The position numbers and the translations under genes were made by a program. Shown here one piece after another: positions 1-64,000 of a stretch of DNA of 64,000 nt. Numbering within the stretch: the stretch's first letter is position 1; the number at the start of each line of letters is the position of its first letter. Location: the NCBI RefSeq assembly GCF_036429475.1, contig NZ_CP144124.1, positions 124,001-188,000 of the forward strand, read 5' to 3'. Source of the stretch: Halalkalicoccus sp. CGA53. Its GTDB lineage: Archaea > Halobacteriota > Halobacteria > Halobacteriales > Halalkalicoccaceae. A model generated the notes under the pieces. It did no database searches, had not been told where the DNA came from, and was given only the letters and a program-made list of their open reading frames with translations.

Positions 1-2
1 GG

Positions 3-539
3 AGTGCAGGAATGTGGGATGATCTTGATATTGTAAATATGGGAACCGGTGATATCGCTGGTGCGTTAGAGGAAGGGAATGTTGACGCAATGGCAACTTA
101 TGGGACTAATGCAGAAGTACTCCCTGGGTGGGTTACGGAAGTGGATACTCGAGCGGACATGCGTGATGTATCGATGAATGATGAGTTCAGACAAGCTATA
201 GAAGATTTTGAGGGTGTTGAATACGATCAATATGATCAATTTGGTTGGGAGCAAGATCTACAAGTACGAGACGAAGATGGTATAGAGTATTATGAAGCCC
301 CAGTGCAATTCTTCTTTGGGCCACATGTCCCATCAGATGCTGTTTATGAAGTCGCAAGAGTGGTCCATGAGCATATTGATGACATAAGGGATGCCGATCC
401 AGGCCACTATGATCATAGCGATGTTGAGAACATGGTCTCTTATACATTAGATGACTATCCAGTTCATCCAGGAGCCGCAGAGTTTTATCAGGACGAAGGC
501 ATCTGGGATGATTCATGGGAAATCGGTGAGGAACGGTAA
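3..539 (+). CDS. TAXI-family TRAP transporter substrate receptor, C-terminal part (cut by window edge)
   Basis: This is the C-terminal ~178 residues of an extracytoplasmic solute receptor. The reading frame is open to the window edge, so the true start lies upstream. The segment MGTGDIAGALEEGNVDAM and the following region up to the conserved-looking HPGAAEFYQDEGIW end fit TAXI-type receptors of TRAP transporters, which bind an organic acid outside the membrane and deliver it to the permease. A TRAP permease gene starts 17 bp downstream on the same strand, which supports the call and suggests one operon. The protein is rich in Asp/Glu, as expected for a haloarchaeal secreted protein. The substrate cannot be read from the sequence. 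Confidence 0.8.
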   Translation, partial: SAGMWDDLDIVNMGTGDIAGALEEGNVDAMATYGTNAEVLPGWVTEVDTRADMRDVSMNDEFRQAIEDFEGVEYDQYDQFGWEQDLQVRDEDGIEYYEAPVQFFFGPHVPSDAVYEVARVVHEHIDDIRDADPGHYDHSDVENMVSYTLDDYPVHPGAAEFYQDEGIWDDSWEIGEER

Positions 540-556
540 CTTATATTAAATATTTT

Positions 557-2548
557 ATGAATTCCAACGCTAAGGAAAAGCTGGATTTAGAGCTCAGCCA
601 TTGGACTTTCGTAGCGATTGCTTCCCTTGTTTTTTGGTTATATATTATTTATTATGCTTTTACACAGGAAATGGCTCAAGCTCAATTTGGTGCATTGTTC
701 TTAGGATATATTTCCATATTGTATATATTAGATGAACTACTAGAACCCATCAAGGAGAAAGAGGTACTACAGATACTAATATTAATAATTAATCTCGCCA
801 TTTTGCTAATCACCACATACTATTTCTACACCAATTATCTTGAGCTCCATACTGTCCGAGTTGGTTTTGCAAGAGATCATGAATATGTATTAGCAGCAAT
901 GCTGGTTTCAAGTATGATCTATCTTACATGGAGGGAATTTGGGAGAACTTTCCTTATCTTAATAGTCGGCGTTATTTTATATGGATCTTATGGGATGTAC
1001 GCGCCTGGTGTACTCTCACATGGTGGGCTAAACTCACAAAGACTCCTTCAGATCATGGTACTCGAGTTTGAAGGATTATATGGGTATTTGACCAGATTAG
1101 TTGCAACCTGGTTAGCACTGTTCCTGTTATATGCGGGTCTACTACAAGCATATGGTGCATTCGACCTTATTCTTCGGTTTGCGATTCGATCGGTTCGGTA
1201 TATTCGGTCTGGAGTTGCACAATCAGCCGTTATTTCTAGTATGATTATTGGGTCTATCAATGGTAGCCACACAGCAAACGCTGGAATAACTGGATCGTTC
1301 ACAATCCCATTGATGAAGGAGAATGGTATGAAGTCCGAAACAGCGGCGGGAATTGAGTCAACCGCCTCTTGTTTTGGACAGGTTCTACCACCGGTTATGG
1401 GAGCAGCAGCTTTCATTATGGCTGGTCTTTTGGGGATTCGTTATATCGATGTTTTAGTCGCAGGAATCCTTCCAGCAGCAATTTTGGTAGCGTCTATATC
1501 TGTTGCAGTTCATTATACATCAATCGCTCAGGTTGACATTGACAAGCAGAATGTCAACCTTGAAAATTTTGTTGAGGATACACTTAGTAAGCGGGAATTG
1601 GCGATCGAGGCAGTTAGATTTTTGATTCCACTTTTTACTCTAGTTTATGTACTAGGTGTGCTTCAATTTACAGTTATAACTTCTGCACTATATACATGCA
1701 TTGCGATGCTAATTACTGGTATCGGTTTCCCAATAATACAAGCGATAGTGTCTGAGGGGCAAAGTCTTTCCCAAACAGTAAGAAAGGTCTCGGTCGATAC
1801 GATAAATGGAAGTAAATTAGGAGCACTTTCTCTCGCACCCATTGCAATCGTCCTCGCAGCAATAAACGGAGTCGTCGATATCCTACTCGCAACAGGTGTT
1901 CCATCTGCGATTGCACTGGCACTTATTCAGATCTCAGGAGGTGTTCTGATAGTGGCATTAATTTTATCAATGATTATTTGTATTATTCTCGGGTTAGGAA
2001 TGCCAACATCCGCTGCTTATCTTATCATGGCGTTACTTGTTGCGCCAGCACTGATCAATCAATTCGGAATTCCTGAGTTAGCCGCCCATTATTTCGTCTT
2101 TTACGCAACAATTACTGCAGGCATAACTCCTCCTGTCGCAACAGCAGTAGCAGTGGCTTCTGGAATTGCTCAAAGCAATTTTTGGCGAGCTTGTCATGAG
2201 GCATTGAAAATTGCATCACCGCTGTTTATCCTTCCATTTGTATTCATCTACCATCCAGAGCTGGTCTCTGTTACTTATAATATCGAAACACTGATAACAG
2301 CTACATTCACTTTGATCGGAGCAATATCTATGATTCATGGCCTTAACTACCATGGACGTATTTCCACAAACGTCGTTGTAAGTACCCTTGCTAGGGGCCT
2401 TTATGTTGTGCTAGGGGTGTTTATAATGGCCTATCCCTCCTTGCTGGTCAAGATAGTCCTTCTTGCACTCGTGATGCTATTGATCACATATCAACTTAGA
2501 GACTTTATCACGGTTCGATTAGGATCATCTACTACATCGGATGACTGA
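557..2548 (+). CDS. TRAP transporter permease, fused small and large membrane subunits
   Basis: A 663-residue, almost entirely hydrophobic protein with many predicted membrane segments. The first ~180 residues resemble a DctQ-like four-helix part and the rest a DctM-like large subunit. The conserved stretches around GSINGSHTANAGITGSF, FGQVLPPVMGAAAF and LGLGMPTSAAYL are characteristic of fused TRAP permeases that pair with TAXI receptors. These are secondary transporters driven by an ion gradient, with no ATPase. The gene follows the receptor by 17 bp and is probably cotranscribed with it. Both genes look clearly more AT-rich than the partition and integrase genes that follow, which hints at a different origin. 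Confidence 0.9.
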   Translation: MNSNAKEKLDLELSHWTFVAIASLVFWLYIIYYAFTQEMAQAQFGALFLGYISILYILDELLEPIKEKEVLQILILIINLAILLITTYYFYTNYLELHTVRVGFARDHEYVLAAMLVSSMIYLTWREFGRTFLILIVGVILYGSYGMYAPGVLSHGGLNSQRLLQIMVLEFEGLYGYLTRLVATWLALFLLYAGLLQAYGAFDLILRFAIRSVRYIRSGVAQSAVISSMIIGSINGSHTANAGITGSFTIPLMKENGMKSETAAGIESTASCFGQVLPPVMGAAAFIMAGLLGIRYIDVLVAGILPAAILVASISVAVHYTSIAQVDIDKQNVNLENFVEDTLSKRELAIEAVRFLIPLFTLVYVLGVLQFTVITSALYTCIAMLITGIGFPIIQAIVSEGQSLSQTVRKVSVDTINGSKLGALSLAPIAIVLAAINGVVDILLATGVPSAIALALIQISGGVLIVALILSMIICIILGLGMPTSAAYLIMALLVAPALINQFGIPELAAHYFVFYATITAGITPPVATAVAVASGIAQSNFWRACHEALKIASPLFILPFVFIYHPELVSVTYNIETLITATFTLIGAISMIHGLNYHGRISTNVVVSTLARGLYVVLGVFIMAYPSLLVKIVLLALVMLLITYQLRDFITVRLGSSTTSDD

Positions 2549-2589
2549 CAAATTCATTATATGAAGGTTTTGAAGTGAATGAATAGTAA

Positions 2590-3132
2590 TTATTTGTCGA
2601 GGTATTCGATACCCCACTCACGGAGTTTTTCCGCGACAAGCTCAGGGTTCTCCTGTGCGACAACCATCGCGGCTTCGCGGGCGTCACCTTTGTAAACGGG
2701 CCCATCGACTAGATCGTTGAGATCCTCAAGGAAGGTATCCTCATCGTCCTTGACAAAGGGACGAACCTCGAGGAGGAGTTGGTTCGTCCGGTCAGCATTT
2801 ACCGAGGCCCCTCGCATCCGTCGCTGTACCAGATACGGGAGGTCGTTCATGTTGAAATTGGGTCCCTGTGGGGGTGAGTTAGAATATGAATATGAGCCGT
2901 CGTCTACTGACATCTCGGCTTGCGATGCCGACTCCGTGATTCCCTCTTGACGTTGGACCGTCCCATGCTCGTCAGAATGCGCGGACGAACCGGTCGGTGC
3001 ATCTGCGACCTGGGGTTCTGCTTCCTCTTCTGTGACGGTTTGATGCTCGTGTCCCCGTGTCTCTTCCTGGACGTCTGTTTTTCCTTCGTCCTCGAAATTG
3101 AGGGAGCCCGTCCCCTTCTTGAGCCCTCCCAT
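2590..3132 (-). CDS. Small acidic protein encoded after parA (probable partition accessory protein)
   Basis: A 180-residue protein whose ATG overlaps the end of parA by one base, so the two are translationally coupled. The first ~100 residues are low-complexity, acidic and probably disordered. The last ~80 residues, from LPYLVQRRMRGASVNADR to GIEYLDK, look like a compact folded domain with helices. Haloarchaeal plasmid parA genes are often followed by such a short gene, which may act as the DNA-binding or adaptor partner of ParA, as ParB does in bacteria. No helix-turn-helix or ParB motif is visible, so the role is inferred from position alone. Confidence 0.65.
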   Translation of the reverse strand: MGGLKKGTGSLNFEDEGKTDVQEETRGHEHQTVTEEEAEPQVADAPTGSSAHSDEHGTVQRQEGITESASQAEMSVDDGSYSYSNSPPQGPNFNMNDLPYLVQRRMRGASVNADRTNQLLLEVRPFVKDDEDTFLEDLNDLVDGPVYKGDAREAAMVVAQENPELVAEKLREWGIEYLDK

Positions 3133-4043
3133 TAGGAGACCACCTCCGTTTCCTCGATGTTGAGAGTGGGTCCTTTCGGCGGTTCAACTCCGAATTCAGT
3201 GGTGAGGTGATCAGCTATTTCGAGGATGGTCTCAAGGGATTCGACTTCGCGCTCACGGAGGCGACGGGTGCCTTTCTCACCGTTATGCCAGCCTTCCTCG
3301 ACGACTTTGAATGCACTGCCCTGTGCATCCCACATCTCGTCCATCATGCTCTCGCGTTTGCCGATCGACGCTGCGATTCCGTACTCCTCTTCCATCTGAT
3401 CGCCATAGCGATTGTGCGTACTCGTGGCCCCGACACCAGACAGGATAACCGCCGCAACACCGACCTCAATGCCGAGATTCTCGCTCATGCTTTCGAAGAG
3501 GCCGCTAAGGCCGTCGAGGCTTTTGTTCCCCTTTCCGGCGGGCTTGCTTGGAGCCACTAGCGTTCGAGTAGCATAGATCGCGTTGTACAGCAAGATTTCG
3601 GCACGCGCGTTCGGATCGATGATGATGACATCGTAGTCTTTCTGAACGTTGGTTTCCTTCCAGAGAACGTTATAGAGCTGTTCGTAGCGGTTGAACCCGT
3701 CGCCCATCTTATCCTCGAAGCGTTCGCGTTGGAGAAGGAGCACAGTGAACTCCTCAAGCATATCGTGGGCAGGGAGGACATCGATGCCTTCATCGGTGCT
3801 GTGAATGAGATCTTCGAAGTCACCGTTCGGCCGTCCGAGGACGTGACGGACGAGGTTATCGGCATCGGGATCGTCGCGACCTTTATCGACGTCGAAGAGG
3901 TAGGTGAGGTTAGCGGCTTGATGATCGAGATCGATCACGAGAACATCAAAGCCCTGGCGAGCATGCGCTTCGGCGAGGTTAGCAGTCCACGTCGTTTTGT
4001 GGATGCCACCGGATTCCGAGTAGACCGTATACGTGATGGGCAT
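3132..4043 (-). CDS. parA: ParA-family partition ATPase
   Basis: A MinD/ParA-type P-loop ATPase of about 303 residues. The N-terminus MPITYTVYSESGGIHKTT is the Walker A region, followed by NLAEAHARQGFDVLVIDLDHQAANLTYLF (Walker A' region). The usual signature lysine (KGG) is replaced by ESGG, as in other haloarchaeal ParA-like proteins, and a histidine sits before the catalytic Lys. The open frame extends to 4106, but a TATA-like TTTATTAT at 4068-4075 lies 25-32 bp before the ATG at 4043, which fits a leaderless start there. The gene is coupled to the downstream 180-residue ORF. A 13-bp tandem repeat array lies just upstream and could be its operator and centromere. Role: segregation of a plasmid or megaplasmid. 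Confidence 0.85.
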   Translation of the reverse strand: MPITYTVYSESGGIHKTTWTANLAEAHARQGFDVLVIDLDHQAANLTYLFDVDKGRDDPDADNLVRHVLGRPNGDFEDLIHSTDEGIDVLPAHDMLEEFTVLLLQRERFEDKMGDGFNRYEQLYNVLWKETNVQKDYDVIIIDPNARAEILLYNAIYATRTLVAPSKPAGKGNKSLDGLSGLFESMSENLGIEVGVAAVILSGVGATSTHNRYGDQMEEEYGIAASIGKRESMMDEMWDAQGSAFKVVEEGWHNGEKGTRRLREREVESLETILEIADHLTTEFGVEPPKGPTLNIEETEVVS

Positions 4044-4067
4044 GTATTCGCCAGATTGCATGGATGA

Positions 4068-4075
4068 ATAATAAA
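4068..4075 (-). promoter_or_regulatory. Predicted TATA box of parA
   Basis: On the minus strand the sequence TTTATTAT ends 25 bp before the ATG at 4043. This is the normal TATA position for a leaderless haloarchaeal transcript starting at or next to that ATG. It lies directly beside the 13-bp repeat array, so a protein bound to the array could affect this promoter. Confidence 0.5.
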
Positions 4076-4087
4076 CGTGCGTCAGAC

Positions 4088-4217
4088 ATCTACCTAATGT
4101 ATGCACCTAATTTATCTGGCTAACACATGTGGCTGATGAACTCAGATAATGTATCTATCTAACTCATCTTGTTAAATCGTCTGAATCGGTCATGTGGATT
4201 GGCCATCTCAGTCATCA
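4088..4217. repeat. 13-bp tandem iteron-like array upstream of parA
   Basis: Ten units in strict 13-bp register can be read from 4088. The first seven (4088, 4101, 4114, 4127, 4140, 4153, 4166) fit the degenerate consensus ATCTNNCTAATNT, for example ATCTACCTAATGT, ATGCACCTAATTT, ATCTGGCTAACAC and ATCTATCTAACTC. The units at 4192 (ATGTGGATTGGCC) and 4205 (ATCTCAGTCATCA) keep the register but diverge, and the unit at 4179 is weak. Tandem iterons next to parA are typical of plasmid centromeres (parS), partition operators or replication origins. No replication initiator gene is visible in the window, so a partition role is favoured. Confidence 0.7.
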
Positions 4218-4387
4218 GTACATATAGTGCTTACAGACTCAATGGCCGAGGTCCCGATCGCCTCGAACGTGGCACTAACAAGACGACGATTGTGGAGGAA
4301 CCCGGGCTCGAGTAGAGGGTTGTGTACCCGTTGGTATATCAAGTTGAGAAAGGACCGATATCCCCCGTAGGTAGATCAGTATGCAAC
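4218..4387. other. Intergenic stretch between repeat array and integrase, no gene seen
   Basis: No convincing reading frame is present. The stretch separates the 3' end of the integrase gene from the partition region. No tRNA gene or obvious attachment-site repeat was recognised in it. Confidence 0.4.
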
Positions 4388-5512
4388 CTACTCACTGAGG
4401 AGATCATCGACTTGCTGTGCCGTCTCTGCTGCCTGAATGTCGGAGTACGATTCGTGTGTTGTCTCGATACTCGCGTGCCGGAGCGCCGATTGAGCGAGTT
4501 CAGCGTGGCCACTCGCGTACAATTCATGTCCCAGCCCTCGACGGGCCCCGTGTGGTTTCAGATACTCGCCGTCGACGTCAATCCCGGCGTCCTTACAGAG
4601 ACGCTTCATTAGGTTGCGAGCACCGTTCGTCGAGAGGGCCGGTGGGACGACGTTTCGGTCTCGGAGTACCGTATCGATATCGTTACGTTCGAGGATGGTC
4701 TGAATTTGGCTGTCTACCATCCCCTCGCCGGCCAGCTGTTCACGAACGGCAGAATATTTCGACGGGGCGTGCCCGCTGGGAAAGACCGGCCATTCTTCAC
4801 TCGGTGGGTCGAGGACCGTCCTGTACCGCTCAAGCGCCGTTGCAGCCCGCTTAGGGAGTTGAGCGTACTCGTAGGCCCGTGACTTTCCGAGGACGCGGAC
4901 AGCACCAGCGTCGAACTGAACATCATTCCAGGTGATTCCAGTCCGTTTGTCATCCGAAGGTTCCGAGAACACTTCGGCCCCGCGAACACCCGAGAGCCCT
5001 AAGAGATAGACGATCGCACGATCACGAAAGGCGTACTCCCGGGAGACGTCCGCGTCACCGTCGAGGGAGCGATTGACCCGCTCATCAACGTAGCGCATGA
5101 TCGCACGTCGCTCCTCTTCGCGCCAGAACTGCCGGGTAGTATCACCAAGATCTTCGGGGAGCTCGTCCATCGCGCGTTTGGCCTTCGCTGGATTCGTATC
5201 GAGAAGTTCGTCGGCGACACAAAACGTGAGAAACGCACGAACGTACGCGTAGTAGGTGATTGCAGTACTTGCTTTGAGATCGCCGTCATGAGTACGTCGT
5301 TTGAGATGGCGAGCGTACCGACGACAATCGAGGACCTCCAACTCTTCGAGATTCGTCACGCCACGCTCTTCATGGAGCCAGATGCGCCACGTCTCGAGGG
5401 TCGACTGGAAGTTCTTTCGGGAGTTGCCAGCTTCAACGCTGTCGAGGTACTGTTGGATGGCCGTTTCGACCGGTGTTTCCCCGGACGTAGCATCGGCCTC
5501 GTCGGGTTCCAT
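4388..5512 (-). CDS. Tyrosine recombinase / phage-type integrase
   Basis: A 374-residue tyrosine recombinase. An N-terminal SAM-like core-binding domain spans about residues 14-110 (TAIQQYLDSVEAGNSRKNF to FLTFCVADELLDTNPA). The catalytic domain has the expected residues in order: R177 in GVRGAEV, K210 in VLGKSRAY, H321 and R324 in PHGARR, H346 in LRHASIETT and nucleophile Y356 in HESY. It catalyses site-specific strand exchange, for example integration, excision or dimer resolution. Close to parA, it fits a plasmid or integrative element. The set looks complete, so an active enzyme is likely. The ATG at 5512 begins MEPDEADATSGE; no upstream partner gene is seen. Confidence 0.92.
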   Translation of the reverse strand: MEPDEADATSGETPVETAIQQYLDSVEAGNSRKNFQSTLETWRIWLHEERGVTNLEELEVLDCRRYARHLKRRTHDGDLKASTAITYYAYVRAFLTFCVADELLDTNPAKAKRAMDELPEDLGDTTRQFWREEERRAIMRYVDERVNRSLDGDADVSREYAFRDRAIVYLLGLSGVRGAEVFSEPSDDKRTGITWNDVQFDAGAVRVLGKSRAYEYAQLPKRAATALERYRTVLDPPSEEWPVFPSGHAPSKYSAVREQLAGEGMVDSQIQTILERNDIDTVLRDRNVVPPALSTNGARNLMKRLCKDAGIDVDGEYLKPHGARRGLGHELYASGHAELAQSALRHASIETTHESYSDIQAAETAQQVDDLLSE

Positions 5513-5825
5513 GGATTGTGCTTGACCGACAGCGGGAACCTACGTAAATCTACTGTGTACAACCGCTCTAATACACAGTAAGGCATGAAATCAAAATTCT
5601 CCCGAATTCAGGCGTTATGGGGGCTTAGAAAGCGAAATCGTACTTCATAAACTGGATACCGCCATATAGATTCGAAAGGGTGGAAATGAAACTACAACCG
5701 GTAGAGAGGGAATCTGATGCGTATTTTCGAGCGAATTGAAGAATGAGAACAATTCTGATTTCGGATATGTAGAAATATTCTGAATCACCTCAATTTATTT
5801 CTGTCAAGAGAGTATAGACGGAGTC
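5513..5825. other. Intergenic region, AT-rich, no intact gene seen
   Basis: This region upstream of the integrase holds no supported coding frame. It is AT-rich and contains the presumed promoter of the integrase. No tRNA-like sequence was recognised. Confidence 0.4.
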
Positions 5826-5927
5826 ATGAGCGGTGAGACAAACTCGAGCTGGAGTGAGGGGCTGTCGGCAGCCGAGCGCGTCGAAGCTGTCGCACTCACA
5901 GTAAGTCGGACCGTCATCACGAGCTAA
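5826..5927 (+). pseudogene. N-terminal remnant of a haloarchaeal winged-helix regulator-like gene
   Basis: A 33-codon ORF, starting MSGETNSSWSEGLSAAER and continuing VEAVALTVSRT, stops abruptly with TAA. The opening matches the style of a common haloarchaeal family of predicted winged-helix regulators that begin with a serine-rich start followed by LSAAERVEAVALTLSRPRT and the helix-turn-helix (DUF7342-like, from memory). Everything after that position is missing, and the MBL-fold gene follows about 50 bp later. I read it as a truncated remnant left by a deletion. It could alternatively be expressed as a short peptide, but nothing supports that. Confidence 0.45.
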
Positions 5928-5979
5928 AACGAGCGATAACTTGAAGAAGCACGTTGGCCATTCATACAAGATCCGATCA

Positions 5980-6822
5980 ATGAATCGAACCGACGATTGG
6001 TACGAGGTCACGCGGCTCGCAGAGAGAAGTTACCTCATCACTGAGGCAAATCAGTACCGAATGTATCTGATTGAGGGAACCGAACGATCGGTGGTGATCG
6101 ATACCGGCCTGGGTATCGGTAGGCTGCGGTCACTCGTAACCGACCTCGTCGATTTGCCGCTTGAGGTAGTACTCACCCACACTCACTGGGACCATATCGG
6201 AGCCGCTGTACAGTTCGACGATGTCTACGTAGACCCTCATGAACTTCCTTTAGATAGACAAGTTCGTATCGATTCGATCAGCGAGGAGTTCACGAATCGG
6301 CCGGAGGAGTTCGTCTCCCACTGGCGCGCCGCGAACAGGGAATTCCCCGAAGAATTTGACGTTGATACTTACATGATCGATTCGTTCACCGCCAAAGCAA
6401 CTCCCCCGGAACGGGAAATCGACCTTGGAACGCGGTCACTTGAAGTCCTTCCGCTCCCAGGACACTCACCCGGACACCTCGGCGTGTTAGATCAGAAGAC
6501 TGGGGTGTTGTATGGGGGCGACATTCTTCAGTTCGATCGCGGCCTCTACATCCTGTTCAAGGACTCTTCGCTTACAGACTACATCGAATCGATAGAAGCG
6601 GTTGTGACATTGAAATCGGAGGGTCGGTTCGACGTCTTAGCAACTAGCCACAACGATCCACTCGCTGGTGACGAACTATCCATCTTCGAGGAGCTTCTTG
6701 ATGCGTTGTATGACATCGTCGCCGGCAACCGCGAATACGAACTCGTCGATACGCCCTGGGGGCAAGTTCGTTCATACCGGGTTGGAGCCGCCGAGGTCCT
6801 GACCCGACAGAAATTAAATTGA
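5980..6822 (+). CDS. MBL-fold metallo-hydrolase
   Basis: A 280-residue metallo-beta-lactamase-fold hydrolase. The metal-binding motif THTHWDH is at residues 66-72, followed by GHSPGHLG (third His), YGGDILQ (bridging Asp) and ATSHNDPL (last His). These residues bind two metal ions in the family. The substrate is unknown; thioester, lactone and phosphoester hydrolases all share this fold. The open frame extends upstream to a TTG at 5941, but the ATG at 5980 gives the usual start just before the first strand (DDWYEVTRLAERSYLI). Neighbours are remnants and a LeuA-like gene, so context gives no pathway. Confidence 0.85.
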   Translation: MNRTDDWYEVTRLAERSYLITEANQYRMYLIEGTERSVVIDTGLGIGRLRSLVTDLVDLPLEVVLTHTHWDHIGAAVQFDDVYVDPHELPLDRQVRIDSISEEFTNRPEEFVSHWRAANREFPEEFDVDTYMIDSFTAKATPPEREIDLGTRSLEVLPLPGHSPGHLGVLDQKTGVLYGGDILQFDRGLYILFKDSSLTDYIESIEAVVTLKSEGRFDVLATSHNDPLAGDELSIFEELLDALYDIVAGNREYELVDTPWGQVRSYRVGAAEVLTRQKLN

Positions 6823-6891
6823 TCCCCTCATGTCGAAAGCCATGGGCTTTTGTCTAACATTCTGCAGTTCAAATGCTCTAAACTTCCGCGA

Positions 6892-7116
6892 TCATCGAAC
6901 AACTGTTACGGGAACTGGTGACCATCGAGTAACCTTTTCAGCGACCCTTCCGAGCAGGATTCGGCTGAGCCCTGTTCGGCCGTGACTGCCGATAACAATA
7001 TGATCGATATCGTGTTCGTCGACGTACTTGATGATCACCCTCGAAACACTCCCCGTTAGAAAATCGGTCTCGATCTCAATTCCGTTTGCAGCGTCACGTT
7101 CTCTGGCACTTTCTAC
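6892..7116 (-). pseudogene. C-terminal half of a universal stress protein (UspA) gene
   Basis: The frame encodes ARERDAANGIEIETDF and ends with HIVIGSHGRTGLSRILLG and AEKVTRWSPVPVTVVR. This is the ATP-binding G-x2-G-x9-G(S/T)-like end of a Usp domain. The N-terminal ~60 residues, including the first beta strand with the conserved Asp, are missing. The homology stops near 7116, exactly where a TctA fragment begins on the other strand. The gene is therefore a 5'-truncated remnant. An alternative in-frame ATG at 7146 exists but lies in the TctA-derived sequence. Confidence 0.8.
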
Positions 7117-7637
7117 TCTCATTCGGCATCCCAGGAAGCGGTGCAACTGCTGTTCTTCTCGGTGGCTTGCTTATCCACGGACTGGTTCCTGGACCAGATC
7201 TGTTCACCACCGAACTCCAATTTACCTATAGCGTGTTCGTCGCGCTCTTTCTTGGGAACGTGGTGATTCTCACGGTCGGGACCCTCTTCATCACCAAGAT
7301 GGAGTATTTCACCCGTATCAATACGAAAATCATCATCCCAATTATTCTCGTGTTGGCTGTCGCTGGTGCGTTTACACTCAGAACCAACTGGTTCGACGTG
7401 CTGACCCTGGCCGTCTTCGGTGTTGTCGGCTACTACATGTTCCAACATAACTACTCGATCGTCGCATTCATTTTGGGCATCGTACTCGGGCCGATCGCTG
7501 AAGAGAATTTCCTTCGATCACTCGATCTCTCGGGAGGATCGTATATGATCTTCGTCGGAAGCTGGTCCTCCCGGTTGCTAGTGCTCCTGACGGCGATCAT
7601 TCTCCTTGGACCTTTCCTCAAATCGTATCTCGAGTAA
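7117..7637 (+). pseudogene. C-terminal part of a TctA-type tricarboxylate transporter permease gene
   Basis: The sequence FGIPGSGATAVLLGGLLIHG is the hallmark TctA motif, followed by GPDLFTTELQFTYSVFVALFLGN and several membrane helices to the end FLKSYLE. Complete TctA proteins are about 500 residues and this motif lies in the middle, so roughly the first two thirds are missing. The ORF can start at an ATG at 7086, but the codons before FGIPGSG are antisense to the Usp fragment. This is therefore a remnant created by a deletion that joined two genes head to head. It is unlikely to transport anything. Confidence 0.8.
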
Positions 7638-7768
7638 TCTGACGTGAGATGAGGAGAATGGAATTTTCACCTGCAGATATCTTTGGATACTCCACGAGAC
7701 TGGATGATTCGTCGAGAGTCGGTTCGTGCATCGAAAGACCTGAGAGTTGCCGAGACGACAGCGCACCA

Positions 7769-8854
7769 ATGAAGCTTTCCGACGTTACACTTCGCGAAGC
7801 CGATCAAATGCCTGGGCGGTCATACACTGCCGATCAAAAAATCACGGCTGCGAACCACCTCGACCGACTCGGTCTGACGTTCATCCAAGCAGGGTTTCCC
7901 GCTACTGGCGAGAAAGACCAACACGTAATCAGAACGCTCGCTTCCTCACTTGACGCGTCGGTTATCGGGTTAGCCCGCGCTGTTCCTAACGACGTCGAGG
8001 CAGCACTCGACGCCGAGGCAGATATTATCGAAATCTTCGCACCCCTTTCAAACCTCCAACTGGATCATTTGATCAAGAAATCACGAGAAGAGATGATGAC
8101 AGCGATGTCAGAGGCTGTCGGTCAGGCCCTCGCAGCGAATGTAGGGGTACATGTTTCGCTCTTAGATGCGTTTAGAACCGATTCCGACGTTCTCGTCAAC
8201 GCATTCGAACAGTTTCCCGACGTCGAGTATATTACGCTCGCTGATACCGTAGGCGCCATGACTCCACCCTCGGTTGAGACGGCTCTAAGCGAACTCAGTA
8301 ATTCTGTTGATCTCTCACGGGTCGGTGTCCATTTCCACGACGATTTAGGCGTCGCTACAGCGAACACAATGACAGCACACCGGCTCGGTGTCGGCAAGGC
8401 CGACGTTAGCGTCGCCTCGCTCGGTGAACGAGCTGGAAATCCGGCGCTCGAAGAGGTGGTGGCAATCGGGGTTTTGGGAGACGAAGGGAACTATGGTCTC
8501 GACGAAAAGCAACTCGTCCCGGTTTGTACGGACGTTCTCGAGGTATTGGGAGAACCGATCGATCCAAGAAAGCCCATCCTGGGGACCGAAGTTTACGAAC
8601 ACGAATCCGGTATTCACACCGCCGCCATGTTAGAGAAGCCAGCACTCTTCGAACCATTTCCGCCTGACCGGTTGGGTGCCGAACGGCGTCTGCTCTTCGG
8701 CGACGGTACAGGGCGGTCCGGAGCGAAACAGCTGCTGAAGCGAGCGGGTATCGAACCAACGGAAAGGCGAATCGATGACCTCCTTCAACGGCTCTCAGAA
8801 CGAGGACCATTAGAGACGTTTGAGGCAGTTTCGGTCGCAGCTGAGCTGAACTAG
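7769..8854 (+). CDS. LeuA/homocitrate synthase-like enzyme (DRE-TIM metallolyase family)
   Basis: A 361-residue member of the alpha-isopropylmalate/homocitrate synthase family. The N-terminal motif is DVTLREADQMPG (the family's DxTLRDGEQ). HFHDDLGVATANTMTA carries the metal-binding HxH-type residues, and GERAGNPALEEVV is the second conserved block. EVYEHESGIHTAAML resembles the subterminal region after the barrel. The regulatory LeuA dimer domain of full IPM synthases is absent, so the length fits homocitrate/citramalate-like enzymes. Such enzymes condense acetyl-CoA with a 2-oxo acid, but the exact substrate cannot be told. The frame extends upstream to 7649; the ATG at 7769, just before KLSDVTLRE, is the better start. 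It stands alone, without leucine or lysine pathway neighbours. Confidence 0.8.
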   Translation: MKLSDVTLREADQMPGRSYTADQKITAANHLDRLGLTFIQAGFPATGEKDQHVIRTLASSLDASVIGLARAVPNDVEAALDAEADIIEIFAPLSNLQLDHLIKKSREEMMTAMSEAVGQALAANVGVHVSLLDAFRTDSDVLVNAFEQFPDVEYITLADTVGAMTPPSVETALSELSNSVDLSRVGVHFHDDLGVATANTMTAHRLGVGKADVSVASLGERAGNPALEEVVAIGVLGDEGNYGLDEKQLVPVCTDVLEVLGEPIDPRKPILGTEVYEHESGIHTAAMLEKPALFEPFPPDRLGAERRLLFGDGTGRSGAKQLLKRAGIEPTERRIDDLLQRLSERGPLETFEAVSVAAELN

Positions 8855-9077
8855 GGATAGATCTCCACGGAGTCCTTCACACGCTCTCGTGACGGACATT
8901 GGTGGTGGTGAGCTATCTTGCGGTTTTCAAGTTCATGAGGAACAGCAGTAGATGGGTAAGATCGAGGTCGTTCCCGAGCGAGAGGGTGATTCTCCGGCCG
9001 CTGAAAGAGCGTCGGTATCGCTACCAACAATCTGCTTCCCAAGAGCGATTTATATAATCCTACCTCTATTAGAGTGA

Positions 9078-9083
9078 TTTGCG
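9078..9083. repeat. Left target-site duplication of the IS5-type element
   Basis: TTTGCG lies directly outside the left terminal inverted repeat and recurs at 10018-10023 outside the right one. Confidence 0.7.
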
Positions 9084-9115
9084 TTGCTGTGTTGAATTGC
9101 CATACGGCGCGGTGA

Positions 9116-9943
9116 TTAGAGTGGTTCACAGAGCTGTTCGATGTTCGAGACGGCAAACTTCAGAACGATCTCACGGAACTCTCGATACCAGAAGTGCGCT
9201 CGCACGGCAGCGCCGAGCGAGCGCTTGACTGACGAGTACGATGTCTCGGCCATCCACCGCTGCGAGTACCCAGCGTCCCGGATCAGCGCGTTGTGACCGG
9301 CTATCTCCGGCGTCGATCCCTGGCTGAGAACAAGCGGATCGACATCAAGCGTGTAGAATTCGAACCTGTTGATCCAGCTGTGGAACGCTTTGTCGGCGGC
9401 GACCGACAGCAGGTCGTCCGCATTCCGGCGGACGACCTGCGGGCCAGTCTTTACGTCATGCTTCCAGTGGATCGAACACTGAACGTCCAAGACAGCGAGC
9501 GATTCCGTATCGGTGAGTGTCGTCACTTTCAGCTTCTGTATGTCCCGATCCGACCGTTGGAGGTAGTACTTCGACGCGTATCCGCGTTCGAAGAACGTAC
9601 TGTCGAGGGCAACGTGGCCGGAGTGTGGGTGTTGCTCCGCTGAAACGCGAAGCAACGCCCGCCAGACCGTCATATCGAACCTATCGAACGACTTGTAGAT
9701 GGTGCTGTAGTTAGGAACATCATCGGGCGGAAGTTCGAGGATTTCACGGAGTTCGCCGAAACACCGGAGACGATTCTCGGTTTCGCGGTAGCTGTAGCCC
9801 TCTTCGAGGCGATAGCAGTGAATAACGACATGTTTCCAGCGGGCGAGTCCCCCTTTGGCGGACTCGCCCGCGTCATTCCCCAACGCTTGTTTAGCTAGCC
9901 GCTTACAATTCCTCATGAAGTCGAGGAGATCGACCTCTCCCAT
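9116..9943 (-). CDS. IS5-family transposase (DDE)
   Basis: A 275-residue transposase. The catalytic residues appear to be D114 in VALDSTFFER, D184 in SVAADKAF and E233 in MAETSYSSVKR, with the typical Y-x2-R-like context around SSVKRSLG. The N-terminus (DLLDFMRNCKRLAKQAL) is basic and helical, fitting DNA binding. It cuts and joins the ends of its own element. The gene fills most of the element and reads from the right end towards the left. A 12-bp-stem hairpin lies within its codons 25-35. Confidence 0.92.
   Translation of the reverse strand: MGEVDLLDFMRNCKRLAKQALGNDAGESAKGGLARWKHVVIHCYRLEEGYSYRETENRLRCFGELREILELPPDDVPNYSTIYKSFDRFDMTVWRALLRVSAEQHPHSGHVALDSTFFERGYASKYYLQRSDRDIQKLKVTTLTDTESLAVLDVQCSIHWKHDVKTGPQVVRRNADDLLSVAADKAFHSWINRFEFYTLDVDPLVLSQGSTPEIAGHNALIRDAGYSQRWMAETSYSSVKRSLGAAVRAHFWYREFREIVLKFAVSNIEQLCEPL
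9839..9871. repeat. Hairpin inside the transposase gene
   Basis: GCGGGCGAGTCC at 9839-9850 pairs perfectly with GGACTCGCCCGC at 9860-9871 around a 9-nt loop. It lies near the 5' end of the transposase mRNA and could limit its translation, although it may simply reflect the coding sequence. Confidence 0.5.
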
Positions 9944-10017
9944 ATCGCTCTTGCTCGACTTCCCTTCAACAAGTCTTGCGACCTATCCTGTCGCTGTACC
10001 CCAATTCAACACAGCAA

Positions 10018-10023
10018 TTTGCG
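10018..10023. repeat. Right target-site duplication of the IS5-type element
   Basis: TTTGCG lies directly outside the right terminal inverted repeat, matching 9078-9083. Confidence 0.7.
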
Positions 10024-10136
10024 TAACCTTTGAACATCGTAGCTCTGAGGATAGCGTCTCCTCACACCCTTGATGCCGTTCTCGGCGACGACGCATTCAA
10101 ACGTTGCGCGGACCACTCAGATAGAGGTAGTAACCG

Positions 10137-10265
10137 ATGTACTTCAGCTACAAAGTCGAGGACGAAACATGCCCGCTCTGTGGTGAAAGCGACGAAGTTT
10201 CGGCGTACGACAAGGACGAGGGAGCGAAGATCAAGATCTGTTATACCTGCGAGGAATGTTGGTGA
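10137..10265 (+). CDS. Small CxxC zinc-ribbon-like protein
   Basis: A 42-residue protein starting MYFSYKVEDETCPLCGE and ending CYTCEECW. The pattern CPLC plus CxxCEEC gives four or more cysteines placed to bind a zinc ion. Haloarchaea encode many such tiny zinc-binding proteins, most without a known role. It has an ATG start, a clean stop and a codon pattern like coding DNA. It lies immediately after the IS insertion, in a stretch full of remnants. It may be a stand-alone gene or the N-terminus of something longer; its short length keeps confidence moderate. Confidence 0.55.
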   Translation: MYFSYKVEDETCPLCGESDEVSAYDKDEGAKIKICYTCEECW

Positions 10266-10319
10266 AAGTGGTCGTAATAGACAGAGCGGACCGATCACCA
10301 AATTACTACAGCAAAAGAT

Positions 10320-10694
10320 AGCGAATTACCTGGTGAAGATCTCGTACATCGGAACAGCACGGCTTCGGACGCATACAGGCGATAGTGTGGTGGCGACCAT
10401 TACCCCCGCAATCGATTCGTGTGGACTCGATGGTGGTGGGTCAGTTCATTGGAACCGGAAACAGTCGACGCGATCGACCTCCTCGTCGGTAGTGTCCAAG
10501 ATGCGAAAGTCGATGGACGAACGGCGCCTCTCGCCCGAAATATTCGACACGAAGGAACCGGAGGACGCGTAAAGCGTGTTATCCTACCCCCGCCGGCAGT
10601 GAAAGCGCTGTTCGGTTGCGGGATAGGAGCGATTGAGTGGGATGGTCCCCCAGCCATCCCGCTTTGGGTCGGTCCGAGAGTAGTTGCACTTTAA
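10320..10694 (+). pseudogene. AbrB/SpoVT-like transcription factor remnant with frameshift
   Basis: In one frame, around 10330-10445, the translation reads VKISYIGTARLRTHTGDSVV, then ATITPAIDSCGLDGGGSVHWN. This resembles the swapped-hairpin AbrB-like domain of haloarchaeal regulators (GTGRLRTH-GDSVVATIP-GL-GDSVHW). Near 10445 the coding character moves to another frame, giving EPETVDAIDLLVGSVQDAKV and RVKRVILPPPAVKALFG up to the stop at 10694. No good start codon precedes the AbrB part. I read this as a decayed or frameshifted gene. The second half may belong to a different gene; I do not recognise it. Confidence 0.4.
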
Positions 10695-10830
10695 CCACAA
10701 TCGTCCGGTCGATTCCAAGCGAGTTCGTCAAATAGCGGCGCATCTCTGTAGTTGATCCGGTCGGTCGGTTTGATCAAGAGCGGTTCGTAGTAGCCAGTAC
10801 GTTCAACTGACGGACCCTCATAGTCGGTGT
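10691..10830 (-). pseudogene. 3' fragment of an unrecognised gene
   Basis: On the minus strand an open frame without a clear start reads ESPPYTDYEGPSVERTGYYE, then PLLIKPTDRINYRDAPLFDE, then LAWNRPDDCG and a stop at about 10691-10693. The acidic composition and codon use look like haloarchaeal coding sequence. It runs into the 5' end of the next plus-strand gene, so it is most likely a leftover end of a deleted gene. I do not recognise the family. Confidence 0.3.
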
Positions 10831-11082
10831 ATGGAGGAGATTCCGCAGCCTGCTTCGGAACCGTACTCAGAGGGTGATCGGGTGCGGGTCTACCTCGACA
10901 TAGATGATCCTGATACGCGGTATGACGATCTGGTGTGTACCGTCCACCGGGTGTTCTGTGATGATCTCGATCGGGAAACGGGTCGTGAGCTTGATTCGTA
11001 TAGTTACCAACTCAGAACTGATGCCGGAGAACGTCTTCGTGTGACTTTTCGACACGTGGATCTCATACCTGAAACACAGTGA
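10831..11082 (+). CDS. Small conserved haloarchaeal protein (DUF8139-like)
   Basis: An 83-residue acidic protein with the pattern EPYSEGDRVRVYLDIDDPDT, then ETGRELDSYSYQLRTDAGER, then VTFRHVDLIP. This looks like a small beta-rich haloarchaeal family that begins with a SEGDRVRVYLDPDDPD segment (DUF8139, from memory). Function is unknown. It lies head-on towards the large helicase gene, with only about 30 bp between the two ends. The domain assignment rests on memory of the motif. Confidence 0.6.
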   Translation: MEEIPQPASEPYSEGDRVRVYLDIDDPDTRYDDLVCTVHRVFCDDLDRETGRELDSYSYQLRTDAGERLRVTFRHVDLIPETQ

Positions 11083-11115
11083 TGCCGTCGGCGTCCTCTG
11101 AAATTCTCACGAGTA

Positions 11116-14100
11116 TCAGCGCGTTCCTAAGAGCTGCGTGAGCGTCGTTTCGATTTCTGTTCGGAGCGTGTGGAGTTCTGCTGCAGGGACCACTCGAGTT
11201 TCGGCTGTACTCTCTTCGGTGAAATAGAGTGACAACTTCACATCTTTTGAGGGATCGTTCTGATTCAAAGCAACAGCGTATGCTTCTAACTGGGGCCAGT
11301 AGTACCGAGCTAACTCAGAACTCGTTCGCTGAGAGAGACTGTTCGTCTTGTAATCGATGATGTGGTAGCTCTCTGGGGTGACGATCAAGTGATCAATATC
11401 ACCGACGATCTCATGAGCTTCAAACTGTGCTCTAACGGATAGCTCATCATGCGTAGACAGAACTGAGTCTGACGCATGGTATGTGTCTACATGTTCAATC
11501 GCTCGTGTTGTCTGCTCGAGGATCTGCTCGATATCTGATTCGGTGGGTTTCTCGCCTGCTCCTTCGCTCAACTGATAAACCCGATCTCTCCGGTCCGATC
11601 TTGGGGGGCGACGCTCACACAGTCGGTGTACGATCGTTCCGAACGTAGTCGGTGAAAGCCCGTCGTAATCGGTCTGGGTAGGTTCACCTGCTGAGGTAGC
11701 CGCACTCTCTTTTGCGGGTTCGTGTGCGAATATGTCGTCAGAGGCGTCCGCTGCTACGTGCTTACAGTACTGAGTCGCAGAGAGAATCCTCGGCGTTTCG
11801 TACGCCGGTGGAACAGGGACCTCAATCATTGGGGAGGCTTTCGTATCCTCAGTGTCGATAGCACGCCACTCTGCTACCGGTCGCGGTGGAAGACGAACCG
11901 TGTACCGAGCGCCATCGAGCGTCAGCTCAGTCGCGTACGTGTCCGGTAGTGACGTGAGAATCTCGCTTTCCGATGGACAGACCACCGGCTGAACCCACGC
12001 TTGCCAGCATTTCGCTTCCGAGGACTCATCAAACGTCTCGAACTGAATTCTCCTATCCTCGCCGAATTCGAGCTCGCTCACTCCGCTGAAAATGAGGTGG
12101 TCTCGGACACGCGTCAATGCGACATAGAGCGTTCGTCGGTACTCTGCACGCTCTCGTCGATCGGCTTCTCGTTTGACCGCTCGTCGAGCGATGGTGTCGG
12201 ATTTCTTGTACGGATCACTTGGATCAGGCGCTTTGATCCCGACGAGCGGTTCGGAGACGTCGCTTTGGTCAGGGGAAACTGAATTAAAGTAGACCTGGCC
12301 GTTGCCGTCGATAGCACGACGCTGATTAAACTGTTGGTCGAGATCAGGGACGACTACGATCGGAAACTGAAGTCCCTTCGAGGAGTGGACCGTACGGATC
12401 TCAACCCCGTCGGAGTCCTCAGGAATGGTTGCTTCGCCGGCATGGCTGTCGACTTCAAGCCGACGTTCGATAAGCGTGAGAAGCTGTGAGGCGGTCTTCA
12501 CACCTCCCTCCTCCCAGGAGCGGAGTTGTTCTCGGAACCGATTAACGTTCACTGCCGCCTGTCGTGGGCGTTCATCAGCACCGATCGCAGCGAGATATCC
12601 TGTCTCGTCGATCACCAGAGAGAGAAGTCGTCCCCAGGGGAGCGTGCTCGTTTCGGAGGGAGTACCGCTTGTTGCAGCACAAATCCGCCACTCACAGAGC
12701 AGTTCGTATGCTTTTCGTAGCTCTCCATCAGCAGTTTCAAGCGCACTCCAGAGTGTACGTTTCTCCGGGTCCGTTCGCTCGGTATCCGACTCATCTAACT
12801 CCGATTCGCTTCCCGCCGGTTCGATAAACAACTCGGCAAGCGTCTCGTCAGTGAACCCGAATAGGGGAGATCGAAGAATGCCATACAGTGCGATCTCGTC
12901 GTGGGGGTTTTCAAGAACTCGGAGGAGATTAATCAGAGCAGTGATCTCCGGTGTATCGTAGAAGCCGGTTCCGGAGATCGTCACGTAGGGGATATCGAAC
13001 GTATCGAGTGCTCGTTCATAGGCCTTTAATCGATTTCGAGTGCGGAGTAAGATCGCTACGTCTCGTGGTTCTGCCGGTCGGGATTGTTTAGTCTCTTCGT
13101 CATACACCATCGGTGGCTTATCGAAGAGCCGAGTGAGCCTGGCAGCGATTGCATGCGCCTGTCGTTCACCCGAATCCTCGAACTGTGGTGCACTCTCTAA
13201 GTAGCCTGGTTCGTGCAGTGCCTCGATATCGTCATCGGGGACAACGAGATACTCGACAGTCCCGTCGATCTCGGAGCCATCGATCCGTGCCTCTGTCAGC
13301 GGTTGTGGTTTCGCTTCGAACGGTTCGTACTCCTCCCCCTCTGGAGAGAACACGTGCTCGAACAGCCCGTTGAGGAACTCAAGCGTTGGGGAGACCGTTC
13401 GGAAGTTGCTACTGAGCTCTGTGTCGACGTCCGATGAGCCGAGTAACTCCTCGCGAGCCGTCGCAAACGTCGTCACATCCGCCCCGCGGAACGAGTAGAT
13501 ACTCTGTTTCTCATCGCCAACGAGGAAGACGTTGAGCGCTTCTGGATCGAATGACTCACCATCCGGTGTTGCGAGAAGGCGGATCAACTCCCATTGAAGC
13601 AGATCGGTATCCTGCATCTCATCGACCATTGCGAAGGTGAATCGACCACGAAGCTCTGATCGTACCGTAGAATTCGTCCGAAGGAATCGAACAGTGATCT
13701 CGATGAGATCGTGATAGTCGAGGGCATTTCGCTCTGCTTTCTCTTCTTCGTAGGCGGTGAAGACCGTTCGAAAGACACGAGCGAGCGCAAGAACATACGG
13801 AGCGCTGTTGCGTTCGATTGCTGCGTCCTCGAGGTAGTCTATGGATGCCGGGTCGAGATGATTGAGTATGACGGATACCGAGTCTTCGAGTTGCTGGCGC
13901 TCGCTCTCTTCGTTCCATCGAGATTTCGCTCCGAAGTACCGGTAGTCTTGGCCGTATACCTCGCCGTCACTCGTCGTTAATGCATCAGCAAGATCGTTCA
14001 GCGCCCATTGTTTTTCGAGTATTGCAGTCTGTTCTTCAAACGGTGCATACGATGTCTCGATGTCGAGCAGGCGTTTCGCTCGCTCCCAACCTGCATCTCC

Positions 14101-14946
14101 ATCGTCTACATCCGGACCTACACGAGCGAGCTCTCGGAGCGACGTGAACGCAGCGTCAATACGTGGATCCTCGAATACTGTTTTTGCTCTCTCTGGTGTA
14201 ACCGGGTGAAAGCGCTCCCAAATATACTCGAGATACTCTTCTTCAGTGCTGTCTTCCCACCGATCGAGCCAGTGAACGCTTACCGGGCGTTCATCAATGA
14301 GCGATACGAGTATGTCTTCGAGTTGGCTTCGCTTCCAGAGCCGTGCCAATCGCTCGATATCTGGACCATCCGAGTCGAGTAAGTGCTCAACAGTACGTCG
14401 AACGACCTCACGGCTGAGAAGATCTGCATCCGTTTCATCGAGGGTATCGAAGTCCGGTTTGACCGGGACATCGGTGATATGCTCGCGGAGGAGCCTGGCA
14501 CAGAATGCGTGTATCGTGTGGATATACGCGTCTTCGAGATCGTCTTTGTACTCTCGCCAGGTCTGATACTCACTCGGTCCAGCTGTGTCGAGCTTCTCAG
14601 CTATTGCTTCCCGGATCTTTCGTCGAAGATCGGTTGTTGCGTCCTCCGTAAATGTGATCGTGATTATCTCTGATGGACTCGTATCCGGACGTTCTTCGAG
14701 AATCCGGAGATAGCGCTGAGTGAGCGTCGTCGTCTTTCCTGTTCCAGCACCAGCGGTAATCGCGAGATTTCTATCGAGTTCTAACGCAGTCTTCTGCTCT
14801 TCGGTAAGCTCGAATCCCGCTGATTCGGATTCATCTTCGCTTTCAGTCTCTCTTTTTTCCCCATAATCAGAACCGGAGTCGGACTCAGAGTTCGAGCCAG
14901 ATTCGAACTCGTCATCGAGATCGGTTCGTTCACTCATCGGCATCAC
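11116..14946 (-). CDS. AddA-like UvrD/Rep helicase-nuclease (pair 1, subunit A)
   Basis: A 1276-residue SF1A helicase fused to a nuclease. After an acidic, Ser/Asp-rich tail of about 45 residues comes the Q motif (LTEEQKTALE), Walker A AGAGTGKTTT at residues 65-74 and motif II MVDEMQDTD at 440-448. GDEKQSIYSFRGAD (motif III), IRTVHSSKGLQFPIV (motif V) and LYVALTRVRDHLIF (motif VI) follow. The C-terminal PD-(D/E)XK nuclease shows GDIDHLIV and IIDYKTNS and looks intact. A QYC cysteine is present near the start of the nuclease part. The start overlaps the end of the B-like gene, so the two are coupled. AddAB processes DNA ends in bacteria; in archaea it is uncommon and usually acquired. Likely role: exonuclease attack on linear foreign DNA or break repair. 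Confidence 0.88.
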   Translation of the reverse strand: MMPMSERTDLDDEFESGSNSESDSGSDYGEKRETESEDESESAGFELTEEQKTALELDRNLAITAGAGTGKTTTLTQRYLRILEERPDTSPSEIITITFTEDATTDLRRKIREAIAEKLDTAGPSEYQTWREYKDDLEDAYIHTIHAFCARLLREHITDVPVKPDFDTLDETDADLLSREVVRRTVEHLLDSDGPDIERLARLWKRSQLEDILVSLIDERPVSVHWLDRWEDSTEEEYLEYIWERFHPVTPERAKTVFEDPRIDAAFTSLRELARVGPDVDDGDAGWERAKRLLDIETSYAPFEEQTAILEKQWALNDLADALTTSDGEVYGQDYRYFGAKSRWNEESERQQLEDSVSVILNHLDPASIDYLEDAAIERNSAPYVLALARVFRTVFTAYEEEKAERNALDYHDLIEITVRFLRTNSTVRSELRGRFTFAMVDEMQDTDLLQWELIRLLATPDGESFDPEALNVFLVGDEKQSIYSFRGADVTTFATAREELLGSSDVDTELSSNFRTVSPTLEFLNGLFEHVFSPEGEEYEPFEAKPQPLTEARIDGSEIDGTVEYLVVPDDDIEALHEPGYLESAPQFEDSGERQAHAIAARLTRLFDKPPMVYDEETKQSRPAEPRDVAILLRTRNRLKAYERALDTFDIPYVTISGTGFYDTPEITALINLLRVLENPHDEIALYGILRSPLFGFTDETLAELFIEPAGSESELDESDTERTDPEKRTLWSALETADGELRKAYELLCEWRICAATSGTPSETSTLPWGRLLSLVIDETGYLAAIGADERPRQAAVNVNRFREQLRSWEEGGVKTASQLLTLIERRLEVDSHAGEATIPEDSDGVEIRTVHSSKGLQFPIVVVPDLDQQFNQRRAIDGNGQVYFNSVSPDQSDVSEPLVGIKAPDPSDPYKKSDTIARRAVKREADRRERAEYRRTLYVALTRVRDHLIFSGVSELEFGEDRRIQFETFDESSEAKCWQAWVQPVVCPSESEILTSLPDTYATELTLDGARYTVRLPPRPVAEWRAIDTEDTKASPMIEVPVPPAYETPRILSATQYCKHVAADASDDIFAHEPAKESAATSAGEPTQTDYDGLSPTTFGTIVHRLCERRPPRSDRRDRVYQLSEGAGEKPTESDIEQILEQTTRAIEHVDTYHASDSVLSTHDELSVRAQFEAHEIVGDIDHLIVTPESYHIIDYKTNSLSQRTSSELARYYWPQLEAYAVALNQNDPSKDVKLSLYFTEESTAETRVVPAAELHTLRTEIETTLTQLLGTR

Positions 14947-17900
14947 CTCCGAGGGACTTTAGATACGAACGATTCTCCGCTTGCTCGGGAACGTACACTG
15001 TGTTCTCTGTCTCAGTGATCGTCTCAACAACGTCTCGACGACGATGCGGTCGAACATCACAAATCTCACTGAAATCACAGTACCGACAGCCCGCGGTTTG
15101 TTCGTCAACTATCGTCGTGTGAAAGACGCCGTCTCCGATTGCCGCTGCAATCGTACCGAGTCGCTCAGGAATCACCTCGTTGTGAAACCGTTCGAACTCC
15201 ACTTCTGGCTCATCGGTACGATCGAAGTACTTTCTAAGCGTCCAGGATCGGGTACTCGAAAGCGTCGCCGGAGGCTTTATTTGATAGAACCCGCTGTCGA
15301 CCGTTTTTATTGAGTTCCCATAGTGCTTCTCGAGTGCCGGTTTCGCGGCCGCCGCGTACAGCGGGAGCTGGAACTCGATTCCATCGAGAGTGTTTTTCAC
15401 CTTTGGATTCCCAGTTTTGTAGTCATAGACGATCCCTTCCGGAGCGCCATCATCATCAGCTTTCACGCCAGCTCGGTCGATAACCCCACGAACGGTGATC
15501 GAATCACCACTCGGTGTCTCAAGAGCCAGGTGTTCCTCATCGGCACCCACACCGAGTGAGGCCTCAAACAGCATTGGGGTATCCGACCGGTTCTCATACT
15601 CTTCTTCGAGAAATCGAATCAAGAGCCCCCGATCATCGCCGCCATGAGCTCGATTCTCGCCGTAGTATGGATTCTCCTCGGGGGTCGCTAAGCCAGCGAG
15701 TAGCTGTTCGAGCCACTGGCGGTAGAACTGATCGTTGTAGGGGAGCGAAGCGTCGTCTATCTCGACGAAGGCAGCGCTCGCTAATTTTGACTCCAACTCG
15801 GAGATCGAATGCGCTCGGAGGTCGACGGGTTCTCCTTGTTCGGATTGAAGCTCGGTAAAGAACCGCTCGAGGATATCGTGAAGCAATGATCCGAGTTCCA
15901 ACGCATCCGGTTCGAGGTTGTACTCCTCCGGTTCGTCGAAATCGAGTACCTGATTCAGATAGAACTTGAACCCACACTGAGCGTATTTTTTCAGACGGGT
16001 AGGGCTGTAGGGCTCTCGTATTGCTGTTGGATATAGCGACTCGATCCGTTCAGGGTCGATCTGTGCGTCGTGTTCTGTAAGACCCGCAGAAGCTCGGTTC
16101 GCAGTACAGTCGGTGCCCGCCTGTAGCCACTTACCACAATCAGCGGTGAAGTCTGCACGTTCGATCGCAGCATCGACAGCCGCATGCATCTCAGTCGGTG
16201 AACCGAGCTGGTTGACCGCTCGCTGAAGATCCTCTCGAGTGCAGATCGATTGCTGGGGTTCGGTCGCTTCGAGGGTGCTTACGCGACAGAGCTCATCGAG
16301 AATCGATGATTCGAGGAGCGGTTCGTCAGTGAAGGTGGCCTTCGGTGTCGAGAGAACGACCGAGTCAGCACTCGATACCAGCGTCGCAAACTGATACCGC
16401 GCTTCGAGACGTGGCTGACTGAACGACAGTGAAGAGAGTTCGTCAACCAGCGTTTGGAAGTAAATCGGGCGATCCGGCCGGATTGGGAAATCAGCTTCCG
16501 TAAGTCCCGCCAGATAGAGATGAGAGTACGAGCTCAGATATGCGTCTTCAAGCCCGATGATGCTGACGACCCCGCGAGTCGGTTGTCGTGGCGGTGGAAT
16601 CCGGAGTGTCTGTAGCTCTTCATCGATCAGTTCCACCGGATCATCGACGTCCGTAAGCTCACAAACGTACGCAGTGGAGTCGAGTACCTGCTGGATCTGC
16701 CCGAACGATCGATGTTCCATCTGGGCATCGTATACGTTCTGCTCGGATTCGAGGTCCGCGAGTGCGTCTTCGATTCCGAGACGGTCGATGAGGGTCTCGA
16801 ACGTCTGAGCGCCATCGGTCCCGGGGAGTGAACTTACCTCTGAACACGCATCGAGAAAGTCGTCGAGCACCGCTTTCGTATCGGCGTCGAGTTCACTGAG
16901 AAAGACCTCGACATCGGTCGTTGGTAGTAAGCGAGCACGTCGTGAGAGTTCGGCCTCGGATGTACCAAGCCCGTGGGTAAGTGTAACGAAGGGATTCGCC
17001 AGGAGCTGGGTGAAGATGTCTGAGCGCTGTACTCCGGTACATAGCTCGAGGAGATCCAGTACTGCCCGGCCGACAGCGGTCTGATACAGGAGCTTGTTAA
17101 CGACGAGTGCCGTTGGGATATCCGCCGCTTCGAAGTAATCTTGGAAATGCTCTCGGTATGAGATCAACCCCGGGATCGCAACGACGATTTCGGTTGGATC
17201 AACGCCGTCCGCGAGCTTTGCGCGGATCTGCCCTGCTATCTGTCTAATCTCTCGATCCGGAGTGGCTGCAGTCTGCCATTCGATCGATGCGTCTGAGAGA
17301 TCGATGCGTCCTGTGACGTTCGGATCATACATCGCACCGGCGCTCGCAGAGAGCGCCGTCGGTTGTTCACGTTTTAGCTGGTGGAACTCTGCGTCTAATG
17401 TTTCATAGAACTCGAGGGCGTCTTTGATCGCTTCGTTCGCCCCACTTTCCACTGATGCGTCTGTATCGACTGCCGGGAGGATGACGACCATTGGCAATGA
17501 CCCGGCTAATTTCTCGATGAACGCTCGCTGAAGAGTGGTCAGTTCGTAGAATCCCGAGAGTACAACGACATCAACGGAGCTGAGCAACGACTCGATGTCG
17601 ACCTCATCGCTGAGGAGACGCTCATAGGCCCCACCGAGTGTATAGAGCCCATCGGTTAGCAGATCGGTCCTGAGAGTCGCGTATCGTTCATACGCCGTGA
17701 GGACAGTCTCAGACGCTTCTGAGGAGACTCCTTGTGAATCGATGAGTGATTGGATAGTAAGTGGTGTATTGTATCCGTCCGCTTCGAGGGCGTTGAACAG
17801 CTCCATGATCGACTCGCGGTGGAGATGGGGGTCATCGAGTGGGACCTCACCGTCTATATCTCTGAGCGCCTGTGCGATAAGCTGACGACGGTTGTTTATC

Positions 17901-18154
17901 GAGAGCAGATCTGCCGGTCCGAAGCGTCGTTCGTAGCACTCCTGGATTACGCTCGAGAACGTGAGTAGGTGTAGGCGAAGAGGTGGGTGATCTTCCGCCC
18001 ACGCGTCAGTAATCTCTCGATGATGATTCGCATTGTCATCGATATAGAGAACGCTTTCGGGGTGGACTCCTGCGAGCGATTCAGCGCGGTTGAACGCTTC
18101 TTGACGAAGTGACTGAAATTCAGATCCTAAGAGAACGGTCGGAGGTGGACACAT
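14930..18154 (-). CDS. AddB-like PD-(D/E)XK nuclease / inactive-helicase subunit (pair 1, subunit B)
   Basis: About 1074 residues from the ATG at 18154 (MCPPPTVLLG); the frame extends to 18220. The N-terminal half resembles an AddB/RexB-type helicase domain with no clear Walker A. The C-terminal nuclease carries YAQCGFKFYLNQVL, GVIDRAGV and GIVYDYKTG with LPLYAAAAK. It ends with CRYCDFSEIC. Together the four cysteines match the Fe-S clamp of AddB nucleases, and the D/DYK residues look intact. A TATA-like AT-rich stretch at about 18172-18184 suits a leaderless start at 18154. The stop overlaps the A-subunit start by 17 bp. Divergent from the nuclease-like gene at 18300. Confidence 0.85.
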   Translation of the reverse strand: MCPPPTVLLGSEFQSLRQEAFNRAESLAGVHPESVLYIDDNANHHREITDAWAEDHPPLRLHLLTFSSVIQECYERRFGPADLLSINNRRQLIAQALRDIDGEVPLDDPHLHRESIMELFNALEADGYNTPLTIQSLIDSQGVSSEASETVLTAYERYATLRTDLLTDGLYTLGGAYERLLSDEVDIESLLSSVDVVVLSGFYELTTLQRAFIEKLAGSLPMVVILPAVDTDASVESGANEAIKDALEFYETLDAEFHQLKREQPTALSASAGAMYDPNVTGRIDLSDASIEWQTAATPDREIRQIAGQIRAKLADGVDPTEIVVAIPGLISYREHFQDYFEAADIPTALVVNKLLYQTAVGRAVLDLLELCTGVQRSDIFTQLLANPFVTLTHGLGTSEAELSRRARLLPTTDVEVFLSELDADTKAVLDDFLDACSEVSSLPGTDGAQTFETLIDRLGIEDALADLESEQNVYDAQMEHRSFGQIQQVLDSTAYVCELTDVDDPVELIDEELQTLRIPPPRQPTRGVVSIIGLEDAYLSSYSHLYLAGLTEADFPIRPDRPIYFQTLVDELSSLSFSQPRLEARYQFATLVSSADSVVLSTPKATFTDEPLLESSILDELCRVSTLEATEPQQSICTREDLQRAVNQLGSPTEMHAAVDAAIERADFTADCGKWLQAGTDCTANRASAGLTEHDAQIDPERIESLYPTAIREPYSPTRLKKYAQCGFKFYLNQVLDFDEPEEYNLEPDALELGSLLHDILERFFTELQSEQGEPVDLRAHSISELESKLASAAFVEIDDASLPYNDQFYRQWLEQLLAGLATPEENPYYGENRAHGGDDRGLLIRFLEEEYENRSDTPMLFEASLGVGADEEHLALETPSGDSITVRGVIDRAGVKADDDGAPEGIVYDYKTGNPKVKNTLDGIEFQLPLYAAAAKPALEKHYGNSIKTVDSGFYQIKPPATLSSTRSWTLRKYFDRTDEPEVEFERFHNEVIPERLGTIAAAIGDGVFHTTIVDEQTAGCRYCDFSEICDVRPHRRRDVVETITETENTVYVPEQAENRSYLKSLGGDADE

Positions 18155-18299
18155 ACTATATGCCGGTAATGATAGTAAAAATAGTTTTGCGATGTATTCA
18201 AATAGAAAACTCGTTGACAAACCTTTTTAAGCGAAAGTCGCGAATTCCGCAGAACACTATCGCTGGACTATTTCAACCAGGAATGAATTGCCGTCTTTG

Positions 18300-19124
18300 A
18301 TGGTAGAGTATCCGAAACCGAATCTCGATGAGTTACCCGAATTGTACACAGACCTCGATCATTTGTTAGTGGATGTAGAACAAACCCTCCGAGAGCATTT
18401 CGAAGTAAGAACAAAAAATGGGGTAGACATGATTTTCTTTGGAGAAGCTGACCAGGATACATACTTAGAGGCGATCCACGCTGACCGGGATACAATGATT
18501 CCGTTCTTTCAAAAGATAGCGGGGGTCCCTGATCGCGAACTCGAACGTCTCTATGGTGTCGCGAATTTCAATCGATTTCGTACCCGAAAATCTGACTTTT
18601 ACACTGAGGAGGAAGCAATCATATTTGCCAATGCCATGGTTGACCTCTTACCTGATAATCTCTATCTAGAGACACCACTCTATACGTTCGTGAAAATGTG
18701 GGAGAATGATCAGAGACGACACGTCAGGGCACGGTATGAACGAGATGTACGAGAATATCTTGATTCTTGTGGTTTTTCAAATTTTAAGGGAAACTCACTT
18801 CCTGGAGAACCTGACTTTGTAGTTCCAAATACGGAGCCATACGAAGTGATTGGTGAGGTCCGGGTGATACAGCCTCGGGATTACAAAAAAAGATTCAAAG
18901 AATTTGGTTCAGAGGCCCGGGCTGCGGAGATCCATTTCCCCAATGCGAAGTTTGTAGCCGTTGCGCATGTTGGGCGGCAGATAGAGCGACGAAACAGAGC
19001 GGAATTACGTAAGATGTTGTATGAATCCAGTGCGGCTGAAATCCATGCTGCTTTTTTCCAAGACGAATTAAATCTTCTAGTCAATAAATTAGAAGAATGG
19101 GGGATCTCACGAAGCAAGCGATGA
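18300..19124 (+). CDS. Predicted restriction-endonuclease-like protein next to a methyltransferase
   Basis: A 274-residue protein. The N-terminal ~130 residues are helical (LYTDLDHLLVDVEQTLREHF; FRTRKSDFYTEEEA; YLETPLYTFVKMWENDQRRH). The C-terminal part has PGEPDFVVPNTEPYEVIGEVRV, with D172 and E186-V-R188 in the places of a PD-(D/E)XK core. The last catalytic residue would be Arg rather than Lys, so activity is uncertain. The methyltransferase gene starts about 60 bp downstream on the same strand, which suggests a restriction-modification-like pair. The frame opens at a TTG at 18288; the ATG at 18300 is preferred. It is AT-richer than its neighbours. Confidence 0.6.
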   Translation: MVEYPKPNLDELPELYTDLDHLLVDVEQTLREHFEVRTKNGVDMIFFGEADQDTYLEAIHADRDTMIPFFQKIAGVPDRELERLYGVANFNRFRTRKSDFYTEEEAIIFANAMVDLLPDNLYLETPLYTFVKMWENDQRRHVRARYERDVREYLDSCGFSNFKGNSLPGEPDFVVPNTEPYEVIGEVRVIQPRDYKKRFKEFGSEARAAEIHFPNAKFVAVAHVGRQIERRNRAELRKMLYESSAAEIHAAFFQDELNLLVNKLEEWGISRSKR

Positions 19125-19152
19125 AGCCGGTCACACTCGAGTGATATATACA

Positions 19153-19160
19153 TTTAAGTA
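19153..19160 (+). promoter_or_regulatory. Predicted TATA box of the 19.2-kb methyltransferase
   Basis: TTTAAGTA lies 24-31 bp before the ATG at 19184, the position expected for a leaderless archaeal transcript. The methyltransferase can thus be transcribed separately from the gene before it. Confidence 0.45.
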
Positions 19161-19183
19161 CTAAGGGGCAGCAGTTTTAGCAG

Positions 19184-20545
19184 ATGAAAGGGCATGTTCC
19201 AACCCCACCTGAACTTGCAGATTCGATGGTAGAGAAGCTCTTCTCAATTCGCACTCCGAAAGAGGGCGATCGGGTTCTCTATCCCGGAATGGGAACCGGA
19301 CCGTTTGTTGCAGCCGTTGAGCGGTTTTGCGAACGTGAAGGCATGGCAGTGCCCGATGGTATTGGAGTCGAACTCGATCCGGAACTGCTCGCCGAGTCAC
19401 AAGAACTTCACGCCGAACGTACAGTGGATATTATGGAACGTGATTTCCTTCGCGATCTCTCTGATTTGGACTCATTCGAATATATCATTGGAAACCCACC
19501 ATATGTTCCAATAGAAGACCTTGACGAGAAGGAAAAAACGCGATACAAAGGTGGATTTGACACCGCTACCGGTCGATTCGATCTCTATGCTCTCTTTTTT
19601 GAACAGGCACTCACGAAGCTCACTGACGATGGTGTTCTCGTCTTCGTTACACCGGAGAAGTTCGAATATGTAGGTAGTGCAGCGCCACTGAGAAAGCTTC
19701 TTCAATCGTACTCAATCGAGGAGATCGAGCATGTGGCAGAAGACTCGTTTGATGGGGTCACTGCTTATCCGACGATCACCACGATCACGCAAGAAGGCTC
19801 AGAGGAGACTCGGGTCGTTCGTCGAGACGGCACCTCTTCGTCAGTTGTTCTGCCGAAAGATGGGTCCAGTTGGGCGAGTCAGATACGGGGAGTAGATCTT
19901 TCTGACCTCGAGACAGGCGTGACGCTTGGAGAGGTCTGTAGCCGAATTAGCTGTGGTGTCGCCACTGGAGCAGATGGGCTTTTTGTCCAGAACCGGGAGG
20001 AAGTTCCACCGCAGCTTCTCGATGAGTGGACGTACCCCACCACATCGGGAAAGCAGCTTCAGTTGAACGACGGCCCCGATTGCGGAAGCGTGTTCATCTC
20101 TCCATATGCCAAAGATGGTTCGCTTATCGATGAAGACGAGTTAGGTGATTTCGGCCAATGGGCCGAGATGCACAGAGACCGTCTCGAAGATCGATATTGC
20201 TATCAAAACGGTCACCGAGCGTGGTACGCCTGGCACGAACGCCCACCGTTGGATGATATACTCCAACCCAAAATCCTTTGTCAAGATATTGCCAAGGAGC
20301 CAAAGTTCTGGATCGATGAATCGGGTGAGGTCGTTCCGCGTCACACGGTTTACTATCTCATTCCAGAAGATCACGTCGACCATCGAGAGCTCGCGGAGTA
20401 TCTTAACGGACCGGAAGCACGCGTTTGGTTGGAGGCAAACTGCCAGCGAGCAGCAAACGGCTACTACCGGCTTCAATCGAAGGTGCTGAAAGAACTCCCA
20501 GTACCCCGTGAGTTTGGAGCAGAGTATCAGGCAACGTTGGTTTGA
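19184..20545 (+). CDS. N6-adenine DNA methyltransferase (class I, NPPY type)
   Basis: A 453-residue SAM-dependent DNA methyltransferase. Motif I is VLYPGMGTGPF at residues 31-41, the acidic end of strand 2 is GVELDPELL, motif III-like is MERDFL, and the catalytic motif IV NPPY is at 104-107. The C-terminal half (CSRISCGVATGADGLFV; YYRLQSKVLKELPVP) looks like a target-recognition region of the Eco57I/type I kind. It methylates adenine at N6 in a specific sequence. Paired with the nuclease-like gene upstream, it probably marks self DNA. A TATA box suits its ATG at 19184. Confidence 0.88.
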   Translation: MKGHVPTPPELADSMVEKLFSIRTPKEGDRVLYPGMGTGPFVAAVERFCEREGMAVPDGIGVELDPELLAESQELHAERTVDIMERDFLRDLSDLDSFEYIIGNPPYVPIEDLDEKEKTRYKGGFDTATGRFDLYALFFEQALTKLTDDGVLVFVTPEKFEYVGSAAPLRKLLQSYSIEEIEHVAEDSFDGVTAYPTITTITQEGSEETRVVRRDGTSSSVVLPKDGSSWASQIRGVDLSDLETGVTLGEVCSRISCGVATGADGLFVQNREEVPPQLLDEWTYPTTSGKQLQLNDGPDCGSVFISPYAKDGSLIDEDELGDFGQWAEMHRDRLEDRYCYQNGHRAWYAWHERPPLDDILQPKILCQDIAKEPKFWIDESGEVVPRHTVYYLIPEDHVDHRELAEYLNGPEARVWLEANCQRAANGYYRLQSKVLKELPVPREFGAEYQATLV

Positions 20546-20813
20546 AAACGACCGATCCGAGATCCTATGCAATCAGCACTGCTTAGCAGGTTGATTTGAA
20601 CGGAAATGTCACTCTAAAAAGGAGAGGTGAGTATATACTGGTTGAGGACCCGTTGACAGCATGTTCCGAAAAGTATGGCGACTTCTTCGAAGCTCGTCAG
20701 ATGGAGACGCTAGGGGCGCACCCGACAACAAGAGTGGCCTATCGACGGATAATTGGGTTTAGGAGAGATCTGATGAATATCCATATTCGCACTATACGGA
20801 GGCAGTCGAGGAC

Positions 20814-21107
20814 GTGAAACAGCTGAAACGTGAGAAGCGTCACGACGAGGTAGAACAGCTTCTACTCTGGTGTATCGATTTTGTAGAAGCCGAAGCAGAG
20901 TGGGAACAAAACCAAGGCTACAGGTTTGCCGCAATTGCTCCTGCCTATTATGAACACCTAGCAATCGTTTATCGAAAAGAGGGAAGACATATAGACGAGA
21001 TTCAGGTGTTAGAACGGTATGTAGACGCCTACAGGTCTGTGGGGAATGACCCGAAAGATGATATGGATCGACGGCTTAAGCGAGCACGCGAACTGCACAA
21101 CCAGTAA
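20814..21107 (+). CDS. Small TPR-like helical protein, possibly 5'-truncated
   Basis: A 97-residue helical protein. It contains DEVEQLLLWCIDFVEAEAEW and AIAPAYYEHLAIVYRKEGRH followed by VLERYVDAYRSVG, a pattern of paired helices like a tetratricopeptide repeat. The annotated start is a GTG at 20814. In the same frame upstream, codons read RSDEYPYSHYTEAVED back to a stop at about 20767, and they look coding. The real start may therefore have been lost by a frameshift or lie in the preceding ORF in another frame (20596-20817). Role unknown; TPR-like domains usually mediate protein contacts. Confidence 0.5.
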   Translation: MKQLKREKRHDEVEQLLLWCIDFVEAEAEWEQNQGYRFAAIAPAYYEHLAIVYRKEGRHIDEIQVLERYVDAYRSVGNDPKDDMDRRLKRARELHNQ

Positions 21108-21213
21108 GTTATCAGCTTCGGGTGAACCAATGGCCGTCGTCCATTCGAACGGTCATCTCTATAACAACCTGGGTGGATCATTCTGACAACCCAGAGTTGA
21201 GACAACTACCTCA

Positions 21214-21220
21214 TTTAATA
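21214..21220 (+). promoter_or_regulatory. Predicted TATA box of the 21.2-kb gene
   Basis: TTTAATA lies 24-30 bp before the ATG at 21244, consistent with leaderless transcription of this gene as its own unit. Confidence 0.45.
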
Positions 21221-21243
21221 TTCAAAAAGGACATTATAGAGCA

Positions 21244-22674
21244 ATGGCTGTATTCCGACCGAGTACTGACGGACTTCTACAGGGGTGGAAAGAATTGATT
21301 CGGAGTGAGCCATCCGGACCTGGGTTCAATCTACGAGAAAATCGGCAGACGATATTCAATACTCGGATGAATGCGTTTCTGGAATCTCCCTCAGAAGAAC
21401 GGTTTCTCGAACTCTGGAGAGAGGATGCGATTACAGCGTACGAGAACCCAGGCCCACAACTCGTATTGCACTCATTCAACGAAGAGATCCAGACTCTAGC
21501 TGACTTCTTTCAAGAACTCTCCGAAGCAGATGTGTATAATGAGGATTGGTCGGAACGCATGTGGAACTGGGCTCTCTGGGAAGTCTATACTCGGCTGAAC
21601 GCTGACCAGCCAGTGATTCTAACCAAGGAGGCCACAACTGGGCTCAAAGGGCTTGGAGTAGATGTCTCTGGCTCGTTCGAGGATCGGATGAATTCGTTAC
21701 GAGAGTTCAGGGAGTATTACACCGACCAGATCGGCCATCCAACTTCCGGAACCCCTCACGAGACCACGATACGCATCGAACTCGAGCAGTTCTTCCACGC
21801 ACTCTTGACCCTCTCGGCTGAGGACGTCTCTGCGGAACTCAAAGGGCCGTACAAGCGGTTCTACCGTGCGGTACACGGCGGTCGGGAGGCTGTGTCAGAA
21901 CGCACTGAATCTGTCTCATTGCAGAATGAGACCTCAGTGGTCTATGCCTATGCATGGGCGAAAGCGAACGGAGCGTACGGGAGGGAGAATCGACCAGATT
22001 ACTGGGGTGGAACCCATTGGGAAAACTGGAAGGACGCCTACGCCACATACATCGATGAGTCAATTCGAAGCGAGTTCACGCTTGAAGATCTCAAGCCAGA
22101 AGATGTTGAACCGCTTTTCGACGAACTCACTCGTAGCGATGCAGCACCAATCAGCAAACCAGTAGCAACGTATCTGATGGGGAGTCAGTGGGGAACCTAC
22201 GTCTGGAATGACGTCGTAGATCGTTTCGTCGAGAATCCTGAGGAGTCCAGTGCTTTGCTCTCGTTTTTCTTTGACGACTCGGAGGACGTCATGGAACGAT
22301 TGGCAGCGTTCAAAGCGCATACGATCCACCTCGTCGATGAAAACGACAGGAGTCCGGGATCGATTCAGCGAATGGCGACGTCATTACTGATGGTAGCCCA
22401 TCCGGACGAGCACGTTGGCTTACCCCCACAGAAGACGGCGACATTTCTCACAGACAAGAGCACGCTCCCAAAGTTCAAATCGGGATTCCGACCAGAACAG
22501 TATGCGGTCATCATCCACGCACTGCGGACCCTTCGTAATGAACTCGAGCAAGCGCTTCGGGAACTTGGATCAGATCAGAGGATGACCATGCTCGATGTTC
22601 ATAATGTGATCTGGATTTACGAAGGGACTGGAGAGCCGATTGAAGCGCAACTCCCGCCAGAAATAGGGGAGTGA
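21244..22674 (+). CDS. Unknown protein sharing a domain with the McrB-like protein of this island
   Basis: A 476-residue soluble acidic protein without an enzymatic motif that I recognise. Residues ~45-190 match residues ~458-610 of the McrB-like protein at 34147-38004. Shared features in order are F-E-PSE-RF--LW, LTLWELF/WALWEVY, YPIINSSTRDGLEFFGY versus QPVILTKEATTGLKGLG, and FKQEYRALVGHGSSGTDHE versus REYYTDQIGHPTSGTPHE. The remainder includes SKPVATYLMGSQWGTYVWND, which resembles the same type of fold again. McrB N-terminal parts recognise target DNA, so this may be a stand-alone specificity or regulatory module. It sits between the methyltransferase and the CARF/PIN pair. Confidence 0.7.
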   Translation: MAVFRPSTDGLLQGWKELIRSEPSGPGFNLRENRQTIFNTRMNAFLESPSEERFLELWREDAITAYENPGPQLVLHSFNEEIQTLADFFQELSEADVYNEDWSERMWNWALWEVYTRLNADQPVILTKEATTGLKGLGVDVSGSFEDRMNSLREFREYYTDQIGHPTSGTPHETTIRIELEQFFHALLTLSAEDVSAELKGPYKRFYRAVHGGREAVSERTESVSLQNETSVVYAYAWAKANGAYGRENRPDYWGGTHWENWKDAYATYIDESIRSEFTLEDLKPEDVEPLFDELTRSDAAPISKPVATYLMGSQWGTYVWNDVVDRFVENPEESSALLSFFFDDSEDVMERLAAFKAHTIHLVDENDRSPGSIQRMATSLLMVAHPDEHVGLPPQKTATFLTDKSTLPKFKSGFRPEQYAVIIHALRTLRNELEQALRELGSDQRMTMLDVHNVIWIYEGTGEPIEAQLPPEIGE

Positions 22675-22772
22675 GGGTATGGTACTCGCTGGACGATGAG
22701 CACGACCAACCTCTGAATAACGGGACCTGAGAGTGTATACGGCTGTTCAGGTCTCTATAGCGATTCTGACGG

Positions 22773-23834
22773 TCATCGTTGATCGAATCGCTCCACGATT
22801 TGAATAGCCCGTCCGAGTTTTGGTTCGATGACTGGGCTTCGAACATCAACCTCGACTTTTTCGTCCTGCCAGTGTTTTCCTGTTTTCCCGTCCCAGACTC
22901 CATACAGCGTTATTTTGGGGAGTTGAAGGACACCGAACTGGACAGCGAGAACATACAGAGCGTTCGCCACGTCTTCCCACGATGCCGTTGTGGTTCGTGG
23001 CAAGTCGATCGGAAACGAGACGTGATGAGCCCACACTCCGGCTTCCTGTGCGTTGTCGATGAAGCCGTAATCGTTGCTGAACAGAAGCACTCGCTTTCTA
23101 TTCCCGATATCGTACTGGCGGTAGGCTTCGATGATCTCCTCATCTCCAGTCCCGATCTCGTCGGTGTCCTCGGCCGGTACGAGATCCGCCGTCCTGCGTG
23201 AGGCGAGTCGACGGAATTCATAGAGTCCCAGAAAGCCCTCGCGATTGTCGCCTGCGGGCTGGTTCTGGAGTCGCGCGAACTCCTCGCCAAATGCCTCGGT
23301 GAGACGCCTCGTTTCGTAGTGTTTGTAATGCCAATCGAGTTCTTTTTTCACCCCTTTCGAGAGTGCGTAACCGGTCGTAGCGGGACGATCACTCGCATCG
23401 GATCTACCCGTTCTCGGATCGATATCGAGAACCTCCGGGATACGAAAGCCCATGAGATTCGTATCGAGTCCGATCATGATCGGGGAATGACCTGCTTCGA
23501 GATCAGGATAGCCACGACGCCGAACGAACTCGAGAAGATCGTCGTGGTTCTCTAAGGGAAGCAATCCTCCTCCGATCACGCCCCGGATATAGCTGTTCTC
23601 GTCGGGGAGATCCTCGAATACCTGTGAACCGTGTTCGATCTCGACTGCCTCCCGATTTTCCTGGTAGGTTACTGCTCCCTGGGTGAAACGGACGGTCGCG
23701 ATACCGTTGTCTTCAAGATCGAATCGAAAAAGTTCTCCAATAGTCTCACAAGGGTGCTTGACGGAGATTTTAGTCGTACCCGAATCGTACAGCGCGTTCA
23801 AAACGGACAGGAGGTGTTTACGAGAGACGTACAT
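22773..23834 (-). CDS. PIN-like nuclease, effector partner of the CARF-like gene
   Basis: A 353-residue protein. Residues 1-115 form an uncharacterised N-terminal domain (FRFDLEDNGIATVRFTQG). From residue 118 there is a PIN-like domain: D124 in IGLDTNLMGF, E165 in GVKKELDWHY, D231 in GDEEIIEAYRQY and D255 in LLFSNDYGFIDNA. This is the order of acidic residues that bind metal in PIN ribonucleases. The last ~50 residues are basic and beta-rich. Its ATG overlaps the stop of the upstream CARF-like gene (TAATG), so the two are made together. Inference: a nuclease switched on by a nucleotide signal sensed by the partner. Confidence 0.7.
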   Translation of the reverse strand: MYVSRKHLLSVLNALYDSGTTKISVKHPCETIGELFRFDLEDNGIATVRFTQGAVTYQENREAVEIEHGSQVFEDLPDENSYIRGVIGGGLLPLENHDDLLEFVRRRGYPDLEAGHSPIMIGLDTNLMGFRIPEVLDIDPRTGRSDASDRPATTGYALSKGVKKELDWHYKHYETRRLTEAFGEEFARLQNQPAGDNREGFLGLYEFRRLASRRTADLVPAEDTDEIGTGDEEIIEAYRQYDIGNRKRVLLFSNDYGFIDNAQEAGVWAHHVSFPIDLPRTTTASWEDVANALYVLAVQFGVLQLPKITLYGVWDGKTGKHWQDEKVEVDVRSPVIEPKLGRAIQIVERFDQR

Positions 23835-24301
23835 TAGACCATCTCCGCGAAATCCACTAACTCGGCGTTTGTACGTGGAATATCAGGATAGCACCGGCCG
23901 TGATCGACTGACTGCAAATGGAGATAATAGACGTGATCTGCTTCATACTGCAAGCCAACCTGGAACGCGATCGCGGACATAAACTTCCGTCCGGGTGTGA
24001 AATTGACTGCTACACTAACTGACTGAGCTCGGGCATCCGAAATCCCGTCAATGTAAAAAGACATGATCTGTCTATACTGTGTTTCTGATTCCAGTTCGTG
24101 TACAGTCACAGTCGGTGAAACGTCGTAGGCGGCGACGATGTCCTCGAGCAGTGGAACCAGATATTTGGTCGTTTCAACCAGTCCGGGGTTCGATAGCATA
24201 CGAATTTCCTCTGGAATCACACCCTCATCGCATGCAGCAATCAAGGGATTCACCACCGCCTCAATAGTCGGACTTGCGTTCGTCAGCCAGATTACAGACA
24301 T
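23834..24301 (-). CDS. CARF-like ligand-sensing protein
   Basis: A 155-residue Rossmann-like protein from the ATG at 24301 (a TTG at 24322 is also in frame). It begins with a beta strand and loop, MSVIWLTNASPTIEAVV. Later come IRMLSNPG, VTVHELESE and the key segment SVSVAVNFTPGRKFMSAIAF followed by ADHVYYLHLQS. The T-PG-K-M-SA pattern is the signature loop of CARF domains, which bind cyclic oligoadenylates or other nucleotides. The gene is only a sensor; the coupled downstream gene supplies the PIN-like nuclease. No cas gene or CRISPR array is in the window, so the signal source is unknown. Confidence 0.65.
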   Translation of the reverse strand: MSVIWLTNASPTIEAVVNPLIAACDEGVIPEEIRMLSNPGLVETTKYLVPLLEDIVAAYDVSPTVTVHELESETQYRQIMSFYIDGISDARAQSVSVAVNFTPGRKFMSAIAFQVGLQYEADHVYYLHLQSVDHGRCYPDIPRTNAELVDFAEMV

Positions 24302-24417
24302 TCGTCCTGTACTTGAGTTCAAACAGTATGAATGTCACTCTATAGTTGATAGACAAGATCCCGATAGATAGTGGTCTCCCAAACGGTCATATAGATGACT
24401 TCCAATGGGAGAATGAG

Positions 24418-25411
24418 ATGTCTCGAAAGCCGCTCCGAGGCGTTGTTCCGATGTTCGGCGGAGCTACCAGCTACGTTGATACCCTTGACAGAATTCTTCG
24501 ATTTGTTCACACCCATCAGCCGAGTGTTGATGAGTTAGTTGGATGGCATAGAGGCACGTTTGAGCAGGTATCGAGTAGAGAGTCAATTGCGCGCCGAGTT
24601 GATTACCTCGAAGATGTTGGATTCATTGTTTTAGAGGGGACAGCGTGGAAACTTGGTCAAGAAGGGAAGGCGTATGTTACGGACCAGACGACCGATACAC
24701 TTCTCGAAATCATGTGCAGGCGGAACGTTGGACTCCGTAGTTTGCTTTATGCACTTTCAGTCGGCCCAATGACGATCAGAGAGATCAGTCAGCAACAGCT
24801 TGATACTCATCCTGATCTTGGATGGGATCCAGCGAACACAGATATGGCAATTCAGCGGGTAAACTGGCTTCGAAGTCTCGGCTTGGTTCGGAAAGAGGAC
24901 AATAGTTATGTTCTCACTGAAGATGGACATGGATTCATAAGCGACTCCGTTGAGCAGTGGGCTGGTTCGTCGTACAATGTAGCTTGCGCTGATTCGAGCG
25001 CCATCGCTACCGGTGTTTATGAAACGACCGTACAGGCTCGCTCCATGGATCCCGAATTTCGAGCTACAGTACTGTCTGAGTACAATACGACCTGTCCTGT
25101 TTCCGGAATCGATCATCCTGCATTGCTGGACGTAGCACACGTGCTTTCTTGGAGCGAATATCCAAATATCAGAGCCGATCTGAGGAATGTGATTCCCTTG
25201 GGTAAAACACATCATGCCGCGTTCGATCGAGGACTGTACCATCGATGAGGAGTACCGGATTCAGGTGAACCCGGAGTTCGAGACCCAAAGTGAAATCCTA
25301 CAACGAATCCTTATCGGCCGGGCTGGTGAGACGCTAACGATGTCTACGTTAAATCCGGATCGAAATTATCTCCAGCGCCATAATTCGACGCTGAAATGGA
25401 TGTCGGGATGA
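24418..25411 (+). pseudogene. HNH endonuclease with winged-helix domains, frameshifted
   Basis: The first frame (from the ATG at 24418) encodes two winged-helix-like repeats (SIARRVDYLEDVGFIVLEG; IQRVNWLRSLGLVRKED) and then an HNH domain: TCPVSGIDHPALLDVAHVLSW, RNVIPLGKTHHAAFDRGL. It stops at 25248 right after GLYHR. A second frame, open from before 25214, continues exactly where the family goes on: TIDEEYRIQVNPEFETQSEI to HNSTLKWMSG at 25411. An indel near 25232-25240 has therefore split the gene. The HNH catalytic residues lie before the break, so a shortened protein could keep them, but loss of function is more likely. It was probably a site-specific or modification-dependent nuclease. Confidence 0.75.
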
Positions 25412-25668
25412 GCTATCCCATTTCAATCAAGTCAGAACAAAAGCGCTCAAAATGCAGAGTGCGCTTAAGAATCGGCACAGCAGGGGCTTCGAACTGTGCA
25501 GGCGAGTGCGTAATCAATCGGCAATATATACTGCGTATGAGAGCGTAAACGGCCTTATTAGTTTGATGTCCTACTAAAAAGTCGAATAAAACCAGAGTTT
25601 ATGAATGGGTCGGACCTTGGTACCCGGACACGTACATTAAAGAATATCAACTTCCATTGGCAGGATGA
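25412..25668 (+). promoter_or_regulatory. Intergenic region with the promoter of AddAB-like pair 2
   Basis: No gene is seen here. The part before 25669 is AT-rich (ACATTAAAGAATATC near 25636-25650) and holds the probable TATA element about 25 bp before the ATG at 25669. Confidence 0.35.
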
Positions 25669-28600
25669 ATGGGTGTATTTGTCGAACAGGGGTCACTGGA
25701 ATCGTTTCTCATTGATCGCTGGAATAAGTCATCACCGCACGAGTTAGGCGATACTGCGAACGGGCTCTGTCTCCTCGAGGGACGAATCGCCCGACAGAAT
25801 CTCATCAGGACCCTTGTCTCTGATTCGGTCCCTCCTGAGCAGGCTGCAACGTACTCATCCATCGAAGATCTCGCGAAAGTGCTCGTAAGGGAGCGTTATG
25901 GACAAGCCAGCATCCTGAATCGGCATATACATGTTCGGCTACTCGGAGAAGTAATTGAATCCGCCAGAGATGGCCATTGCTCAGATGAACTGCATTCGTT
26001 TGCCAAGATCGAGCGACTGACCGAAGATACCTATCTGGAGGAGTTGTTTGCAGAGCTCAACGAGTACTACCGCTGTACAGACGCAGGGGAAGACTTCGAT
26101 GATATCCTGCAAATAGCTACGGGACTCTCTGATGGCTTCGCACGACACAGAAGTGAACGGACACTCAAAGCGTTCGATGCTATCCATGATGATCTCCTCG
26201 ACCGAACGGCTTCGCTTCCAGATGGCGTTTTCCTCTCTCGGAGTCACTTAGTTCGAGAAGCTCGGCATGTTTTCTCCGACGTTTGGTCAAGTGCGTTCGC
26301 TCACATCGAGTGGGTCGCCGTTGCGACGGTCAATATCCTCGACAATCCAACGCTCCGATTTTTCGCTACCATTGCAGAGCTAGAAGGTCTACCGGACATT
26401 CACTTCTTTTTCGAGGAAGGGACCCGGGCGACTCTTTTCGATCGTTTAGCGAATGTCGGCTTAGAGCCCGTACCCCGTTCTTCAGGGTCCAAGTGGGATT
26501 CAGACACGAGCGCTGCAGGGAACGCGATGCTCGAGGTTGCCACGGGAGGCTTCCACGGAGATCACCCGCCAGAATCGGTTGAGTTAATAGAGGCACCGGA
26601 TCGTCGACGTGAAATCGAGCGTCTCGTCTCAGAGGTACGCGAGTTACTGGCTGGTGATGTCTCACCACAAGAAATGCTTGTTGTTGCTCGGAACGTCGAT
26701 CAGTATCGACCGATCATCGAGGACGTATTTACGAACAATGAAATCCCGTACCACGTTGAGACTCGCCGCCCAATGGCATATCTCCCATCCTATCGATTCG
26801 TGAAGGCGACCGTTGATCTAATAGAGGCTGCAGTCACCGATCGCCTCGATGTCTCCCATACAGAGGTGACCGATCCGCTCCGACTCGGGTACTGCCATCC
26901 CGACCACGCAATAGACAATGAGGGGCAGTGGCCAATGTCCGATAGCCGTTTTCTCCGTATAGAGCAACAACTGCACGCTGCTGAACAGGACGAAGGACCC
27001 CGCTCTATTGAGGACTGGTTATCGTTCGCAACTGGAGAGCAGAGCAATGGCGATGAGTGGAGTCAGTTAGCTGTGTTTCTCGAATGGGTACTCGAACAAA
27101 AAGAGACGCCGCCTGTGAGAGGTGCTGAGCTTCGAGAATTTCTCCAGGACCTCTTGTGGCCACATCTATGGTGTATCGCAAACGATCCGATACAGAGTCC
27201 ATCCGGTCCAGCTGTCGATCCGACGAGGACAGATATTAACAGCGAACACCAGACCTCCCATGTAGAACGGGTTCGAGACAGAGGGGAAACGCTCGAGATC
27301 TACTACGATCACATTCTCGAACTGTTCGACACTCTCAACCCCAGCTGGAATGTGGTTGGACAAGCCCTCGGTGACGTCATCGGTTCCGAGCCCTTCTGGT
27401 CGACTAATCGGGACGGTAACGCGGTCACGATCAGTGATGCGGGGCTTATCGACTTTCGAAAAGCCGAGCATCTTTTCATTGTCGGGTTGTCAACTGAGGA
27501 GTTCCCGATTGAGCTCTCAACCCCGACATTTACGCATAAGAAGCTACACGAAGCGACTGCACGTGCAACGAGAGCGGAAGAGAGCGACGTCCCCTATCTG
27601 TACTACGAATCAAAACTCGATCAATACGAGCAAGACCTCGATAGTTACGCAGCGGCCCTCAGTACCTGCACTGGTGAGCTCACACTCACGCAGTTCTATC
27701 TCGATTCCGAGAATGACCCAGTAGCGTGGTCACCGTTCGTTGACTTCCTCGATCCTGATCCGATAGAAGACGAGTACGTCACACGAATTCGACTTGATGA
27801 GTGGCTCCCAACGCCACGAGATGGGGAATCATGGCCGGATACCTGGAAGCGAGCATCTAAGCGAGATCTCCTGCGCTCGTACGTGTTTCATGCTGCGGAT
27901 GTAGAGCACACGGCCGGGCCTCGAATAGAGCAAGCCGAGTTTCACCATCTCGCGTTTCGAACCTCTGTAGATCCACTCGAACAGTTCGTTGGCCCACGCA
28001 TCGATCGCTACATAGAACCGATTTACTCGATATTCGTCGATCCTGACGAACCAGCATTCGACGGTGCGCTCTCGCTCGAGGATATTGTCGGTGGTCCGAT
28101 GAGATCGCACGAGATCGATCTCTTCGCTCAGTGTGAGCTCAAGTTCTACTACTATCAGCTGATGTTTAATTTCGATGGAGATCAAATCGAGCGCGATCGA
28201 ATTCCCGAACAGTATTGTGAAGTACCAACGAGTCGGTTTGGCGAGCTACCTGCAGTTATCCACAGTCAACAGGCTGATGAGAGCTTCAGTACAGGGATGA
28301 AACGGGTCATCTCCGACTTACTACCCGACCGTCAGCATGATCTCGATAGCTTTGCATCCAGGGGTGAATTGCGTGATTGGTTCCAGGATCTTGAGCCAAA
28401 ACTCCCCCGTGAACTATTGCCCTCACTGTACGCTGAGTGGGAAGAGGTACAACGAGAACTCGACCACAGTATCGATCGTGGGTGGAATTGGGAGGACGAT
28501 CCCGATCCAGTACCGATCAGCGGGACCGAAGTAGTGCTCCCCCCACACAGAATCGACACGCTCTCTGATGGCTCGCTTCCGGTATTCTCGGTTCGTGAAC

Positions 28601-29088
28601 GACATTACGCAGAGCGAGCGCTGAAACAGTGCTGGACCGGAGGGAATCGCCCTTCTCGGGACGAGCAATGTGACGATCTTTGTCAAAGTTGTGAGCGATA
28701 CGATGACTGCTCCTATACAACGAAGCATATCCTGGATCACCGACTACACACGGCTGCAATACAAAGCAATGAGACCTCAGGATTCCTACTATACGAACAA
28801 GGTCAGACACGGCCAGATGCCAGACAAGGCCATCTCGTTGTAGATGATAGCGTGCCGTATGGGGACAGTGAGTCTGTCGAACCCTCATTGAGACGGATTA
28901 CTACTGACGAGTACAACGACACTGTTTCTCGCTGGCGGAGCGATATCGAACATCACGTCCGGCGCCTACGTCCAAGTCCCGGGGTCGAGTTCAGAACAGA
29001 GCCGGCCTTTGTCACCGACTTGAATGGCTGTGAGAACTGCGTGTACCGCGAATTGTGTCGAGTGCCGCTTCAGGAGGACCGACGATGA
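25669..29088 (+). CDS. AddB-like subunit with Fe-S cysteines but degenerate nuclease residues (pair 2, subunit B)
   Basis: A 1139-residue AddB/RexB-like protein. The N-terminal two thirds resemble a helicase-derived scaffold (IELIEAPDRRREIERLVSEV; MLVVARNVDQYRPIIEDVF; FIVGLSTEEFPIELSTPTF). The C-terminal part has FAQCELKFYYYQLMF (first cysteine, residue ~822) and ends CENCVYRELC, the AddB-type Fe-S clamp. Where the nuclease core should show GRID plus (I/V)DYKT, only PPHRIDTLSDGSLPVFSVRE is found, so the catalytic Lys and Asp look lost. An extra cysteine group, CDDLCQSCERYDDC, lies just after. The ATG of the A subunit overlaps the TGA (ATGA). It appears to be a structural or DNA-scanning subunit. 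Confidence 0.82.
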   Translation: MGVFVEQGSLESFLIDRWNKSSPHELGDTANGLCLLEGRIARQNLIRTLVSDSVPPEQAATYSSIEDLAKVLVRERYGQASILNRHIHVRLLGEVIESARDGHCSDELHSFAKIERLTEDTYLEELFAELNEYYRCTDAGEDFDDILQIATGLSDGFARHRSERTLKAFDAIHDDLLDRTASLPDGVFLSRSHLVREARHVFSDVWSSAFAHIEWVAVATVNILDNPTLRFFATIAELEGLPDIHFFFEEGTRATLFDRLANVGLEPVPRSSGSKWDSDTSAAGNAMLEVATGGFHGDHPPESVELIEAPDRRREIERLVSEVRELLAGDVSPQEMLVVARNVDQYRPIIEDVFTNNEIPYHVETRRPMAYLPSYRFVKATVDLIEAAVTDRLDVSHTEVTDPLRLGYCHPDHAIDNEGQWPMSDSRFLRIEQQLHAAEQDEGPRSIEDWLSFATGEQSNGDEWSQLAVFLEWVLEQKETPPVRGAELREFLQDLLWPHLWCIANDPIQSPSGPAVDPTRTDINSEHQTSHVERVRDRGETLEIYYDHILELFDTLNPSWNVVGQALGDVIGSEPFWSTNRDGNAVTISDAGLIDFRKAEHLFIVGLSTEEFPIELSTPTFTHKKLHEATARATRAEESDVPYLYYESKLDQYEQDLDSYAAALSTCTGELTLTQFYLDSENDPVAWSPFVDFLDPDPIEDEYVTRIRLDEWLPTPRDGESWPDTWKRASKRDLLRSYVFHAADVEHTAGPRIEQAEFHHLAFRTSVDPLEQFVGPRIDRYIEPIYSIFVDPDEPAFDGALSLEDIVGGPMRSHEIDLFAQCELKFYYYQLMFNFDGDQIERDRIPEQYCEVPTSRFGELPAVIHSQQADESFSTGMKRVISDLLPDRQHDLDSFASRGELRDWFQDLEPKLPRELLPSLYAEWEEVQRELDHSIDRGWNWEDDPDPVPISGTEVVLPPHRIDTLSDGSLPVFSVRERHYAERALKQCWTGGNRPSRDEQCDDLCQSCERYDDCSYTTKHILDHRLHTAAIQSNETSGFLLYEQGQTRPDARQGHLVVDDSVPYGDSESVEPSLRRITTDEYNDTVSRWRSDIEHHVRRLRPSPGVEFRTEPAFVTDLNGCENCVYRELCRVPLQEDRR

Positions 29089-32000
29089 GCAATGAAAACA
29101 TCTCAGAAAACCTTGACCGAATTGAGGAGATAACTACCCTTGCGACGGGACCTGCAAGTAATCAGCTCCAACCGGACCAGGCGGCTGTATTCCTCGAGTT
29201 CCATGAGAATTCGGGACGGGTTGTGGTGGACGCGGGTGCAGGTACGGGAAAGACGACAGTGCTTATTCGAACGGTCGCCGAAGCAGTCGTCCGTGAGGTC
29301 GATAATGAGGGAAGTCCATTCGAGCGGATTCTATTGACTACTTTCTCGAATGACGCCGCCAACGAGCTCAAGACACGGCTCAAAGCACAACTTCGCGAGC
29401 ATGATGCCCACAGTCAAGATCCCCTGCCACGATCAGTATGGCGGGAGATCGAGACTGCAGCGGATATCGGTACGATCGATAGCTTCTTTCACGACTTGAT
29501 AGGTGAGATCGCGATCGATATCGGATTGCCTCCGGATTTCGAAGTTCGAGGTCAGCTCGAGACCGAGACGCTCCTTGATGAGATATTCGCACATCTTCAG
29601 AACGAGCATCCGGGCGAACTTCGCCGACTCCAAACTGCCTATTCTCCTGAGGAGTGGCGAGAATATCCACCCAAATCGGTACGTGAGATCGTCTACCGAA
29701 TTCAGCAGAAATGTCGTGAGTTCTGTTGGTCGGTCGATAGTGCAGTCGATTCGCTCTGGATGAGCTTTGAGGATATGCATGCCGGAGAAGACCGCCCTAC
29801 AGATCTCGCAACGATCGATCGCATACTCGAAATGCAAATCGGCGAGGGCGAAACGGTTGACCCTCTTGACGGAGACATGGAACAACAACTCATCGACCAT
29901 GTCCGAGATACGTACGATCGGTCGAGTGCGATTATCGAGGACTTTGAAACCGTCCTCCGGACGTTCAACGAGCAGTATGATGAGCTGACTCGATCAAGTG
30001 GACTTCTCTCACATACAGACGTAACGTATCTCCTGTGGGAGGCGCTAACTGAGGACCCGGATGGGGTATTGGCGCAGAGTCTTAGTGAACGCTATGACTA
30101 CGTCTTCATCGACGAGTTTCAGGATACGAGTCACGCGCAGTGTGAGGTGCTCTCACACCTAATAACCGAAGAGAAAGACGGCACCCAACTCATGCTGATC
30201 GGCGACGTCAAGCAGTCGATCTATGAATGGCGCTCTGCGGAACCGAATATTTTCAACGACATTATCGACCATGCTCGTGATGATTCGATATCCGATTGCG
30301 ACCCGGCTCCGCATGTCGAAGCAGCGGGTATCACGTACCTCCCACTGGTATCGAACTTTCGAAGCCATCCGCACATTATCTCGACGGGGAATCGAGTATT
30401 TGCGGACATCTTCGCTGACGATGGTCGTGGAAGAATCGGAAGCATCGACATTGACTATGTTCCGCTTGAAGCTCGGCGCCCGAATACGGAGCCGGACGAC
30501 CCACACGTTCACATTCTGGACATGGGAGGGGAAACTAAGCGCGATTTCTGGGTAACGGGGGAGGCTCAACAGGCAGCTGAAACGATTCTCTCGATAATAC
30601 ACGGAGAAACGGCAGGGATAGCTGTCGATCGCTCACCACTGAACTCTGAGCAAACACTCGAAGATCCTGAACCGGGAGATATTACGTTTTTATTCAGAGC
30701 ACGAAGGCACATGCACATCTACGCTGAGGAACTACGGAACAGAGGGCTTGAAGTCTCGGTCGATGCATCCGACGATCTGTTCGAACAGCCAGAAGTTCGG
30801 TTGATGATCGACATACTCGATTGGTTTGCAAACCCCCATTCACGACCCTCCCTGGTACGTATCCTCCGATCGCCCCTTGTCGCGCTTTCTGATGAAACGC
30901 TTCGAGCATTAGCGAGTGAGCAGTACTATCTCCGAGCGCTGTTGGATGATTGGCCAGATACCCTCCCGATAGAGGATCAACACCGACTCGAAGGACTAGC
31001 TACTCTTCGGAATGACCTACGATGGGGACGTGAAACTGCGAAGTCCGACCTCGTGTACAAGATCCTCAGGCACTCAGGATTTGAGACGGTTGTTCTCGCA
31101 GATACTGACGCATTAGAACGCTATGGAAATCTGTGGCTGCTCGGGGAGATCGTGGATCAGTGGGAAGAAGACGAGTTACTCCCATACCGGGAGTTCGTTG
31201 AGCGTCTTACGACAATCAGAGATAGATCAGTTATGGAAGATCCGGATTATACGACGACTCGTCTCGCGGACGAGCAAAATCGTGAGACCATCACCCTTAC
31301 GACAGTCCATGCCTCGAAAGGGCGTGAGTTCTCGATCGTGTTTCTGGTGGATCTCCTCGCGCGATCTAATTGGCCACGAACCCAACTTGATCGCCTCTTA
31401 ACGAGTCGAACGCATGGGATGGCACTTCGTCCGCGCCAAGGTGAGACGCCCTTCCCGCCGAGACTAAACATTCCTAGTCCCGATGACGACAATGTATGGC
31501 TGAGCGAAGATTATGATGCTCAACCCCCCTCGTGTACTGGCCCAATCTGGCTGTCGGATGCCCGAGTCGAGCGAACTGGCCAATTCGAATATCCGAATCC
31601 TCTGAACGCACATTTGAAAGAACGGGAAGCAGAATTCTGGCGGATGCTCTACGTCGGGTTCACTCGAGTCCGTGACCATCTGTTTCTCGGGCTTGGACAC
31701 AGTGAAGTATATAAAGGAGAATGGAACACATGGATGGCACCACTTCGGGACCAGTTGCTGTTAGGGTCCGACGAGATTGGAAACGAAGAGATACGACTCC
31801 TTGACACACCTCAGAATGACGTTAGAGGAGTTACGGAAGCACCGGATAGCGTCCCAATCGGCATCGATGATATCCCGTTAGAAGCTGTCGAACCCGAGAG
31901 AACGGTTGAAATAGATGTTGATGATGCAGCAGTCTTCTTGGAGAATAGCGGACCAGATGAATCGGTCGAGGAAGTCCCGTTTCTACCGGAAACTGTCGAT

Positions 32001-32759
32001 GCCTCCGGTGTCCACCATCTACTCGAGTGTCCTCGACGGTTCCAATACAGTGTCGTCCAAGGGCAAAGCTCGATCCGTTACGAGACGGAGGCTGTAGCCG
32101 CTCCAGGTGAACTCCCACCAAAGGTCTGGGGTGATATCGTTCACAAGGCACTGGCGCTTTGGCACCAAAATGAACTCGAATTCAGGCGCTACCTTTCGGA
32201 CCTCGATGAGACAGTCGCTGACACCCTCAGAACAAGCGTGTTAAAGAACTACCGGCGGACCTCTACCCGACAAAGCATCAATTCACATGCCGATGAGGTA
32301 GTGATAGAACATCCTGTGAGGGCACTCCTCGAGGTAGATGGGCATCGAATCCCCTTCTATGGGAAGATCGATCTCCTCTATCGAGACGGTAGCGACTGGA
32401 TGATAGTCGATTTCAAAACTGGTGAAATTCCCGACACTGGTTCGTACCACCACGAGCAGTACCGTCGCCAGTTGACAGCGTACGCGTGGCTCGTTCAGGA
32501 AGTCTACGATATCACGATTCAGGATGCAAAGGTAGTATATGTCCACCCAGAATACGATGAAGACGCGTTCAGTCCCGACATTGAGGCCTTCGAGCGGTCG
32601 GTTGCGGACTCGATTAACTCGTTGAAGATTGATAAGGTGGGTCTCGAGGCACGTCCAGATCCAAAGCCGTCAGAAATCGATGATAGCCCGCCAAGCGGAA
32701 CCAGATGTGGATCATGCCCATATGCAGCCAGCGTCGGCGGACCCTGCAAGTACGGGTGA
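29085..32759 (+). CDS. AddA-like UvrD/Rep helicase-nuclease with its own Fe-S-type cysteines (pair 2, subunit A)
   Basis: A 1224-residue SF1A helicase-nuclease from the ATG at 29085. Walker A DAGAGTGKTTV is at residues ~49-59, FIDEFQDTS (motif II) at ~341-349, GDVKQSIYEWRSAE follows, and LTTVHASKGREFSIVF and LYVGFTRVRDHLFLG are motifs V and VI. The nuclease domain has FYGKIDLLYRDG and MIVDFKTGE, apparently intact. A cysteine in LLECPRRFQYS and three at the C-terminus (CGSCPYAASVGGPC) suggest an Fe-S clamp, which in bacteria is found on AddB. The gene is coupled to the B gene. Probable role: processive degradation of linear DNA, as defence or repair. Confidence 0.88.
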   Translation: MSNENISENLDRIEEITTLATGPASNQLQPDQAAVFLEFHENSGRVVVDAGAGTGKTTVLIRTVAEAVVREVDNEGSPFERILLTTFSNDAANELKTRLKAQLREHDAHSQDPLPRSVWREIETAADIGTIDSFFHDLIGEIAIDIGLPPDFEVRGQLETETLLDEIFAHLQNEHPGELRRLQTAYSPEEWREYPPKSVREIVYRIQQKCREFCWSVDSAVDSLWMSFEDMHAGEDRPTDLATIDRILEMQIGEGETVDPLDGDMEQQLIDHVRDTYDRSSAIIEDFETVLRTFNEQYDELTRSSGLLSHTDVTYLLWEALTEDPDGVLAQSLSERYDYVFIDEFQDTSHAQCEVLSHLITEEKDGTQLMLIGDVKQSIYEWRSAEPNIFNDIIDHARDDSISDCDPAPHVEAAGITYLPLVSNFRSHPHIISTGNRVFADIFADDGRGRIGSIDIDYVPLEARRPNTEPDDPHVHILDMGGETKRDFWVTGEAQQAAETILSIIHGETAGIAVDRSPLNSEQTLEDPEPGDITFLFRARRHMHIYAEELRNRGLEVSVDASDDLFEQPEVRLMIDILDWFANPHSRPSLVRILRSPLVALSDETLRALASEQYYLRALLDDWPDTLPIEDQHRLEGLATLRNDLRWGRETAKSDLVYKILRHSGFETVVLADTDALERYGNLWLLGEIVDQWEEDELLPYREFVERLTTIRDRSVMEDPDYTTTRLADEQNRETITLTTVHASKGREFSIVFLVDLLARSNWPRTQLDRLLTSRTHGMALRPRQGETPFPPRLNIPSPDDDNVWLSEDYDAQPPSCTGPIWLSDARVERTGQFEYPNPLNAHLKEREAEFWRMLYVGFTRVRDHLFLGLGHSEVYKGEWNTWMAPLRDQLLLGSDEIGNEEIRLLDTPQNDVRGVTEAPDSVPIGIDDIPLEAVEPERTVEIDVDDAAVFLENSGPDESVEEVPFLPETVDASGVHHLLECPRRFQYSVVQGQSSIRYETEAVAAPGELPPKVWGDIVHKALALWHQNELEFRRYLSDLDETVADTLRTSVLKNYRRTSTRQSINSHADEVVIEHPVRALLEVDGHRIPFYGKIDLLYRDGSDWMIVDFKTGEIPDTGSYHHEQYRRQLTAYAWLVQEVYDITIQDAKVVYVHPEYDEDAFSPDIEAFERSVADSINSLKIDKVGLEARPDPKPSEIDDSPPSGTRCGSCPYAASVGGPCKYG

Positions 32760-32819
32760 ATAGGATATGATAGAGATTGTTGAGTGAGATCCAGCTGGCG
32801 CACAGCTGTCCACAGGACG

Positions 32820-34154
32820 TTATTCAAGAAGTAGTGGATACTCTGCAAACGATTCTCTACTGATTTCCCTTGCGGTGATATGTGAAACAGATCCAGAATA
32901 AGAAGTTGTGTCAACTCCATCGGTAAAGATCAAACCTTTTAGCGAGGTGTCTGGTTCATCACTGAGATATCGCTCTCCAACTCTGGCGTATTTCATATAC
33001 TCAATGAGCTCTCGTAATCCTCGGTCGAACGTTTGTGGGCTATCAGTATACTTGATTTCCCCGAGGAGAACACTGGTAGGTACGTCCTCTGTGCTCGTTC
33101 GATCATAGAGCAAAACCACGAGATCCGGCCTTCCACCATAGACTCGATTGAACTTTTCTTTATCAAGAAACTGGTTTACGAGCTCTCGATGGGTGTCGTG
33201 AACGTCGACGAATCGTTCGAAAAATCCGGTTGCATTCTCTCTATCATCTTCACTGAGTGCTTCCGAGAACTGCAGATTGCCCTGTTTGTCGTGATACACC
33301 TCGAGGCGGTAGTTTTCGTTTTCGAGGCGTGCTATCTCGTTTGCTCCCGGTTCGATGATCTGGAGAGAGAGCCCCTCAAAGCGCTCTGAGGCTTCTAGTC
33401 CACGAATGAGTTTGAACACGCAGAAGAGTTCGAACAGCTGAGGAAGCCGCTCAGGAACGACGAGCGTGTCCATGAGGACTTTCCGTACGTCTTTGTCGTA
33501 TTGATTCTCGAGGAGGCGTTGGTACCGGTCGTATAGCTTGTACGCCTCAGTATAAAGTTCGTAACGAGAGGTGCGAGCAGCGGTCATCGCTCGTTGAGTG
33601 AGCCGAATGTCTCCTCCGTTCTGAATACGAGTGAGATGGACGTTACGGGTGTAGAGGCGATCGAACTCGGTGAGGAGACTTTCATGCCATCGGTCGGTCC
33701 GCCACGAGTACCCGAGTTGCTTGAGCTCGTTTTCGGCGGTCTCGTGGATGATCCAGAGGAGCTTTTTGAGCACGAGGTTTTCGGGGATATCGTACTCGGT
33801 GTATGAGCTATCGAAAACGAAAATAGAGCGGTCATCGAAATTCTCTGTATAGCGCTGCTTCGTCGTCTGATTCCAGTCGATCTTCCCCCGGACTTCACCA
33901 CGGCCGACTATCTGTTGACGCTCGTTGACTGTCTTTACCCGTCGAATACGGTTGGGAAGTTTAGTGACGAACTTGACGACGGGCTCGGAGAGACAGAAGT
34001 GAATGCGTTTGAGCCGATCGAAGTCATCGATACTGAGATCGGTAAAATCGAGTGTGTTCGCGACCTGCCGGTCGTTGATCGTGCCCGACCGCAGGAACGT
34101 GGTGAGCTCTGATTGGACGGCGTTCATTAGCTCTGTTTGCCCGATCTTACTCAT
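32820..34154 (-). CDS. mcrC: McrC-like PD-(D/E)XK nuclease subunit
   Basis: A 444-residue McrC-family protein from the ATG at 34154, which overlaps the mcrB stop (ATGAGTAA); the frame continues to 34208. The N-terminal part has the McrC marker GEVRGKIDWNQT. The nuclease core is GGRPDLVVLLYD followed by VLLGEIKYTD, the D ... E-x-K set of PD-(D/E)XK enzymes. McrC is the endonuclease and GTPase/ATPase-stimulating partner of McrB in modification-dependent restriction. The overlap with mcrB indicates a two-gene operon. It converges with the AddA gene of pair 2, with about 60 bp between their ends. The catalytic set looks complete. Confidence 0.82.
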   Translation of the reverse strand: MSKIGQTELMNAVQSELTTFLRSGTINDRQVANTLDFTDLSIDDFDRLKRIHFCLSEPVVKFVTKLPNRIRRVKTVNERQQIVGRGEVRGKIDWNQTTKQRYTENFDDRSIFVFDSSYTEYDIPENLVLKKLLWIIHETAENELKQLGYSWRTDRWHESLLTEFDRLYTRNVHLTRIQNGGDIRLTQRAMTAARTSRYELYTEAYKLYDRYQRLLENQYDKDVRKVLMDTLVVPERLPQLFELFCVFKLIRGLEASERFEGLSLQIIEPGANEIARLENENYRLEVYHDKQGNLQFSEALSEDDRENATGFFERFVDVHDTHRELVNQFLDKEKFNRVYGGRPDLVVLLYDRTSTEDVPTSVLLGEIKYTDSPQTFDRGLRELIEYMKYARVGERYLSDEPDTSLKGLIFTDGVDTTSYSGSVSHITAREISRESFAEYPLLLE

Positions 34155-37100
34155 CGTCGAAGGGGATATCGAAGAAGTCCTCCGCCTTTTTCTGAAGGAG
34201 CTCGCCATCGGTGTATCTTTTATTCCCGTCTAAGGCTTGGATAAGCTTCTTCTGTGTATTTGGACGCAGGCCCTCGAGTTGGGGAAATACAAGCGCAACG
34301 AGTGCAGAGGTGAGCGCTTCTTCCATTCGATCATCTCGGTCGGTGACACCCTCGTACGCGCTGATAAAACGGACGATGTCCCGGATGATCGACGGACCGA
34401 TCGGTCGATAGCTGTTGATCTCTTTCCAGATCTCAGTGAGCTCTTCGGCGAGTATTTCGAATATCGGCTCGAGAGTTTGATCTTCCTCGATCCATACTGA
34501 TGCATAGTTCGAGCCCCTTTCAGGATCTAAGAGCTCTGTTCTGAGAGAGCCGTCTTCGTTTTGCAGTGAGGGAATGCCGATATGGATGAAGTTGAATCGA
34601 CGCATGAACGCATAGGACATCTCATACAGTGAGGCCTTGTCGTAGGTGTTCATCGTCGCAAGGAGCCGCCAGGACGGTGTGACCGGGAACTGGTCTCTCG
34701 ATGCAGCGATCGCCTCTAACTCGGTATCTGGGGTGTCTGCTGTAACTGGGGTGATTTTGACCGTCTCATCTCGCTCGTAGGGCAACGTGACCGTATCACC
34801 TGTTAGTACGGAGAACAGTGACCCGAACGCTTTGTCGATATCCGAGCGGTTGATCTCGTCGATGATGAGCCACTTGTTGACGATACGGTCCTGCCGGAAG
34901 CAGTTGAGAAAGAGTCGTGGCTGAAAGACGAGTTCGGATCCGCCACCGCTGACGTTCGGGACGTACCCACCGATCGTATCGAACGCCGTCCATTCCGAAG
35001 TCGCGGTGGTAAACCGCCAGTCGTGGAGGTCTTCGATGTCTGTAGAGTGTGCGCTGAGTGTTTCAGTCGCCTCTTTCGCCACATGCTTTGCGAGCTTTGA
35101 TTTCCCGGTTCCCGGTGGACCGGTGAAGATGATGTGTTTACCGGAGTTGAGTGACGCTTCGATCTGGCGCTTAATCGAGTCTCTGTCCTCGAAATAGAGG
35201 TCTTCTGGCAGAGAGATGCCGACCAAAGGCGGGGAGAGGAGCGATTGGAGACGTTGAAGTTCCGGATCCAAGATCGGTCGGTCTGCTTCTTCAAGCGAGA
35301 GTATCGTTTCGTACTCGAACTCAGTCAGCTCGAACAGACTTCCTCGCGCATTATTTGTAATTACTAAGGACTCTTCGAGCTCGGGAAGTTCAGTCAATCC
35401 TCCCCAATCAATTCCTTCTACTGACCGGTCATACTTGATGAGGACCCCAGGGAACTCGTTTTCCGACTTCGTGTGCAGGCCTTTTTCCACCGTTCCTTGA
35501 GCAAGAATCTGTTTTGTGGGACTCGATTCGTAGAAAACTACCTTATCACCGGGAGATACTTTCTCAAATGCTCCAAACATTCGCTTTTTGTTTCCATGCT
35601 TGTTATAAGCAGTATAGAATATTTCACCATCCTCAGAAAAATCGCGTACTGACCAAATATTTCGATTTGCTGTTGCCCAAAAATACCGCGTTTTATTTGT
35701 TTTCCTCTCTATCCGGTCGGTGAGCCATTCACCAGCAGCATCCGAAAGATGGCCGAGATAGCCCTGACGTAGTTTCCCATCTTTCGTAAATGGATAGTAC
35801 TTTACCCCTTGTTTGATCTCCGGCGTCGTAAGCTTCTCTCGGATTTCGTCGACTACAATCGGTTCGTCAAGCCATGTGACCTCGAGATCGACGCGATACC
35901 GGTTGCTGTCTTCAGCTTCGACCTCATAGGCCTCGTCAAGAGCTTTGGAGTAGGCGGCAATCTCTCCGTCGTGGTTGTGGAATATCATATCCCCTTGACT
36001 AATGGCCGTTAGATCGCGAACCCACATCGTATCAGATGCACTCAAGAAGCCTCCCTCGATCTCCTTCCTTTGTTTCTGGTTAACCCAAAAATAGCTAGGT
36101 TGCTCGTCTGTTTCGAGTGTCAATATTTTGTGATAGAGTTCTGCGATCTCGTCGACAGCTTCTCGCTCGATAGCGTCATGATCAACTTTATCAATAACAT
36201 TGAACAGCTGGTCGATCTCGAGATTGATGGGTACTTCATGGTCAGTGCCGCTGCTTCCATGGCCGACTAAAGCTCTGTACTCCTGTTTGAATTCGTTGAA
36301 AACTGCAACGCTCTCTCCGTAGGTACTGCGAGAAGAATAACCGAAAAACTCGAGACCATCTCTTGTGGAGCTGTTTATGATTGGATATCTCTCAATGTGT
36401 AATAGCCCAAAAAGCTCCCAGAGCGTTAGTTTTGCTCCCAGATCGGCTTCCCAACGTGGATTGAACTCATCGGCTGTTAGAATCTCTTCGACGAGCGACG
36501 CAAGTTCTTCGAGAGATCGCCCTTGAGTTTCCGTCCACTTGGTGTAAATCGCATTGGGACTACCCATACGCTGTGCACTATACAGCAATGACCACAGGTC
36601 TCTAAATCGGGCTTCAGATGGATCTTCGATGAAAGCACGTGCTATTTCACGTGCTTCATCCGGATCATAGGCCCCTAATAGCGAGAAGTGGACTCCGTTG
36701 TGATGCTCTGAGATGATCTCCCCCCAGAGTTCGAGGACCTCTCGGTGTTCTACTGAAAGGACACCATCGTTACCACCCCCGAGATTGAGGGCGTCCTCGA
36801 TTCGTTCTAATTCCGATTCAGCACTATCTGCAAACTCGACGACCTCGAGACGACGGCATACGCTCCCAAGGAAATGGCCTACTTCAGCTGGGAACTCATG
36901 CAAAGTCCATTGATGGAAGAGCTCTTTTCCCTCCTTGAGACAATTAACTGATACGCCAGCCTCACCAAAGGGGTACCAATCAACGCCGATGAATCGTTTG
37001 TGGTGGATCTCCTCTGAGTCTGTCATAGGATCTGAGAGCGTCCCCATTTTCTTGGGGAAAGCCTCTGTGACGCGTCCGATCCCGAATGCAACATCTATCG

Positions 37101-38004
37101 AGTCGACCGAAGCTCCGGCGATAATAATGTCTCCAGTTTTGATCTTGTGTTCGAAGTAGTAGACCTGCCGCTCGCCGTCTGCAGGACTCTGACCAGGTAT
37201 TGAATCGAGTTGAGTATCAGCAGAACCGGACTGGACATCGTCGAACCCCAGAGTGGCAACGCCGTGTTCAGTCCAGAAATCCCAGTAGTCTCCACCTTGA
37301 GGAGAAATTGTCCAAATCGTTGCCTCTGCGACGTCGTATGTATGAGATTCGTAGAGACGGTCTAGGAGCTCCTGGTAGGTCTCGATGAGTGCGAGCAGAT
37401 CCGATATTACCTGGGACTCGTTCTCGAGATCATCGATAGAGTAGGATTTGCTCAGAATAGCCCCGATCTTGTATTCTCCGGCTCGCGTGACCGACTCGGA
37501 TTCGCCGTTGCTTTCGTACGTTTCGGTGATCGTTGCAGCCGTGGGTTCAATTCCGGCTGGAGGCTCGATGAGCTCTCGATACTGTTGGGCATGCCGTTCG
37601 AGAATCGTGGTTGCATTCGGACGAACCCCTGATCGACTTGACGCTCGCTGCGCCTCAGTCGAGCCTTGATTGAGGGTCAGATAGAGCTCTCTCGCTTCAG
37701 TATCAAAGAGATAGACGATGTAGATCCCTTTCTGTGTTGTTTGGGTCTCTGGAGGATACTCGATAGGGATATATGGAATATCGGACATCGAGCCCTGGCC
37801 CATGGATGGGCGTACAAGATAGTCTTCATCAGTGGTGCTCAGCACATCTTCAACAGCGAGTTGGGCAGTCTGTGTGACTAGTTCCTGAAGTTCTGAATCA
37901 TCATTGGTAAGATGAAAGTCGCGATCTGCGCCGATATCGCGAGGAGAAGGGTAGTCTGTTAAGATCCGCTGCAAGACTGAGGCCAGGGTGGGAGCTGATG
38001 ACAT
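34147..38004 (-). CDS. mcrB: McrB-like AAA+ motor with DUF3578-like and EVE-like DNA-reading domains
   Basis: A 1285-residue protein. Residues 1-225 resemble the MrcB N-terminal domain DUF3578 (DIPYIPIEYPPETQTTQKGI, YIVYLFD, LYLTLNQGS). Residues ~228-385, ~637-745 and ~772-890 look like EVE/PUA-type folds (for example YFWATANRNIWSVRDF with GDKVVFYESSPTKQILAQG). Such domains read modified bases. Residues ~450-630 are the module shared with the 21.2-kb gene. The AAA+ motor begins at ~950: GPPGTGKSK is Walker A (962-970), WLIIDEINRSD Walker B and LLATMNTYDKASL the McrB sensor region. It is expected to translocate DNA and trigger McrC when a modified site is met. ATG at 38004. Confidence 0.88.
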   Translation of the reverse strand: MSSAPTLASVLQRILTDYPSPRDIGADRDFHLTNDDSELQELVTQTAQLAVEDVLSTTDEDYLVRPSMGQGSMSDIPYIPIEYPPETQTTQKGIYIVYLFDTEARELYLTLNQGSTEAQRASSRSGVRPNATTILERHAQQYRELIEPPAGIEPTAATITETYESNGESESVTRAGEYKIGAILSKSYSIDDLENESQVISDLLALIETYQELLDRLYESHTYDVAEATIWTISPQGGDYWDFWTEHGVATLGFDDVQSGSADTQLDSIPGQSPADGERQVYYFEHKIKTGDIIIAGASVDSIDVAFGIGRVTEAFPKKMGTLSDPMTDSEEIHHKRFIGVDWYPFGEAGVSVNCLKEGKELFHQWTLHEFPAEVGHFLGSVCRRLEVVEFADSAESELERIEDALNLGGGNDGVLSVEHREVLELWGEIISEHHNGVHFSLLGAYDPDEAREIARAFIEDPSEARFRDLWSLLYSAQRMGSPNAIYTKWTETQGRSLEELASLVEEILTADEFNPRWEADLGAKLTLWELFGLLHIERYPIINSSTRDGLEFFGYSSRSTYGESVAVFNEFKQEYRALVGHGSSGTDHEVPINLEIDQLFNVIDKVDHDAIEREAVDEIAELYHKILTLETDEQPSYFWVNQKQRKEIEGGFLSASDTMWVRDLTAISQGDMIFHNHDGEIAAYSKALDEAYEVEAEDSNRYRVDLEVTWLDEPIVVDEIREKLTTPEIKQGVKYYPFTKDGKLRQGYLGHLSDAAGEWLTDRIERKTNKTRYFWATANRNIWSVRDFSEDGEIFYTAYNKHGNKKRMFGAFEKVSPGDKVVFYESSPTKQILAQGTVEKGLHTKSENEFPGVLIKYDRSVEGIDWGGLTELPELEESLVITNNARGSLFELTEFEYETILSLEEADRPILDPELQRLQSLLSPPLVGISLPEDLYFEDRDSIKRQIEASLNSGKHIIFTGPPGTGKSKLAKHVAKEATETLSAHSTDIEDLHDWRFTTATSEWTAFDTIGGYVPNVSGGGSELVFQPRLFLNCFRQDRIVNKWLIIDEINRSDIDKAFGSLFSVLTGDTVTLPYERDETVKITPVTADTPDTELEAIAASRDQFPVTPSWRLLATMNTYDKASLYEMSYAFMRRFNFIHIGIPSLQNEDGSLRTELLDPERGSNYASVWIEEDQTLEPIFEILAEELTEIWKEINSYRPIGPSIIRDIVRFISAYEGVTDRDDRMEEALTSALVALVFPQLEGLRPNTQKKLIQALDGNKRYTDGELLQKKAEDFFDIPFDDE

Positions 38005-38149
38005 AGGCTATGTGTAGAAGTCTATGACAAAAGTTGATGGGTTCGGTCCCAGTGAGTGGCTGCTGCTTAAGGCGGCTTTCGTTGAGATGCGTTCGATCAG
38101 CGAGAGCGTCTCAGAGCCTGCGATATTGATTAGTGAGCGTCAGCCTATC

Positions 38150-38575
38150 TCAATCTCGAGCTTCGGGCGGTACGTTCTCCGTGTGTCCGAACTGTGCGAG
38201 TGGAGCCTCGCCTGTGGTGAGGTAATACGCACCAAGTAGGTCAGTCTCGATCTCTTTGCGCATGTGGGCGGCGTCGAGATCGGTTCTCTCAACGTACGCG
38301 AACTGGGCGTGGCCTTCGAAGACCGACTCATGGGTGTATAGACGTGAGGGAAGAGCGCTCGACTCCCCGATATACGCCAGTGGAACGTCGCTATGATCGT
38401 ACCAGATTCGGTAGAGCCCGTTGTTCGGAGGGGTAGCATCGAGACGCTGTTCTAATCGGTATGTTTCTGACCATTCGAGACCCATCCAATCGCTGGCTCG
38501 AGGATTCTCCCAGTTCTGCCAGCGGGGTGGGTCGATACCGCGGGCAGCGTTTGGCTCTTCTTCGCCTTTCTCGAG
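38150..38575 (-). CDS. GIY-YIG-type nuclease domain protein, 5' end probably truncated
   Basis: The frame is open from 38668, but its first ~30 codons are antisense or out-of-frame IS6-remnant sequence. The believable part begins near 38575 (PPRWQNWENPRASDWMGLEW) and holds a GIY-YIG-like core: NNGLYRIWYDHSDVPLAYIG with SSALPSRLYTHES, then an acidic residue in MRKEIETDLLGAYY. In the family the Tyr pair, an Arg and a Glu cut DNA. An in-frame ATG at 38485 (MGLEWSETYR) could serve as start. Context suggests the gene lost its 5' end when an IS element or deletion hit it; an alternative is a small intact protein from 38485. Confidence 0.6.
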   Translation of the reverse strand, partial: LEKGEEEPNAARGIDPPRWQNWENPRASDWMGLEWSETYRLEQRLDATPPNNGLYRIWYDHSDVPLAYIGESSALPSRLYTHESVFEGHAQFAYVERTDLDAAHMRKEIETDLLGAYYLTTGEAPLAQFGHTENVPPEARD

Positions 38576-38926
38576 GGGTGACCGAGGCGTAGATGAGATA
38601 ACGCGTCTCGGGATCAACGGCCGCACACTAAACGAATTCCTGGTCTCGCTGTGTGATGGCGGTCTCATCCATCAGCAGAACAGCAGGCAGGTTGCCGGCG
38701 GGCCGCCGACCGGCCTCACTTAAGCGGTGGCCGAACTTTTGAACCCAGTTCCACACCGCGACATCTGATCGTTCAACGCCAATCCAGCCAAGAACGTGCC
38801 CTACTTCGGGAAACTCACCCTAGAATTGTACAGTAGGATCGCCAATTCGACGATCTGGCGATCCGTTCGCTCGCACTCGAAAAACTCAATCTCGTCCAGC
38901 ACTTCTGTGAGTTCGGGAAGGTCCAT
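38576..38926 (-). pseudogene. 5' remnant of an IS6-type (ISH15/ISH29-like) transposase
   Basis: From an ATG at 38926 the minus strand reads MDLPELTEVLDEIEFFECER, then TDRQIVELAILLYNS. The match continues in other frames: GHVLGWIGVERSDVAVWNWV, QKFGHRLSEAGRR, NLPAVLLMDETAI and AAVDPETRYLIYASVTP. This is the N-terminal half of a haloarchaeal IS6-family transposase with at least two frameshifts and an in-frame stop. The C-terminal half is missing; homology ends near 38576, against the GIY-YIG gene. No inverted repeats were found. Confidence 0.75.
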
Positions 38927-39006
38927 TCTCAATCAGCTCCAGGAGGAGCCGAATCTTCCCATTCCTTTCGCTAAGTTAGCGGTGCCTGAGAGCTCTACCA
39001 AAACGA

Positions 39007-39012
39007 TTTATA
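39007..39012 (+). promoter_or_regulatory. Predicted TATA box of the 39.0-kb methyltransferase operon
   Basis: TTTATA lies 23-28 bp before the ATG at 39035, fitting a leaderless transcript that would carry the methyltransferase and the helicase gene after it. Confidence 0.55.
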
Positions 39013-39034
39013 CTCGCGCTCAAATTCACGTCTC

Positions 39035-42000
39035 ATGCTCGTAGACTTCCGTCTTTCCGACACTCCACGCCCGTGGACTTCTGACAGGACTGGTGTCAAA
39101 TGTGATTTCTACATCGGAGAAGGATCCAGTGCCCTCGAAGTCGTCGTAGCCAAACAAGACAACCGACCTACGAAGCAACGACTTGAGCGACTCTACAAGG
39201 ACCGTCGAGGAGGCCGAGCCAATCCAATTCTGGTCGTCGTACTCTATGAGAATGGTTCAGTCGCAAGCGTATGTGGTCCCGCCGGGGAAGAACCCCCGGT
39301 GAAGCGCGGTCTCGACCCGGAGCAGGTCCAGCGTATCTGTAACACCGCGTTGAACAAGCCGAACCGAAACGCCGCACAGCGTTTCCTCCGCGATATTCTC
39401 GACCAGATAGATGACGATATGGTCGGGCTCCGCAATCAGGGCCTCCTCTCGACGCACGAACTCAAAGTAGGCGTTCCAGACCGACCTGATTGGGACGACG
39501 CAACTGCGCGGGCACGTGAGATACTCGACGAAAACTCCCGTGACCTCATCGCGGAACTCGGCTACGAAATCGAACGACTCTCTGACCAGAGCCACCTTCT
39601 GAAGGACGTAAGCGATAGCCGCGAGACTGCCGTCGCAATCTTCCTCCAAGACGACGAGTCCTTCGACCGTGCACAGGACCGATTTACCGGTCAATCGCCC
39701 GTCTCGTACGCGCTGAACGAGGCCGACAAAAAGAATCTCGACTACGTAATTGCGAACTCGAACAACACGCTCCGGCTCTACACGACGAACCCCGACGCGG
39801 GGTTCGGCTCTCGGGGGCGAACGGACACGTTTGTCGAGGCTAACACTGACCTGCTTACCGAAGATGATGCTGGGTACCTGTGGCTTCTGTTTTCCGCAGA
39901 AGCACTCCGCGACGGTGGAACTCTCGATCAAATTATGGGTTGCTCGAAGGACTACGCCGCTTCTTTGGGTAAGCGGTTGCGTGAGCGCATCTACGACGAG
40001 GTAGTGCCCGACCTCGCGGAGGCCATCGCCAACGCCCGGCAACTTGATAACCCGACCAAGGCAGAACTTGACGAGACGTATCGTATGGCGCTCATTCTTC
40101 TCTACCGCCTGTTGTTTATTTCGTACGCCGAAGACGAGGGATTCCTCCCCCGGTACAACCCTCGATACGAACGTCGCTCGCTGAAACGGAAGGCACACGA
40201 GGTTCACGAAATCATTGAGGAGGACATCGGATTCGATAGTCGTTCCACGACACACTGGGACGACGTGATGGCACTCTCACGAGCTATCCATAACGGCCAC
40301 GGTGAATGGGGTCTCCCAGAGTACGACGGAACTCTGCTCTCTGAGGATTCCTCCGATTCGAACGCGGGTGCGATGCTGGCTGGTATCGAGCTAGCCGACG
40401 AGCAGTTCGGTCCCGTGCTGGCCAACTTGCTTGTGGATGAGACTGGAGATGGGTATGAGGGCCCAATCGACTTCCGAAACGTTGGCGTCAGAGAGTTCGG
40501 AGTTATTTACGAAGGTTTGCTTGAGTCGGAACTCTCTTATGCTGAACAGCCGCTCGGCCTCGATTCCGACGGGCACTACAGACCAGTGGATCCCGATAAC
40601 CACGAGGTAGAGGTCAAGGAGGGAAAGGTGTACCTACACGGACAATCCGGGGAGCGAAAGGCAACCGGGACATACTATACCAAAAAGGAGTTCGTCGAAC
40701 ATGTCCTTGACAACTCCCTCGATCCTGCTCTCGATGACCACCTAGAACAACTCGACGAGATGAGCAAGAACGAGGCCGCCAAGCACTTCTTCGACATTCG
40801 CATCGCGGACATCGCGATGGGGTCCGGTCACTTCCTCGTTGGCGCTGTTGACCGTATCGAGAGCCGTCTGTCGAATCACCTCACTGAACGGAACCTTCCG
40901 CTCGTAGAGGAAGAACTCGACCGTCTGCGAGACGCCGCAGAGGAATCGTTCGAAACTACGGCAGAAATGCCTGAAGTAGAGCGTTCCCAGTTGCTCCGTC
41001 GGCAAGTCGCGCGGCGATGCATCTACGGTGTGGATCTAAACGACCTCGCGACAGAACTGTCTCGGCTCTCGCTCTGGATTCACACCTTCGTCCCTGGGCT
41101 CCCGCTCACTTTCCTCGATTATAATCTGCGAGCAGGTGATTCGATTATCGGAATTAGTTCACTCGACGAAGTAGACGACATCATCGATATTGACCAGAAG
41201 TCACTTGGTCAATTTATTGCTGGCGGGAGTGACGCGTTAGAAGATATCCAACAAGACATCGCTCGGATTGGCCGAATGGCAGATGGTGACGCCTCTGAAG
41301 TGCAAGAAGCACGCGAAACCCGGAAGAAAATCGAGGAGAATCTTGAGCAGACAAAAGCGGCATTCGACATCTTGTTAGCTTCTCAGATAGATGATAGAAT
41401 CAATCCGAACACCTCAACACTTGCACAGGAGGATATTACGAGTTTATCTAGTTATAAATATGCCCAACAGTCTCTCGGCTCGATTGAGCCAGTCCATTTC
41501 CCTGTGATGTTCCCCGAAATATTTGAGGGCAATAGCTCTGGGTTCGACGCAATCGTTGGAAACCCACCGTGGGATAAAGTTCGATTTGAGGCGCAACAGT
41601 TCTGGGTCACGCGTCATCCTGGAATAAACTCACTCGGTAAAGCAAAACGGAAGCAGAAAATTGAGGAACTTCGTCAGCAATATCCATATGATGCCGAAGT
41701 CGAGGAACGTGAAAAGGAAGAACGTGAACGGTATCAGGATTATGTAAAGGCCGCATACGATGACCAAGGTCGCGGTCACTATGACTACTCTAAACTCTTC
41801 GTAGAACGGGCTACTGACATTCTTAATAGCGATGGAAAGTTAGGATATGTTCTCCCGCGTCAATCTTTGATTCTTGGAGGGTGGAAACAGCTACGTCGCC
41901 GCTTGTTCAAGAATTCTGAGCTTACGGTTTTACAAGCGAGGAATCAAGGAGGCTGGATTTTCGATGATGTTCATAAAAGCTACATGGTTGTGCTGCTGAC

Positions 42001-42988
42001 CAGAAAGCCAGCAAGCGGCAAACCGGGCGCATACATATGGCCTGCAATTGGCTCTGAGAAAGCGCTCAAACAAGCTTCTTTCAAGAACTCTCTTCACCTC
42101 TCTGTGGATGACCTTGCCAATCTCACTACAAAGAGCCATCTAGTAATTCCTTGGTTTAACAGTAACAAAGCACGAGAAATATTTCCGAAGCTACAGGAGT
42201 GTTCCCGTCTATCTTCAGATGATGGGTGGGTTTCGGGTGTTAACGACTCCCGGTGGGACTTTACTAGTTCTGGACCACACGGAAGCCTGACGAAAGACAA
42301 ACTAGACTCCGGGCTCTGGAAAGTATTCATGACTCGAAGTGTAGAACAATTCGAACTTAATGAAGAGAAAGAGTTTCGTAGGTACGTTGACCCTAAAGAT
42401 CTCCATCGTATTGACGGTAATATTATTGAAAGTGAAGGTAAAATTGCAGTTGGGCCGAACCACCCAACTGTGAGTTTCCGTTATGTCTCAACCAACAGTA
42501 ACAGACGAACGATGATTGCGACGATGCTCCCTGAGTCAGATTTCATGTACTGTAAAGGATACATTCACGCAATAGACCACTCCGAAGGAACCGAACCAGA
42601 GACGCTTTTTGCGTTATTGGCGTATGTAAATAGCTTCACTTGTGATTGGTGGGTCCGAAGAATCAGCAATCGCCACGTGATGGCTCCCGTAATAAATAAC
42701 CTCCCCATACCTGATTGGACCGATGTCCAGATTGCGGAAGCCGCCGAAATCGCCGCCGAAATCACTCGGAGAGGTGGTATCGAAACTATCCCGGGCGGTC
42801 ACGAAGTAGAGCAGTTTTCCGGATACGAGTACGAAGATGAAAACACACTCCGTGCACGCATCGAACGTCTCGTCGCAGACGGTTTCGACCTTAGCGGTAC
42901 ACACATCGAAACGGTGTTGGACGACTTTTCCGACAAAGCCTGTCCGGTGGCCCTCACTGAAGCAATCGACGAGGAGATGGAGGACTGA
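39035..42988 (+). CDS. Large N6-adenine DNA methyltransferase (Eco57I/PglX-like)
   Basis: A 1317-residue protein. Residues 1-80 (FYIGEGSSALEVVVAKQDNR) could be a degenerate nuclease-like domain. A helical region follows, with the typical LLYRLLFISYAEDEGFLPRY. The methyltransferase has motif I IADIAMGSGHFLVGA and catalytic NPPW in AIVGNPPWDKVRFE. The C-terminal part is a target-recognition region ending near MAPVINNLPIPDWT. Such proteins methylate adenine in BREX, DISARM, type IIG and type ISP systems. Only 5 bp separate it from the PLD-helicase gene, so the two form an operon. The stretch ~41380-42780 is visibly more AT-rich than both ends of the gene, suggesting exchange of the recognition region. 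Confidence 0.87.
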   Translation: MLVDFRLSDTPRPWTSDRTGVKCDFYIGEGSSALEVVVAKQDNRPTKQRLERLYKDRRGGRANPILVVVLYENGSVASVCGPAGEEPPVKRGLDPEQVQRICNTALNKPNRNAAQRFLRDILDQIDDDMVGLRNQGLLSTHELKVGVPDRPDWDDATARAREILDENSRDLIAELGYEIERLSDQSHLLKDVSDSRETAVAIFLQDDESFDRAQDRFTGQSPVSYALNEADKKNLDYVIANSNNTLRLYTTNPDAGFGSRGRTDTFVEANTDLLTEDDAGYLWLLFSAEALRDGGTLDQIMGCSKDYAASLGKRLRERIYDEVVPDLAEAIANARQLDNPTKAELDETYRMALILLYRLLFISYAEDEGFLPRYNPRYERRSLKRKAHEVHEIIEEDIGFDSRSTTHWDDVMALSRAIHNGHGEWGLPEYDGTLLSEDSSDSNAGAMLAGIELADEQFGPVLANLLVDETGDGYEGPIDFRNVGVREFGVIYEGLLESELSYAEQPLGLDSDGHYRPVDPDNHEVEVKEGKVYLHGQSGERKATGTYYTKKEFVEHVLDNSLDPALDDHLEQLDEMSKNEAAKHFFDIRIADIAMGSGHFLVGAVDRIESRLSNHLTERNLPLVEEELDRLRDAAEESFETTAEMPEVERSQLLRRQVARRCIYGVDLNDLATELSRLSLWIHTFVPGLPLTFLDYNLRAGDSIIGISSLDEVDDIIDIDQKSLGQFIAGGSDALEDIQQDIARIGRMADGDASEVQEARETRKKIEENLEQTKAAFDILLASQIDDRINPNTSTLAQEDITSLSSYKYAQQSLGSIEPVHFPVMFPEIFEGNSSGFDAIVGNPPWDKVRFEAQQFWVTRHPGINSLGKAKRKQKIEELRQQYPYDAEVEEREKEERERYQDYVKAAYDDQGRGHYDYSKLFVERATDILNSDGKLGYVLPRQSLILGGWKQLRRRLFKNSELTVLQARNQGGWIFDDVHKSYMVVLLTRKPASGKPGAYIWPAIGSEKALKQASFKNSLHLSVDDLANLTTKSHLVIPWFNSNKAREIFPKLQECSRLSSDDGWVSGVNDSRWDFTSSGPHGSLTKDKLDSGLWKVFMTRSVEQFELNEEKEFRRYVDPKDLHRIDGNIIESEGKIAVGPNHPTVSFRYVSTNSNRRTMIATMLPESDFMYCKGYIHAIDHSEGTEPETLFALLAYVNSFTCDWWVRRISNRHVMAPVINNLPIPDWTDVQIAEAAEIAAEITRRGGIETIPGGHEVEQFSGYEYEDENTLRARIERLVADGFDLSGTHIETVLDDFSDKACPVALTEAIDEEMED

Positions 42989-42993
42989 GGTCG

Positions 42994-45900
42994 ATGCCGA
43001 GCAACCGGCCCGAGTTCGTCGATAATCGGAAGGGGAACACGCTCGCACGGGCTATCAACGACTACCTCGGGGACCTCAGCGAGACGCTGGCCGACGACCC
43101 AGACCTCGACATCGCGACCGGCTACTTCAACCCGCGCGGGTACTTCTCGGTCGCAGAGGGGCTCGAAGCCGTCGGTGACGTTCGAATCCTTCTCGGTGCT
43201 GAGCCGCCGCAGAAGGACCGCAACCGATGGCGATACCCCGAAGAGCCTCGTGGGGACGAATACAATCAAAAGCGCGTTGACGAAGCACTCCAGTCTCTTG
43301 ACGAGGGCCTTGAACGCGACCGCGACCTACTGGGATTCTCCCGGGAAGTCGATTCGCAACTCCGCGAGATGGTACAGTGGCTCGAAAGCGACGCTGTGGA
43401 AGTACGCCGGTTCGAAGATGGATTTATTCACGGGAAGGCGTACTTGTTCTCTCATGAGCAGGGCGTACTCGCGGGGTCGTCGAACTTCACGGGCGCGGGC
43501 CTGAACAGCAACCTCGAACTGAATCTCGCGAACTACAGCCCGGGTGTCAACCAGCAGGTCGAGGACTGGTTCGACGACCTTTGGCAGGCGAGCGACCAGT
43601 ACGACTTGGCGGACATCTACAGGGAACGGTTCGAACCGTACGAGCCGTACCTCATCTACCTGCGTGTCCTGTACGCCCGATACGGCGAAGAACTCGAACA
43701 AGAGCGTGAAGAGGACGATGGAGCCATCAACCTCGCTAACTTCCAGCAGGACGGTTTCCGACGGGCCCTTCGGTTCCTCGACGACCACAACGGAGTCATC
43801 ATCGCGGACGAGGTTGGTCTCGGGAAAACGTACATCGCAGGAAAGATACTCGAACAAACGGTGAAGGAGAACCGTCAGCGGGCGCTCGTCGTCGCCCCGG
43901 CCTACCTTCGTGATGGGATGTGGCGCAACGTCCGGTCTCAGTGGGGTATCCAGTTCGACGTGCTCTCCTATAGTGAACTTCGCCAAGCACGCCAACTCGG
44001 TGGCGATAACGCGAACCTCCCTCTGGACAAGGACGAGTATCAGACGGTCATCATCGATGAGGGTCACGCGTTCCGTAACCCGGGTACTCAGCAATCGCAC
44101 GCGCTTCGCACACTCCTGCGCGGTGACCCACCCAAGAACCTCGTACTGCTCACCGCGACGCCGGTCAACAACTCGCTTTGGGACCTGTACTATCTCCTAA
44201 ACTACTTTATTAAGAACGACGCGACGTTCGCGTCCGAAGGTATTCCGTCGCTCCGTGAGCGGTTCAAAGAAGCACAATCCGAGGACCCGGCGGACCTCTC
44301 GCCGGATATGCTGTTCGACGTGCTCGACGAGACAACCGTCCGCCGAACTCGCCGGTTCATCAAGGAACACTACGACAACGCCGTTCTGCCCGACGGAGAA
44401 GGCGGCACTATCCGTATCACCTTCCCCGACCCGCATCCAAAACGAGTGGACTATACCTTCACCAATACGTTTGGCGACGCCTTCTTCCGCGATGTTTCGC
44501 GAGGTCTCGCCGCTGGGGACCATGACCACCACGAACTCACGCTCGCCCGGTACCGGCCGTCGTACTATCTGGAGGCGGAGGATGATGCATCCGAACTCTC
44601 ACTCGTGGGACTCCTACGTACGGGTCTCCTGAAACGATTCGAATCATCGAGTCACGCGTTCGCGAACACGTTAGAGCGGATGAGGAGCCAGAACGAAGCG
44701 GCACTGAGTCTGCTTGATCGTGGGCTGTTCCCCCAACCGAATGCCATCGACGAGTGGGTCGAAGCCGATAGTGACGAAGCGTTTGAGGAGGCCTTCGAAC
44801 AAGCGAACGGTGAAAGAGCGTTGCCAATCAACGAAGCTGATGCCGACGTTCAGCAGATGCAAAAGGACCTCCAAACGGACCTTCAGATATTGTCTCGGTG
44901 GCATCGCCACGCCAGTACCGTCTGTCCCGAGGATGACGAGAAACTGCACGCACTTCATGATACACTAGTCGGCATCTGTGAGAAGGGCGAAAGGGATGCC
45001 GCAACAGACCCCAACCTTCCCGAAGAAGAAGCCTTCCAACAGAACCGGAAGGTCCTCGTCTTCTCATACTACGAGGACACGGTTGACTGGATTCTCGACT
45101 ATTTGGAGGACATCGTGGAGAGCGACGACCGACTCTCGTGCTACGAAGGCCGAATTGCGGGTGTCGCGGGCGACGGGGCCAAGCGTGGCATCTCACGTGA
45201 ACGAGCAGTCCACGGCTTCGCTCCCCAGTCGGCCGACGCGCCCCTGGGAACGGAAGATGAGTTTGACATCCTCGTTACGACCGACGTGCTCGGTCAAGGT
45301 GTTAATCTCCAGCAGGCGCGGAACGTCATCAATTACGATTTGCCGTGGAATCCGATGCGAGTGGTCCAGCGCAACGGTCGTATCGACCGCATCAATTCAC
45401 CGCACCCTGCAATTTACCCCTTCTCCTTCTTCCCGGAGGACCGTCTCGACGAGTTGCTCCAACTCGAATACCGTGTCCGACGGAAGCTCACGCAGGCGGC
45501 CCGGGCAGTCGGCATCGACAATGAGGTCATCCCGGGGATGGAGACGTTGGACCAGAACTTTGCTGACCGGGTAGAGGACATCGAATCCCTCCACGATGAG
45601 AATCCCGAACTCCATGAACAGGGTGGAACCGACGCGGCGGCCTACTCTGGCGAAGAATACCGTCAAGAACTTCGTGAGGGTCTTGAGGACCGCGAGGAAC
45701 AAATAACGTCGCTTCCGTGGGGGGCGGGGTCGGGTTTCCGGGGAGAAAAACCTGGGTACTTCTTCTGCGCTCGGGTAGGCGACGATGTCTTCGTGCGGTT
45801 TGTCTCCAGTGAGGGTGACGAGGAGATGGTGCAGGATACGCTCACGTGCTTGCGTCGTATTGAATGTACGCCCAACATCGAGCGCGCTCTTCCCACCGAA

Positions 45901-46335
45901 TTCCGAACAGGCGTATATGATGCGTGGGATCGGGCACGGACAGACATCTATCGTCAGTGGCAGGAGCAAACAGACCCACGAAACATTCAGCCTGACATTC
46001 CTCGCCTGTTCCGCGAGGTCGCGGACCACCTCCGGAACCACTGGCCGGATGAAATGACGCAGGACAAGTTGCAGGAAACGGTAGACTCGGTCGAGGCCCC
46101 ATGGGGGAAGCGATACGAACGCGAACTCCGAGACGTATTCGAACAGGAGGGACTTAGCGACGAAATTCTGTCTCGAGAAATAGTAGAAGTGGTGGACGAC
46201 CTTGGTCTCCAACCGTACGAAGCGCCCAAGCCTCTATCCCCAATCCGCGAGAACGAGGTGAAGCTAGTGTGTTGGCTTGCTATTGCCCAACCACAAGAAG
46301 ACGGTGAGAGCGGTGGTGCAGAACTGTTCACATAG
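42994..46335 (+). CDS. PLD nuclease fused to SNF2-type helicase
   Basis: An 1113-residue protein. The N-terminal phospholipase-D-like domain has one HKD motif, FIHGKAYLF with LAGSSNFTGAGLNSN, at residues 145-172. Two such domains usually pair, by dimerisation if only one motif is present. The helicase begins with QQDGFRRALRFLDDHNG; Walker A is ADEVGLGKT (~270-278) and motif II is IIDEGHAFRN. LLTATPVNNS follows, and the C-lobe has TTDVLGQGVNLQQA and VVQRNGRIDRINS. The operon with the N6-adenine methyltransferase resembles restriction-like defence modules. DISARM uses separate SNF2, PLD and methyltransferase proteins, but its DrmA and DrmB are not seen here. Expected job: translocate on and cut unmethylated DNA. 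Confidence 0.87.
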   Translation: MPSNRPEFVDNRKGNTLARAINDYLGDLSETLADDPDLDIATGYFNPRGYFSVAEGLEAVGDVRILLGAEPPQKDRNRWRYPEEPRGDEYNQKRVDEALQSLDEGLERDRDLLGFSREVDSQLREMVQWLESDAVEVRRFEDGFIHGKAYLFSHEQGVLAGSSNFTGAGLNSNLELNLANYSPGVNQQVEDWFDDLWQASDQYDLADIYRERFEPYEPYLIYLRVLYARYGEELEQEREEDDGAINLANFQQDGFRRALRFLDDHNGVIIADEVGLGKTYIAGKILEQTVKENRQRALVVAPAYLRDGMWRNVRSQWGIQFDVLSYSELRQARQLGGDNANLPLDKDEYQTVIIDEGHAFRNPGTQQSHALRTLLRGDPPKNLVLLTATPVNNSLWDLYYLLNYFIKNDATFASEGIPSLRERFKEAQSEDPADLSPDMLFDVLDETTVRRTRRFIKEHYDNAVLPDGEGGTIRITFPDPHPKRVDYTFTNTFGDAFFRDVSRGLAAGDHDHHELTLARYRPSYYLEAEDDASELSLVGLLRTGLLKRFESSSHAFANTLERMRSQNEAALSLLDRGLFPQPNAIDEWVEADSDEAFEEAFEQANGERALPINEADADVQQMQKDLQTDLQILSRWHRHASTVCPEDDEKLHALHDTLVGICEKGERDAATDPNLPEEEAFQQNRKVLVFSYYEDTVDWILDYLEDIVESDDRLSCYEGRIAGVAGDGAKRGISRERAVHGFAPQSADAPLGTEDEFDILVTTDVLGQGVNLQQARNVINYDLPWNPMRVVQRNGRIDRINSPHPAIYPFSFFPEDRLDELLQLEYRVRRKLTQAARAVGIDNEVIPGMETLDQNFADRVEDIESLHDENPELHEQGGTDAAAYSGEEYRQELREGLEDREEQITSLPWGAGSGFRGEKPGYFFCARVGDDVFVRFVSSEGDEEMVQDTLTCLRRIECTPNIERALPTEFRTGVYDAWDRARTDIYRQWQEQTDPRNIQPDIPRLFREVADHLRNHWPDEMTQDKLQETVDSVEAPWGKRYERELRDVFEQEGLSDEILSREIVEVVDDLGLQPYEAPKPLSPIRENEVKLVCWLAIAQPQEDGESGGAELFT

Positions 46336-46501
46336 TGTGGTGGTTGACTCACGATATTATTTCTACGATGGTGATTGGCAAGTGCAAAGATCAAGCGAGA
46401 CAGAGAGCAAGAAAGACGTGGGCTTTGACCCCTGACTTGACCTCGGACCCGTGCGCGGCTAGGCGAACATTGTTGGTGGCGAGCTCTCCATCGATATGAA
46501 T

Positions 46502-46708
46502 TTAGCCACTTACTTTGGAGCAGACAATCTCGCGCAATTCCTCTGCAAGTTCTCCATGCTTTTCGAGCGCTTCTATATCGTCTTCAAGACGTTCAAATCG
46601 TTTCCTTACCCGACTGATTGTCTGGTATCGATATGAATCTGAGACGTCGGCCTCATCAGTAATGATCTCACGCTCTCGATCAGTCAACAAGGCCCGACGT
46701 TCTGTCAT
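46502..46708 (-). CDS. Small haloarchaeal protein with coiled-coil, mobile-element type
   Basis: From the ATG at 46708 the 68-residue product reads MTERRALLTDREREIITDEA, then DVSDSYRYQTISRVRKRFER, then LEDDIEALEKHGELAEELRE. This pattern (REREI-x-DEAD-VSD-YRYQT-SRVR-R) is a small protein often met in haloarchaeal plasmids, proviruses and islands, with no known function. The charged C-terminal half is likely a coiled coil. The frame extends upstream to 46762, but the ATG at 46708 fits the conserved beginning. It diverges from the gene at 46910, with an AT-rich dyad in between. Confidence 0.7.
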   Translation of the reverse strand: MTERRALLTDREREIITDEADVSDSYRYQTISRVRKRFERLEDDIEALEKHGELAEELREIVCSKVSG

Positions 46709-46771
46709 ACTATGTCCACTCTGCGAAGCCATACAATATCTTGTGGATCTAATCAGCATCAATATTGCGTC

Positions 46772-46824
46772 TATAGTGACTATGTATACAGTATAAAGGC
46801 AACCTTTATTAGCTATACACTATA
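46772..46824. promoter_or_regulatory. AT-rich nested dyad in the divergent promoter region
   Basis: TATAGTG at 46772-46778 is matched by CACTATA at 46818-46824. Inside this pair, TAAAGG and CCTTTA form a short hairpin around CAA (46794-46808). Several TATA-like boxes overlap. It lies between the divergent genes at 46708 (minus) and 46910 (plus), the place for a shared operator. Confidence 0.5.
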
Positions 46825-46909
46825 TTGTACATATGGCGCGAGTTGTCGAGAACCGATCTCGGCCGGGTGCTTGGAACACCCGACCTCGCGCTTCCCAGGA
46901 ATGAGAAGC

Positions 46910-47098
46910 ATGTCCACGGACACACTCGCGGGTAATGAGAGTAGCGGCGTACAGTCCACCAACACCCCCCTCGATAGCGCACGCGCTGTCGTCCGATCCA
47001 AACTGCTAGACGACGACCTCCCCGATTTCGACGTCTATCAGGCGCTCTGTGAATACTCAATCCCCCACTCCGTCCGGGAATTGGAGCGCCGGGGATGA
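46910..47098 (+). CDS. Small unknown acidic protein, first gene of a three- to four-gene cassette
   Basis: A 62-residue product: MSTDTLAGNESSGVQSTNTP, then LDSARAVVRSKLLDDDLPDF, then DVYQALCEYSIPHSVRELER. An ATG nine bases upstream (46901) is also in frame. The C-terminal part looks helical. Its stop overlaps the ATG of the next small gene (ATGA). I do not recognise the family. Position and overlap make it part of the cassette that runs to 48700. Confidence 0.55.
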   Translation: MSTDTLAGNESSGVQSTNTPLDSARAVVRSKLLDDDLPDFDVYQALCEYSIPHSVRELERRG

Positions 47099-47223
47099 GC
47101 GAGCTCAACCAAGTAAGTGCACTCCGCGAGTGTCCGGTCTGTGGCGCGATCGGCCTCGCCGAACGCATCGCAGACCACGACTGCCGGGCGTTTCTTGCAC
47201 GCCACGAGGAGGCCCAACGGTGA
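47095..47223 (+). CDS. Tiny zinc-finger-like protein
   Basis: A 42-residue protein: MSELNQVSALRECPVCGAIG, then LAERIADHDCRAFLARHEEA. Residues Cys13 and Cys16 with the following His28 and Cys30 could bind zinc, making a small zinc finger. It overlaps the gene before it (ATGA) and its TGA overlaps the GTG start of the gene after it, so it is translated within one operon. Such small zinc fingers are common in haloarchaeal viruses and plasmids. Confidence 0.6.
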   Translation: MSELNQVSALRECPVCGAIGLAERIADHDCRAFLARHEEAQR

Positions 47224-47966
47224 GAGTCAAGACCACCGCCGCACAAGCACTCCACGGCGCGCGACTCACGTTCGCCGACACCGTTCGCTGTCTCACCTGC
47301 AGCAAAGAACTCCGAGCCGGTGATCCGATTCTGATCTGTGCCAGAGAGCAGACCGAGTCCGAACCACTGCGCGTCACTTGGCTCTTTTGCACCGACTGCG
47401 AGATCGAGACCTCGGGAATCGCGGTGACCGGTCGGCTTACGACGACCTCCGATCCAGCCACACAGGAACACGCGCTCACGGTCTCGGTTCCCACCGAAAC
47501 CTCTGATCGCAGAGAGCTCCGAACGGACGGGGGCCAATCTGTCGATTCCGATTCGAACACCGAGCCCATCGAAAACGAGGACGACCCAGACGACTCCGGA
47601 GCGCTGATCGCGGACCCGTTCTACAACATTCGGGTTTACCACCTCGATGACGGCACGGGCACGACGCTCTGTGGACTCGACGGCGACTATACGTCGGTCT
47701 CAATCAAGGACGCGAAAGCCAGCTCCGTGCGCGTCTGTCGACGCTGTGAGAGCGCCCAGAACGGTGGCTACAGCACTCGTCCTTGCCCACACTGCGGGAA
47801 AGCGGTCGTCATCACCCACTGGCCGATGCACGTTCGGGAGTGTTCGGGCTCGAGCCAGCTCGGTGTTAGAGACGAAAGTGAGGACTGCGCGGATTCCGAG
47901 GAGCAGGACACAGGTGCCAGCCAAGATCACCCCTCCGAGTCGACGACGAAGGAGGCCCAGCGATGA
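47220..47966 (+). CDS. Zinc-finger protein of the duplicated cassette (intact copy)
   Basis: A 248-residue protein from a GTG at 47220, which overlaps the TGA of the previous gene. It has several cysteine pairs: RCLTCSKEL with FCTDCEIET near the N-terminus; VCRRCESA and CPHCGKAVVITHWPMHVREC further on. The N-terminal half also resembles a DUF-type zinc ribbon, and residues ~85-125 are an acidic linker. The C-terminal CxxC-H-H-C cluster looks like a C2H2-like finger. A degraded copy lies at 62447-63082. Its end overlaps the start of the coiled-coil gene at 47963 (ATGA). Possible DNA-binding role; not recognised more closely. Confidence 0.65.
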   Translation: MRVKTTAAQALHGARLTFADTVRCLTCSKELRAGDPILICAREQTESEPLRVTWLFCTDCEIETSGIAVTGRLTTTSDPATQEHALTVSVPTETSDRRELRTDGGQSVDSDSNTEPIENEDDPDDSGALIADPFYNIRVYHLDDGTGTTLCGLDGDYTSVSIKDAKASSVRVCRRCESAQNGGYSTRPCPHCGKAVVITHWPMHVRECSGSSQLGVRDESEDCADSEEQDTGASQDHPSESTTKEAQR

Positions 47967-48700
47967 GCCGTCCCGAACCGGCTCGCTCCGTCGAGACCAT
48001 CGATGAGCAACTCGAGGCACTCACCGACCGGATCGAGACACTCGAAGCCGAGAATACGGCACTGAAAGCCGAGCATCGAGCGCTCGCACAAGCGCTTGAT
48101 GCGAACACATCGCTCGATTCGGTTGCGTCGAGACACACCACCGCTGCAAATGAAACCGGCGTCCTCGAGCTTCGAGGAGCCGACTCACCTGAAGCCGCAC
48201 GACTCGATCAGATCTGGATTGCGGGGCATCCGATCGGGTTGATGCTCACCCGACGTCGCTCCGAGATCGAGGGCCTTCGTGAGGAGATTGATGCGCTTCG
48301 CATGGATGCGTGTATGACCGAGGTAGCCACTGACGAGCTACTCCCGATTCAGCAGGTCACACAGACCTACGAGGTCGAACCCTCAGTCCTGAGCGCGAAC
48401 GAGAAACGTGCAGCGATCGTCTGGACGAGCTTCCTCGAAACCTGCGATCGCACACCGACGAAGCTCGTTCTCGATTCAGGTGCCGTGAAAACCATCCTCC
48501 GGGTGAGCGAGGATGAACGCCCACACAACGAGACTGTCCGTCGTGTGATGGACCTCGTGAGCGATCTTGGCCGAGGGCTCATCACCTGTGAGAAGCGAAA
48601 GAATACAAAGACGCTCGTGATCGACCGCGAGGAGTTCGAGGGGTTCACCGCGCGACTTGGAGAGAGTCACTCGGACGGGGCAATGGAGACTTCCCTATGA
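47963..48700 (+). CDS. Coiled-coil protein of the duplicated cassette (copy 1)
   Basis: A 245-residue protein. Residues ~10-50 form a clear coiled coil (SVETIDEQLEALTDRIETLE, AENTALKAEHRALAQAL). A conserved middle follows (LELRGADSPEAARLDQIWIA, GHPIGLMLTRRRSEI). The C-terminal ~110 residues look like a winged-helix fold (NEKRAAIVWTSFLETC; LDSGAVKTILRV; NETVRRVMDLVSDL; NTKTLVIDREEFEGF). The second copy at 63079-63831 is near-identical over most of its length. The combination suggests a dimeric DNA-binding protein, perhaps for replication or regulation of the mobile element. Family not recognised. Confidence 0.7.
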   Translation: MSRPEPARSVETIDEQLEALTDRIETLEAENTALKAEHRALAQALDANTSLDSVASRHTTAANETGVLELRGADSPEAARLDQIWIAGHPIGLMLTRRRSEIEGLREEIDALRMDACMTEVATDELLPIQQVTQTYEVEPSVLSANEKRAAIVWTSFLETCDRTPTKLVLDSGAVKTILRVSEDERPHNETVRRVMDLVSDLGRGLITCEKRKNTKTLVIDREEFEGFTARLGESHSDGAMETSL

Positions 48701-48722
48701 CCGTTCAAAGGAACCAGCTGAG

Positions 48723-48742
48723 CCGTCACGTTGTTGTGACGG
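48723..48742. repeat. 20-bp palindromic element, copy A
   Basis: CCGTCACGTTGTTGTGACGG: a 7-bp stem CCGTCAC/GTGACGG around a six-base centre. It lies 22 bp after the stop of the coiled-coil gene. The complement of the copy at 48919-48938 differs from it at one position, so the two are inverted relative to each other. Confidence 0.75.
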
Positions 48743-48770
48743 TCGAGGAGGGTCTCCGTGTGATCTAACG

Positions 48771-48918
48771 GTCGCTATAGCTACGGAGCGGCCCCCACCA
48801 TCCACCGCCGCACTTCATTCCGCCCGGTGGTTGGTTGTATTGTTGGGTTGATTACTCGTGGGTAGATCTCTTGTTCGTCGTTGTTCGTCTGAGCGTCCAG
48901 TCGAAATGGCTTCGTCGG
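48771..48918. other. Non-coding spacer between the two palindromes
   Basis: No gene is seen. Stops interrupt every frame, and the 23-codon ORF that begins with ATG at 48697 ends at about 48768. It may be the core of a small inverted-repeat element or a regulatory region. Confidence 0.35.
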
Positions 48919-48938
48919 CCGTCACAACATCGTGACGG
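48919..48938. repeat. 20-bp palindromic element, copy B (inverted)
   Basis: CCGTCACAACATCGTGACGG, whose reverse complement matches copy A at 19 of 20 positions. The two ends bound a 216-bp segment. Confidence 0.75.
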
Positions 48939-49156
48939 GTGAGTGCTCTCCAATTTATCTCACTCAAACTTCGCATTCACATGAGGAGCTGGTCTACGTT
49001 GTAACCGGTGATACCCACTGTTGGCCCGTAACCACTCCCAAGAATTTCAATGCTTGAAGGGGTGTCGTATAACAATCTCAGGATGAGCTATGTGAATTCT
49101 GCTATCCAATTCGCAGTGCATATCGTTCGAAGTGTCTGTAATAACGAATCGCTTGA
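48939..49156. other. Intergenic region without a recognised gene
   Basis: AT content rises here and no supported frame is present. It separates the duplicated cassette from the membrane-protein gene on the other strand. Confidence 0.35.
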
Positions 49157-49477
49157 TTATAGTGAGATATTGATCCCAACCTCTGATAAGATCTCATGAA
49201 TAACGAACCCGGTTATAATCGAAGAGGTCACAGCTAACGCGATTATAAACAATGGAAATGATAATTCAATGAATAGTATCATTAGAAGACCATACATGAT
49301 GTTAAAAATCAATCCGATTGCAGCGTATAGGCCGAGTTTTTTGAAATCGATCGTCCCTCCGCTGGATTCGATCGAAATTACTGTGTCCGAGCCGGTGTCC
49401 GCCCCGAGTTTTCCATCTTCCTCTTGTTCGAAAGGCTGTTGCTGATGGGATTCGCCTGAATCAGATTGTTGAGCCAT
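49157..49477 (-). CDS. Small membrane protein with two hydrophobic segments
   Basis: A 106-residue protein from the ATG at 49477 (MAQQSDSGESHQQQPFEQEE). A polar, Gln/Glu-rich N-terminus of about 50 residues is followed by two membrane segments, LGLYAAIGLIFNIMYGLLMI and LSFPLFIIALAVTSSIITGF. No catalytic motif is seen and I do not recognise the family. It is AT-rich like its neighbours up to 51 kb. Confidence 0.5.
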   Translation of the reverse strand: MAQQSDSGESHQQQPFEQEEDGKLGADTGSDTVISIESSGGTIDFKKLGLYAAIGLIFNIMYGLLMILFIELSFPLFIIALAVTSSIITGFVIHEILSEVGINISL

Positions 49478-49578
49478 TATGTACACCTACTGTTGTCATA
49501 TCGTGCTAAATAATAGTTCCTATATAGTTGTAAGTCAACAGTTCAGTGGCTCGATGAACAGTCGCTATGCGGGTGAGC

Positions 49579-50409
49579 CTATTCCAAACATTCAATATTG
49601 ATTTCCATAATCTCGTATGAATCAGTAAATCCTTCACTGTGACCAATAAAACTCATGCCGGATTCGTTAGGTGCTAATTCCCCTGTCGCCGTTTCTTCTG
49701 CGACCTCCTCTTCAGCGTTGTAAAAGGCTACAACAATTTCATACTCTATTGAAGCGGTTCCGAAATTAACAAACGATACGTCTATATCAGTTAGTCGATC
49801 GGGATCGCTGTGAGATTCTATCGGTTGCTCTCGGGGAAGGATAAAATAGGAGCCACAATCTTCTGTCTCAGAGAGTTCGTCGACTTCTATCTCAACTTCG
49901 TATTCCTCGGTTGCGAGCGCCTCCTGTTGAGCGCGAGTGAACTTTGCGAATGTAAATCCAAGCTCGTCAACAAATTCGATGGTTCGGTCATCATCTCCCG
50001 GAACAAATATCCCAACACTTTCGGTAAAACCGTCTGTGTCGTCAAACAATATACCAATTGTAACATCCAAATAGATATTTTCAAGTGTATGGTTTTGGAG
50101 TACGAACTCGATTTCTATGTTGTCTTGAGAGTTATATTGGGAGATGTGATGGCTAAGACCCTCTACGACTATATTTTCTTGTTGTTCGTCGTCCTCTCTA
50201 CCTTCATCGTCTTCTTCATCCTCCTCCGTTTCCTCAGTTTCATCCTGTACTGAGGATTCGCCATTCCCCTCACTCTCTTGATCGTTGTTATCAGACCCCT
50301 CTGACTGTTCTTCTTCGTCCGAGACCTCTTCATCGAGATCGTCTAAACATCCCGCTGAAGATAGTATCCCGAACCCACCGAGTGCGATGAGCACGTTCCG
50401 TCGATTCAT
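49579..50409 (-). CDS. Secreted lipoprotein with acidic linker
   Basis: A 276-residue protein. The N-terminus MNRRNVLIALGGFGILSSAGC has twin arginines, a hydrophobic stretch and a lipobox SAGC, which points to Tat export and lipid anchoring at Cys21, as is usual in haloarchaea. Residues ~25-85 are a highly acidic Glu/Asp/Ser/Asn linker. The rest (IEIEFVLQNHTLENIYLDVT; TDIDVSFVNFGTASIEYEIV) looks like one or two beta-sandwich domains. It is exposed on the cell surface; ligand unknown. The gene is more AT-rich than the defence genes around it. Confidence 0.75.
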   Translation of the reverse strand: MNRRNVLIALGGFGILSSAGCLDDLDEEVSDEEEQSEGSDNNDQESEGNGESSVQDETEETEEDEEDDEGREDDEQQENIVVEGLSHHISQYNSQDNIEIEFVLQNHTLENIYLDVTIGILFDDTDGFTESVGIFVPGDDDRTIEFVDELGFTFAKFTRAQQEALATEEYEVEIEVDELSETEDCGSYFILPREQPIESHSDPDRLTDIDVSFVNFGTASIEYEIVVAFYNAEEEVAEETATGELAPNESGMSFIGHSEGFTDSYEIMEINIECLE

Positions 50410-50540
50410 ACTTGTGTAACCCCCCTACTATTACAAAAACCTGTACAAGTTTGTCTTGTGTCCGTTCGGCGTTACATCTGTTCTGAGACCCCTTCCCCTT
50501 CTCGACGATGCGAACCAGTTACCGCAGTTAGATTTGTGGT

Positions 50541-50828
50541 CTAGAACGGGAGCTTTCCTTGCAATGTGTAATAATTTGCGATGGTTTCTCGCCAAGAATA
50601 ACCGTAGTAGTCTCTATGAACCTTATAACTCTTAAAATATGTGCTAGACGACATGTCAACTTCTTCTATAATTCCATACTTTTCTAACTGAGAAACGGTC
50701 TCATCCACCTCAGCATTTGATAACCCGACCTCTGCACCCACGCCCATCGTATTGTCATTCCCCTTATTCGCGAAGTGCTTAAACACTTCAAAACTCGCGG
50801 GCTGTGGCTGGTTGTTGTTCTTCTTCAT
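50541..50828 (-). CDS. Small winged-helix protein
   Basis: A 95-residue product from the ATG at 50828 (MKKNNNQPQPASFEVFKHFA). The pattern NTMGVGAEVGLSNAEVDETV followed by QLEKYGIIEEVD fits a winged helix-turn-helix domain, and the end contains aromatic-rich helices. It is probably a small transcription regulator. The frame extends to 50876, but the ATG at 50828 fits better. Unlike most of the window it is AT-rich and rich in Asn/Lys, pointing to a viral or foreign origin. Confidence 0.5.
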   Translation of the reverse strand: MKKNNNQPQPASFEVFKHFANKGNDNTMGVGAEVGLSNAEVDETVSQLEKYGIIEEVDMSSSTYFKSYKVHRDYYGYSWRETIANYYTLQGKLPF

Positions 50829-50876
50829 TACCTTAGGTAAGTTCTCACCGCTTATAAATATTTGTATTTTTATCAT

Positions 50877-51399
<523 letters not shown>

Positions 51400-54300
51400 T
51401 CATTCATCCCAGTAAATCGCCCGTTCCACAACCTCACCAGCTTCTGCGTGGAATTCGGAGAGATTGACCTGTACCTCACGAGTTTGTGATCGGACGGTCT
51501 GCTCACGCGAATCGAGTGTAGAAAACGGGTTGGGAACTTGGATAAGCTTGGCCACCCCACTTTTTCCGGTTTGGAGATCGGTAGCGACGTACAGGTAGTA
51601 CGTCTCTCGCAGTTCGCTGCTGGCTGACTTCCACTCGTTCCAGCTGATCGATGGTCGTCGAGAGTTCGACCCTGAGGATTTGACCTCGATACACCGCTCC
51701 GGCCATTTCTTATCGCGAGAGACGATCAGAAAGTCAAATCCTGGATACGGCTGTGAGATAACACCTTTCTCCTCCAGTTTACAGAGAACCGGGCCGGCTA
51801 ACTCGTCGTCGCGTGCCTCGTTGTAACGGTTACTTGTATGGACGAAGTGGACGTACCGCTTTGGATCCTCACAGCCTTCCTCTCGTAGTCGCTCTATCTC
51901 TGCGAGATACGTCGCCTCCATTCCGAACCGGTCGATCCTGTCGATGTAATTCGCCGTCACCGTCGCGTGTTGCCTCGAATCAGCTCCACCACTACCACCA
52001 CCCCTGCCTGAAGGCTCTGGCTCTCTATCCTCGTACTCTCGCTCGTGTGTGCTTCCAGTTGCCTCACCGGTAACGTCCTTCACCTCGCTATCACCAATCC
52101 GAGTGAGTTGATCTGGATCAGGTACACCGGAACCATCCCGCGTCACCGTCTCACCCTCATCGGCACGTTCTAACTGCGAACCGTTCGACCGACCGCGCTC
52201 TCGATCAGACCGTTCCTGTAGAGGGCGTCTTACAGGACGCTCGATCGATGAGTTCTCTACAGGTTGGATTATCACGGTCCCTTTCTCTTTCCCGTCCAGC
52301 GCGGCGAGACGCGCGTTGAGCTCGCGCTCACTCGATGGTGCACTCGCTGCTTGAAGCTGGTCTGCCATCGCTCGTTGATCCGGCGCGTTTTGAAGCAGTA
52401 CGTAGATCGGCTCCCAACTACTCAGCCCTGCGTAATCCGCGAAGGCTTTCGCGAGGATCTGCTCTGGTGGCTCGGAGACGGGACCATCACTCTCGGTCAC
52501 AACGTACACCTGAGCGCGATCACCCCGTTCGTCCCTCTGTATAAAGTACTCCGCAGATCGTTGGAGAGGCGACACCTCTCCATCGGCCTTCAAACTGTAC
52601 TCGACCTCGAGAGATCCGACGAGCCGAAGCGAGTTCATGAATCGTGAGAGTGCATCCGCATCTCGCTTTTGAAGATCCTGGCTGCTGCGTCTTGCTTTCA
52701 GCCGACAGAGGATGTATGGTGCTGCTGGCCTGAGCCAATTTTCGAGAAACCGACCGGTGTCCTCAGTACGCTCTTCATCGATGAGTGGTGTTTCTTCGAC
52801 CGCCTCGACGAGATCAGTCATTCCGAAATGAACGCCGATACGGGGTGTATTCTCCCCCGTGAGCACGAAGATCGGGACATCCAGATCGCTGAATCGTGTC
52901 GTCTCCTCATGGCTGCGGGTGAAATACACGGTAGAGGCCTCTCTGAACGTCAGCTCATCTCCTATGAAACACGGTACTTGGACATCACCGAGTCCGGTCA
53001 CTTCCGGATGCCACTCGGCCGATTGAATAACACCCTGGTTTTCGAGTGGAGGGAGTTCCTGACCGAGATAGCCATATGCCGCCTCGATCTCAGCGTGATA
53101 GGACTCCAATGGAGGCCCGTCTCTCGAAAAGTGGGTGATGACATCATAGATTCGGTCAGCAAATCGCTCGACATCAGAGGGAGTGAGATCATCTGCTGCA
53201 ACTCTTTGCCGAATTGATAACGCACGGAACAATTCAGGTGACTGTTCGAAGGCCTCATGATAGACCTCCCCCGATAACGTCGGGAGTAGTGGATAGCGTT
53301 TTGTATCGATATCTACGGAGTACCGCTCGACCTCTGTCTCGGAAAGCAACCAGGCATCTTTCGGAGGGACCTGCCCGAGAACGGTTCGCAACCATGTCGC
53401 CCGGCGAAGTTGCCAGAGCCAGAGATTCGCTTTCAGCCGTACTTTCTCTTCGTCGGTGAACAAATAGGTAGTCCCCCCTCTGAGTCGTTTATTGCTATAG
53501 AGTGCAACCGTGGCTTCGGCGTGCACTGAGAGGCGATCCCACCATTCGTACAGATGCCAAAAGAGCGTAGTAGCAAACGACTCGTCCCGTGTGGCATCGA
53601 TAATCTCGTAATCAAATTCTAATCCGTTAACCTGCCAAATAAACGGGCGCTCACCATCGTCCTCGTCCGCTTCCTCCTGTGCTCGCGTTCGAAGGTCATC
53701 GAGGTATTCCTCAATCTCTGAGGACTCGAGAGCACGAGGGCTGAACGGGCTCTCCGGATCAACAACGGACTCAGACGCCATCTGCACGTCCTCTCCCTGC
53801 CGATATTGGTGACTCTGTGTCGGATGGAAAAACGGAGTGATACGAACGTGCTCTGAAACGCCGAGCCACCGGAAGAACTCGATCCATTCCGTGACATCAT
53901 CCTCTTCATCAATTCCGAACCGCTCTGGTGGTGCAAGAATCGGGGCCTGTATCCCCGCCTCGCTCAGGAACTGCTCGACGCGTGCTTCTCGAGGTTGCCC
54001 ACGCTGCCACAACGCGCCGAAGTAGAGCTCATACGCCCGTGCCCATTCACCATTGGCGGTCGGAAGCGGAAGCGCACAGAGGCTGTAGTACTGCTCTGCG
54101 GCTCGGTACTCGTACGGCAGGGGTTCATCCGGTGAGACCGCTCGCTGTCCGCTGGTGCTACTACAGGCCAGTCGCTGGATGAATTCGATGACGGTCGTAT
54201 CACGGAGTGAGCTGTCATCGGCCGCCGGTGTGTTCGGACCAGGGAGCAGTGGATAGATCCCTTTGTCAGCGATCTCCGCGAACGAGAACTCGTTGATGTC

Positions 54301-56328
54301 CCAGATTGCCTCGAGGATACTTTCGAACTCACCACCTTCGAGCACTCTCCTACGAGCCTCTGCATCGGCTTGACTAGACCCACCTGCAAAGTAGAGGTCT
54401 CGTGGGAACAGTCGGATATCAGCGAGTGCATCCGCCGGTACGTCCTGTTGGGGTGGAAAGAAGCAGGCGATACGCTCGGGCGTCGTTTGATGTTCGTAAT
54501 AGGGACCTGCCTCTTCGGCTATCGGATCGCCAACGGGGAACACCGCCTCAGTACGAGCGGCCTCGGTGAATCGTTTTTTCATATCGTCGTCAGTGATCGT
54601 CTGCCAGGTCTCTAACAGCGCGTAGAGTATCGGATCAACGGTAAGCCGATCATCGTCGTCTCGATACTGGAGAACCGCATTCTCATCGGACGCCGCTCCA
54701 AGAACGCGTGGAGTCATCCACGGCTCTAAACTGGACGCACCGAGTCCGATCAACACCGAAGCAACGGATGGCTCGAGTAGGGAAGTGTCGGGGAAATATC
54801 CCGTGACGTCGATGTCTTCCACTGAAACACGCTCGCGCCCGTAGATCATCGCAACTAGCGTCCCGAGTCGCTCTTTATCGGGGTGAACATACGGCACAAG
54901 TACGTCTCTGAGCGGTCGTGGGTCCGGATCGAACCCACTCGCTCCTGAGGCGAGTTGCTCTAACCGAGGAACGAACGCAACGTCAGCAAGCGCATCTCTG
55001 AGCGCATCGATAAAACACCGATTGACTGGATTACTACTGGCGGTCTCGTCCTCGAGGACAGCGGTGAAATCGATCGTCCGAAGGAACTCCGCAATGGTCG
55101 TATCCGTTTCCGCTACGAACGCAAGGACGTCTTCTGCAATCGTTGCTGCAGCCTGTTCGAACAACCACCCGTTGAGACCAACGACAGCTCCTGTTTCCGG
55201 ATCGGTCGGCATGTTCAGACTGCGCCGCGCAGTACTGACCTGGAACGTTCCGTTTACCAAGGCAGGGATCGGACTCCGTTCTTCAGTCGGGAGAAAGACG
55301 TGAATGAACGGCCGTTGATTTCTGTCCGTGCCGATGTGAAGGGGCGTGAGCTTGGTTTTGCTATTCTGTTGCTCGAGACCGAACGCAACACTCGTGCGTA
55401 ATCGACCGATATCGTCCAGAAGGGCTGTGTCGATCCCGACGAAAGAGCGCTCTGGAAGCAGGTGTTCGCGGCTGAAGACGACCATTTTTTCCGAGCGCTC
55501 GGGTCGAGTCGCGTCGTCCAAATCACCCTGGCAATTGATCTCGACGATGGTTGCATCGACCTCACCAGCCCATAGGGTTCGATCGATCGTCCAAGTGCGC
55601 TCTCGATTGCCAATAGCCAGCTCAATCCGATCGGTGTTCGGCAAGAGAGCGATCGTCTCCCGAGTGATGCGTTTTGTGAGTGTTGAAGCGATCGTCTCGT
55701 ACGTTTGCTCGTTCGTGTCTGCTGAGAACGGGAGTCGAAATACAGTGGTGAATTCATCGTCAAGAAGTGAGGCGACGTTGGTGGTCGCTTCTGCTGGAAA
55801 CGGAAGCGGCATCAGTGGAACTCGCTCCGTATACCCGTCGACGTCGATATCGCTGGCCCGAAGCTGGTCTCTAATCGCCCTTCGAGCCTTTTCGCGATCG
55901 AACTCAGCAGCAAGCAATCCGTCTCCGTTCCGGGAAAAGACCGCTGGGGTGTCCGTGACATCGAGAACCGAGGTAAAGCCTCTCCCTTTGTGACCGATCG
56001 TTGCCTCATCATTCGAAGCCCCTTTCGTCGTCTCGGTAAGGGTGGTGATTGCGGTTAGGTCATCAACATCGAATGCACGCCCAGTGTTCGCCACAAGGAG
56101 GCCCTCTTCATCGAGTTCAAATCGGATACATCGATTTTCCACCGAAGAGCTCGGCATCTCATCGTCAGCGTTCTGGAGAAGTTCGAAGACGAACCGTCGA
56201 CTGTAATCGGCACTGTCCGCAGCCTCAAGCTTGAAATCCTGGCTGATTCGCTTCTGATCGTTCGCATACGTTTGCAAATGGGTCCGACGAATATCCTTGA
56301 GAGAGCTCTGGAAATCCACTTCTGCCAT
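51400..56328 (-). CDS. Sacsin-like HATPase protein with DUF3883-like C-terminal domain
   Basis: A 1642-residue protein. The N-terminal GHKL/Hsp90-type ATPase shows RRFVFELLQNADDEMPSS (N box), LLVANTGRAFDVDDL (second box) and GHKGRGFTSVLDVTD (Gly-rich lid). Long central regions are helical with no recognised motif. A low-complexity linker near residues 1440-1520 (RSDRERGRSNGSQLER; SGRGGGSGGADS) leads to the end domain RDKKWPERCIEVKSSGSNSR with LIQVPNPFS. There D/E-x-K-like residues (E-V-K) suit the DUF3883/NOV nuclease-like fold. Proteins of this architecture sit in defence islands next to restriction genes. It appears to be a single-gene system or the sensor of a larger one. ATG at 56328. Confidence 0.8.
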   Translation of the reverse strand: MAEVDFQSSLKDIRRTHLQTYANDQKRISQDFKLEAADSADYSRRFVFELLQNADDEMPSSSVENRCIRFELDEEGLLVANTGRAFDVDDLTAITTLTETTKGASNDEATIGHKGRGFTSVLDVTDTPAVFSRNGDGLLAAEFDREKARRAIRDQLRASDIDVDGYTERVPLMPLPFPAEATTNVASLLDDEFTTVFRLPFSADTNEQTYETIASTLTKRITRETIALLPNTDRIELAIGNRERTWTIDRTLWAGEVDATIVEINCQGDLDDATRPERSEKMVVFSREHLLPERSFVGIDTALLDDIGRLRTSVAFGLEQQNSKTKLTPLHIGTDRNQRPFIHVFLPTEERSPIPALVNGTFQVSTARRSLNMPTDPETGAVVGLNGWLFEQAAATIAEDVLAFVAETDTTIAEFLRTIDFTAVLEDETASSNPVNRCFIDALRDALADVAFVPRLEQLASGASGFDPDPRPLRDVLVPYVHPDKERLGTLVAMIYGRERVSVEDIDVTGYFPDTSLLEPSVASVLIGLGASSLEPWMTPRVLGAASDENAVLQYRDDDDRLTVDPILYALLETWQTITDDDMKKRFTEAARTEAVFPVGDPIAEEAGPYYEHQTTPERIACFFPPQQDVPADALADIRLFPRDLYFAGGSSQADAEARRRVLEGGEFESILEAIWDINEFSFAEIADKGIYPLLPGPNTPAADDSSLRDTTVIEFIQRLACSSTSGQRAVSPDEPLPYEYRAAEQYYSLCALPLPTANGEWARAYELYFGALWQRGQPREARVEQFLSEAGIQAPILAPPERFGIDEEDDVTEWIEFFRWLGVSEHVRITPFFHPTQSHQYRQGEDVQMASESVVDPESPFSPRALESSEIEEYLDDLRTRAQEEADEDDGERPFIWQVNGLEFDYEIIDATRDESFATTLFWHLYEWWDRLSVHAEATVALYSNKRLRGGTTYLFTDEEKVRLKANLWLWQLRRATWLRTVLGQVPPKDAWLLSETEVERYSVDIDTKRYPLLPTLSGEVYHEAFEQSPELFRALSIRQRVAADDLTPSDVERFADRIYDVITHFSRDGPPLESYHAEIEAAYGYLGQELPPLENQGVIQSAEWHPEVTGLGDVQVPCFIGDELTFREASTVYFTRSHEETTRFSDLDVPIFVLTGENTPRIGVHFGMTDLVEAVEETPLIDEERTEDTGRFLENWLRPAAPYILCRLKARRSSQDLQKRDADALSRFMNSLRLVGSLEVEYSLKADGEVSPLQRSAEYFIQRDERGDRAQVYVVTESDGPVSEPPEQILAKAFADYAGLSSWEPIYVLLQNAPDQRAMADQLQAASAPSSERELNARLAALDGKEKGTVIIQPVENSSIERPVRRPLQERSDRERGRSNGSQLERADEGETVTRDGSGVPDPDQLTRIGDSEVKDVTGEATGSTHEREYEDREPEPSGRGGGSGGADSRQHATVTANYIDRIDRFGMEATYLAEIERLREEGCEDPKRYVHFVHTSNRYNEARDDELAGPVLCKLEEKGVISQPYPGFDFLIVSRDKKWPERCIEVKSSGSNSRRPSISWNEWKSASSELRETYYLYVATDLQTGKSGVAKLIQVPNPFSTLDSREQTVRSQTREVQVNLSEFHAEAGEVVERAIYWDE

Positions 56329-56464
56329 TGACGATATATATCCGGCCCATTTATGTTAAGGCTTGGCAATGTCAGTTTTGATTGGATGATCTGCCCTCGT
56401 AATATAACCACTCAAGACTTCTCAAAAGGACCCAGAGACCGCTCTGAGATCGAAATTTGGCGAC

Positions 56465-57307
56465 TCAGACGATTATTTTCCCCTCGATTCCCACCTCATC
56501 GTCTAATGGCTCTTTTTCCGCGAGAGCCCTGATTACAGCAAACGCACAGACGAGGCTATCGAGTGCATCATCGTTTTTCTCTGCTTGTTCACGATGAGCA
56601 GCATCGAAATCGAGGCCATCAGCCTTTAAACGATCAAGGATCTTCTTCCGGCGAGATTTCCCATTTTTATGATGATTTTTGTATCCATGTCGATAGGTTC
56701 GAAGACTTCCGAGAGTGGCTGCTGGATACGTTTCAACAATCCAGGGGACGTTCAACGCAGGCTTCTGCATCGGGAGCACTCTCGCCGACCGATCGTCGAC
56801 CAACGGGTGGAGCAGGTCCTTGATTCCGTAGTACACCTGGTGTTTGATCTGAGGCCCAAGCGGTGATTGAGCTGCAGTACAGATATCCGTCTCTCGTCGT
56901 TTCTCGGGATCTGAATCATCCAAGCCCTCGAGACGGTCGGTGCAAAGTCCTCTGAATTCTTCAGGCGTGGTTGCTTTGGAGAACTCAGTACGAAATTCGG
57001 CGATGAACTCAGCCCACTCCCTATCCTCGGGATCAACGTGGGCGGATTTCGGCAAGCTAAACGGAAAATCGAACCCGAAAATAGCCGTTTTCGATCGGTA
57101 ACACGTGATGAGCGAGAGCAAACTCTCGAGTATCTCTTCACGCTGTGGTGTATCAAACCGGTCAGCGGCGGACTCGACTGAATCGATAGTAAACCCGGAT
57201 CCGGAGCGACTTGCTTCGGTAATGTAGATCTTCGATCCAGCGTTTTTCGCACCGCTGAAATCGATCCCGTATACGGTATCACGAGAATCGATCAATTCTT
57301 GTTCCAT
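56465..57307 (-). CDS. DUF429 family predicted nuclease (RNase H-like fold)
   Basis: A 280-residue protein. Acidic motifs in order are YGIDFSGAKN near the start, AIFGFDFPFSLPKSAH at ~75-90, ETYPAATLGSL and KNDDALDSLVCAFAV near the end. This is the layout of DUF429, a predicted RNase H-like nuclease. The final Asp pair (NDDALDS) is the usual last metal ligand. It is divergent from the HhH-GPD-like gene, with an ~80-bp shared promoter region. The neighbours suggest work on nucleic acids; a specific substrate cannot be named. Confidence 0.8.
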   Translation of the reverse strand: MEQELIDSRDTVYGIDFSGAKNAGSKIYITEASRSGSGFTIDSVESAADRFDTPQREEILESLLSLITCYRSKTAIFGFDFPFSLPKSAHVDPEDREWAEFIAEFRTEFSKATTPEEFRGLCTDRLEGLDDSDPEKRRETDICTAAQSPLGPQIKHQVYYGIKDLLHPLVDDRSARVLPMQKPALNVPWIVETYPAATLGSLRTYRHGYKNHHKNGKSRRKKILDRLKADGLDFDAAHREQAEKNDDALDSLVCAFAVIRALAEKEPLDDEVGIEGKIIV

Positions 57308-57390
57308 TTCACTAGATTGTTATCGGAACTGATAATGAGTGTCTCTATCATCACAACGGCATCACAACTAACGGGATAGTGTCTGTGACC

Positions 57391-58221
57391 ATGAGTAACA
57401 CAACAGGCTATGATCTGGACGTACAGGAGCTCAGAACCCTCGCTCATGCCGTGTATAACGATTACGAGACGAAAAACGGCCCCTTCCAAGAGTATGATCT
57501 GCCCGAGTATGACGTCATCTACGATATTCCAGATGGGCGTGAACGTGCGAATTTCATCACACTGCTCGTTACCATCAATCTCAACGTCGAAACCTCCGGA
57601 ACCGATGGCCTCTGGCAAACCGCTCTGAAGGCGTATGAATCCGACCGCTACAGTTGGATCTTCGACGTCGATGCAGTCGCAGAGCGCCCCCAGCTCGATC
57701 TGTACACGGAGGCGTTCAAGCCTCTCGGGTGGAAAAGCAACAACGCCTACGTGTTTTGGGCGAAGAACGCGACGACGATAGCAGAGCACTATGATGGAGA
57801 TATCCGCAATCTATTCGAACACTGCTCAGACGACGCTGTCGCTATTCAAACGGTTACTCAGACGGAGAACCCAACCTGGTTTCCGTCCCTCAAGGGTAAG
57901 AAGGTTAGTGCACTCTGGTTACGCCTAATCGATGAAGAAATCAGGTCACTCGAATCGATCGAGAAAATATCTATTCCGGCCGATCGCAACATCTTACGGG
58001 TAACAGACTATCTCTGCACAGAAGATCTCGAAGAACGCACAGAGACGAATCTCAAAGCCACCCGAGAGCTCTGGGAGACGGTCTGCGATGGAACTGATCT
58101 CGTACCCGTGTACATCGATAAGCCGATATGGATCTGCGGCAAGCAATCGATCTACCCAGGATTAGATTTCTGGAATGAGTGGGGCCGTGAGTACCTCGGT
58201 GAGAAAGCGAAACATGTCTGA
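57391..58221 (+). CDS. HhH-GPD-like protein, DNA glycosylase fold
   Basis: A 276-residue protein from the ATG at 57391 (a GTG at 57379 is in frame). The helical core and the pair FPSLKGKKVSALWLRLIDEE and IPADRNILRVTDYLC resemble the HhH motif followed by the (V)P-(V)D-(T)H-V-RV element of endonuclease III/AlkA-type glycosylases. The catalytic Asp could be the D of PADRN. The HhH hairpin is not canonical (KGKK instead of GVGxKTA), and no Fe-S cysteines are present. It could therefore be a base-recognising or distantly related protein. The end (IWICGKQSIYPGLDFWNEWG) is unlike glycosylases I know. Confidence 0.55.
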   Translation: MSNTTGYDLDVQELRTLAHAVYNDYETKNGPFQEYDLPEYDVIYDIPDGRERANFITLLVTINLNVETSGTDGLWQTALKAYESDRYSWIFDVDAVAERPQLDLYTEAFKPLGWKSNNAYVFWAKNATTIAEHYDGDIRNLFEHCSDDAVAIQTVTQTENPTWFPSLKGKKVSALWLRLIDEEIRSLESIEKISIPADRNILRVTDYLCTEDLEERTETNLKATRELWETVCDGTDLVPVYIDKPIWICGKQSIYPGLDFWNEWGREYLGEKAKHV

Positions 58222-58259
58222 ATAACAGCTTCGATTACAGAGCAACGATCAACTCAGTC

Positions 58260-59330
58260 TCATTCGGAGCTCAACTCGGAGCGATCCGGTGTGTCTCGTG
58301 CGGTGTTGTCGGTTTTCTGTTGGCGTTCAGCCGGCGTCTCGACGTTCTGACCCAGATCGCTAAGTGTCACATCGGCGAGTCCACATCGATTACACTCCCT
58401 CCAGAATGCGGGTTCACGGAGATCGACGAACTTGTGAGCGTCTTCATCGCATACCTCGCCATCCACCATCCGCTGGAAGATTATTTGCACCGGTGGATTT
58501 GGCGTCCGGACTTCGGTCACTATACGACGTTTCAAACGCCGTCGCTCTTGCTCTCGCTCACGCTCCTTTTCAGCTCTCTCGGTGTCTTCGTGCCGTTTCC
58601 GCTCACGCTCATTTCGTTTCCGTTCCCGCCGCTCCTCTCGCTTCTTCTGCCGCTTCCACAAGCGTCGACCTCGTTCCCACGCCGCCCGGAGTAAGGAGCC
58701 GTCGCCCCACTCGAGGTGCACCGTTGCAGGGACCCCCCGGATCACGCCATCAGACTGCTTGACCGATTCTCTCAACTCTGCGAGAACGTCGATTTGCTCC
58801 GAGTGTTCGACGGCCTTTGGCCAAACGTTAATAAAGTCAGCTTCTTGGAGATCAACGGAATACTCTTCTAAATCGAATGCCGCTTCTTCGAGCCAAAGCG
58901 TTGAAATTTCGTGATCGAGATACTCCTGTTCGACCGCTTGGCGATCCTTGGCCTCGTTACGATACTGACACTCAACAGCTATCCCTCGACCGTAGGGAAA
59001 CATCGGTTCTTCAAAGATCACCAAAACGTCGGGGCGTCGATCACCGACCCGTTTTGTATCGATATAGAGCCCGTCATTGGCGATCGGGACGGGGAATTCC
59101 AGCTTGAGAAAATCAGCTACGATACTCTTCATTTTCATGTGAACGTCCGATTCTACTCCACAATTACCGTTCCCGTGTCTGAAGTGAGACGCTACGAGTT
59201 TCCCATTCTTGGGATATGGTTTGACAAGACTAAAAGACCGACCACAGCCTGGACATCGAAGATCCATCTCTTGAGTTGCCATCGCTGGAGTGATCATTTG
59301 TCCCTCAGATGTCTCCGCGACGAATGGCAT
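58260..59330 (-). CDS. CoiA-like nuclease with zinc ribbon and charged coiled coil
   Basis: A 356-residue protein from the ATG at 59330; the open frame goes to 59633 but a TATA-like TTTATATG at 59352-59359 lies 22-29 bp before this ATG. The N-terminal region has DLRCPGCGRSFSLVK and VASHFRHGNG, the zinc/His part of CoiA-type proteins. The PD-(D/E)XK-like core is RRPDVLVIFEE followed by GIAVECQYRNE. Residues ~215-275 are a very charged coiled coil (RKRNERERKRHEDTERAEKE). A second cysteine group, CNRCGLADVT, is near the end. CoiA-like proteins act on DNA in competence or defence; here a role in the island is inferred. Confidence 0.72.
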   Translation of the reverse strand: MPFVAETSEGQMITPAMATQEMDLRCPGCGRSFSLVKPYPKNGKLVASHFRHGNGNCGVESDVHMKMKSIVADFLKLEFPVPIANDGLYIDTKRVGDRRPDVLVIFEEPMFPYGRGIAVECQYRNEAKDRQAVEQEYLDHEISTLWLEEAAFDLEEYSVDLQEADFINVWPKAVEHSEQIDVLAELRESVKQSDGVIRGVPATVHLEWGDGSLLRAAWERGRRLWKRQKKREERRERKRNERERKRHEDTERAEKEREREQERRRLKRRIVTEVRTPNPPVQIIFQRMVDGEVCDEDAHKFVDLREPAFWRECNRCGLADVTLSDLGQNVETPAERQQKTDNTARDTPDRSELSSE

Positions 59331-59351
59331 ACGTTTCTTATATTTATTCAA

Positions 59352-59359
59352 ACATATAA
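59352..59359 (-). promoter_or_regulatory. Predicted TATA box of the CoiA-like gene
   Basis: TTTATATG on the minus strand lies 22-29 bp before the ATG at 59330 and decides for that start rather than the longer frame. Confidence 0.5.
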
Positions 59360-59424
59360 ATGTGGCCAGGGGTTGGTTAAATCCTTCCGTGTCCTCACTA
59401 CCGCAATGACGAGTCTCTAAGGTT

Positions 59425-60450
59425 CTATGGCGAACACCGCTCGATCGCCCAGGCAGCGCACTGGCGAACTTCCGGGTCGGGATCAGTATCCACAATGGTT
59501 TTGAGTGATTCCAAAGCAGCGGTCGATTCGAGATGTCCCAACGCTCGACAGGCGTTTCTTCGGGCTTCAGGTGACGAGACACTAAGAAGCTCACAGAGGG
59601 GTTGTTCTGCTTGTTCAACAGCTTCGCTATCACACTGGGCTAACTCAATAATCACGGCTGCGGCATTCGAGTGAATGAATTCATCGTCCTCCTCAAGCCC
59701 CGATATCGCGACCGAGGAATGCTCGAGGACGGTATCAGGGTGTTCTTTCGCTATGTCCGCAAGAAGGGCAAGCCCATTGCCCCGGGCCTTCGGTCCTCCC
59801 TGAACACTAACCAGGGCCACCTCATCGACGACAGAGACAGCAGCGGAGGGGAATTCGGACGTGACCGCTCCGAGTGCAGAGAGTGCATTCACCTGTTCTG
59901 GAGCCGTTCGGTCCCCAATTTTGTTGAATAGCTGTGGGACGATCGGTTTGATTTCATGGGGATACGTATGAGCGATCTGTGAGAGGACATACATCGTATT
60001 GATTCGCGTCGTGTCCGATCCCTCCTCTACGAGAACGCTCAATGTCGGAATGCTCTCGAGTATTTGGGCAGGTATGACGTCAACGAGTTCTACACAACAC
60101 CCGCTTGCTGCTTGGGTAACTGGCCCAGACTCGGTCGAAATACGATCCGAGATCAAATCCCAATGCTGTGCAACTTCGTCGGGATGAACGGTAGCTAACT
60201 GACGTAGACATCGAAGCGAGAGAGCGTCGTTGAGCGCTGGTCGCTCGAGAGCCTTAATCGCCTCATCGACAAATCGCTCTCCAGGCTCACCAGCCCTCGT
60301 CACGTTCATCAGTGCTACAATGGCATCAGCGTGCTCTTCGACGTGAACTGGAGGCTTTTGAAAGACAGAATACAACGCCTCGAGGTCAACGCTATCCGGA
60401 TCGCTGATCGACATTTCTCGAAGCCGTGCTGTTGTAGTAGGTGAGGTCAT
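59425..60450 (-). CDS. HEAT-repeat protein
   Basis: A 341-residue protein built from tandem helical pairs of about 35-40 residues, for example NALSALGAVTSEFPSAAVSV, ALLADIAKEHPDTVLEHSSV and the ending ARRNACRALGHLESTAALES with PEVRQCAAWAIERCSP. Such alpha solenoids bind proteins or nucleic acids and have no enzyme activity. The ATG at 60450 is preceded by an AT-rich region. The gene ends about 95 bp before the start of the CoiA-like gene on the same strand, so the two may be linked. Haloarchaeal islands often carry HEAT-repeat proteins as adaptors. Confidence 0.8.
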   Translation of the reverse strand: MTSPTTTARLREMSISDPDSVDLEALYSVFQKPPVHVEEHADAIVALMNVTRAGEPGERFVDEAIKALERPALNDALSLRCLRQLATVHPDEVAQHWDLISDRISTESGPVTQAASGCCVELVDVIPAQILESIPTLSVLVEEGSDTTRINTMYVLSQIAHTYPHEIKPIVPQLFNKIGDRTAPEQVNALSALGAVTSEFPSAAVSVVDEVALVSVQGGPKARGNGLALLADIAKEHPDTVLEHSSVAISGLEEDDEFIHSNAAAVIIELAQCDSEAVEQAEQPLCELLSVSSPEARRNACRALGHLESTAALESLKTIVDTDPDPEVRQCAAWAIERCSP

Positions 60451-61116
60451 TGCGGTGATAGAACCTATCTTGGGTTGTATATCTCCTGGCTACGGGTTCG
60501 TTGAGTAGTAATTTCTATTTGTCCAATTCGGAGTGAATTAGTTGGTATTGGCCACTTATTGGCAAATTTTGTTACTATTTTTAATTGATGCGGCAAGAAG
60601 TGTTAAGATGCACAGGAATATTTTTTGCGAAGAGATCCAGCTCGCTATCGGATTCTCAAAGATATTTCGGAGCGACATGCCGAGGTACGTTTAATCTGGT
60701 TCGACCCGGGCGCGATCTAGAAGCGGTAATTGGATGCTGACTTCCCTGCGTAGTGGCGTGTCAATCGGAAAAGCACAATACGCTGGCTTCGTCGCTTCGC
60801 CCATAACTGTAATGATCATCGACCGAATCAGACGCGTAACAATTGATCATCTGTCAAGGAGGTAATTTAGACGGCGCCGATTCACTACTTGCAACCATTG
60901 TATGTGTAATCGGAGTACCTCACACAAAGATCGAATAATAAATAATAGCCGAAACAGATTTTCATTACTGGCATATTGATTGAATATGGTATTCAGTGTA
61001 TTGACAGACCATGAAGTAGAGATGTTACGGTTATACTCGGTCGAGCACCCTACCGGGATCGATATCCGAAATGTCGATAACATAGTACAAGATTGGAAAT
61101 CCACAGATAGTATCAA
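60451..61116. other. AT-rich intergenic region with scraps of coding sequence
   Basis: Apart from the doubtful ORF at 60691-60819, the plus strand has a short open run at 60986-61144 (MVFSVLTDHEVEMLRLYSVE, then HPTGIDIRNVDNIVQDW) that may be the lost N-terminus of the next gene. A wHTH-like scrap, DPARYRILKDISERHAEV, is seen near 60632-60686. Confidence 0.4.
60691..60819 (-). CDS. Doubtful 42-residue ORF or gene remnant
   Basis: On the minus strand an ATG at 60819 opens MIITVMGEATKPAYCAFPID, then TPLRREVSIQLPLLDRARVE and a stop. Codon use looks plausible and the stretch is more GC-rich than the surroundings. No relation is recognised. It may be the 3' end of a lost gene. Confidence 0.25.
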   Translation of the reverse strand: MIITVMGEATKPAYCAFPIDTPLRREVSIQLPLLDRARVEPD

Positions 61117-61899
61117 TTGGATGAAAATACGTATAGTAATCTAACTACAGAAGAGCGCGTCAGCATACAAGTATTAAAGCTGAGAAAGCTGGGAGGCACG
61201 GAGGAGATCGGTGTAATAAACCAACTCCCTCTATTTCTCGAGAACACTATTAGTCGCGGGGTAGATATTCTCGAGATGCATGGGGATCGGCATCGTTTTG
61301 ATCCTTGTATCAATCTAATTACGAGATTAGATCACGAAGATCTCGAAAAATTAGCGAACTACTTGGCAGAGTTTGAGAACAGTGATTATTGTATAGCCCT
61401 TGAACAAAACAGGAAGGAATTATCTATGCATCTTCGAAAGAGTGAATTTGAACATATAGATGCTAGTTCTGCATACAATCTCATAGAGTGTTATCGAGCA
61501 ACTCTTCCAATATTTGAGCGAGGATTCCCGAATCTCCTCGCACTAAAGCGAATTTTAGATGGTGAGGAGCCAGTAAGCGATCAATTACAAAGAAAAAGCG
61601 CCCGATCAGTTCGTGAGGAGTTGACTGGACCCTCACCTAATGACACACACGCGTATTTCGATCAAATAGTAAATAGGTTTGACACTGGTCTTAGAAATGG
61701 GATAGCTCATGGAGACATAATCAACGACAGTATCCGAAGTGAAATACGTATACCATCGAGAAATAAACGGTATTCATACGAAGAATTGTCAAATGTGGTT
61801 AAACCGAACATCTCCAATGCTATTTTCCTAACAGGGTTATACAGAGCTATAGTGGAATTGCAATACCTATCGATTAGTTTCGACAAATTAGAACGATAG
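61117..61899 (+). CDS. HEPN-like protein with RNxxxH-type motif, start uncertain
   Basis: A 260-residue, mostly helical protein from a TTG at 61117. Near residue 190 it has DTGLRNGIAHGDI, an R-N-x3-H arrangement like the RNase motif of HEPN domains. Helices flank it (THAYFDQIVNRF; AIFLTGLYRAIVELQYLSIS). HEPN proteins are toxins or RNases in abortive-infection systems, but non-catalytic members share the motif. The start is odd: no ATG is near, and a stop lies three codons before the TTG. An upstream frame at 60986-61144 looks coding, so a frameshift may separate the original N-terminus. The gene is AT-rich compared with its neighbours. Confidence 0.55.
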   Translation: MDENTYSNLTTEERVSIQVLKLRKLGGTEEIGVINQLPLFLENTISRGVDILEMHGDRHRFDPCINLITRLDHEDLEKLANYLAEFENSDYCIALEQNRKELSMHLRKSEFEHIDASSAYNLIECYRATLPIFERGFPNLLALKRILDGEEPVSDQLQRKSARSVREELTGPSPNDTHAYFDQIVNRFDTGLRNGIAHGDIINDSIRSEIRIPSRNKRYSYEELSNVVKPNISNAIFLTGLYRAIVELQYLSISFDKLER

Positions 61900-61901
61900 A
61901 G

Positions 61902-62220
61902 GTGTCCAAGGACTATCGAGACGAACGGTGGATTATGCCCGATCCAGCGTATGCTGAGACTCTCATCGGTGTCAGAAATGATCTAGAAGCTGACGTTGGT
62001 GATGCTGCTGAAAAATGGCGTGAGATGAGATTTACACCGGAATAAAGAATTGGCAGTACGCAGCAGAGATCGGTCCCACGGGCCCGTACCGTGTTGTAAT
62101 GGGCACGCCGATTGCGGCAGTCGGCAGGAGCAGGATGCCAAGGTCGTCTCCGCCAATGGGGACCTGACACACCCGGAAACGAAGGAGATCAATGACGTGG
62201 AGGAATACTGATTATCCACC
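61902..62220 (+). pseudogene. Fragments of an unrecognised gene with stops and frameshift
   Basis: A GTG at 61902 opens 47 codons (VSKDYRDERWIMPDPAYAET, then LIGVRNDLEADVGDAAEKWR) that end at 62045. Then WQYAAEIGPTGPYRVVMGTP and AKVVSANGDLTHPETKEIND continue the coding look in other frames to about 62211. Acidic composition and codon pattern suggest a decayed gene. I cannot name the family. Confidence 0.35.
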
Positions 62221-62446
62221 TTGTGCAACTCTTCTGCAACTGGGTACTGAATGTTGAACAAGGTAGAAAGTCACAATCTATTTTTCACCTGGCGTACCTG
62301 ATTAATGTGAGGAGAAGTAGAGCCCCTCAAGGATGTAACGAATAACAACGGCTAACGTGATTCCCATATTTTAGGACAATGGTATCTGTAACAGACGTCT
62401 GTTACAGGCAGATATATAATTACGTATTTGTCACGAAGATTACAAT
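62221..62446. other. Non-coding region containing a perfect palindrome
   Basis: No gene is seen. A 22-bp palindrome lies at 62386-62407 and a TATA-rich stretch follows at 62411-62425. The duplicated cassette begins right after. Confidence 0.45.
62386..62407. repeat. Perfect 22-bp palindrome
   Basis: The half site CTGTAACAGAC is followed directly by its exact reverse complement, giving an uninterrupted inverted repeat centred on GACGTC. It lies about 40 bp before the decayed second copy of the cassette and just before TATA-like sequence, a fitting place for a regulator's binding site. Confidence 0.8.
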
Positions 62447-63082
62447 GCACTGTGATCTCATCGTCGTCTGTGCCCAAAAGTGGATCGAGGACGAACCATT
62501 GCGTATCAGGTGACCCTTTTGCACCGGATGTGAGATCGAGACACGGGGATCGCGGTGACCGGTCGGCACACGACGACCTCCGATTCCACTTCGTAGGAAA
62601 TCGCGCTCACAGTCTCGGTGCTCACCAAAATCTCCGATCGCAGAGAGCTCCGAACGGACGGGGGCCAATCCGTCGATTCCGATTCAAACACCGACGATGA
62701 CGAAGACGACCACCCCGGAATGCTGATCGCGGGTGCGTTCTACTATATTCGGGTTTACTACCTCGACGAAGGCACGGGCACAACGCTCTGTGGACTCGAC
62801 GGCGAGTACGCCTCGGTCTCACTCGACAAAGCGAAACCGAGTGCATTTCGTGTCTGCCGACGCTGTGAGAGCACCCAAAATGGAGGCTACAGTACTCGTC
62901 CTTGTCCACACCGCAACAAAGCGGTCGTCATCACCCACTGACCGATGCACGTTCGCGAGTGTTCGGGCTCGAGCCAGCTCGGTGTTAGAGACGAGAGTGA
63001 GGACTGTACGAATTCCGAGGAGCAGGACACAGGTGCCAGCCAGGATCGTCCCTCCGAGACGACCAAGGAGACGCACCGATGA
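62447..63082 (+). pseudogene. Decayed second copy of the cassette zinc-finger gene
   Basis: This aligns with the gene at 47220-47966 from about its codon 38. The first part is scrambled by a stop (EDEPLRIR*) and frameshifts. From 62618 a clean stretch runs RRELRTDGGQSVDSDSNTDD to NGGYSTRPCPHRNKAVVITH. There a TGA at 62939-62941 replaces the Trp codon of the intact copy, and the zinc-binding CPHC has become CPHR. The rest (PMHVRECSGSSQLGVRDE) is still readable to the ATGA overlap with the next gene. It is clearly a broken copy. Confidence 0.85.
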
Positions 63083-63831
63083 GCCGTCCCGAATTGCCTC
63101 GTTCGGTCGAGACCATCGACGAGCAACTCGAAGCCCTCACTGACCGGATCGAGGCACTCGAAGCTGAGAATACGGCACTGAAAGCCGAGCATCGAGCCCT
63201 TGCTCGGGCGCTTGAAGCGAACACCTCCCCCGATTCGAATCCAGCGACCGACGCCACCGGTTCGAACGCGACGAGCATACCAGACGTCCTCGAGCTTCGT
63301 GGAGCCGATTCACCCGAAGACGCACGACTTGATCAAATTTGGATTGCGGGGCATCCGATCGGGTTGATGCTCACCCGACGTCGTTCTGAGATCGAAGCGC
63401 TCTCCGAGGTACTCGATGACCTTAGGCTGGACGGGGGTTCGAACGCGCTGCCGATCGACCAGCTGCTTCCGATCCAGGAGACCGCCAGGGATTACGAAGT
63501 CGATCCCTCGCTTCTCACGGCGAACAAGCGACGAGCAGCGCTCATCTGGACGACCTTTTTCGAGACCTGTGAGCGAACCCCGACGAAGTTCGTCCTCGAT
63601 TCTGGCGCAGTGAAGACGATCCTCCGAGTGAACGACGAGTCCCATCACAACGAGACCGTTCGTCGAGTGATGGAGCTAGTGAGCGAGCTCGGTGAGGATC
63701 TCATCAGCTGTGAGACGCACCGAAACACGAAGCGACTCATGATCGATCGGGCCGAGTTCGAGGCGTTCGTCGACCGGCTTGGAGAGAGCAGCTCACGCAA
63801 GCGAACCGAGACCACGGAGACCACCCGATGA
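63079..63831 (+). CDS. Coiled-coil protein of the duplicated cassette (copy 2)
   Basis: A 250-residue protein, closely similar to the product of 47963-48700. It has the same N-terminal coiled coil (SVETIDEQLEALTDRIEALE, AENTALKAEHRALARALEAN), the same LELRGADSPEDARLDQIWIA and GHPIGLMLTRRRSEI block and the same winged-helix-like C-terminus (NKRRAALIWTTFFETCERTP; NETVRRVMELVSELGEDLI). It differs mostly in the linker (residues ~52-70) and after residue 110. The frame is intact, so this copy may be expressed even though the gene before it is broken. Start ATG overlaps the former stop (ATGA). Confidence 0.75.
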   Translation: MSRPELPRSVETIDEQLEALTDRIEALEAENTALKAEHRALARALEANTSPDSNPATDATGSNATSIPDVLELRGADSPEDARLDQIWIAGHPIGLMLTRRRSEIEALSEVLDDLRLDGGSNALPIDQLLPIQETARDYEVDPSLLTANKRRAALIWTTFFETCERTPTKFVLDSGAVKTILRVNDESHHNETVRRVMELVSELGEDLISCETHRNTKRLMIDRAEFEAFVDRLGESSSRKRTETTETTR

Positions 63832-64000
63832 CCGATCGACCAACCTACCCAAGAGACCCGCTCAGTCGACAGCGAAAGCGTTCACTGCGGTTATCGTGTT
63901 CGTAGTATTGGTCACGGTGTTTGCTGAAACAGGTGATGCTGCAGCTGCCGTCTTGGGACTTCTGTCGATGACGTATGTCTTATCTATGGCGTCGGAAGAC
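63828..64000 (+). pseudogene. Small membrane protein gene, frameshifted and cut by window end
   Basis: An ATG at 63828 overlaps the stop of the previous gene and opens MTDRPTYPRDPLSRQRKRSL, which stops within 26 codons. In another frame, from about 63877, a hydrophobic stretch reads AKAFTAVIVFVVLVTVFAET followed by LGLLSMTYVLSMASED and remains open to the window edge. One missing base near 63877 would join the two parts into a small membrane protein, the next gene of the cassette. I read it as frameshifted, though a sequencing error is possible. Confidence 0.45.

Follow-up and report, generated by a model that had tools for sequence, protein, structure and literature searches.

The locus analysed in our study raises the question of whether two AddAB-type helicase-nuclease operons enclosing a DNA methyltransferase and a CARF/PIN gene pair constitute a single defence system or separate machines. 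The locus belongs to a defence island on a 280-kb haloarchaeal contig of Halalkalicoccus sp. CGA53, from which a window of 64,000 nucleotides was analysed. An earlier note on this DNA had described two outward-pointing operons, each with a B gene followed by an A gene, and all four reading frames are indeed open where it placed them (Table 1); their coordinates give a B/A overlap of 17 bases in the pair that we call AddAB1 and of 34 bases in AddAB2. Our best explanation, which we consider moderately probable as a whole, is that the island encodes two AddAB-type machines that are separate from each other. AddAB1 would be a portable degrader of DNA that partners several haloarchaeal defence systems, and AddAB2 a single-nuclease machine of predicted function whose cutting sites are unusually rearranged.

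Table 1. Features of the locus, with positions counted from the first nucleotide of the window.
Feature	Position	Strand	Description and evidence
AddA1	11116..14946	-	SF1A helicase and PD-(D/E)XK nuclease, without C-terminal cysteine cluster; Pfam UvrD/PDDEXK_1, TIGR02785 E 4e-112, best PDB 3u44_A, motifs
AddB1	14930..18220	-	AddB without Walker A; intact nuclease core and four-cysteine cluster; PDDEXK_1 E 7.7e-29 (Pfam), profile to 3u44_B, motifs
278-aa orphan protein	18288..19124	+	Possible PD-(D/E)XK endonuclease; motif by eye alone
N6-adenine DNA methyltransferase	19184..20545	+	Eco57I class, TaqI_C specificity domain
97-aa ORF	20814..21107	+	No Pfam match
476-aa protein	21244..22674	+	About 190 aa in common with the central part of the McrB-like ATPase
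CARF-PIN protein, CARF_m1 clade	22773..23834	-	PDLC01973 E 6.9e-32
Stand-alone CARF protein	23834..24322	-	PDLC01972 E 2.3e-46
Winged-helix/HNH_2 nuclease protein	24346..25248	+	HNH_2 E 1e-9
AddB2	25669..29088	+	AddB relative, nuclease core gone, cysteines retained; profile to 3u44_B E 8.5e-10, motifs
AddA2	29055..32759	+	SF1A helicase and PD-(D/E)XK nuclease with AddB/Cas4-type cysteines
McrB-like ATPase (MrcB_N, EVE, AAA_5) and its 462-aa partner	32820..38004	-	Domain matches

Distribution of nuclease sites in AddAB1 and AddAB2

Both A proteins carry the features expected of AddA, that is, UvrD helicase domains with their motifs and a C-terminal PD-(D/E)XK nuclease (Pfam). The best NCBIfam models are AddA for AddA1 and AddA2 and AddB for AddB1 and AddB2, all of them far below the curated cut-offs. 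Bacillus subtilis AddAB (PDB 3u44, 4cej) is the best solved relative, directly or by profile, of each of the four proteins: its AddA is the closest PDB relative of AddA1 and AddA2 alike, and its AddB is the first PDB match of the AddB1- and AddB2-family profiles. The B. subtilis enzyme shares the B-A operon, an AddA with motor and nuclease and an AddB with an Fe-S-type nuclease; the window pairs differ from it in falling under the AddA and AddB cut-offs, in that haloarchaeal copies often lie among defence genes, and in the loss of the AddB nuclease from AddAB2. AddB1 and AddB2 themselves are homologous yet distant (hhalign 99.6%, 684 columns, 17% identity).

Among the 83 A genes located within 300 bases of AddB1 (six further A genes were left out), the Walker A motif is present in all 83 and the nuclease core in 82. 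AddB1 has no working helicase (Walker A in 0/93) and bears a C-terminal Fe-S-type nuclease, with the core in 89/93 and the cysteines in 92/93. It is important to note that these counts come from widened motif patterns; a stricter first set recovered the AddB1 nuclease core in 19/93 and Walker A in none of the four protein sets. The PD-(D/E)XK match of AddB2 reaches just E 0.085, under the Pfam cut-off, and the D-x-K is missing at the aligned site in all 11 copies, which retain the four cysteines (11/11); the nuclease core and cysteines of AddA2 are present in 11/11. Since AddB2 is without the C-terminal nuclease core of an AddB, we classify AddAB2 as AddAB-like and not as AddAB. Judged from its sequences, AddAB2 is a rare variant in which AddB2 has lost the nuclease core and the predicted AddA2 nuclease has the AddB/Cas4-type cysteine set, so that AddB2 would be a nuclease-dead scaffold and all cutting would reside in AddA2.

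RecBCD resembles AddAB2 in combining one nuclease with a dead partner subunit, and the AddB2 profile touches RecC (E 0.009); AddAB2 in the window differs in having no adjoining third gene on the same strand. RecB is not known to have cysteines such as those carried by the AddA2 nuclease. Compared by architecture alone with the UvrD-Cas4 fusions described from defence loci (Hudaiberdiev 2017, PMC5704561), AddA2 likewise joins an SF1 helicase to a Cas4-like nuclease that has cysteines, and at one locus or more it has a methyltransferase as its neighbour; it differs in its pairing with AddB2, since AddA2 adjoins all 11 AddB2 genes found. AddAB2 would thus be a natural single-nuclease AddAB-like machine with its cysteine-cluster nuclease on the other subunit, useful for probing why AddAB works with two nucleases where RecBCD has a single one.

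Conservation of the two pairs across Halobacteria

The earlier note had taken AddAB to be uncommon in archaea, a view that does not hold in Halobacteria, where AddB-type genes are not rare: family 1 occurs in 85 of 391 genomes (93 matched, eight with weak or fragment-only matches being dropped), with 96 copies after the merging of gene pieces, some of them partial, and family 2 occurs in 11/391. The idea that the whole 21 kb form a single conserved system of many genes, a core flanked by two AddAB pairs, finds some agreement in a second genome (G259), where AddAB1 and AddAB2 also face outwards about 6.5 kb apart, and in a third (G347), where AddAB1 adjoins CARF/CARF-PIN, AddAB2 lies 27 kb away and McrB and HEAT relatives are present. 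Against it, just 2/391 genomes, the window genome included, have the two pairs no more than 25 kb apart; the genes between the pairs in G259 are unrelated ones (a small methyltransferase, a dehydrogenase-like protein, HTH and toxin-like genes, a hydrolase and a PLP enzyme); and full AddB1 is absent from 7 of the 11 AddAB2 genomes. Pairs found largely on their own, without a conserved tie to the intervening genes, were what the earlier note had itself named as refuting evidence; this applies to a two-pair system, which we reject as highly improbable. Its broader proposal of a link with defence survives in part: the two pairs are not conserved together, but CARF/CARF-PIN genes are recurrently found near AddAB1.

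Recurrence of AddAB1 beside different immune systems

We compared the surroundings of AddB1 with those of CARF-PIN (59 genomes matched, seven with short weak matches dropped, leaving 52 genomes and 58 copies, at least two partial), of BREX PglZ (198 genomes, 95 over the family cut-off; after places weaker than about E 7e-8 were dropped, 83 genomes and 89 copies among the matches listed) and of pAgo (Argonaute), for which 80 of the 85 AddB1 genomes and 80 of the 298 lacking an AddB1 match were searched, with the two fragments of a single G334 pAgo gene merged. For the proximity counts at 10 and 25 kb, coordinates were transferred by hand from the match listings, and pAgo distances refer to AddB1-bearing genomes only. 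Within 10 kb of AddB1 lie 13/58 CARF-PIN genes, 15/89 PglZ genes (among the PglZ matches listed) and 9/25 pAgo loci. At this same distance, among the PglZ matches listed, none of the 58 CARF-PIN genes and none of the 25 pAgo loci of AddB1 genomes is near PglZ, and pAgo is near CARF-PIN in 0/25 in AddB1 genomes. The difference in CARF-PIN proximity between AddB1 (13/58) and PglZ (0/58) gives a Fisher p of 1.1e-4, with similar numbers of target copies (96 AddB1 vs 89 PglZ). At 25 kb the baseline is above zero: 6/58 for CARF-PIN near PglZ, and 1/25 each for pAgo near PglZ and near CARF-PIN. Co-occurrence at the genome level follows the same partners, with AddB1 in 24/52 CARF-PIN genomes (p 2e-5) and 35/83 PglZ genomes (p 2e-6), and pAgo in 23/80 AddB1 genomes vs 8/80 genomes without AddB1 (p 0.005).

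The neighbours of AddAB1 not only recur, they are swapped. In a tree of 93 of the 94 clustered AddB1 ORFs longer than 850 aa, the 22 copies with BREX require at least 19 changes, the 12 with CARF at least 10 and the eight with pAgo at least six. The AddAB1 family thus looks like a hub that recurs beside several different immune systems. It is possible, though we think it rather unlikely, that AddAB1 and AddAB2 are plasmid-borne recombination or repair enzymes, engaged in end resection and replicon upkeep, that merely landed in variable islands with defence genes. In bacteria AddAB is a repair enzyme; AddB1 matches 43 PLSDB plasmid records; ParA lies directly 3' of AddA in six loci, so a role in plasmid upkeep fits too; and 48/93 AddB1 copies have no BREX, CARF, pAgo or DUF499/DUF1156 within 8.5 kb, meaning that many stand alone or beside genes unrecognised here. 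The frequent partner changes on the tree argue against this explanation, as do the proximity counts, because mere co-residence in islands would be expected to bring CARF-PIN, BREX and pAgo together as well, and among the matches listed none of them was found within 10 kb of another, with AddB1 near all three.

Some AddAB1 copies directly adjoin BrxA or BrxL genes of halobacterial BREX, a system whose PglZ is absent from our locus; the window genome has one PglZ match, under the cut-off, on its other contig. To our knowledge AddAB is not a BREX component, the BREX core has no nuclease and its antiviral mechanism is still open. Helicase genes adjoining haloarchaeal pAgo have been noted for the pAgo-PLD systems, APAP (PMC11442185); the term AddA is absent from the main text of that paper, and the window genome differs from those systems in having no pAgo match. 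Neither BREX nor pAgo occurs near AddAB1 in the window.

Proposed role of AddAB1

We infer that AddAB1 and its partners act jointly in defence, in the following order. AddAB1 has one motor (AddA1) and two putative nucleases, one in AddA1 and one, which carries an Fe-S-type set of cysteines, in AddB1; most probably it loads at the ends of DNA, which it then unwinds and shreds. It would serve as the portable degradation partner of whichever recognition system adjoins it: BREX, Argonaute, DUF499/DUF1156 methylation systems or CARF/CARF-PIN elsewhere, and CARF/CARF-PIN here, perhaps joined by the methyltransferase together with the 278-aa protein. Foreign DNA would first be marked or nicked by the partner and then finished off by AddAB1, while the CARF-PIN RNase may provide a second, nucleotide-triggered layer. 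We put forward only tentatively the stronger proposal that BREX, Argonaute, CARF-PIN and DUF499/DUF1156, haloarchaeal immune systems otherwise unrelated to one another, have AddAB1 in common as an interchangeable DNA-destroying effector, which would give BREX a nuclease step for which no BREX enzyme is known, or that the neighbours guard AddAB and fire upon its inhibition by viruses. A helicase-nuclease repeatedly re-joined to BREX, Argonaute and CARF-PIN operons lends itself to direct tests as a candidate effector common to them, and genetics is available in Haloferax and Haloarcula.

Genes between the pairs and membership in other defence classes

The N6-adenine methyltransferase proposed earlier is confirmed by Eco57I and TaqI_C matches (Pfam), and the CARF and CARF-PIN proteins by PADLOC matches (E 2e-46 and 7e-32), both to models of the CARF_m1 clade. 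A 'nuclease-like' character of the 278-aa protein agrees with a PD...ExR-like motif seen by eye and has no counterpart in family matches, of which there are none, or in the PDB, where matches of E 0.02 or weaker are to unrelated proteins. One relative, at 24%, was found in plasmids, and none among the neighbourhoods examined. Single-protein scans, which reach close relatives only, returned no relatives of the 278-aa and 476-aa proteins in the GTDB genome pattern scans, nor of AddB2, AddB1 and the 278-aa protein in IMG/VR; AlphaFold models made without alignments were uninformative (pLDDT 40 for the 278-aa and 41 for the 476-aa protein).

The 278-aa gene lies directly 5' of the methyltransferase gene on the same strand, and the methyltransferase family is certain; in the window, AddB1 and CARF-PIN have four or more genes between them. 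These features would suit an arrangement, rather unlikely in our view, in which the methyltransferase forms an ordinary type II restriction-modification pair with the 278-aa protein, CARF/CARF-PIN acts separately as a dormancy module and AddAB1 degrades the cut ends in a housekeeping-like role, loosely adjacent to both. It is opposed by the lack of a confirmed nuclease family or fold for the 278-aa protein and by other genomes in which CARF/CARF-PIN directly adjoins AddAB. CARF-PIN is also found without AddAB1, beside VWA/HEAT/ADP-ribosylglycohydrolase genes or near other systems. A methyltransferase motif occurs in 24/93 AddB1 loci and 5/11 AddB2 loci, counts that have no baseline and are not evidence.

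A type III CRISPR system as the trigger of CARF is doubtful here: Cas10 (PF22335), which would supply the cyclic oligonucleotides, was found in 0/80 genomes, among them our own and 51 other CARF-PIN genomes, with a control positive in 5/14 known genomes, a sensitivity at which a diverged Cas10 could escape. We also rejected Gabija, since the GajB matches reflect common UvrD motifs and no GajA is listed among the 19 window proteins scanned.

The 476-aa product, previously called a McrB-domain protein, matches no family, and the resemblance stands in another form: about 190 aa match the McrB-like ATPase encoded at 34147-38004 (window 36160-36738, E 7e-17), in a region outside the Pfam domains found in that ATPase. 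G136 has a gene related to the 476-aa one (50%), at a distance of about 10 kb from AddB1 and of 14 kb from CARF-PIN, and in G347 relatives of the McrB-like ATPase and of its 462-aa partner adjoin each other. The stretch also contains a winged-helix/HNH_2 protein (Table 1), which the earlier note did not include.

The two AddAB operons

In a genome of 4.04 Mb assembled in two contigs, the window spans positions 124001-188000 of contig C1, which is 279,642 bases long. As the earlier note had read it, the window carries two B-A operons facing outwards; within each, the two genes overlap, and all reading frames are open (see table). The two AddA genes are the strongest of four UvrD-helicase places in the genome. 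According to Pfam, both AddA1 and AddA2 combine a UvrD helicase with a C-terminal PD-(D/E)XK nuclease, while the PD-(D/E)XK match is strong for AddB1 and there is hardly any for AddB2. The top NCBIfam models are AddA for the A subunits and AddB for the B subunits, with all four proteins under the curated cut-offs. Among solved structures, Bacillus subtilis AddA is the nearest to AddA1 (E 7e-52) and AddA2 (E 4e-36); the single AddB1 sequence had no match to them, and the family profiles ranked B. subtilis AddB first for both AddB1 (E 2e-11) and AddB2 (E 8.5e-10). Identity is 17% across 684 aligned columns between the B subunits and 25% over the best 695 columns between the A subunits. AddAB1 and AddAB2 are separate lineages of old origin and did not arise by a recent duplication.

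Features of the window
Feature	Position (strand)	Remarks
DDE transposase	9116-9943	about 1.2 kb downstream of AddA1
AddA1	11116-14946 (-)	
AddB1	14930-18220 (-)	
AddB2	25669-29088 (+)	
AddA2	29055-32759 (+)	
McrB-like ATPase (MrcB_N, EVE, AAA_5) and 462-aa partner	32820-38004	side-by-side relatives of both in genome G347
Type IIG/DrmMI-like methyltransferase, then SNF2-PLD helicase	39035-46335	relatives of both upstream of AddB1 in genome G108
1642-aa sacsin/NOV_C protein	51400-56328	matches PADLOC TmtA models

In a motif scan, all 83 AddA1 relatives had Walker A, all but one (82) had the nuclease core, and none had the C-terminal cysteine set; among the 93 AddB1 relatives, the nuclease core was present in 89, the C-x2-C-xn-C set in 92, and Walker A in none. 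The 11 AddA2 relatives all combine the nuclease core with the cysteine set, and nine of them matched Walker A. In the AddB2 stretch aligned to the nuclease core, a D-x-K or E-x-K step was found in 0/11 sequences; four cysteines are invariant in all 11. Because of these counts, AddAB1 is predicted to be a two-nuclease AddAB and AddAB2 a one-nuclease pair, whose sole nuclease would lie on AddA2 and be of the cysteine-bearing type otherwise found on AddB and Cas4. A looser pattern matched one AddB2 (G200), but about 85 residues beyond the aligned core site.

Distribution

AddB1 relatives gave matches in 93 of the 391 Halobacteria genomes (85 genomes and 96 copies once weak matches were dropped), and AddB2 relatives in 30, of which only 11, the window's own included, were full length at E < 1e-100. 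The AddB model at E <= 1e-3 matched 24 of 125 sampled genomes of the phylum, all under the cut-off; 18 of the 24 belong to orders other than the window's. Given these counts, AddAB-type genes are less rare in this phylum than the earlier statement that AddAB is uncommon in archaea would have it. Among plasmid records, 43 matched AddB1 and three matched AddB2; the match covered most of the protein in 39 of the former and one of the latter.

The two pairs: probably not a single system

It had also been suggested that the two pairs and the genes between them might form one or two multi-gene defence systems. A single system is most likely not the case: the pairs lie within 25 kb of each other in just 2 of 391 genomes, the window's and G259, with unrelated genes between them. 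The outward-facing layout recurs in G259 (locus L065, 1543-20000, continuing into L066), where the pairs enclose a small methyltransferase, a saccharopine-dehydrogenase-like protein, HTH and toxin-like genes, a hydrolase, a PLP enzyme and one small ORF. Of the 11 genomes with AddAB2, seven lack an AddB1 once weak matches are dropped. In G347, CARF/CARF-PIN adjoins AddAB1, and relatives of McrB, HEAT and AddAB2 occur within the same 43 kb in an order that differs from the window's.

Neighbours of AddAB1

We read the neighbourhoods of 94 AddB1 genes, including the window's, naming some neighbours through Pfam, PADLOC or the record annotation. Immediately upstream of AddAB1 are BrxA in five copies and BrxL in five, with further BREX genes beyond. 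Argonaute also recurs (PADLOC pAgo, E 4e-299; Pfam Piwi, E 5e-23 for one member), and a diverged pAgo member gave no Pfam Piwi match. DUF499/DUF1156 genes and CARF with CARF-PIN are likewise recurrent, the convergent ends of CARF-PIN and AddA being eight bases apart in a Halococcus plasmid and five in a Halomontanus plasmid. In some haloarchaeal BREX operons, a TATA-binding-protein gene lies between the methyltransferase and PglZ (L118, 2639-3178; L188, 6636-7175).

As a control for the general clustering of defence genes, the partners were compared pairwise. Within 10 kb of an AddB1 we found 13/58 CARF-PIN, 15/89 PglZ and 9/25 pAgo loci, against 0/58 for CARF-PIN with PglZ and 0/25 for pAgo with either PglZ or CARF-PIN (pAgo distances are from AddB1 genomes only). 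At the same distance, counting copies in genomes that hold both genes, the values with AddB1 are 13/27 (CARF-PIN), 15/40 (PglZ) and 9/25 (pAgo), and 0/22 (CARF-PIN/PglZ), 0/14 (pAgo/PglZ) and 0/7 (pAgo/CARF-PIN) between partners. With the distance widened to 25 kb, the baseline rises above zero: CARF-PIN is near PglZ in 6/58 cases and near AddB1 in 18/58, and pAgo, in AddB1 genomes only, is near AddB1 in 12/25, near PglZ in 1/25 and near CARF-PIN in 1/25.

In a FastTree tree of 93 AddB1, the minimum numbers of changes are 19 for BREX (22 copies), 10 for CARF (12) and 6 for pAgo (8), counts that do not separate gain from loss, in a tree where long branches make some placements unsure. AddAB1 has changed partners on many occasions. 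The window's copy clusters with L102, both on long branches, and with the pAgo-bearing G031 and G108; pAgo had no match in the window's own genome. An earlier partner gene may have been pushed out by the transposase near AddA1.

Several observations, however, weaken the reading of AddAB1 as a hub for these systems. No labelled partner lies within 8.5 kb in 48 of the 93 copies; ParA follows AddA in six loci; VWA, HEAT, ADP-ribosylglycohydrolase and ATPase genes accompany CARF/CARF-PIN with or without AddAB; and at least four genes separate AddB1 from CARF-PIN within the window.

The CARF trigger

A search for the Cas10 palm domain (PF22335) gave no match in 80 genomes, including 52 that carry CARF-PIN, and matches in 5 of 14 known genomes used as a control, none of them Haloferax. 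The genomes searched therefore probably lack the usual CARF-ligand source, unless Cas10 has diverged past the model. In several haloarchaea, VWA, HEAT, ADP-ribosylglycohydrolase and AAA ATPase genes stand beside CARF and CARF-PIN (L189, L201, L202). A Salinigranum locus (L204, 11964-21050) has ATP-dependent helicase, PD-(D/E)XK nuclease, UvrD helicase, PLD and Piwi genes in a row beside a CARF-PIN match.

Relation to previous reports and proposed mechanism

Passages of published work describe UvrD-Cas4 fusions in several defence contexts (PMC5704561), UvrD and PD-(D/E)XK proteins near pAgo (PMC6299218), haloarchaeal pAgo-PLD, some with a nearby helicase gene (PMC11442185), two CARF-PIN families (PMC4012209), and pAgo guides sourced from RecBCD or AddAB (PMC12948488). 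The listings and passages covered, all of open-licence PMC papers and including passages of PMC4158269, PMC6063281 and PMC6343036, contain no description of a link between AddAB and BREX, Argonaute or CARF in haloarchaea; parts of this link may already be in print.

From the motifs and neighbour statistics we infer that AddAB1 may act jointly with its neighbouring systems. AddAB1 would break down DNA ends, and the neighbouring system would pick out foreign DNA by methylation, a guide or an unknown signal, supplying a break or mark for AddAB1; CARF-PIN could serve as a back-up acting on RNA. AddAB2 might do a similar job with its single nuclease. In a Natribaculum locus (L107, 12224-22983), AddAB2 and an N6 methyltransferase, the latter with additional hits to type I specificity models, point away from each other, an arrangement like that of a restriction system, but with AddAB2 in the place of HsdR.

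Follow-up and report, generated by a model that had tools for sequence, protein, structure and literature searches.

A helical module common to a haloarchaeal McrB protein and a stand-alone protein family, with a probable degenerate DNA-glycosylase fold

Introduction

The closest described systems to the locus examined here are the McrBC systems, in which EVE and other reader domains are described in the available part of the McrBC census (eLife 2024, PMC11090510). What McrB proteins recognize has been established for a small number of their reader domains only. The window analyzed here is a stretch of 64,000 nt from Halalkalicoccus sp. CGA53. A sequence-only reading of this stretch had noticed that a protein encoded apart from McrB has a domain in common with it, and had proposed that this domain is an adaptor or a DNA-recognition unit that could connect the two systems physically. 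We describe the extent, probable fold, and distribution of the domain, hereafter the N-module, and of a further module (the C-module) in the same stand-alone protein.

Results

Similarity of the two proteins

Both open reading frames were found at the coordinates and with the lengths given by the sequence-only reading (Table 1). The stand-alone protein matched the window McrB in BLASTP with 72 bits (E = 3e-17; 53 of 211 positions identical, 25%), and the aligned block covered residues 11-210 of the former and 422-626 (about 627) of the latter. The Smith-Waterman local score was 198, whereas 500 shuffles gave a mean of 45 (s.d. 5.6, maximum 69). The series of motifs first noticed in both proteins (PSE-RF--LW, the LWE block, GH--SGT-HE, and ELxQ-F) was present in full in the alignment. 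The shared block, originally placed at residues ~45-190 and ~458-610, was real, but its extent had been underestimated and was about 200 residues. It was asked at the outset whether the similarity is spread over unrelated helical proteins; this was not so, and besides members of the stand-alone family the confident matches comprised McrB-type AAA proteins and a small number of short relatives. The module profile found only two N-module copies in the window plus 40 kb flanks, one in the stand-alone protein and one in McrB, and searches of the whole genome returned the same two proteins only.

The stand-alone protein had no match among the Pfam, NCBIfam, PADLOC, or PHROGs models and, as far as the libraries and literature searched show, appears to represent an undescribed family. 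Its AlphaFold2 (AF2) model was all helical (mean pLDDT 90.3) and was accounted for by two modules; the second half (residues 236-464), missed earlier, is another module, which occurs at the N-terminus of other McrB proteins. Neither an AAA+ motor nor an McrC nuclease domain was found in the stand-alone protein by Pfam or in the AF2 model.

The protein encoded at 34147-38004 is an McrB, with an AAA+ domain containing NxxD, reader domains, and an adjoining McrC. It matched Pfam MrcB_N (2.3e-30), EVE (1.2e-6), and AAA_5 (3.6e-11) and contains the Walker A sequence GPPGTGKS and the NxxD motif (MNTYD); the two EVE-like stretches were assigned by eye. Homologues of the window McrC were the McrC-like neighbors of other McrB genes.

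Table 1. Coordinates of the principal features in the window
Feature	Position	Strand	Description or evidence
Stand-alone two-module protein	21244..22674	+	ORF, 476 aa
N-module of the stand-alone protein (residues 7-212)	21262..21879	+	BLASTP against McrB; profile 3e-76; fold inferred via relatives
C-module of the stand-alone protein (residues 236-464)	21949..22635	+	Homologue of the module at the N-terminus of a second haloarchaeal McrB subfamily
AddB-like and AddA-like helicase-nuclease pair	25669..32759	+	Between the stand-alone gene and McrB; NCBIfam addB 1.9e-9, addA 1.1e-70
McrC partner	32820..34208	-	Overlaps the end of McrB; nuclease motif D...EIK; sequence and gene order
McrB, 1285 aa	34147..38004	-	MrcB_N (ADAM), EVE-like, shared module, EVE-like, EVE, AAA+ motor
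N-type module inside McrB (residues 419-628)	36121..36750	-	BLASTP; profile 2e-76

Fold of the N-module

The AF2 model of residues 408-636 of the window McrB (pLDDT 93.3, pTM 0.90) was compared with 350,542 PDB chains using Foldseek. The top 15 matches were all HhH-GPD glycosylases (MutY, MagIII, and Thermotoga Ogg), and EndoIII, MjaOgg, and AGOG were found lower in the same list (probability up to 0.85). The E-values were 0.1-1 (best 0.11, none reaching 0.001) and the TM-scores 0.3-0.4; each match is weak alone, and the fold is deduced from the agreement of the model with the sequence evidence. The model of the full-length stand-alone protein gave weak PDB matches only.

When the shared module was compared with Ogg directly, profile against profile, the result was not significant, and the link requires a bridging set, A7. 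This set consists of seven distant relatives that the N-module profile reaches, some in McrB proteins and others in short proteins (254-256 aa), with neither window protein included. A7 aligned with the N-module profile (hhalign, probability 98, E 7e-15), and the reverse search with A7 as profile recovered the window McrB (iE 4e-5) and the stand-alone protein (E 6e-4). The A7 domains contain a clear helix-hairpin-helix (for example, LDGFGWATATELLHVLAPDTYAILNKRAV). Against PDB sequences, the A7 profile matched an 8-oxoguanine DNA glycosylase (E 3.5e-4), followed by further N-glycosylase/DNA lyases; the PDB chain closest to A7 has Asn at the catalytic Asp position. Profile-profile comparison of A7 with six archaeal Ogg proteins gave E 1.1e-6 (probability 91), and single bridging members matched Pfam OGG (0.0089, L097) and Ogg-HhH (0.031 and 0.18). 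The N-module most likely has a degenerate HhH-GPD DNA-glycosylase fold of the Ogg/MutY type, an assignment that is well supported. Two other leads were discarded: dynein matches for A6 (0.012) were reproduced by no other search and were taken as chance, and a Pfam MbnB_TglH_ChrH match on two modules (1.6e-5) had no support elsewhere.

Active-site positions

In HhH-GPD enzymes, the helix that follows the hairpin has the catalytic Asp at its start, and the Lys of the Ogg2 type lies in the second helix of the helix-hairpin-helix. When the modules were placed in register with Ogg, the catalytic Asp position was occupied by N, T, or S in all 33 (T127 in the stand-alone protein and N544 in McrB). 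The Ogg catalytic Lys was replaced by W109 and L526, respectively, and mostly by T, R, A, or W across the set, with K present in one of the 33. The second hairpin helix has an invariant Glu (33/33; E113 in the stand-alone protein and E530 in McrB). Given the loss of the catalytic Asp and Lys, the module, to judge from its sequence, probably does not act as a conventional glycosylase. Its natural remaining use would be the reading of bases or lesions, which would fit the place of the module among the McrB readers MrcB_N and EVE.

The C-module

The C-module was found near the N-terminus of McrB proteins of 739-1128 aa with adjoining McrC (loci L054-L057, L059, L061, and L062). The stand-alone protein combines two types of McrB front end but has neither motor nor nuclease. 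It is possible that the C-module belongs to the same superfamily as the N-module: in the AF2 model, its helices (371-385, 395-405, and 417-440) parallel the order of those of the N-module (108-118, 128-136, and 145-163), and the A7 profile matched it in the expected register (E 0.004, probability 8). Three profile comparisons between the two modules failed. A tandem-repeat origin, suggested by weak phmmer overlaps, was rejected upon these failures and is left as a hint only (the A7 match and a further one at iE 32). Elsewhere, two McrB proteins (L098, 7379-10732; L096, 9423-12449) appear to have two helical modules of this broad type in succession before the EVE-like domains.

Other genes of the window

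The stand-alone gene and McrB are on opposite strands, about 11.5 kb apart, with several genes between them. The AddAB-like pair located there is one of two different pairs in the island, the other being at 11116-18220 (-). At 22773-24322 (-), a CARF-PIN-like effector is apparently split between two genes with a one-base overlap, one for a PIN-domain protein (PADLOC CARF-PIN, 1e-31) and the other for a small Csx14-like protein (TIGR03642, 3.3e-4); a PIN relative (1e-49) was also found near an N-module McrB in L021. Perhaps a Type II restriction pair is encoded at 18288-20545 (+), where a 278-aa protein that may have a nuclease motif adjoins an Eco57I-type methylase. At 39035-46335 (+), a Type IIG-like methylase-nuclease precedes a PLD-SNF2 helicase (PADLOC C3a139/DrmD-like). 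Two closely similar proteins of 245-250 aa, encoded 15 kb apart (47963-48700 and 63079-63831, +), are apparently the result of a duplication within the window.

Distribution in haloarchaea

Among 392 Halobacteriales genomes surveyed, the full two-module stand-alone protein was found in about 13 (28-51% identity). Some McrB-type proteins matched residues ~10-215 only and others residues ~250-470 only, and profile searches gave about 12 McrB genes with the N-module and about nine with the C-module, plus a few weak ones in each case. Another lineage of the same phylum also has an McrB with a relative of the N-module (G526, L096). No viral relatives of the modules were found by tblastn on phages, by a pattern scan of viral contigs, or by Foldseek on BFVD.

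Strong matches of the stand-alone and McrB-borne kinds of N-module coincided in one of the 392 genomes, that of the Halalkalicoccus window. McrC was not detected in 6 of the 13 carriers of the stand-alone protein (G358, G331, G227, G152, G071, and G042), an absence that is only as good as the two queries used, Pfam PF10117 and the window McrC; the latter was added because PF10117 misses the McrC of the window itself. No McrC of the window type was found within about 10 kb of the other stand-alone loci inspected. In the N-module tree, the stand-alone and McrB-borne modules formed two separate groups (support 100/99, one label change), and this deep split ruled out a recent local duplication. 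Neither an operon nor a fixed partner gene was conserved for the stand-alone protein, and its neighborhoods varied between genomes. In G187 and G152, AddAB-like pairs adjoin the stand-alone gene, and in G015 and G049 the N-module McrB, but no such pair is near most copies. The stand-alone protein has no motor or nuclease domain and is not found with McrBC, so it does not qualify as an McrBC subunit; it and the window McrB are old, separate relatives rather than partners.

Relatives of the stand-alone protein showed dS values of 0.13-2.1 and dN values of 0.02-0.22 (dN/dS about 0.1-0.15). The family is under purifying selection and the gene is therefore maintained. Broken or truncated copies were also observed (L053, 9128-10527; L017, 9817-10119; L118, 9499-10386), which indicates that the gene has also been lost repeatedly. 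In L051 (7213-10595), genes for an ADP-ribosylglycohydrolase and an Exo_endo_phos protein and the stand-alone gene are consecutive on one strand. The Exo_endo_phos superfamily includes AP endonucleases. Genes for ADP-ribosylglycohydrolases were also located within 10 kb of the stand-alone gene in L013 and L050.

Discussion

We consider the chances somewhat better than even that the shared module is a degenerate HhH-GPD reader that does not excise, used in McrB and, separately, in a stand-alone family outside McrBC. With its catalytic Lys and Asp gone, the module would now read nucleobases or distorted DNA and leave them in place. Within McrB, several readers precede the AAA+ motor driving McrC, and the module would be one of them. 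The stand-alone protein would be no subunit of the window McrBC and would work by itself as a two-headed DNA binder for abnormal or virus-modified bases, either blocking the use of such bases or marking them for other nucleases. Both the base reading and this mode of action are inferences. In the DNA of halovirus HVTV-1, about 30% of G is the 7-deazaguanine dPreQ1 (PMC6884629), so suitable targets exist in viruses of such hosts. A bolder version, which we put forward tentatively and think more probably wrong than right, is that the stand-alone protein acts on its own as an antiviral reader, whose tandem pair of dead glycosylase-type modules flips virus-specific bases out and clamps them, stopping replication or summoning a helicase-nuclease without cutting, and that McrB has repeatedly borrowed such modules as specificity heads.

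If the resemblance to glycosylases were accidental, the module could be a helical protein-interaction domain of McrB-like ATPases. The Foldseek E-values, all >0.1, and the failed direct comparison with Ogg agree with this, but glycosylases take all of the top 15 places, and independent sequence evidence leads to the same superfamily in the right register; we regard an accidental resemblance as unlikely. Another view is that the active site has been rearranged, for example to use the invariant Glu, and that the module has remained an active glycosylase; the stand-alone protein would then generate abasic sites in viral DNA, like Brig1 and Brig3, whose fold is different. The HhH-GPD matches and the conservation of that Glu in 33 of 33 modules point in this direction, and so does L051, in which the gene follows those for an ADP-ribosylglycohydrolase and an Exo_endo_phos protein, since Brig1 homologues also occur beside ADP-ribosyl glycohydrolase genes (PMC11078745). 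This arrangement is not kept across loci, however, and with N, T, or S at the Asp position of every module and the Ogg Lys absent from both window proteins, an active enzyme seems distinctly unlikely. Activity on RNA or free nucleotides, as in the queuine-salvage protein DUF2419/Qng1, would be in line with the Qng1 structures among the higher-probability matches of the full-length model and with the described similarity of DUF2419 to DNA glycosylases (PMC9406330). Qng1 was absent, however, among the best 50 matches listed for the single-module model, and the catalytic residues are missing from the N-module, so we give this possibility little credence.

The role suggested by the sequence-only reading must be divided. 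DNA recognition gained support from the reader position of the module in many haloarchaeal McrB proteins and from its resemblance to a catalytically dead HhH-GPD DNA glycosylase. The other part, in which the stand-alone protein docks on McrB as an adaptor or specificity subunit and so connects two defense systems, was abandoned as very improbable: the two proteins have the module in common and are encoded in the same island, but the two kinds coincide in a single genome, 6 of the 13 carriers have no detected McrC, the groups are deeply split, and there is no operon. A functionless leftover of a broken McrB gene would account for the broken copies in some genomes (G137 and G045); full-length copies in about 13 genomes, the low dN/dS, and a tree group of its own oppose it, and purifying selection brings this explanation close to refuted. 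If the non-excising reader is correct, a dead base-excision enzyme would be a new kind of modified-base sensor in restriction systems, a large unannotated region of haloarchaeal McrB proteins would be explained, and a conserved unannotated stand-alone family would gain a testable role.

In comparison with known systems, the available part of the McrBC census makes no mention of glycosylase, HhH, or OGG (PMC11090510), and a search of titles and abstracts returned no description of a glycosylase domain in McrB or of HhH-GPD proteins in defense. The OGG-like Pfam family PF21790 is matched by the bridging relative L097 at 0.0089, short of the Pfam cut-off, and not by the window module itself. Like the Ogg2 and Ogg-HhH 8-oxoguanine glycosylases and MutY, to which it is connected in sequence via the bridging relatives, the module has a predicted helix-hairpin-helix followed by the Asp-site helix; unlike them, it lacks the catalytic Lys and Asp and is joined either to McrB or to another helical module. 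Brig1 and Brig3 are likewise glycosylase-type proteins of defense islands that recognize modified viral bases, but they belong to the uracil-DNA-glycosylase superfamily and are catalytically active (PMC11078745, PMC13160076). Like the McrB readers described in the available part of the census (ADAM/DUF3578, EVE, and other small domains; PMC11090510), the module precedes the AAA+ motor, in a row of MrcB_N, EVE-like, and EVE domains, but it differs from them in being all-helical and glycosylase-like. We therefore rate it as an addition, in a new form, to a known class of McrB readers.
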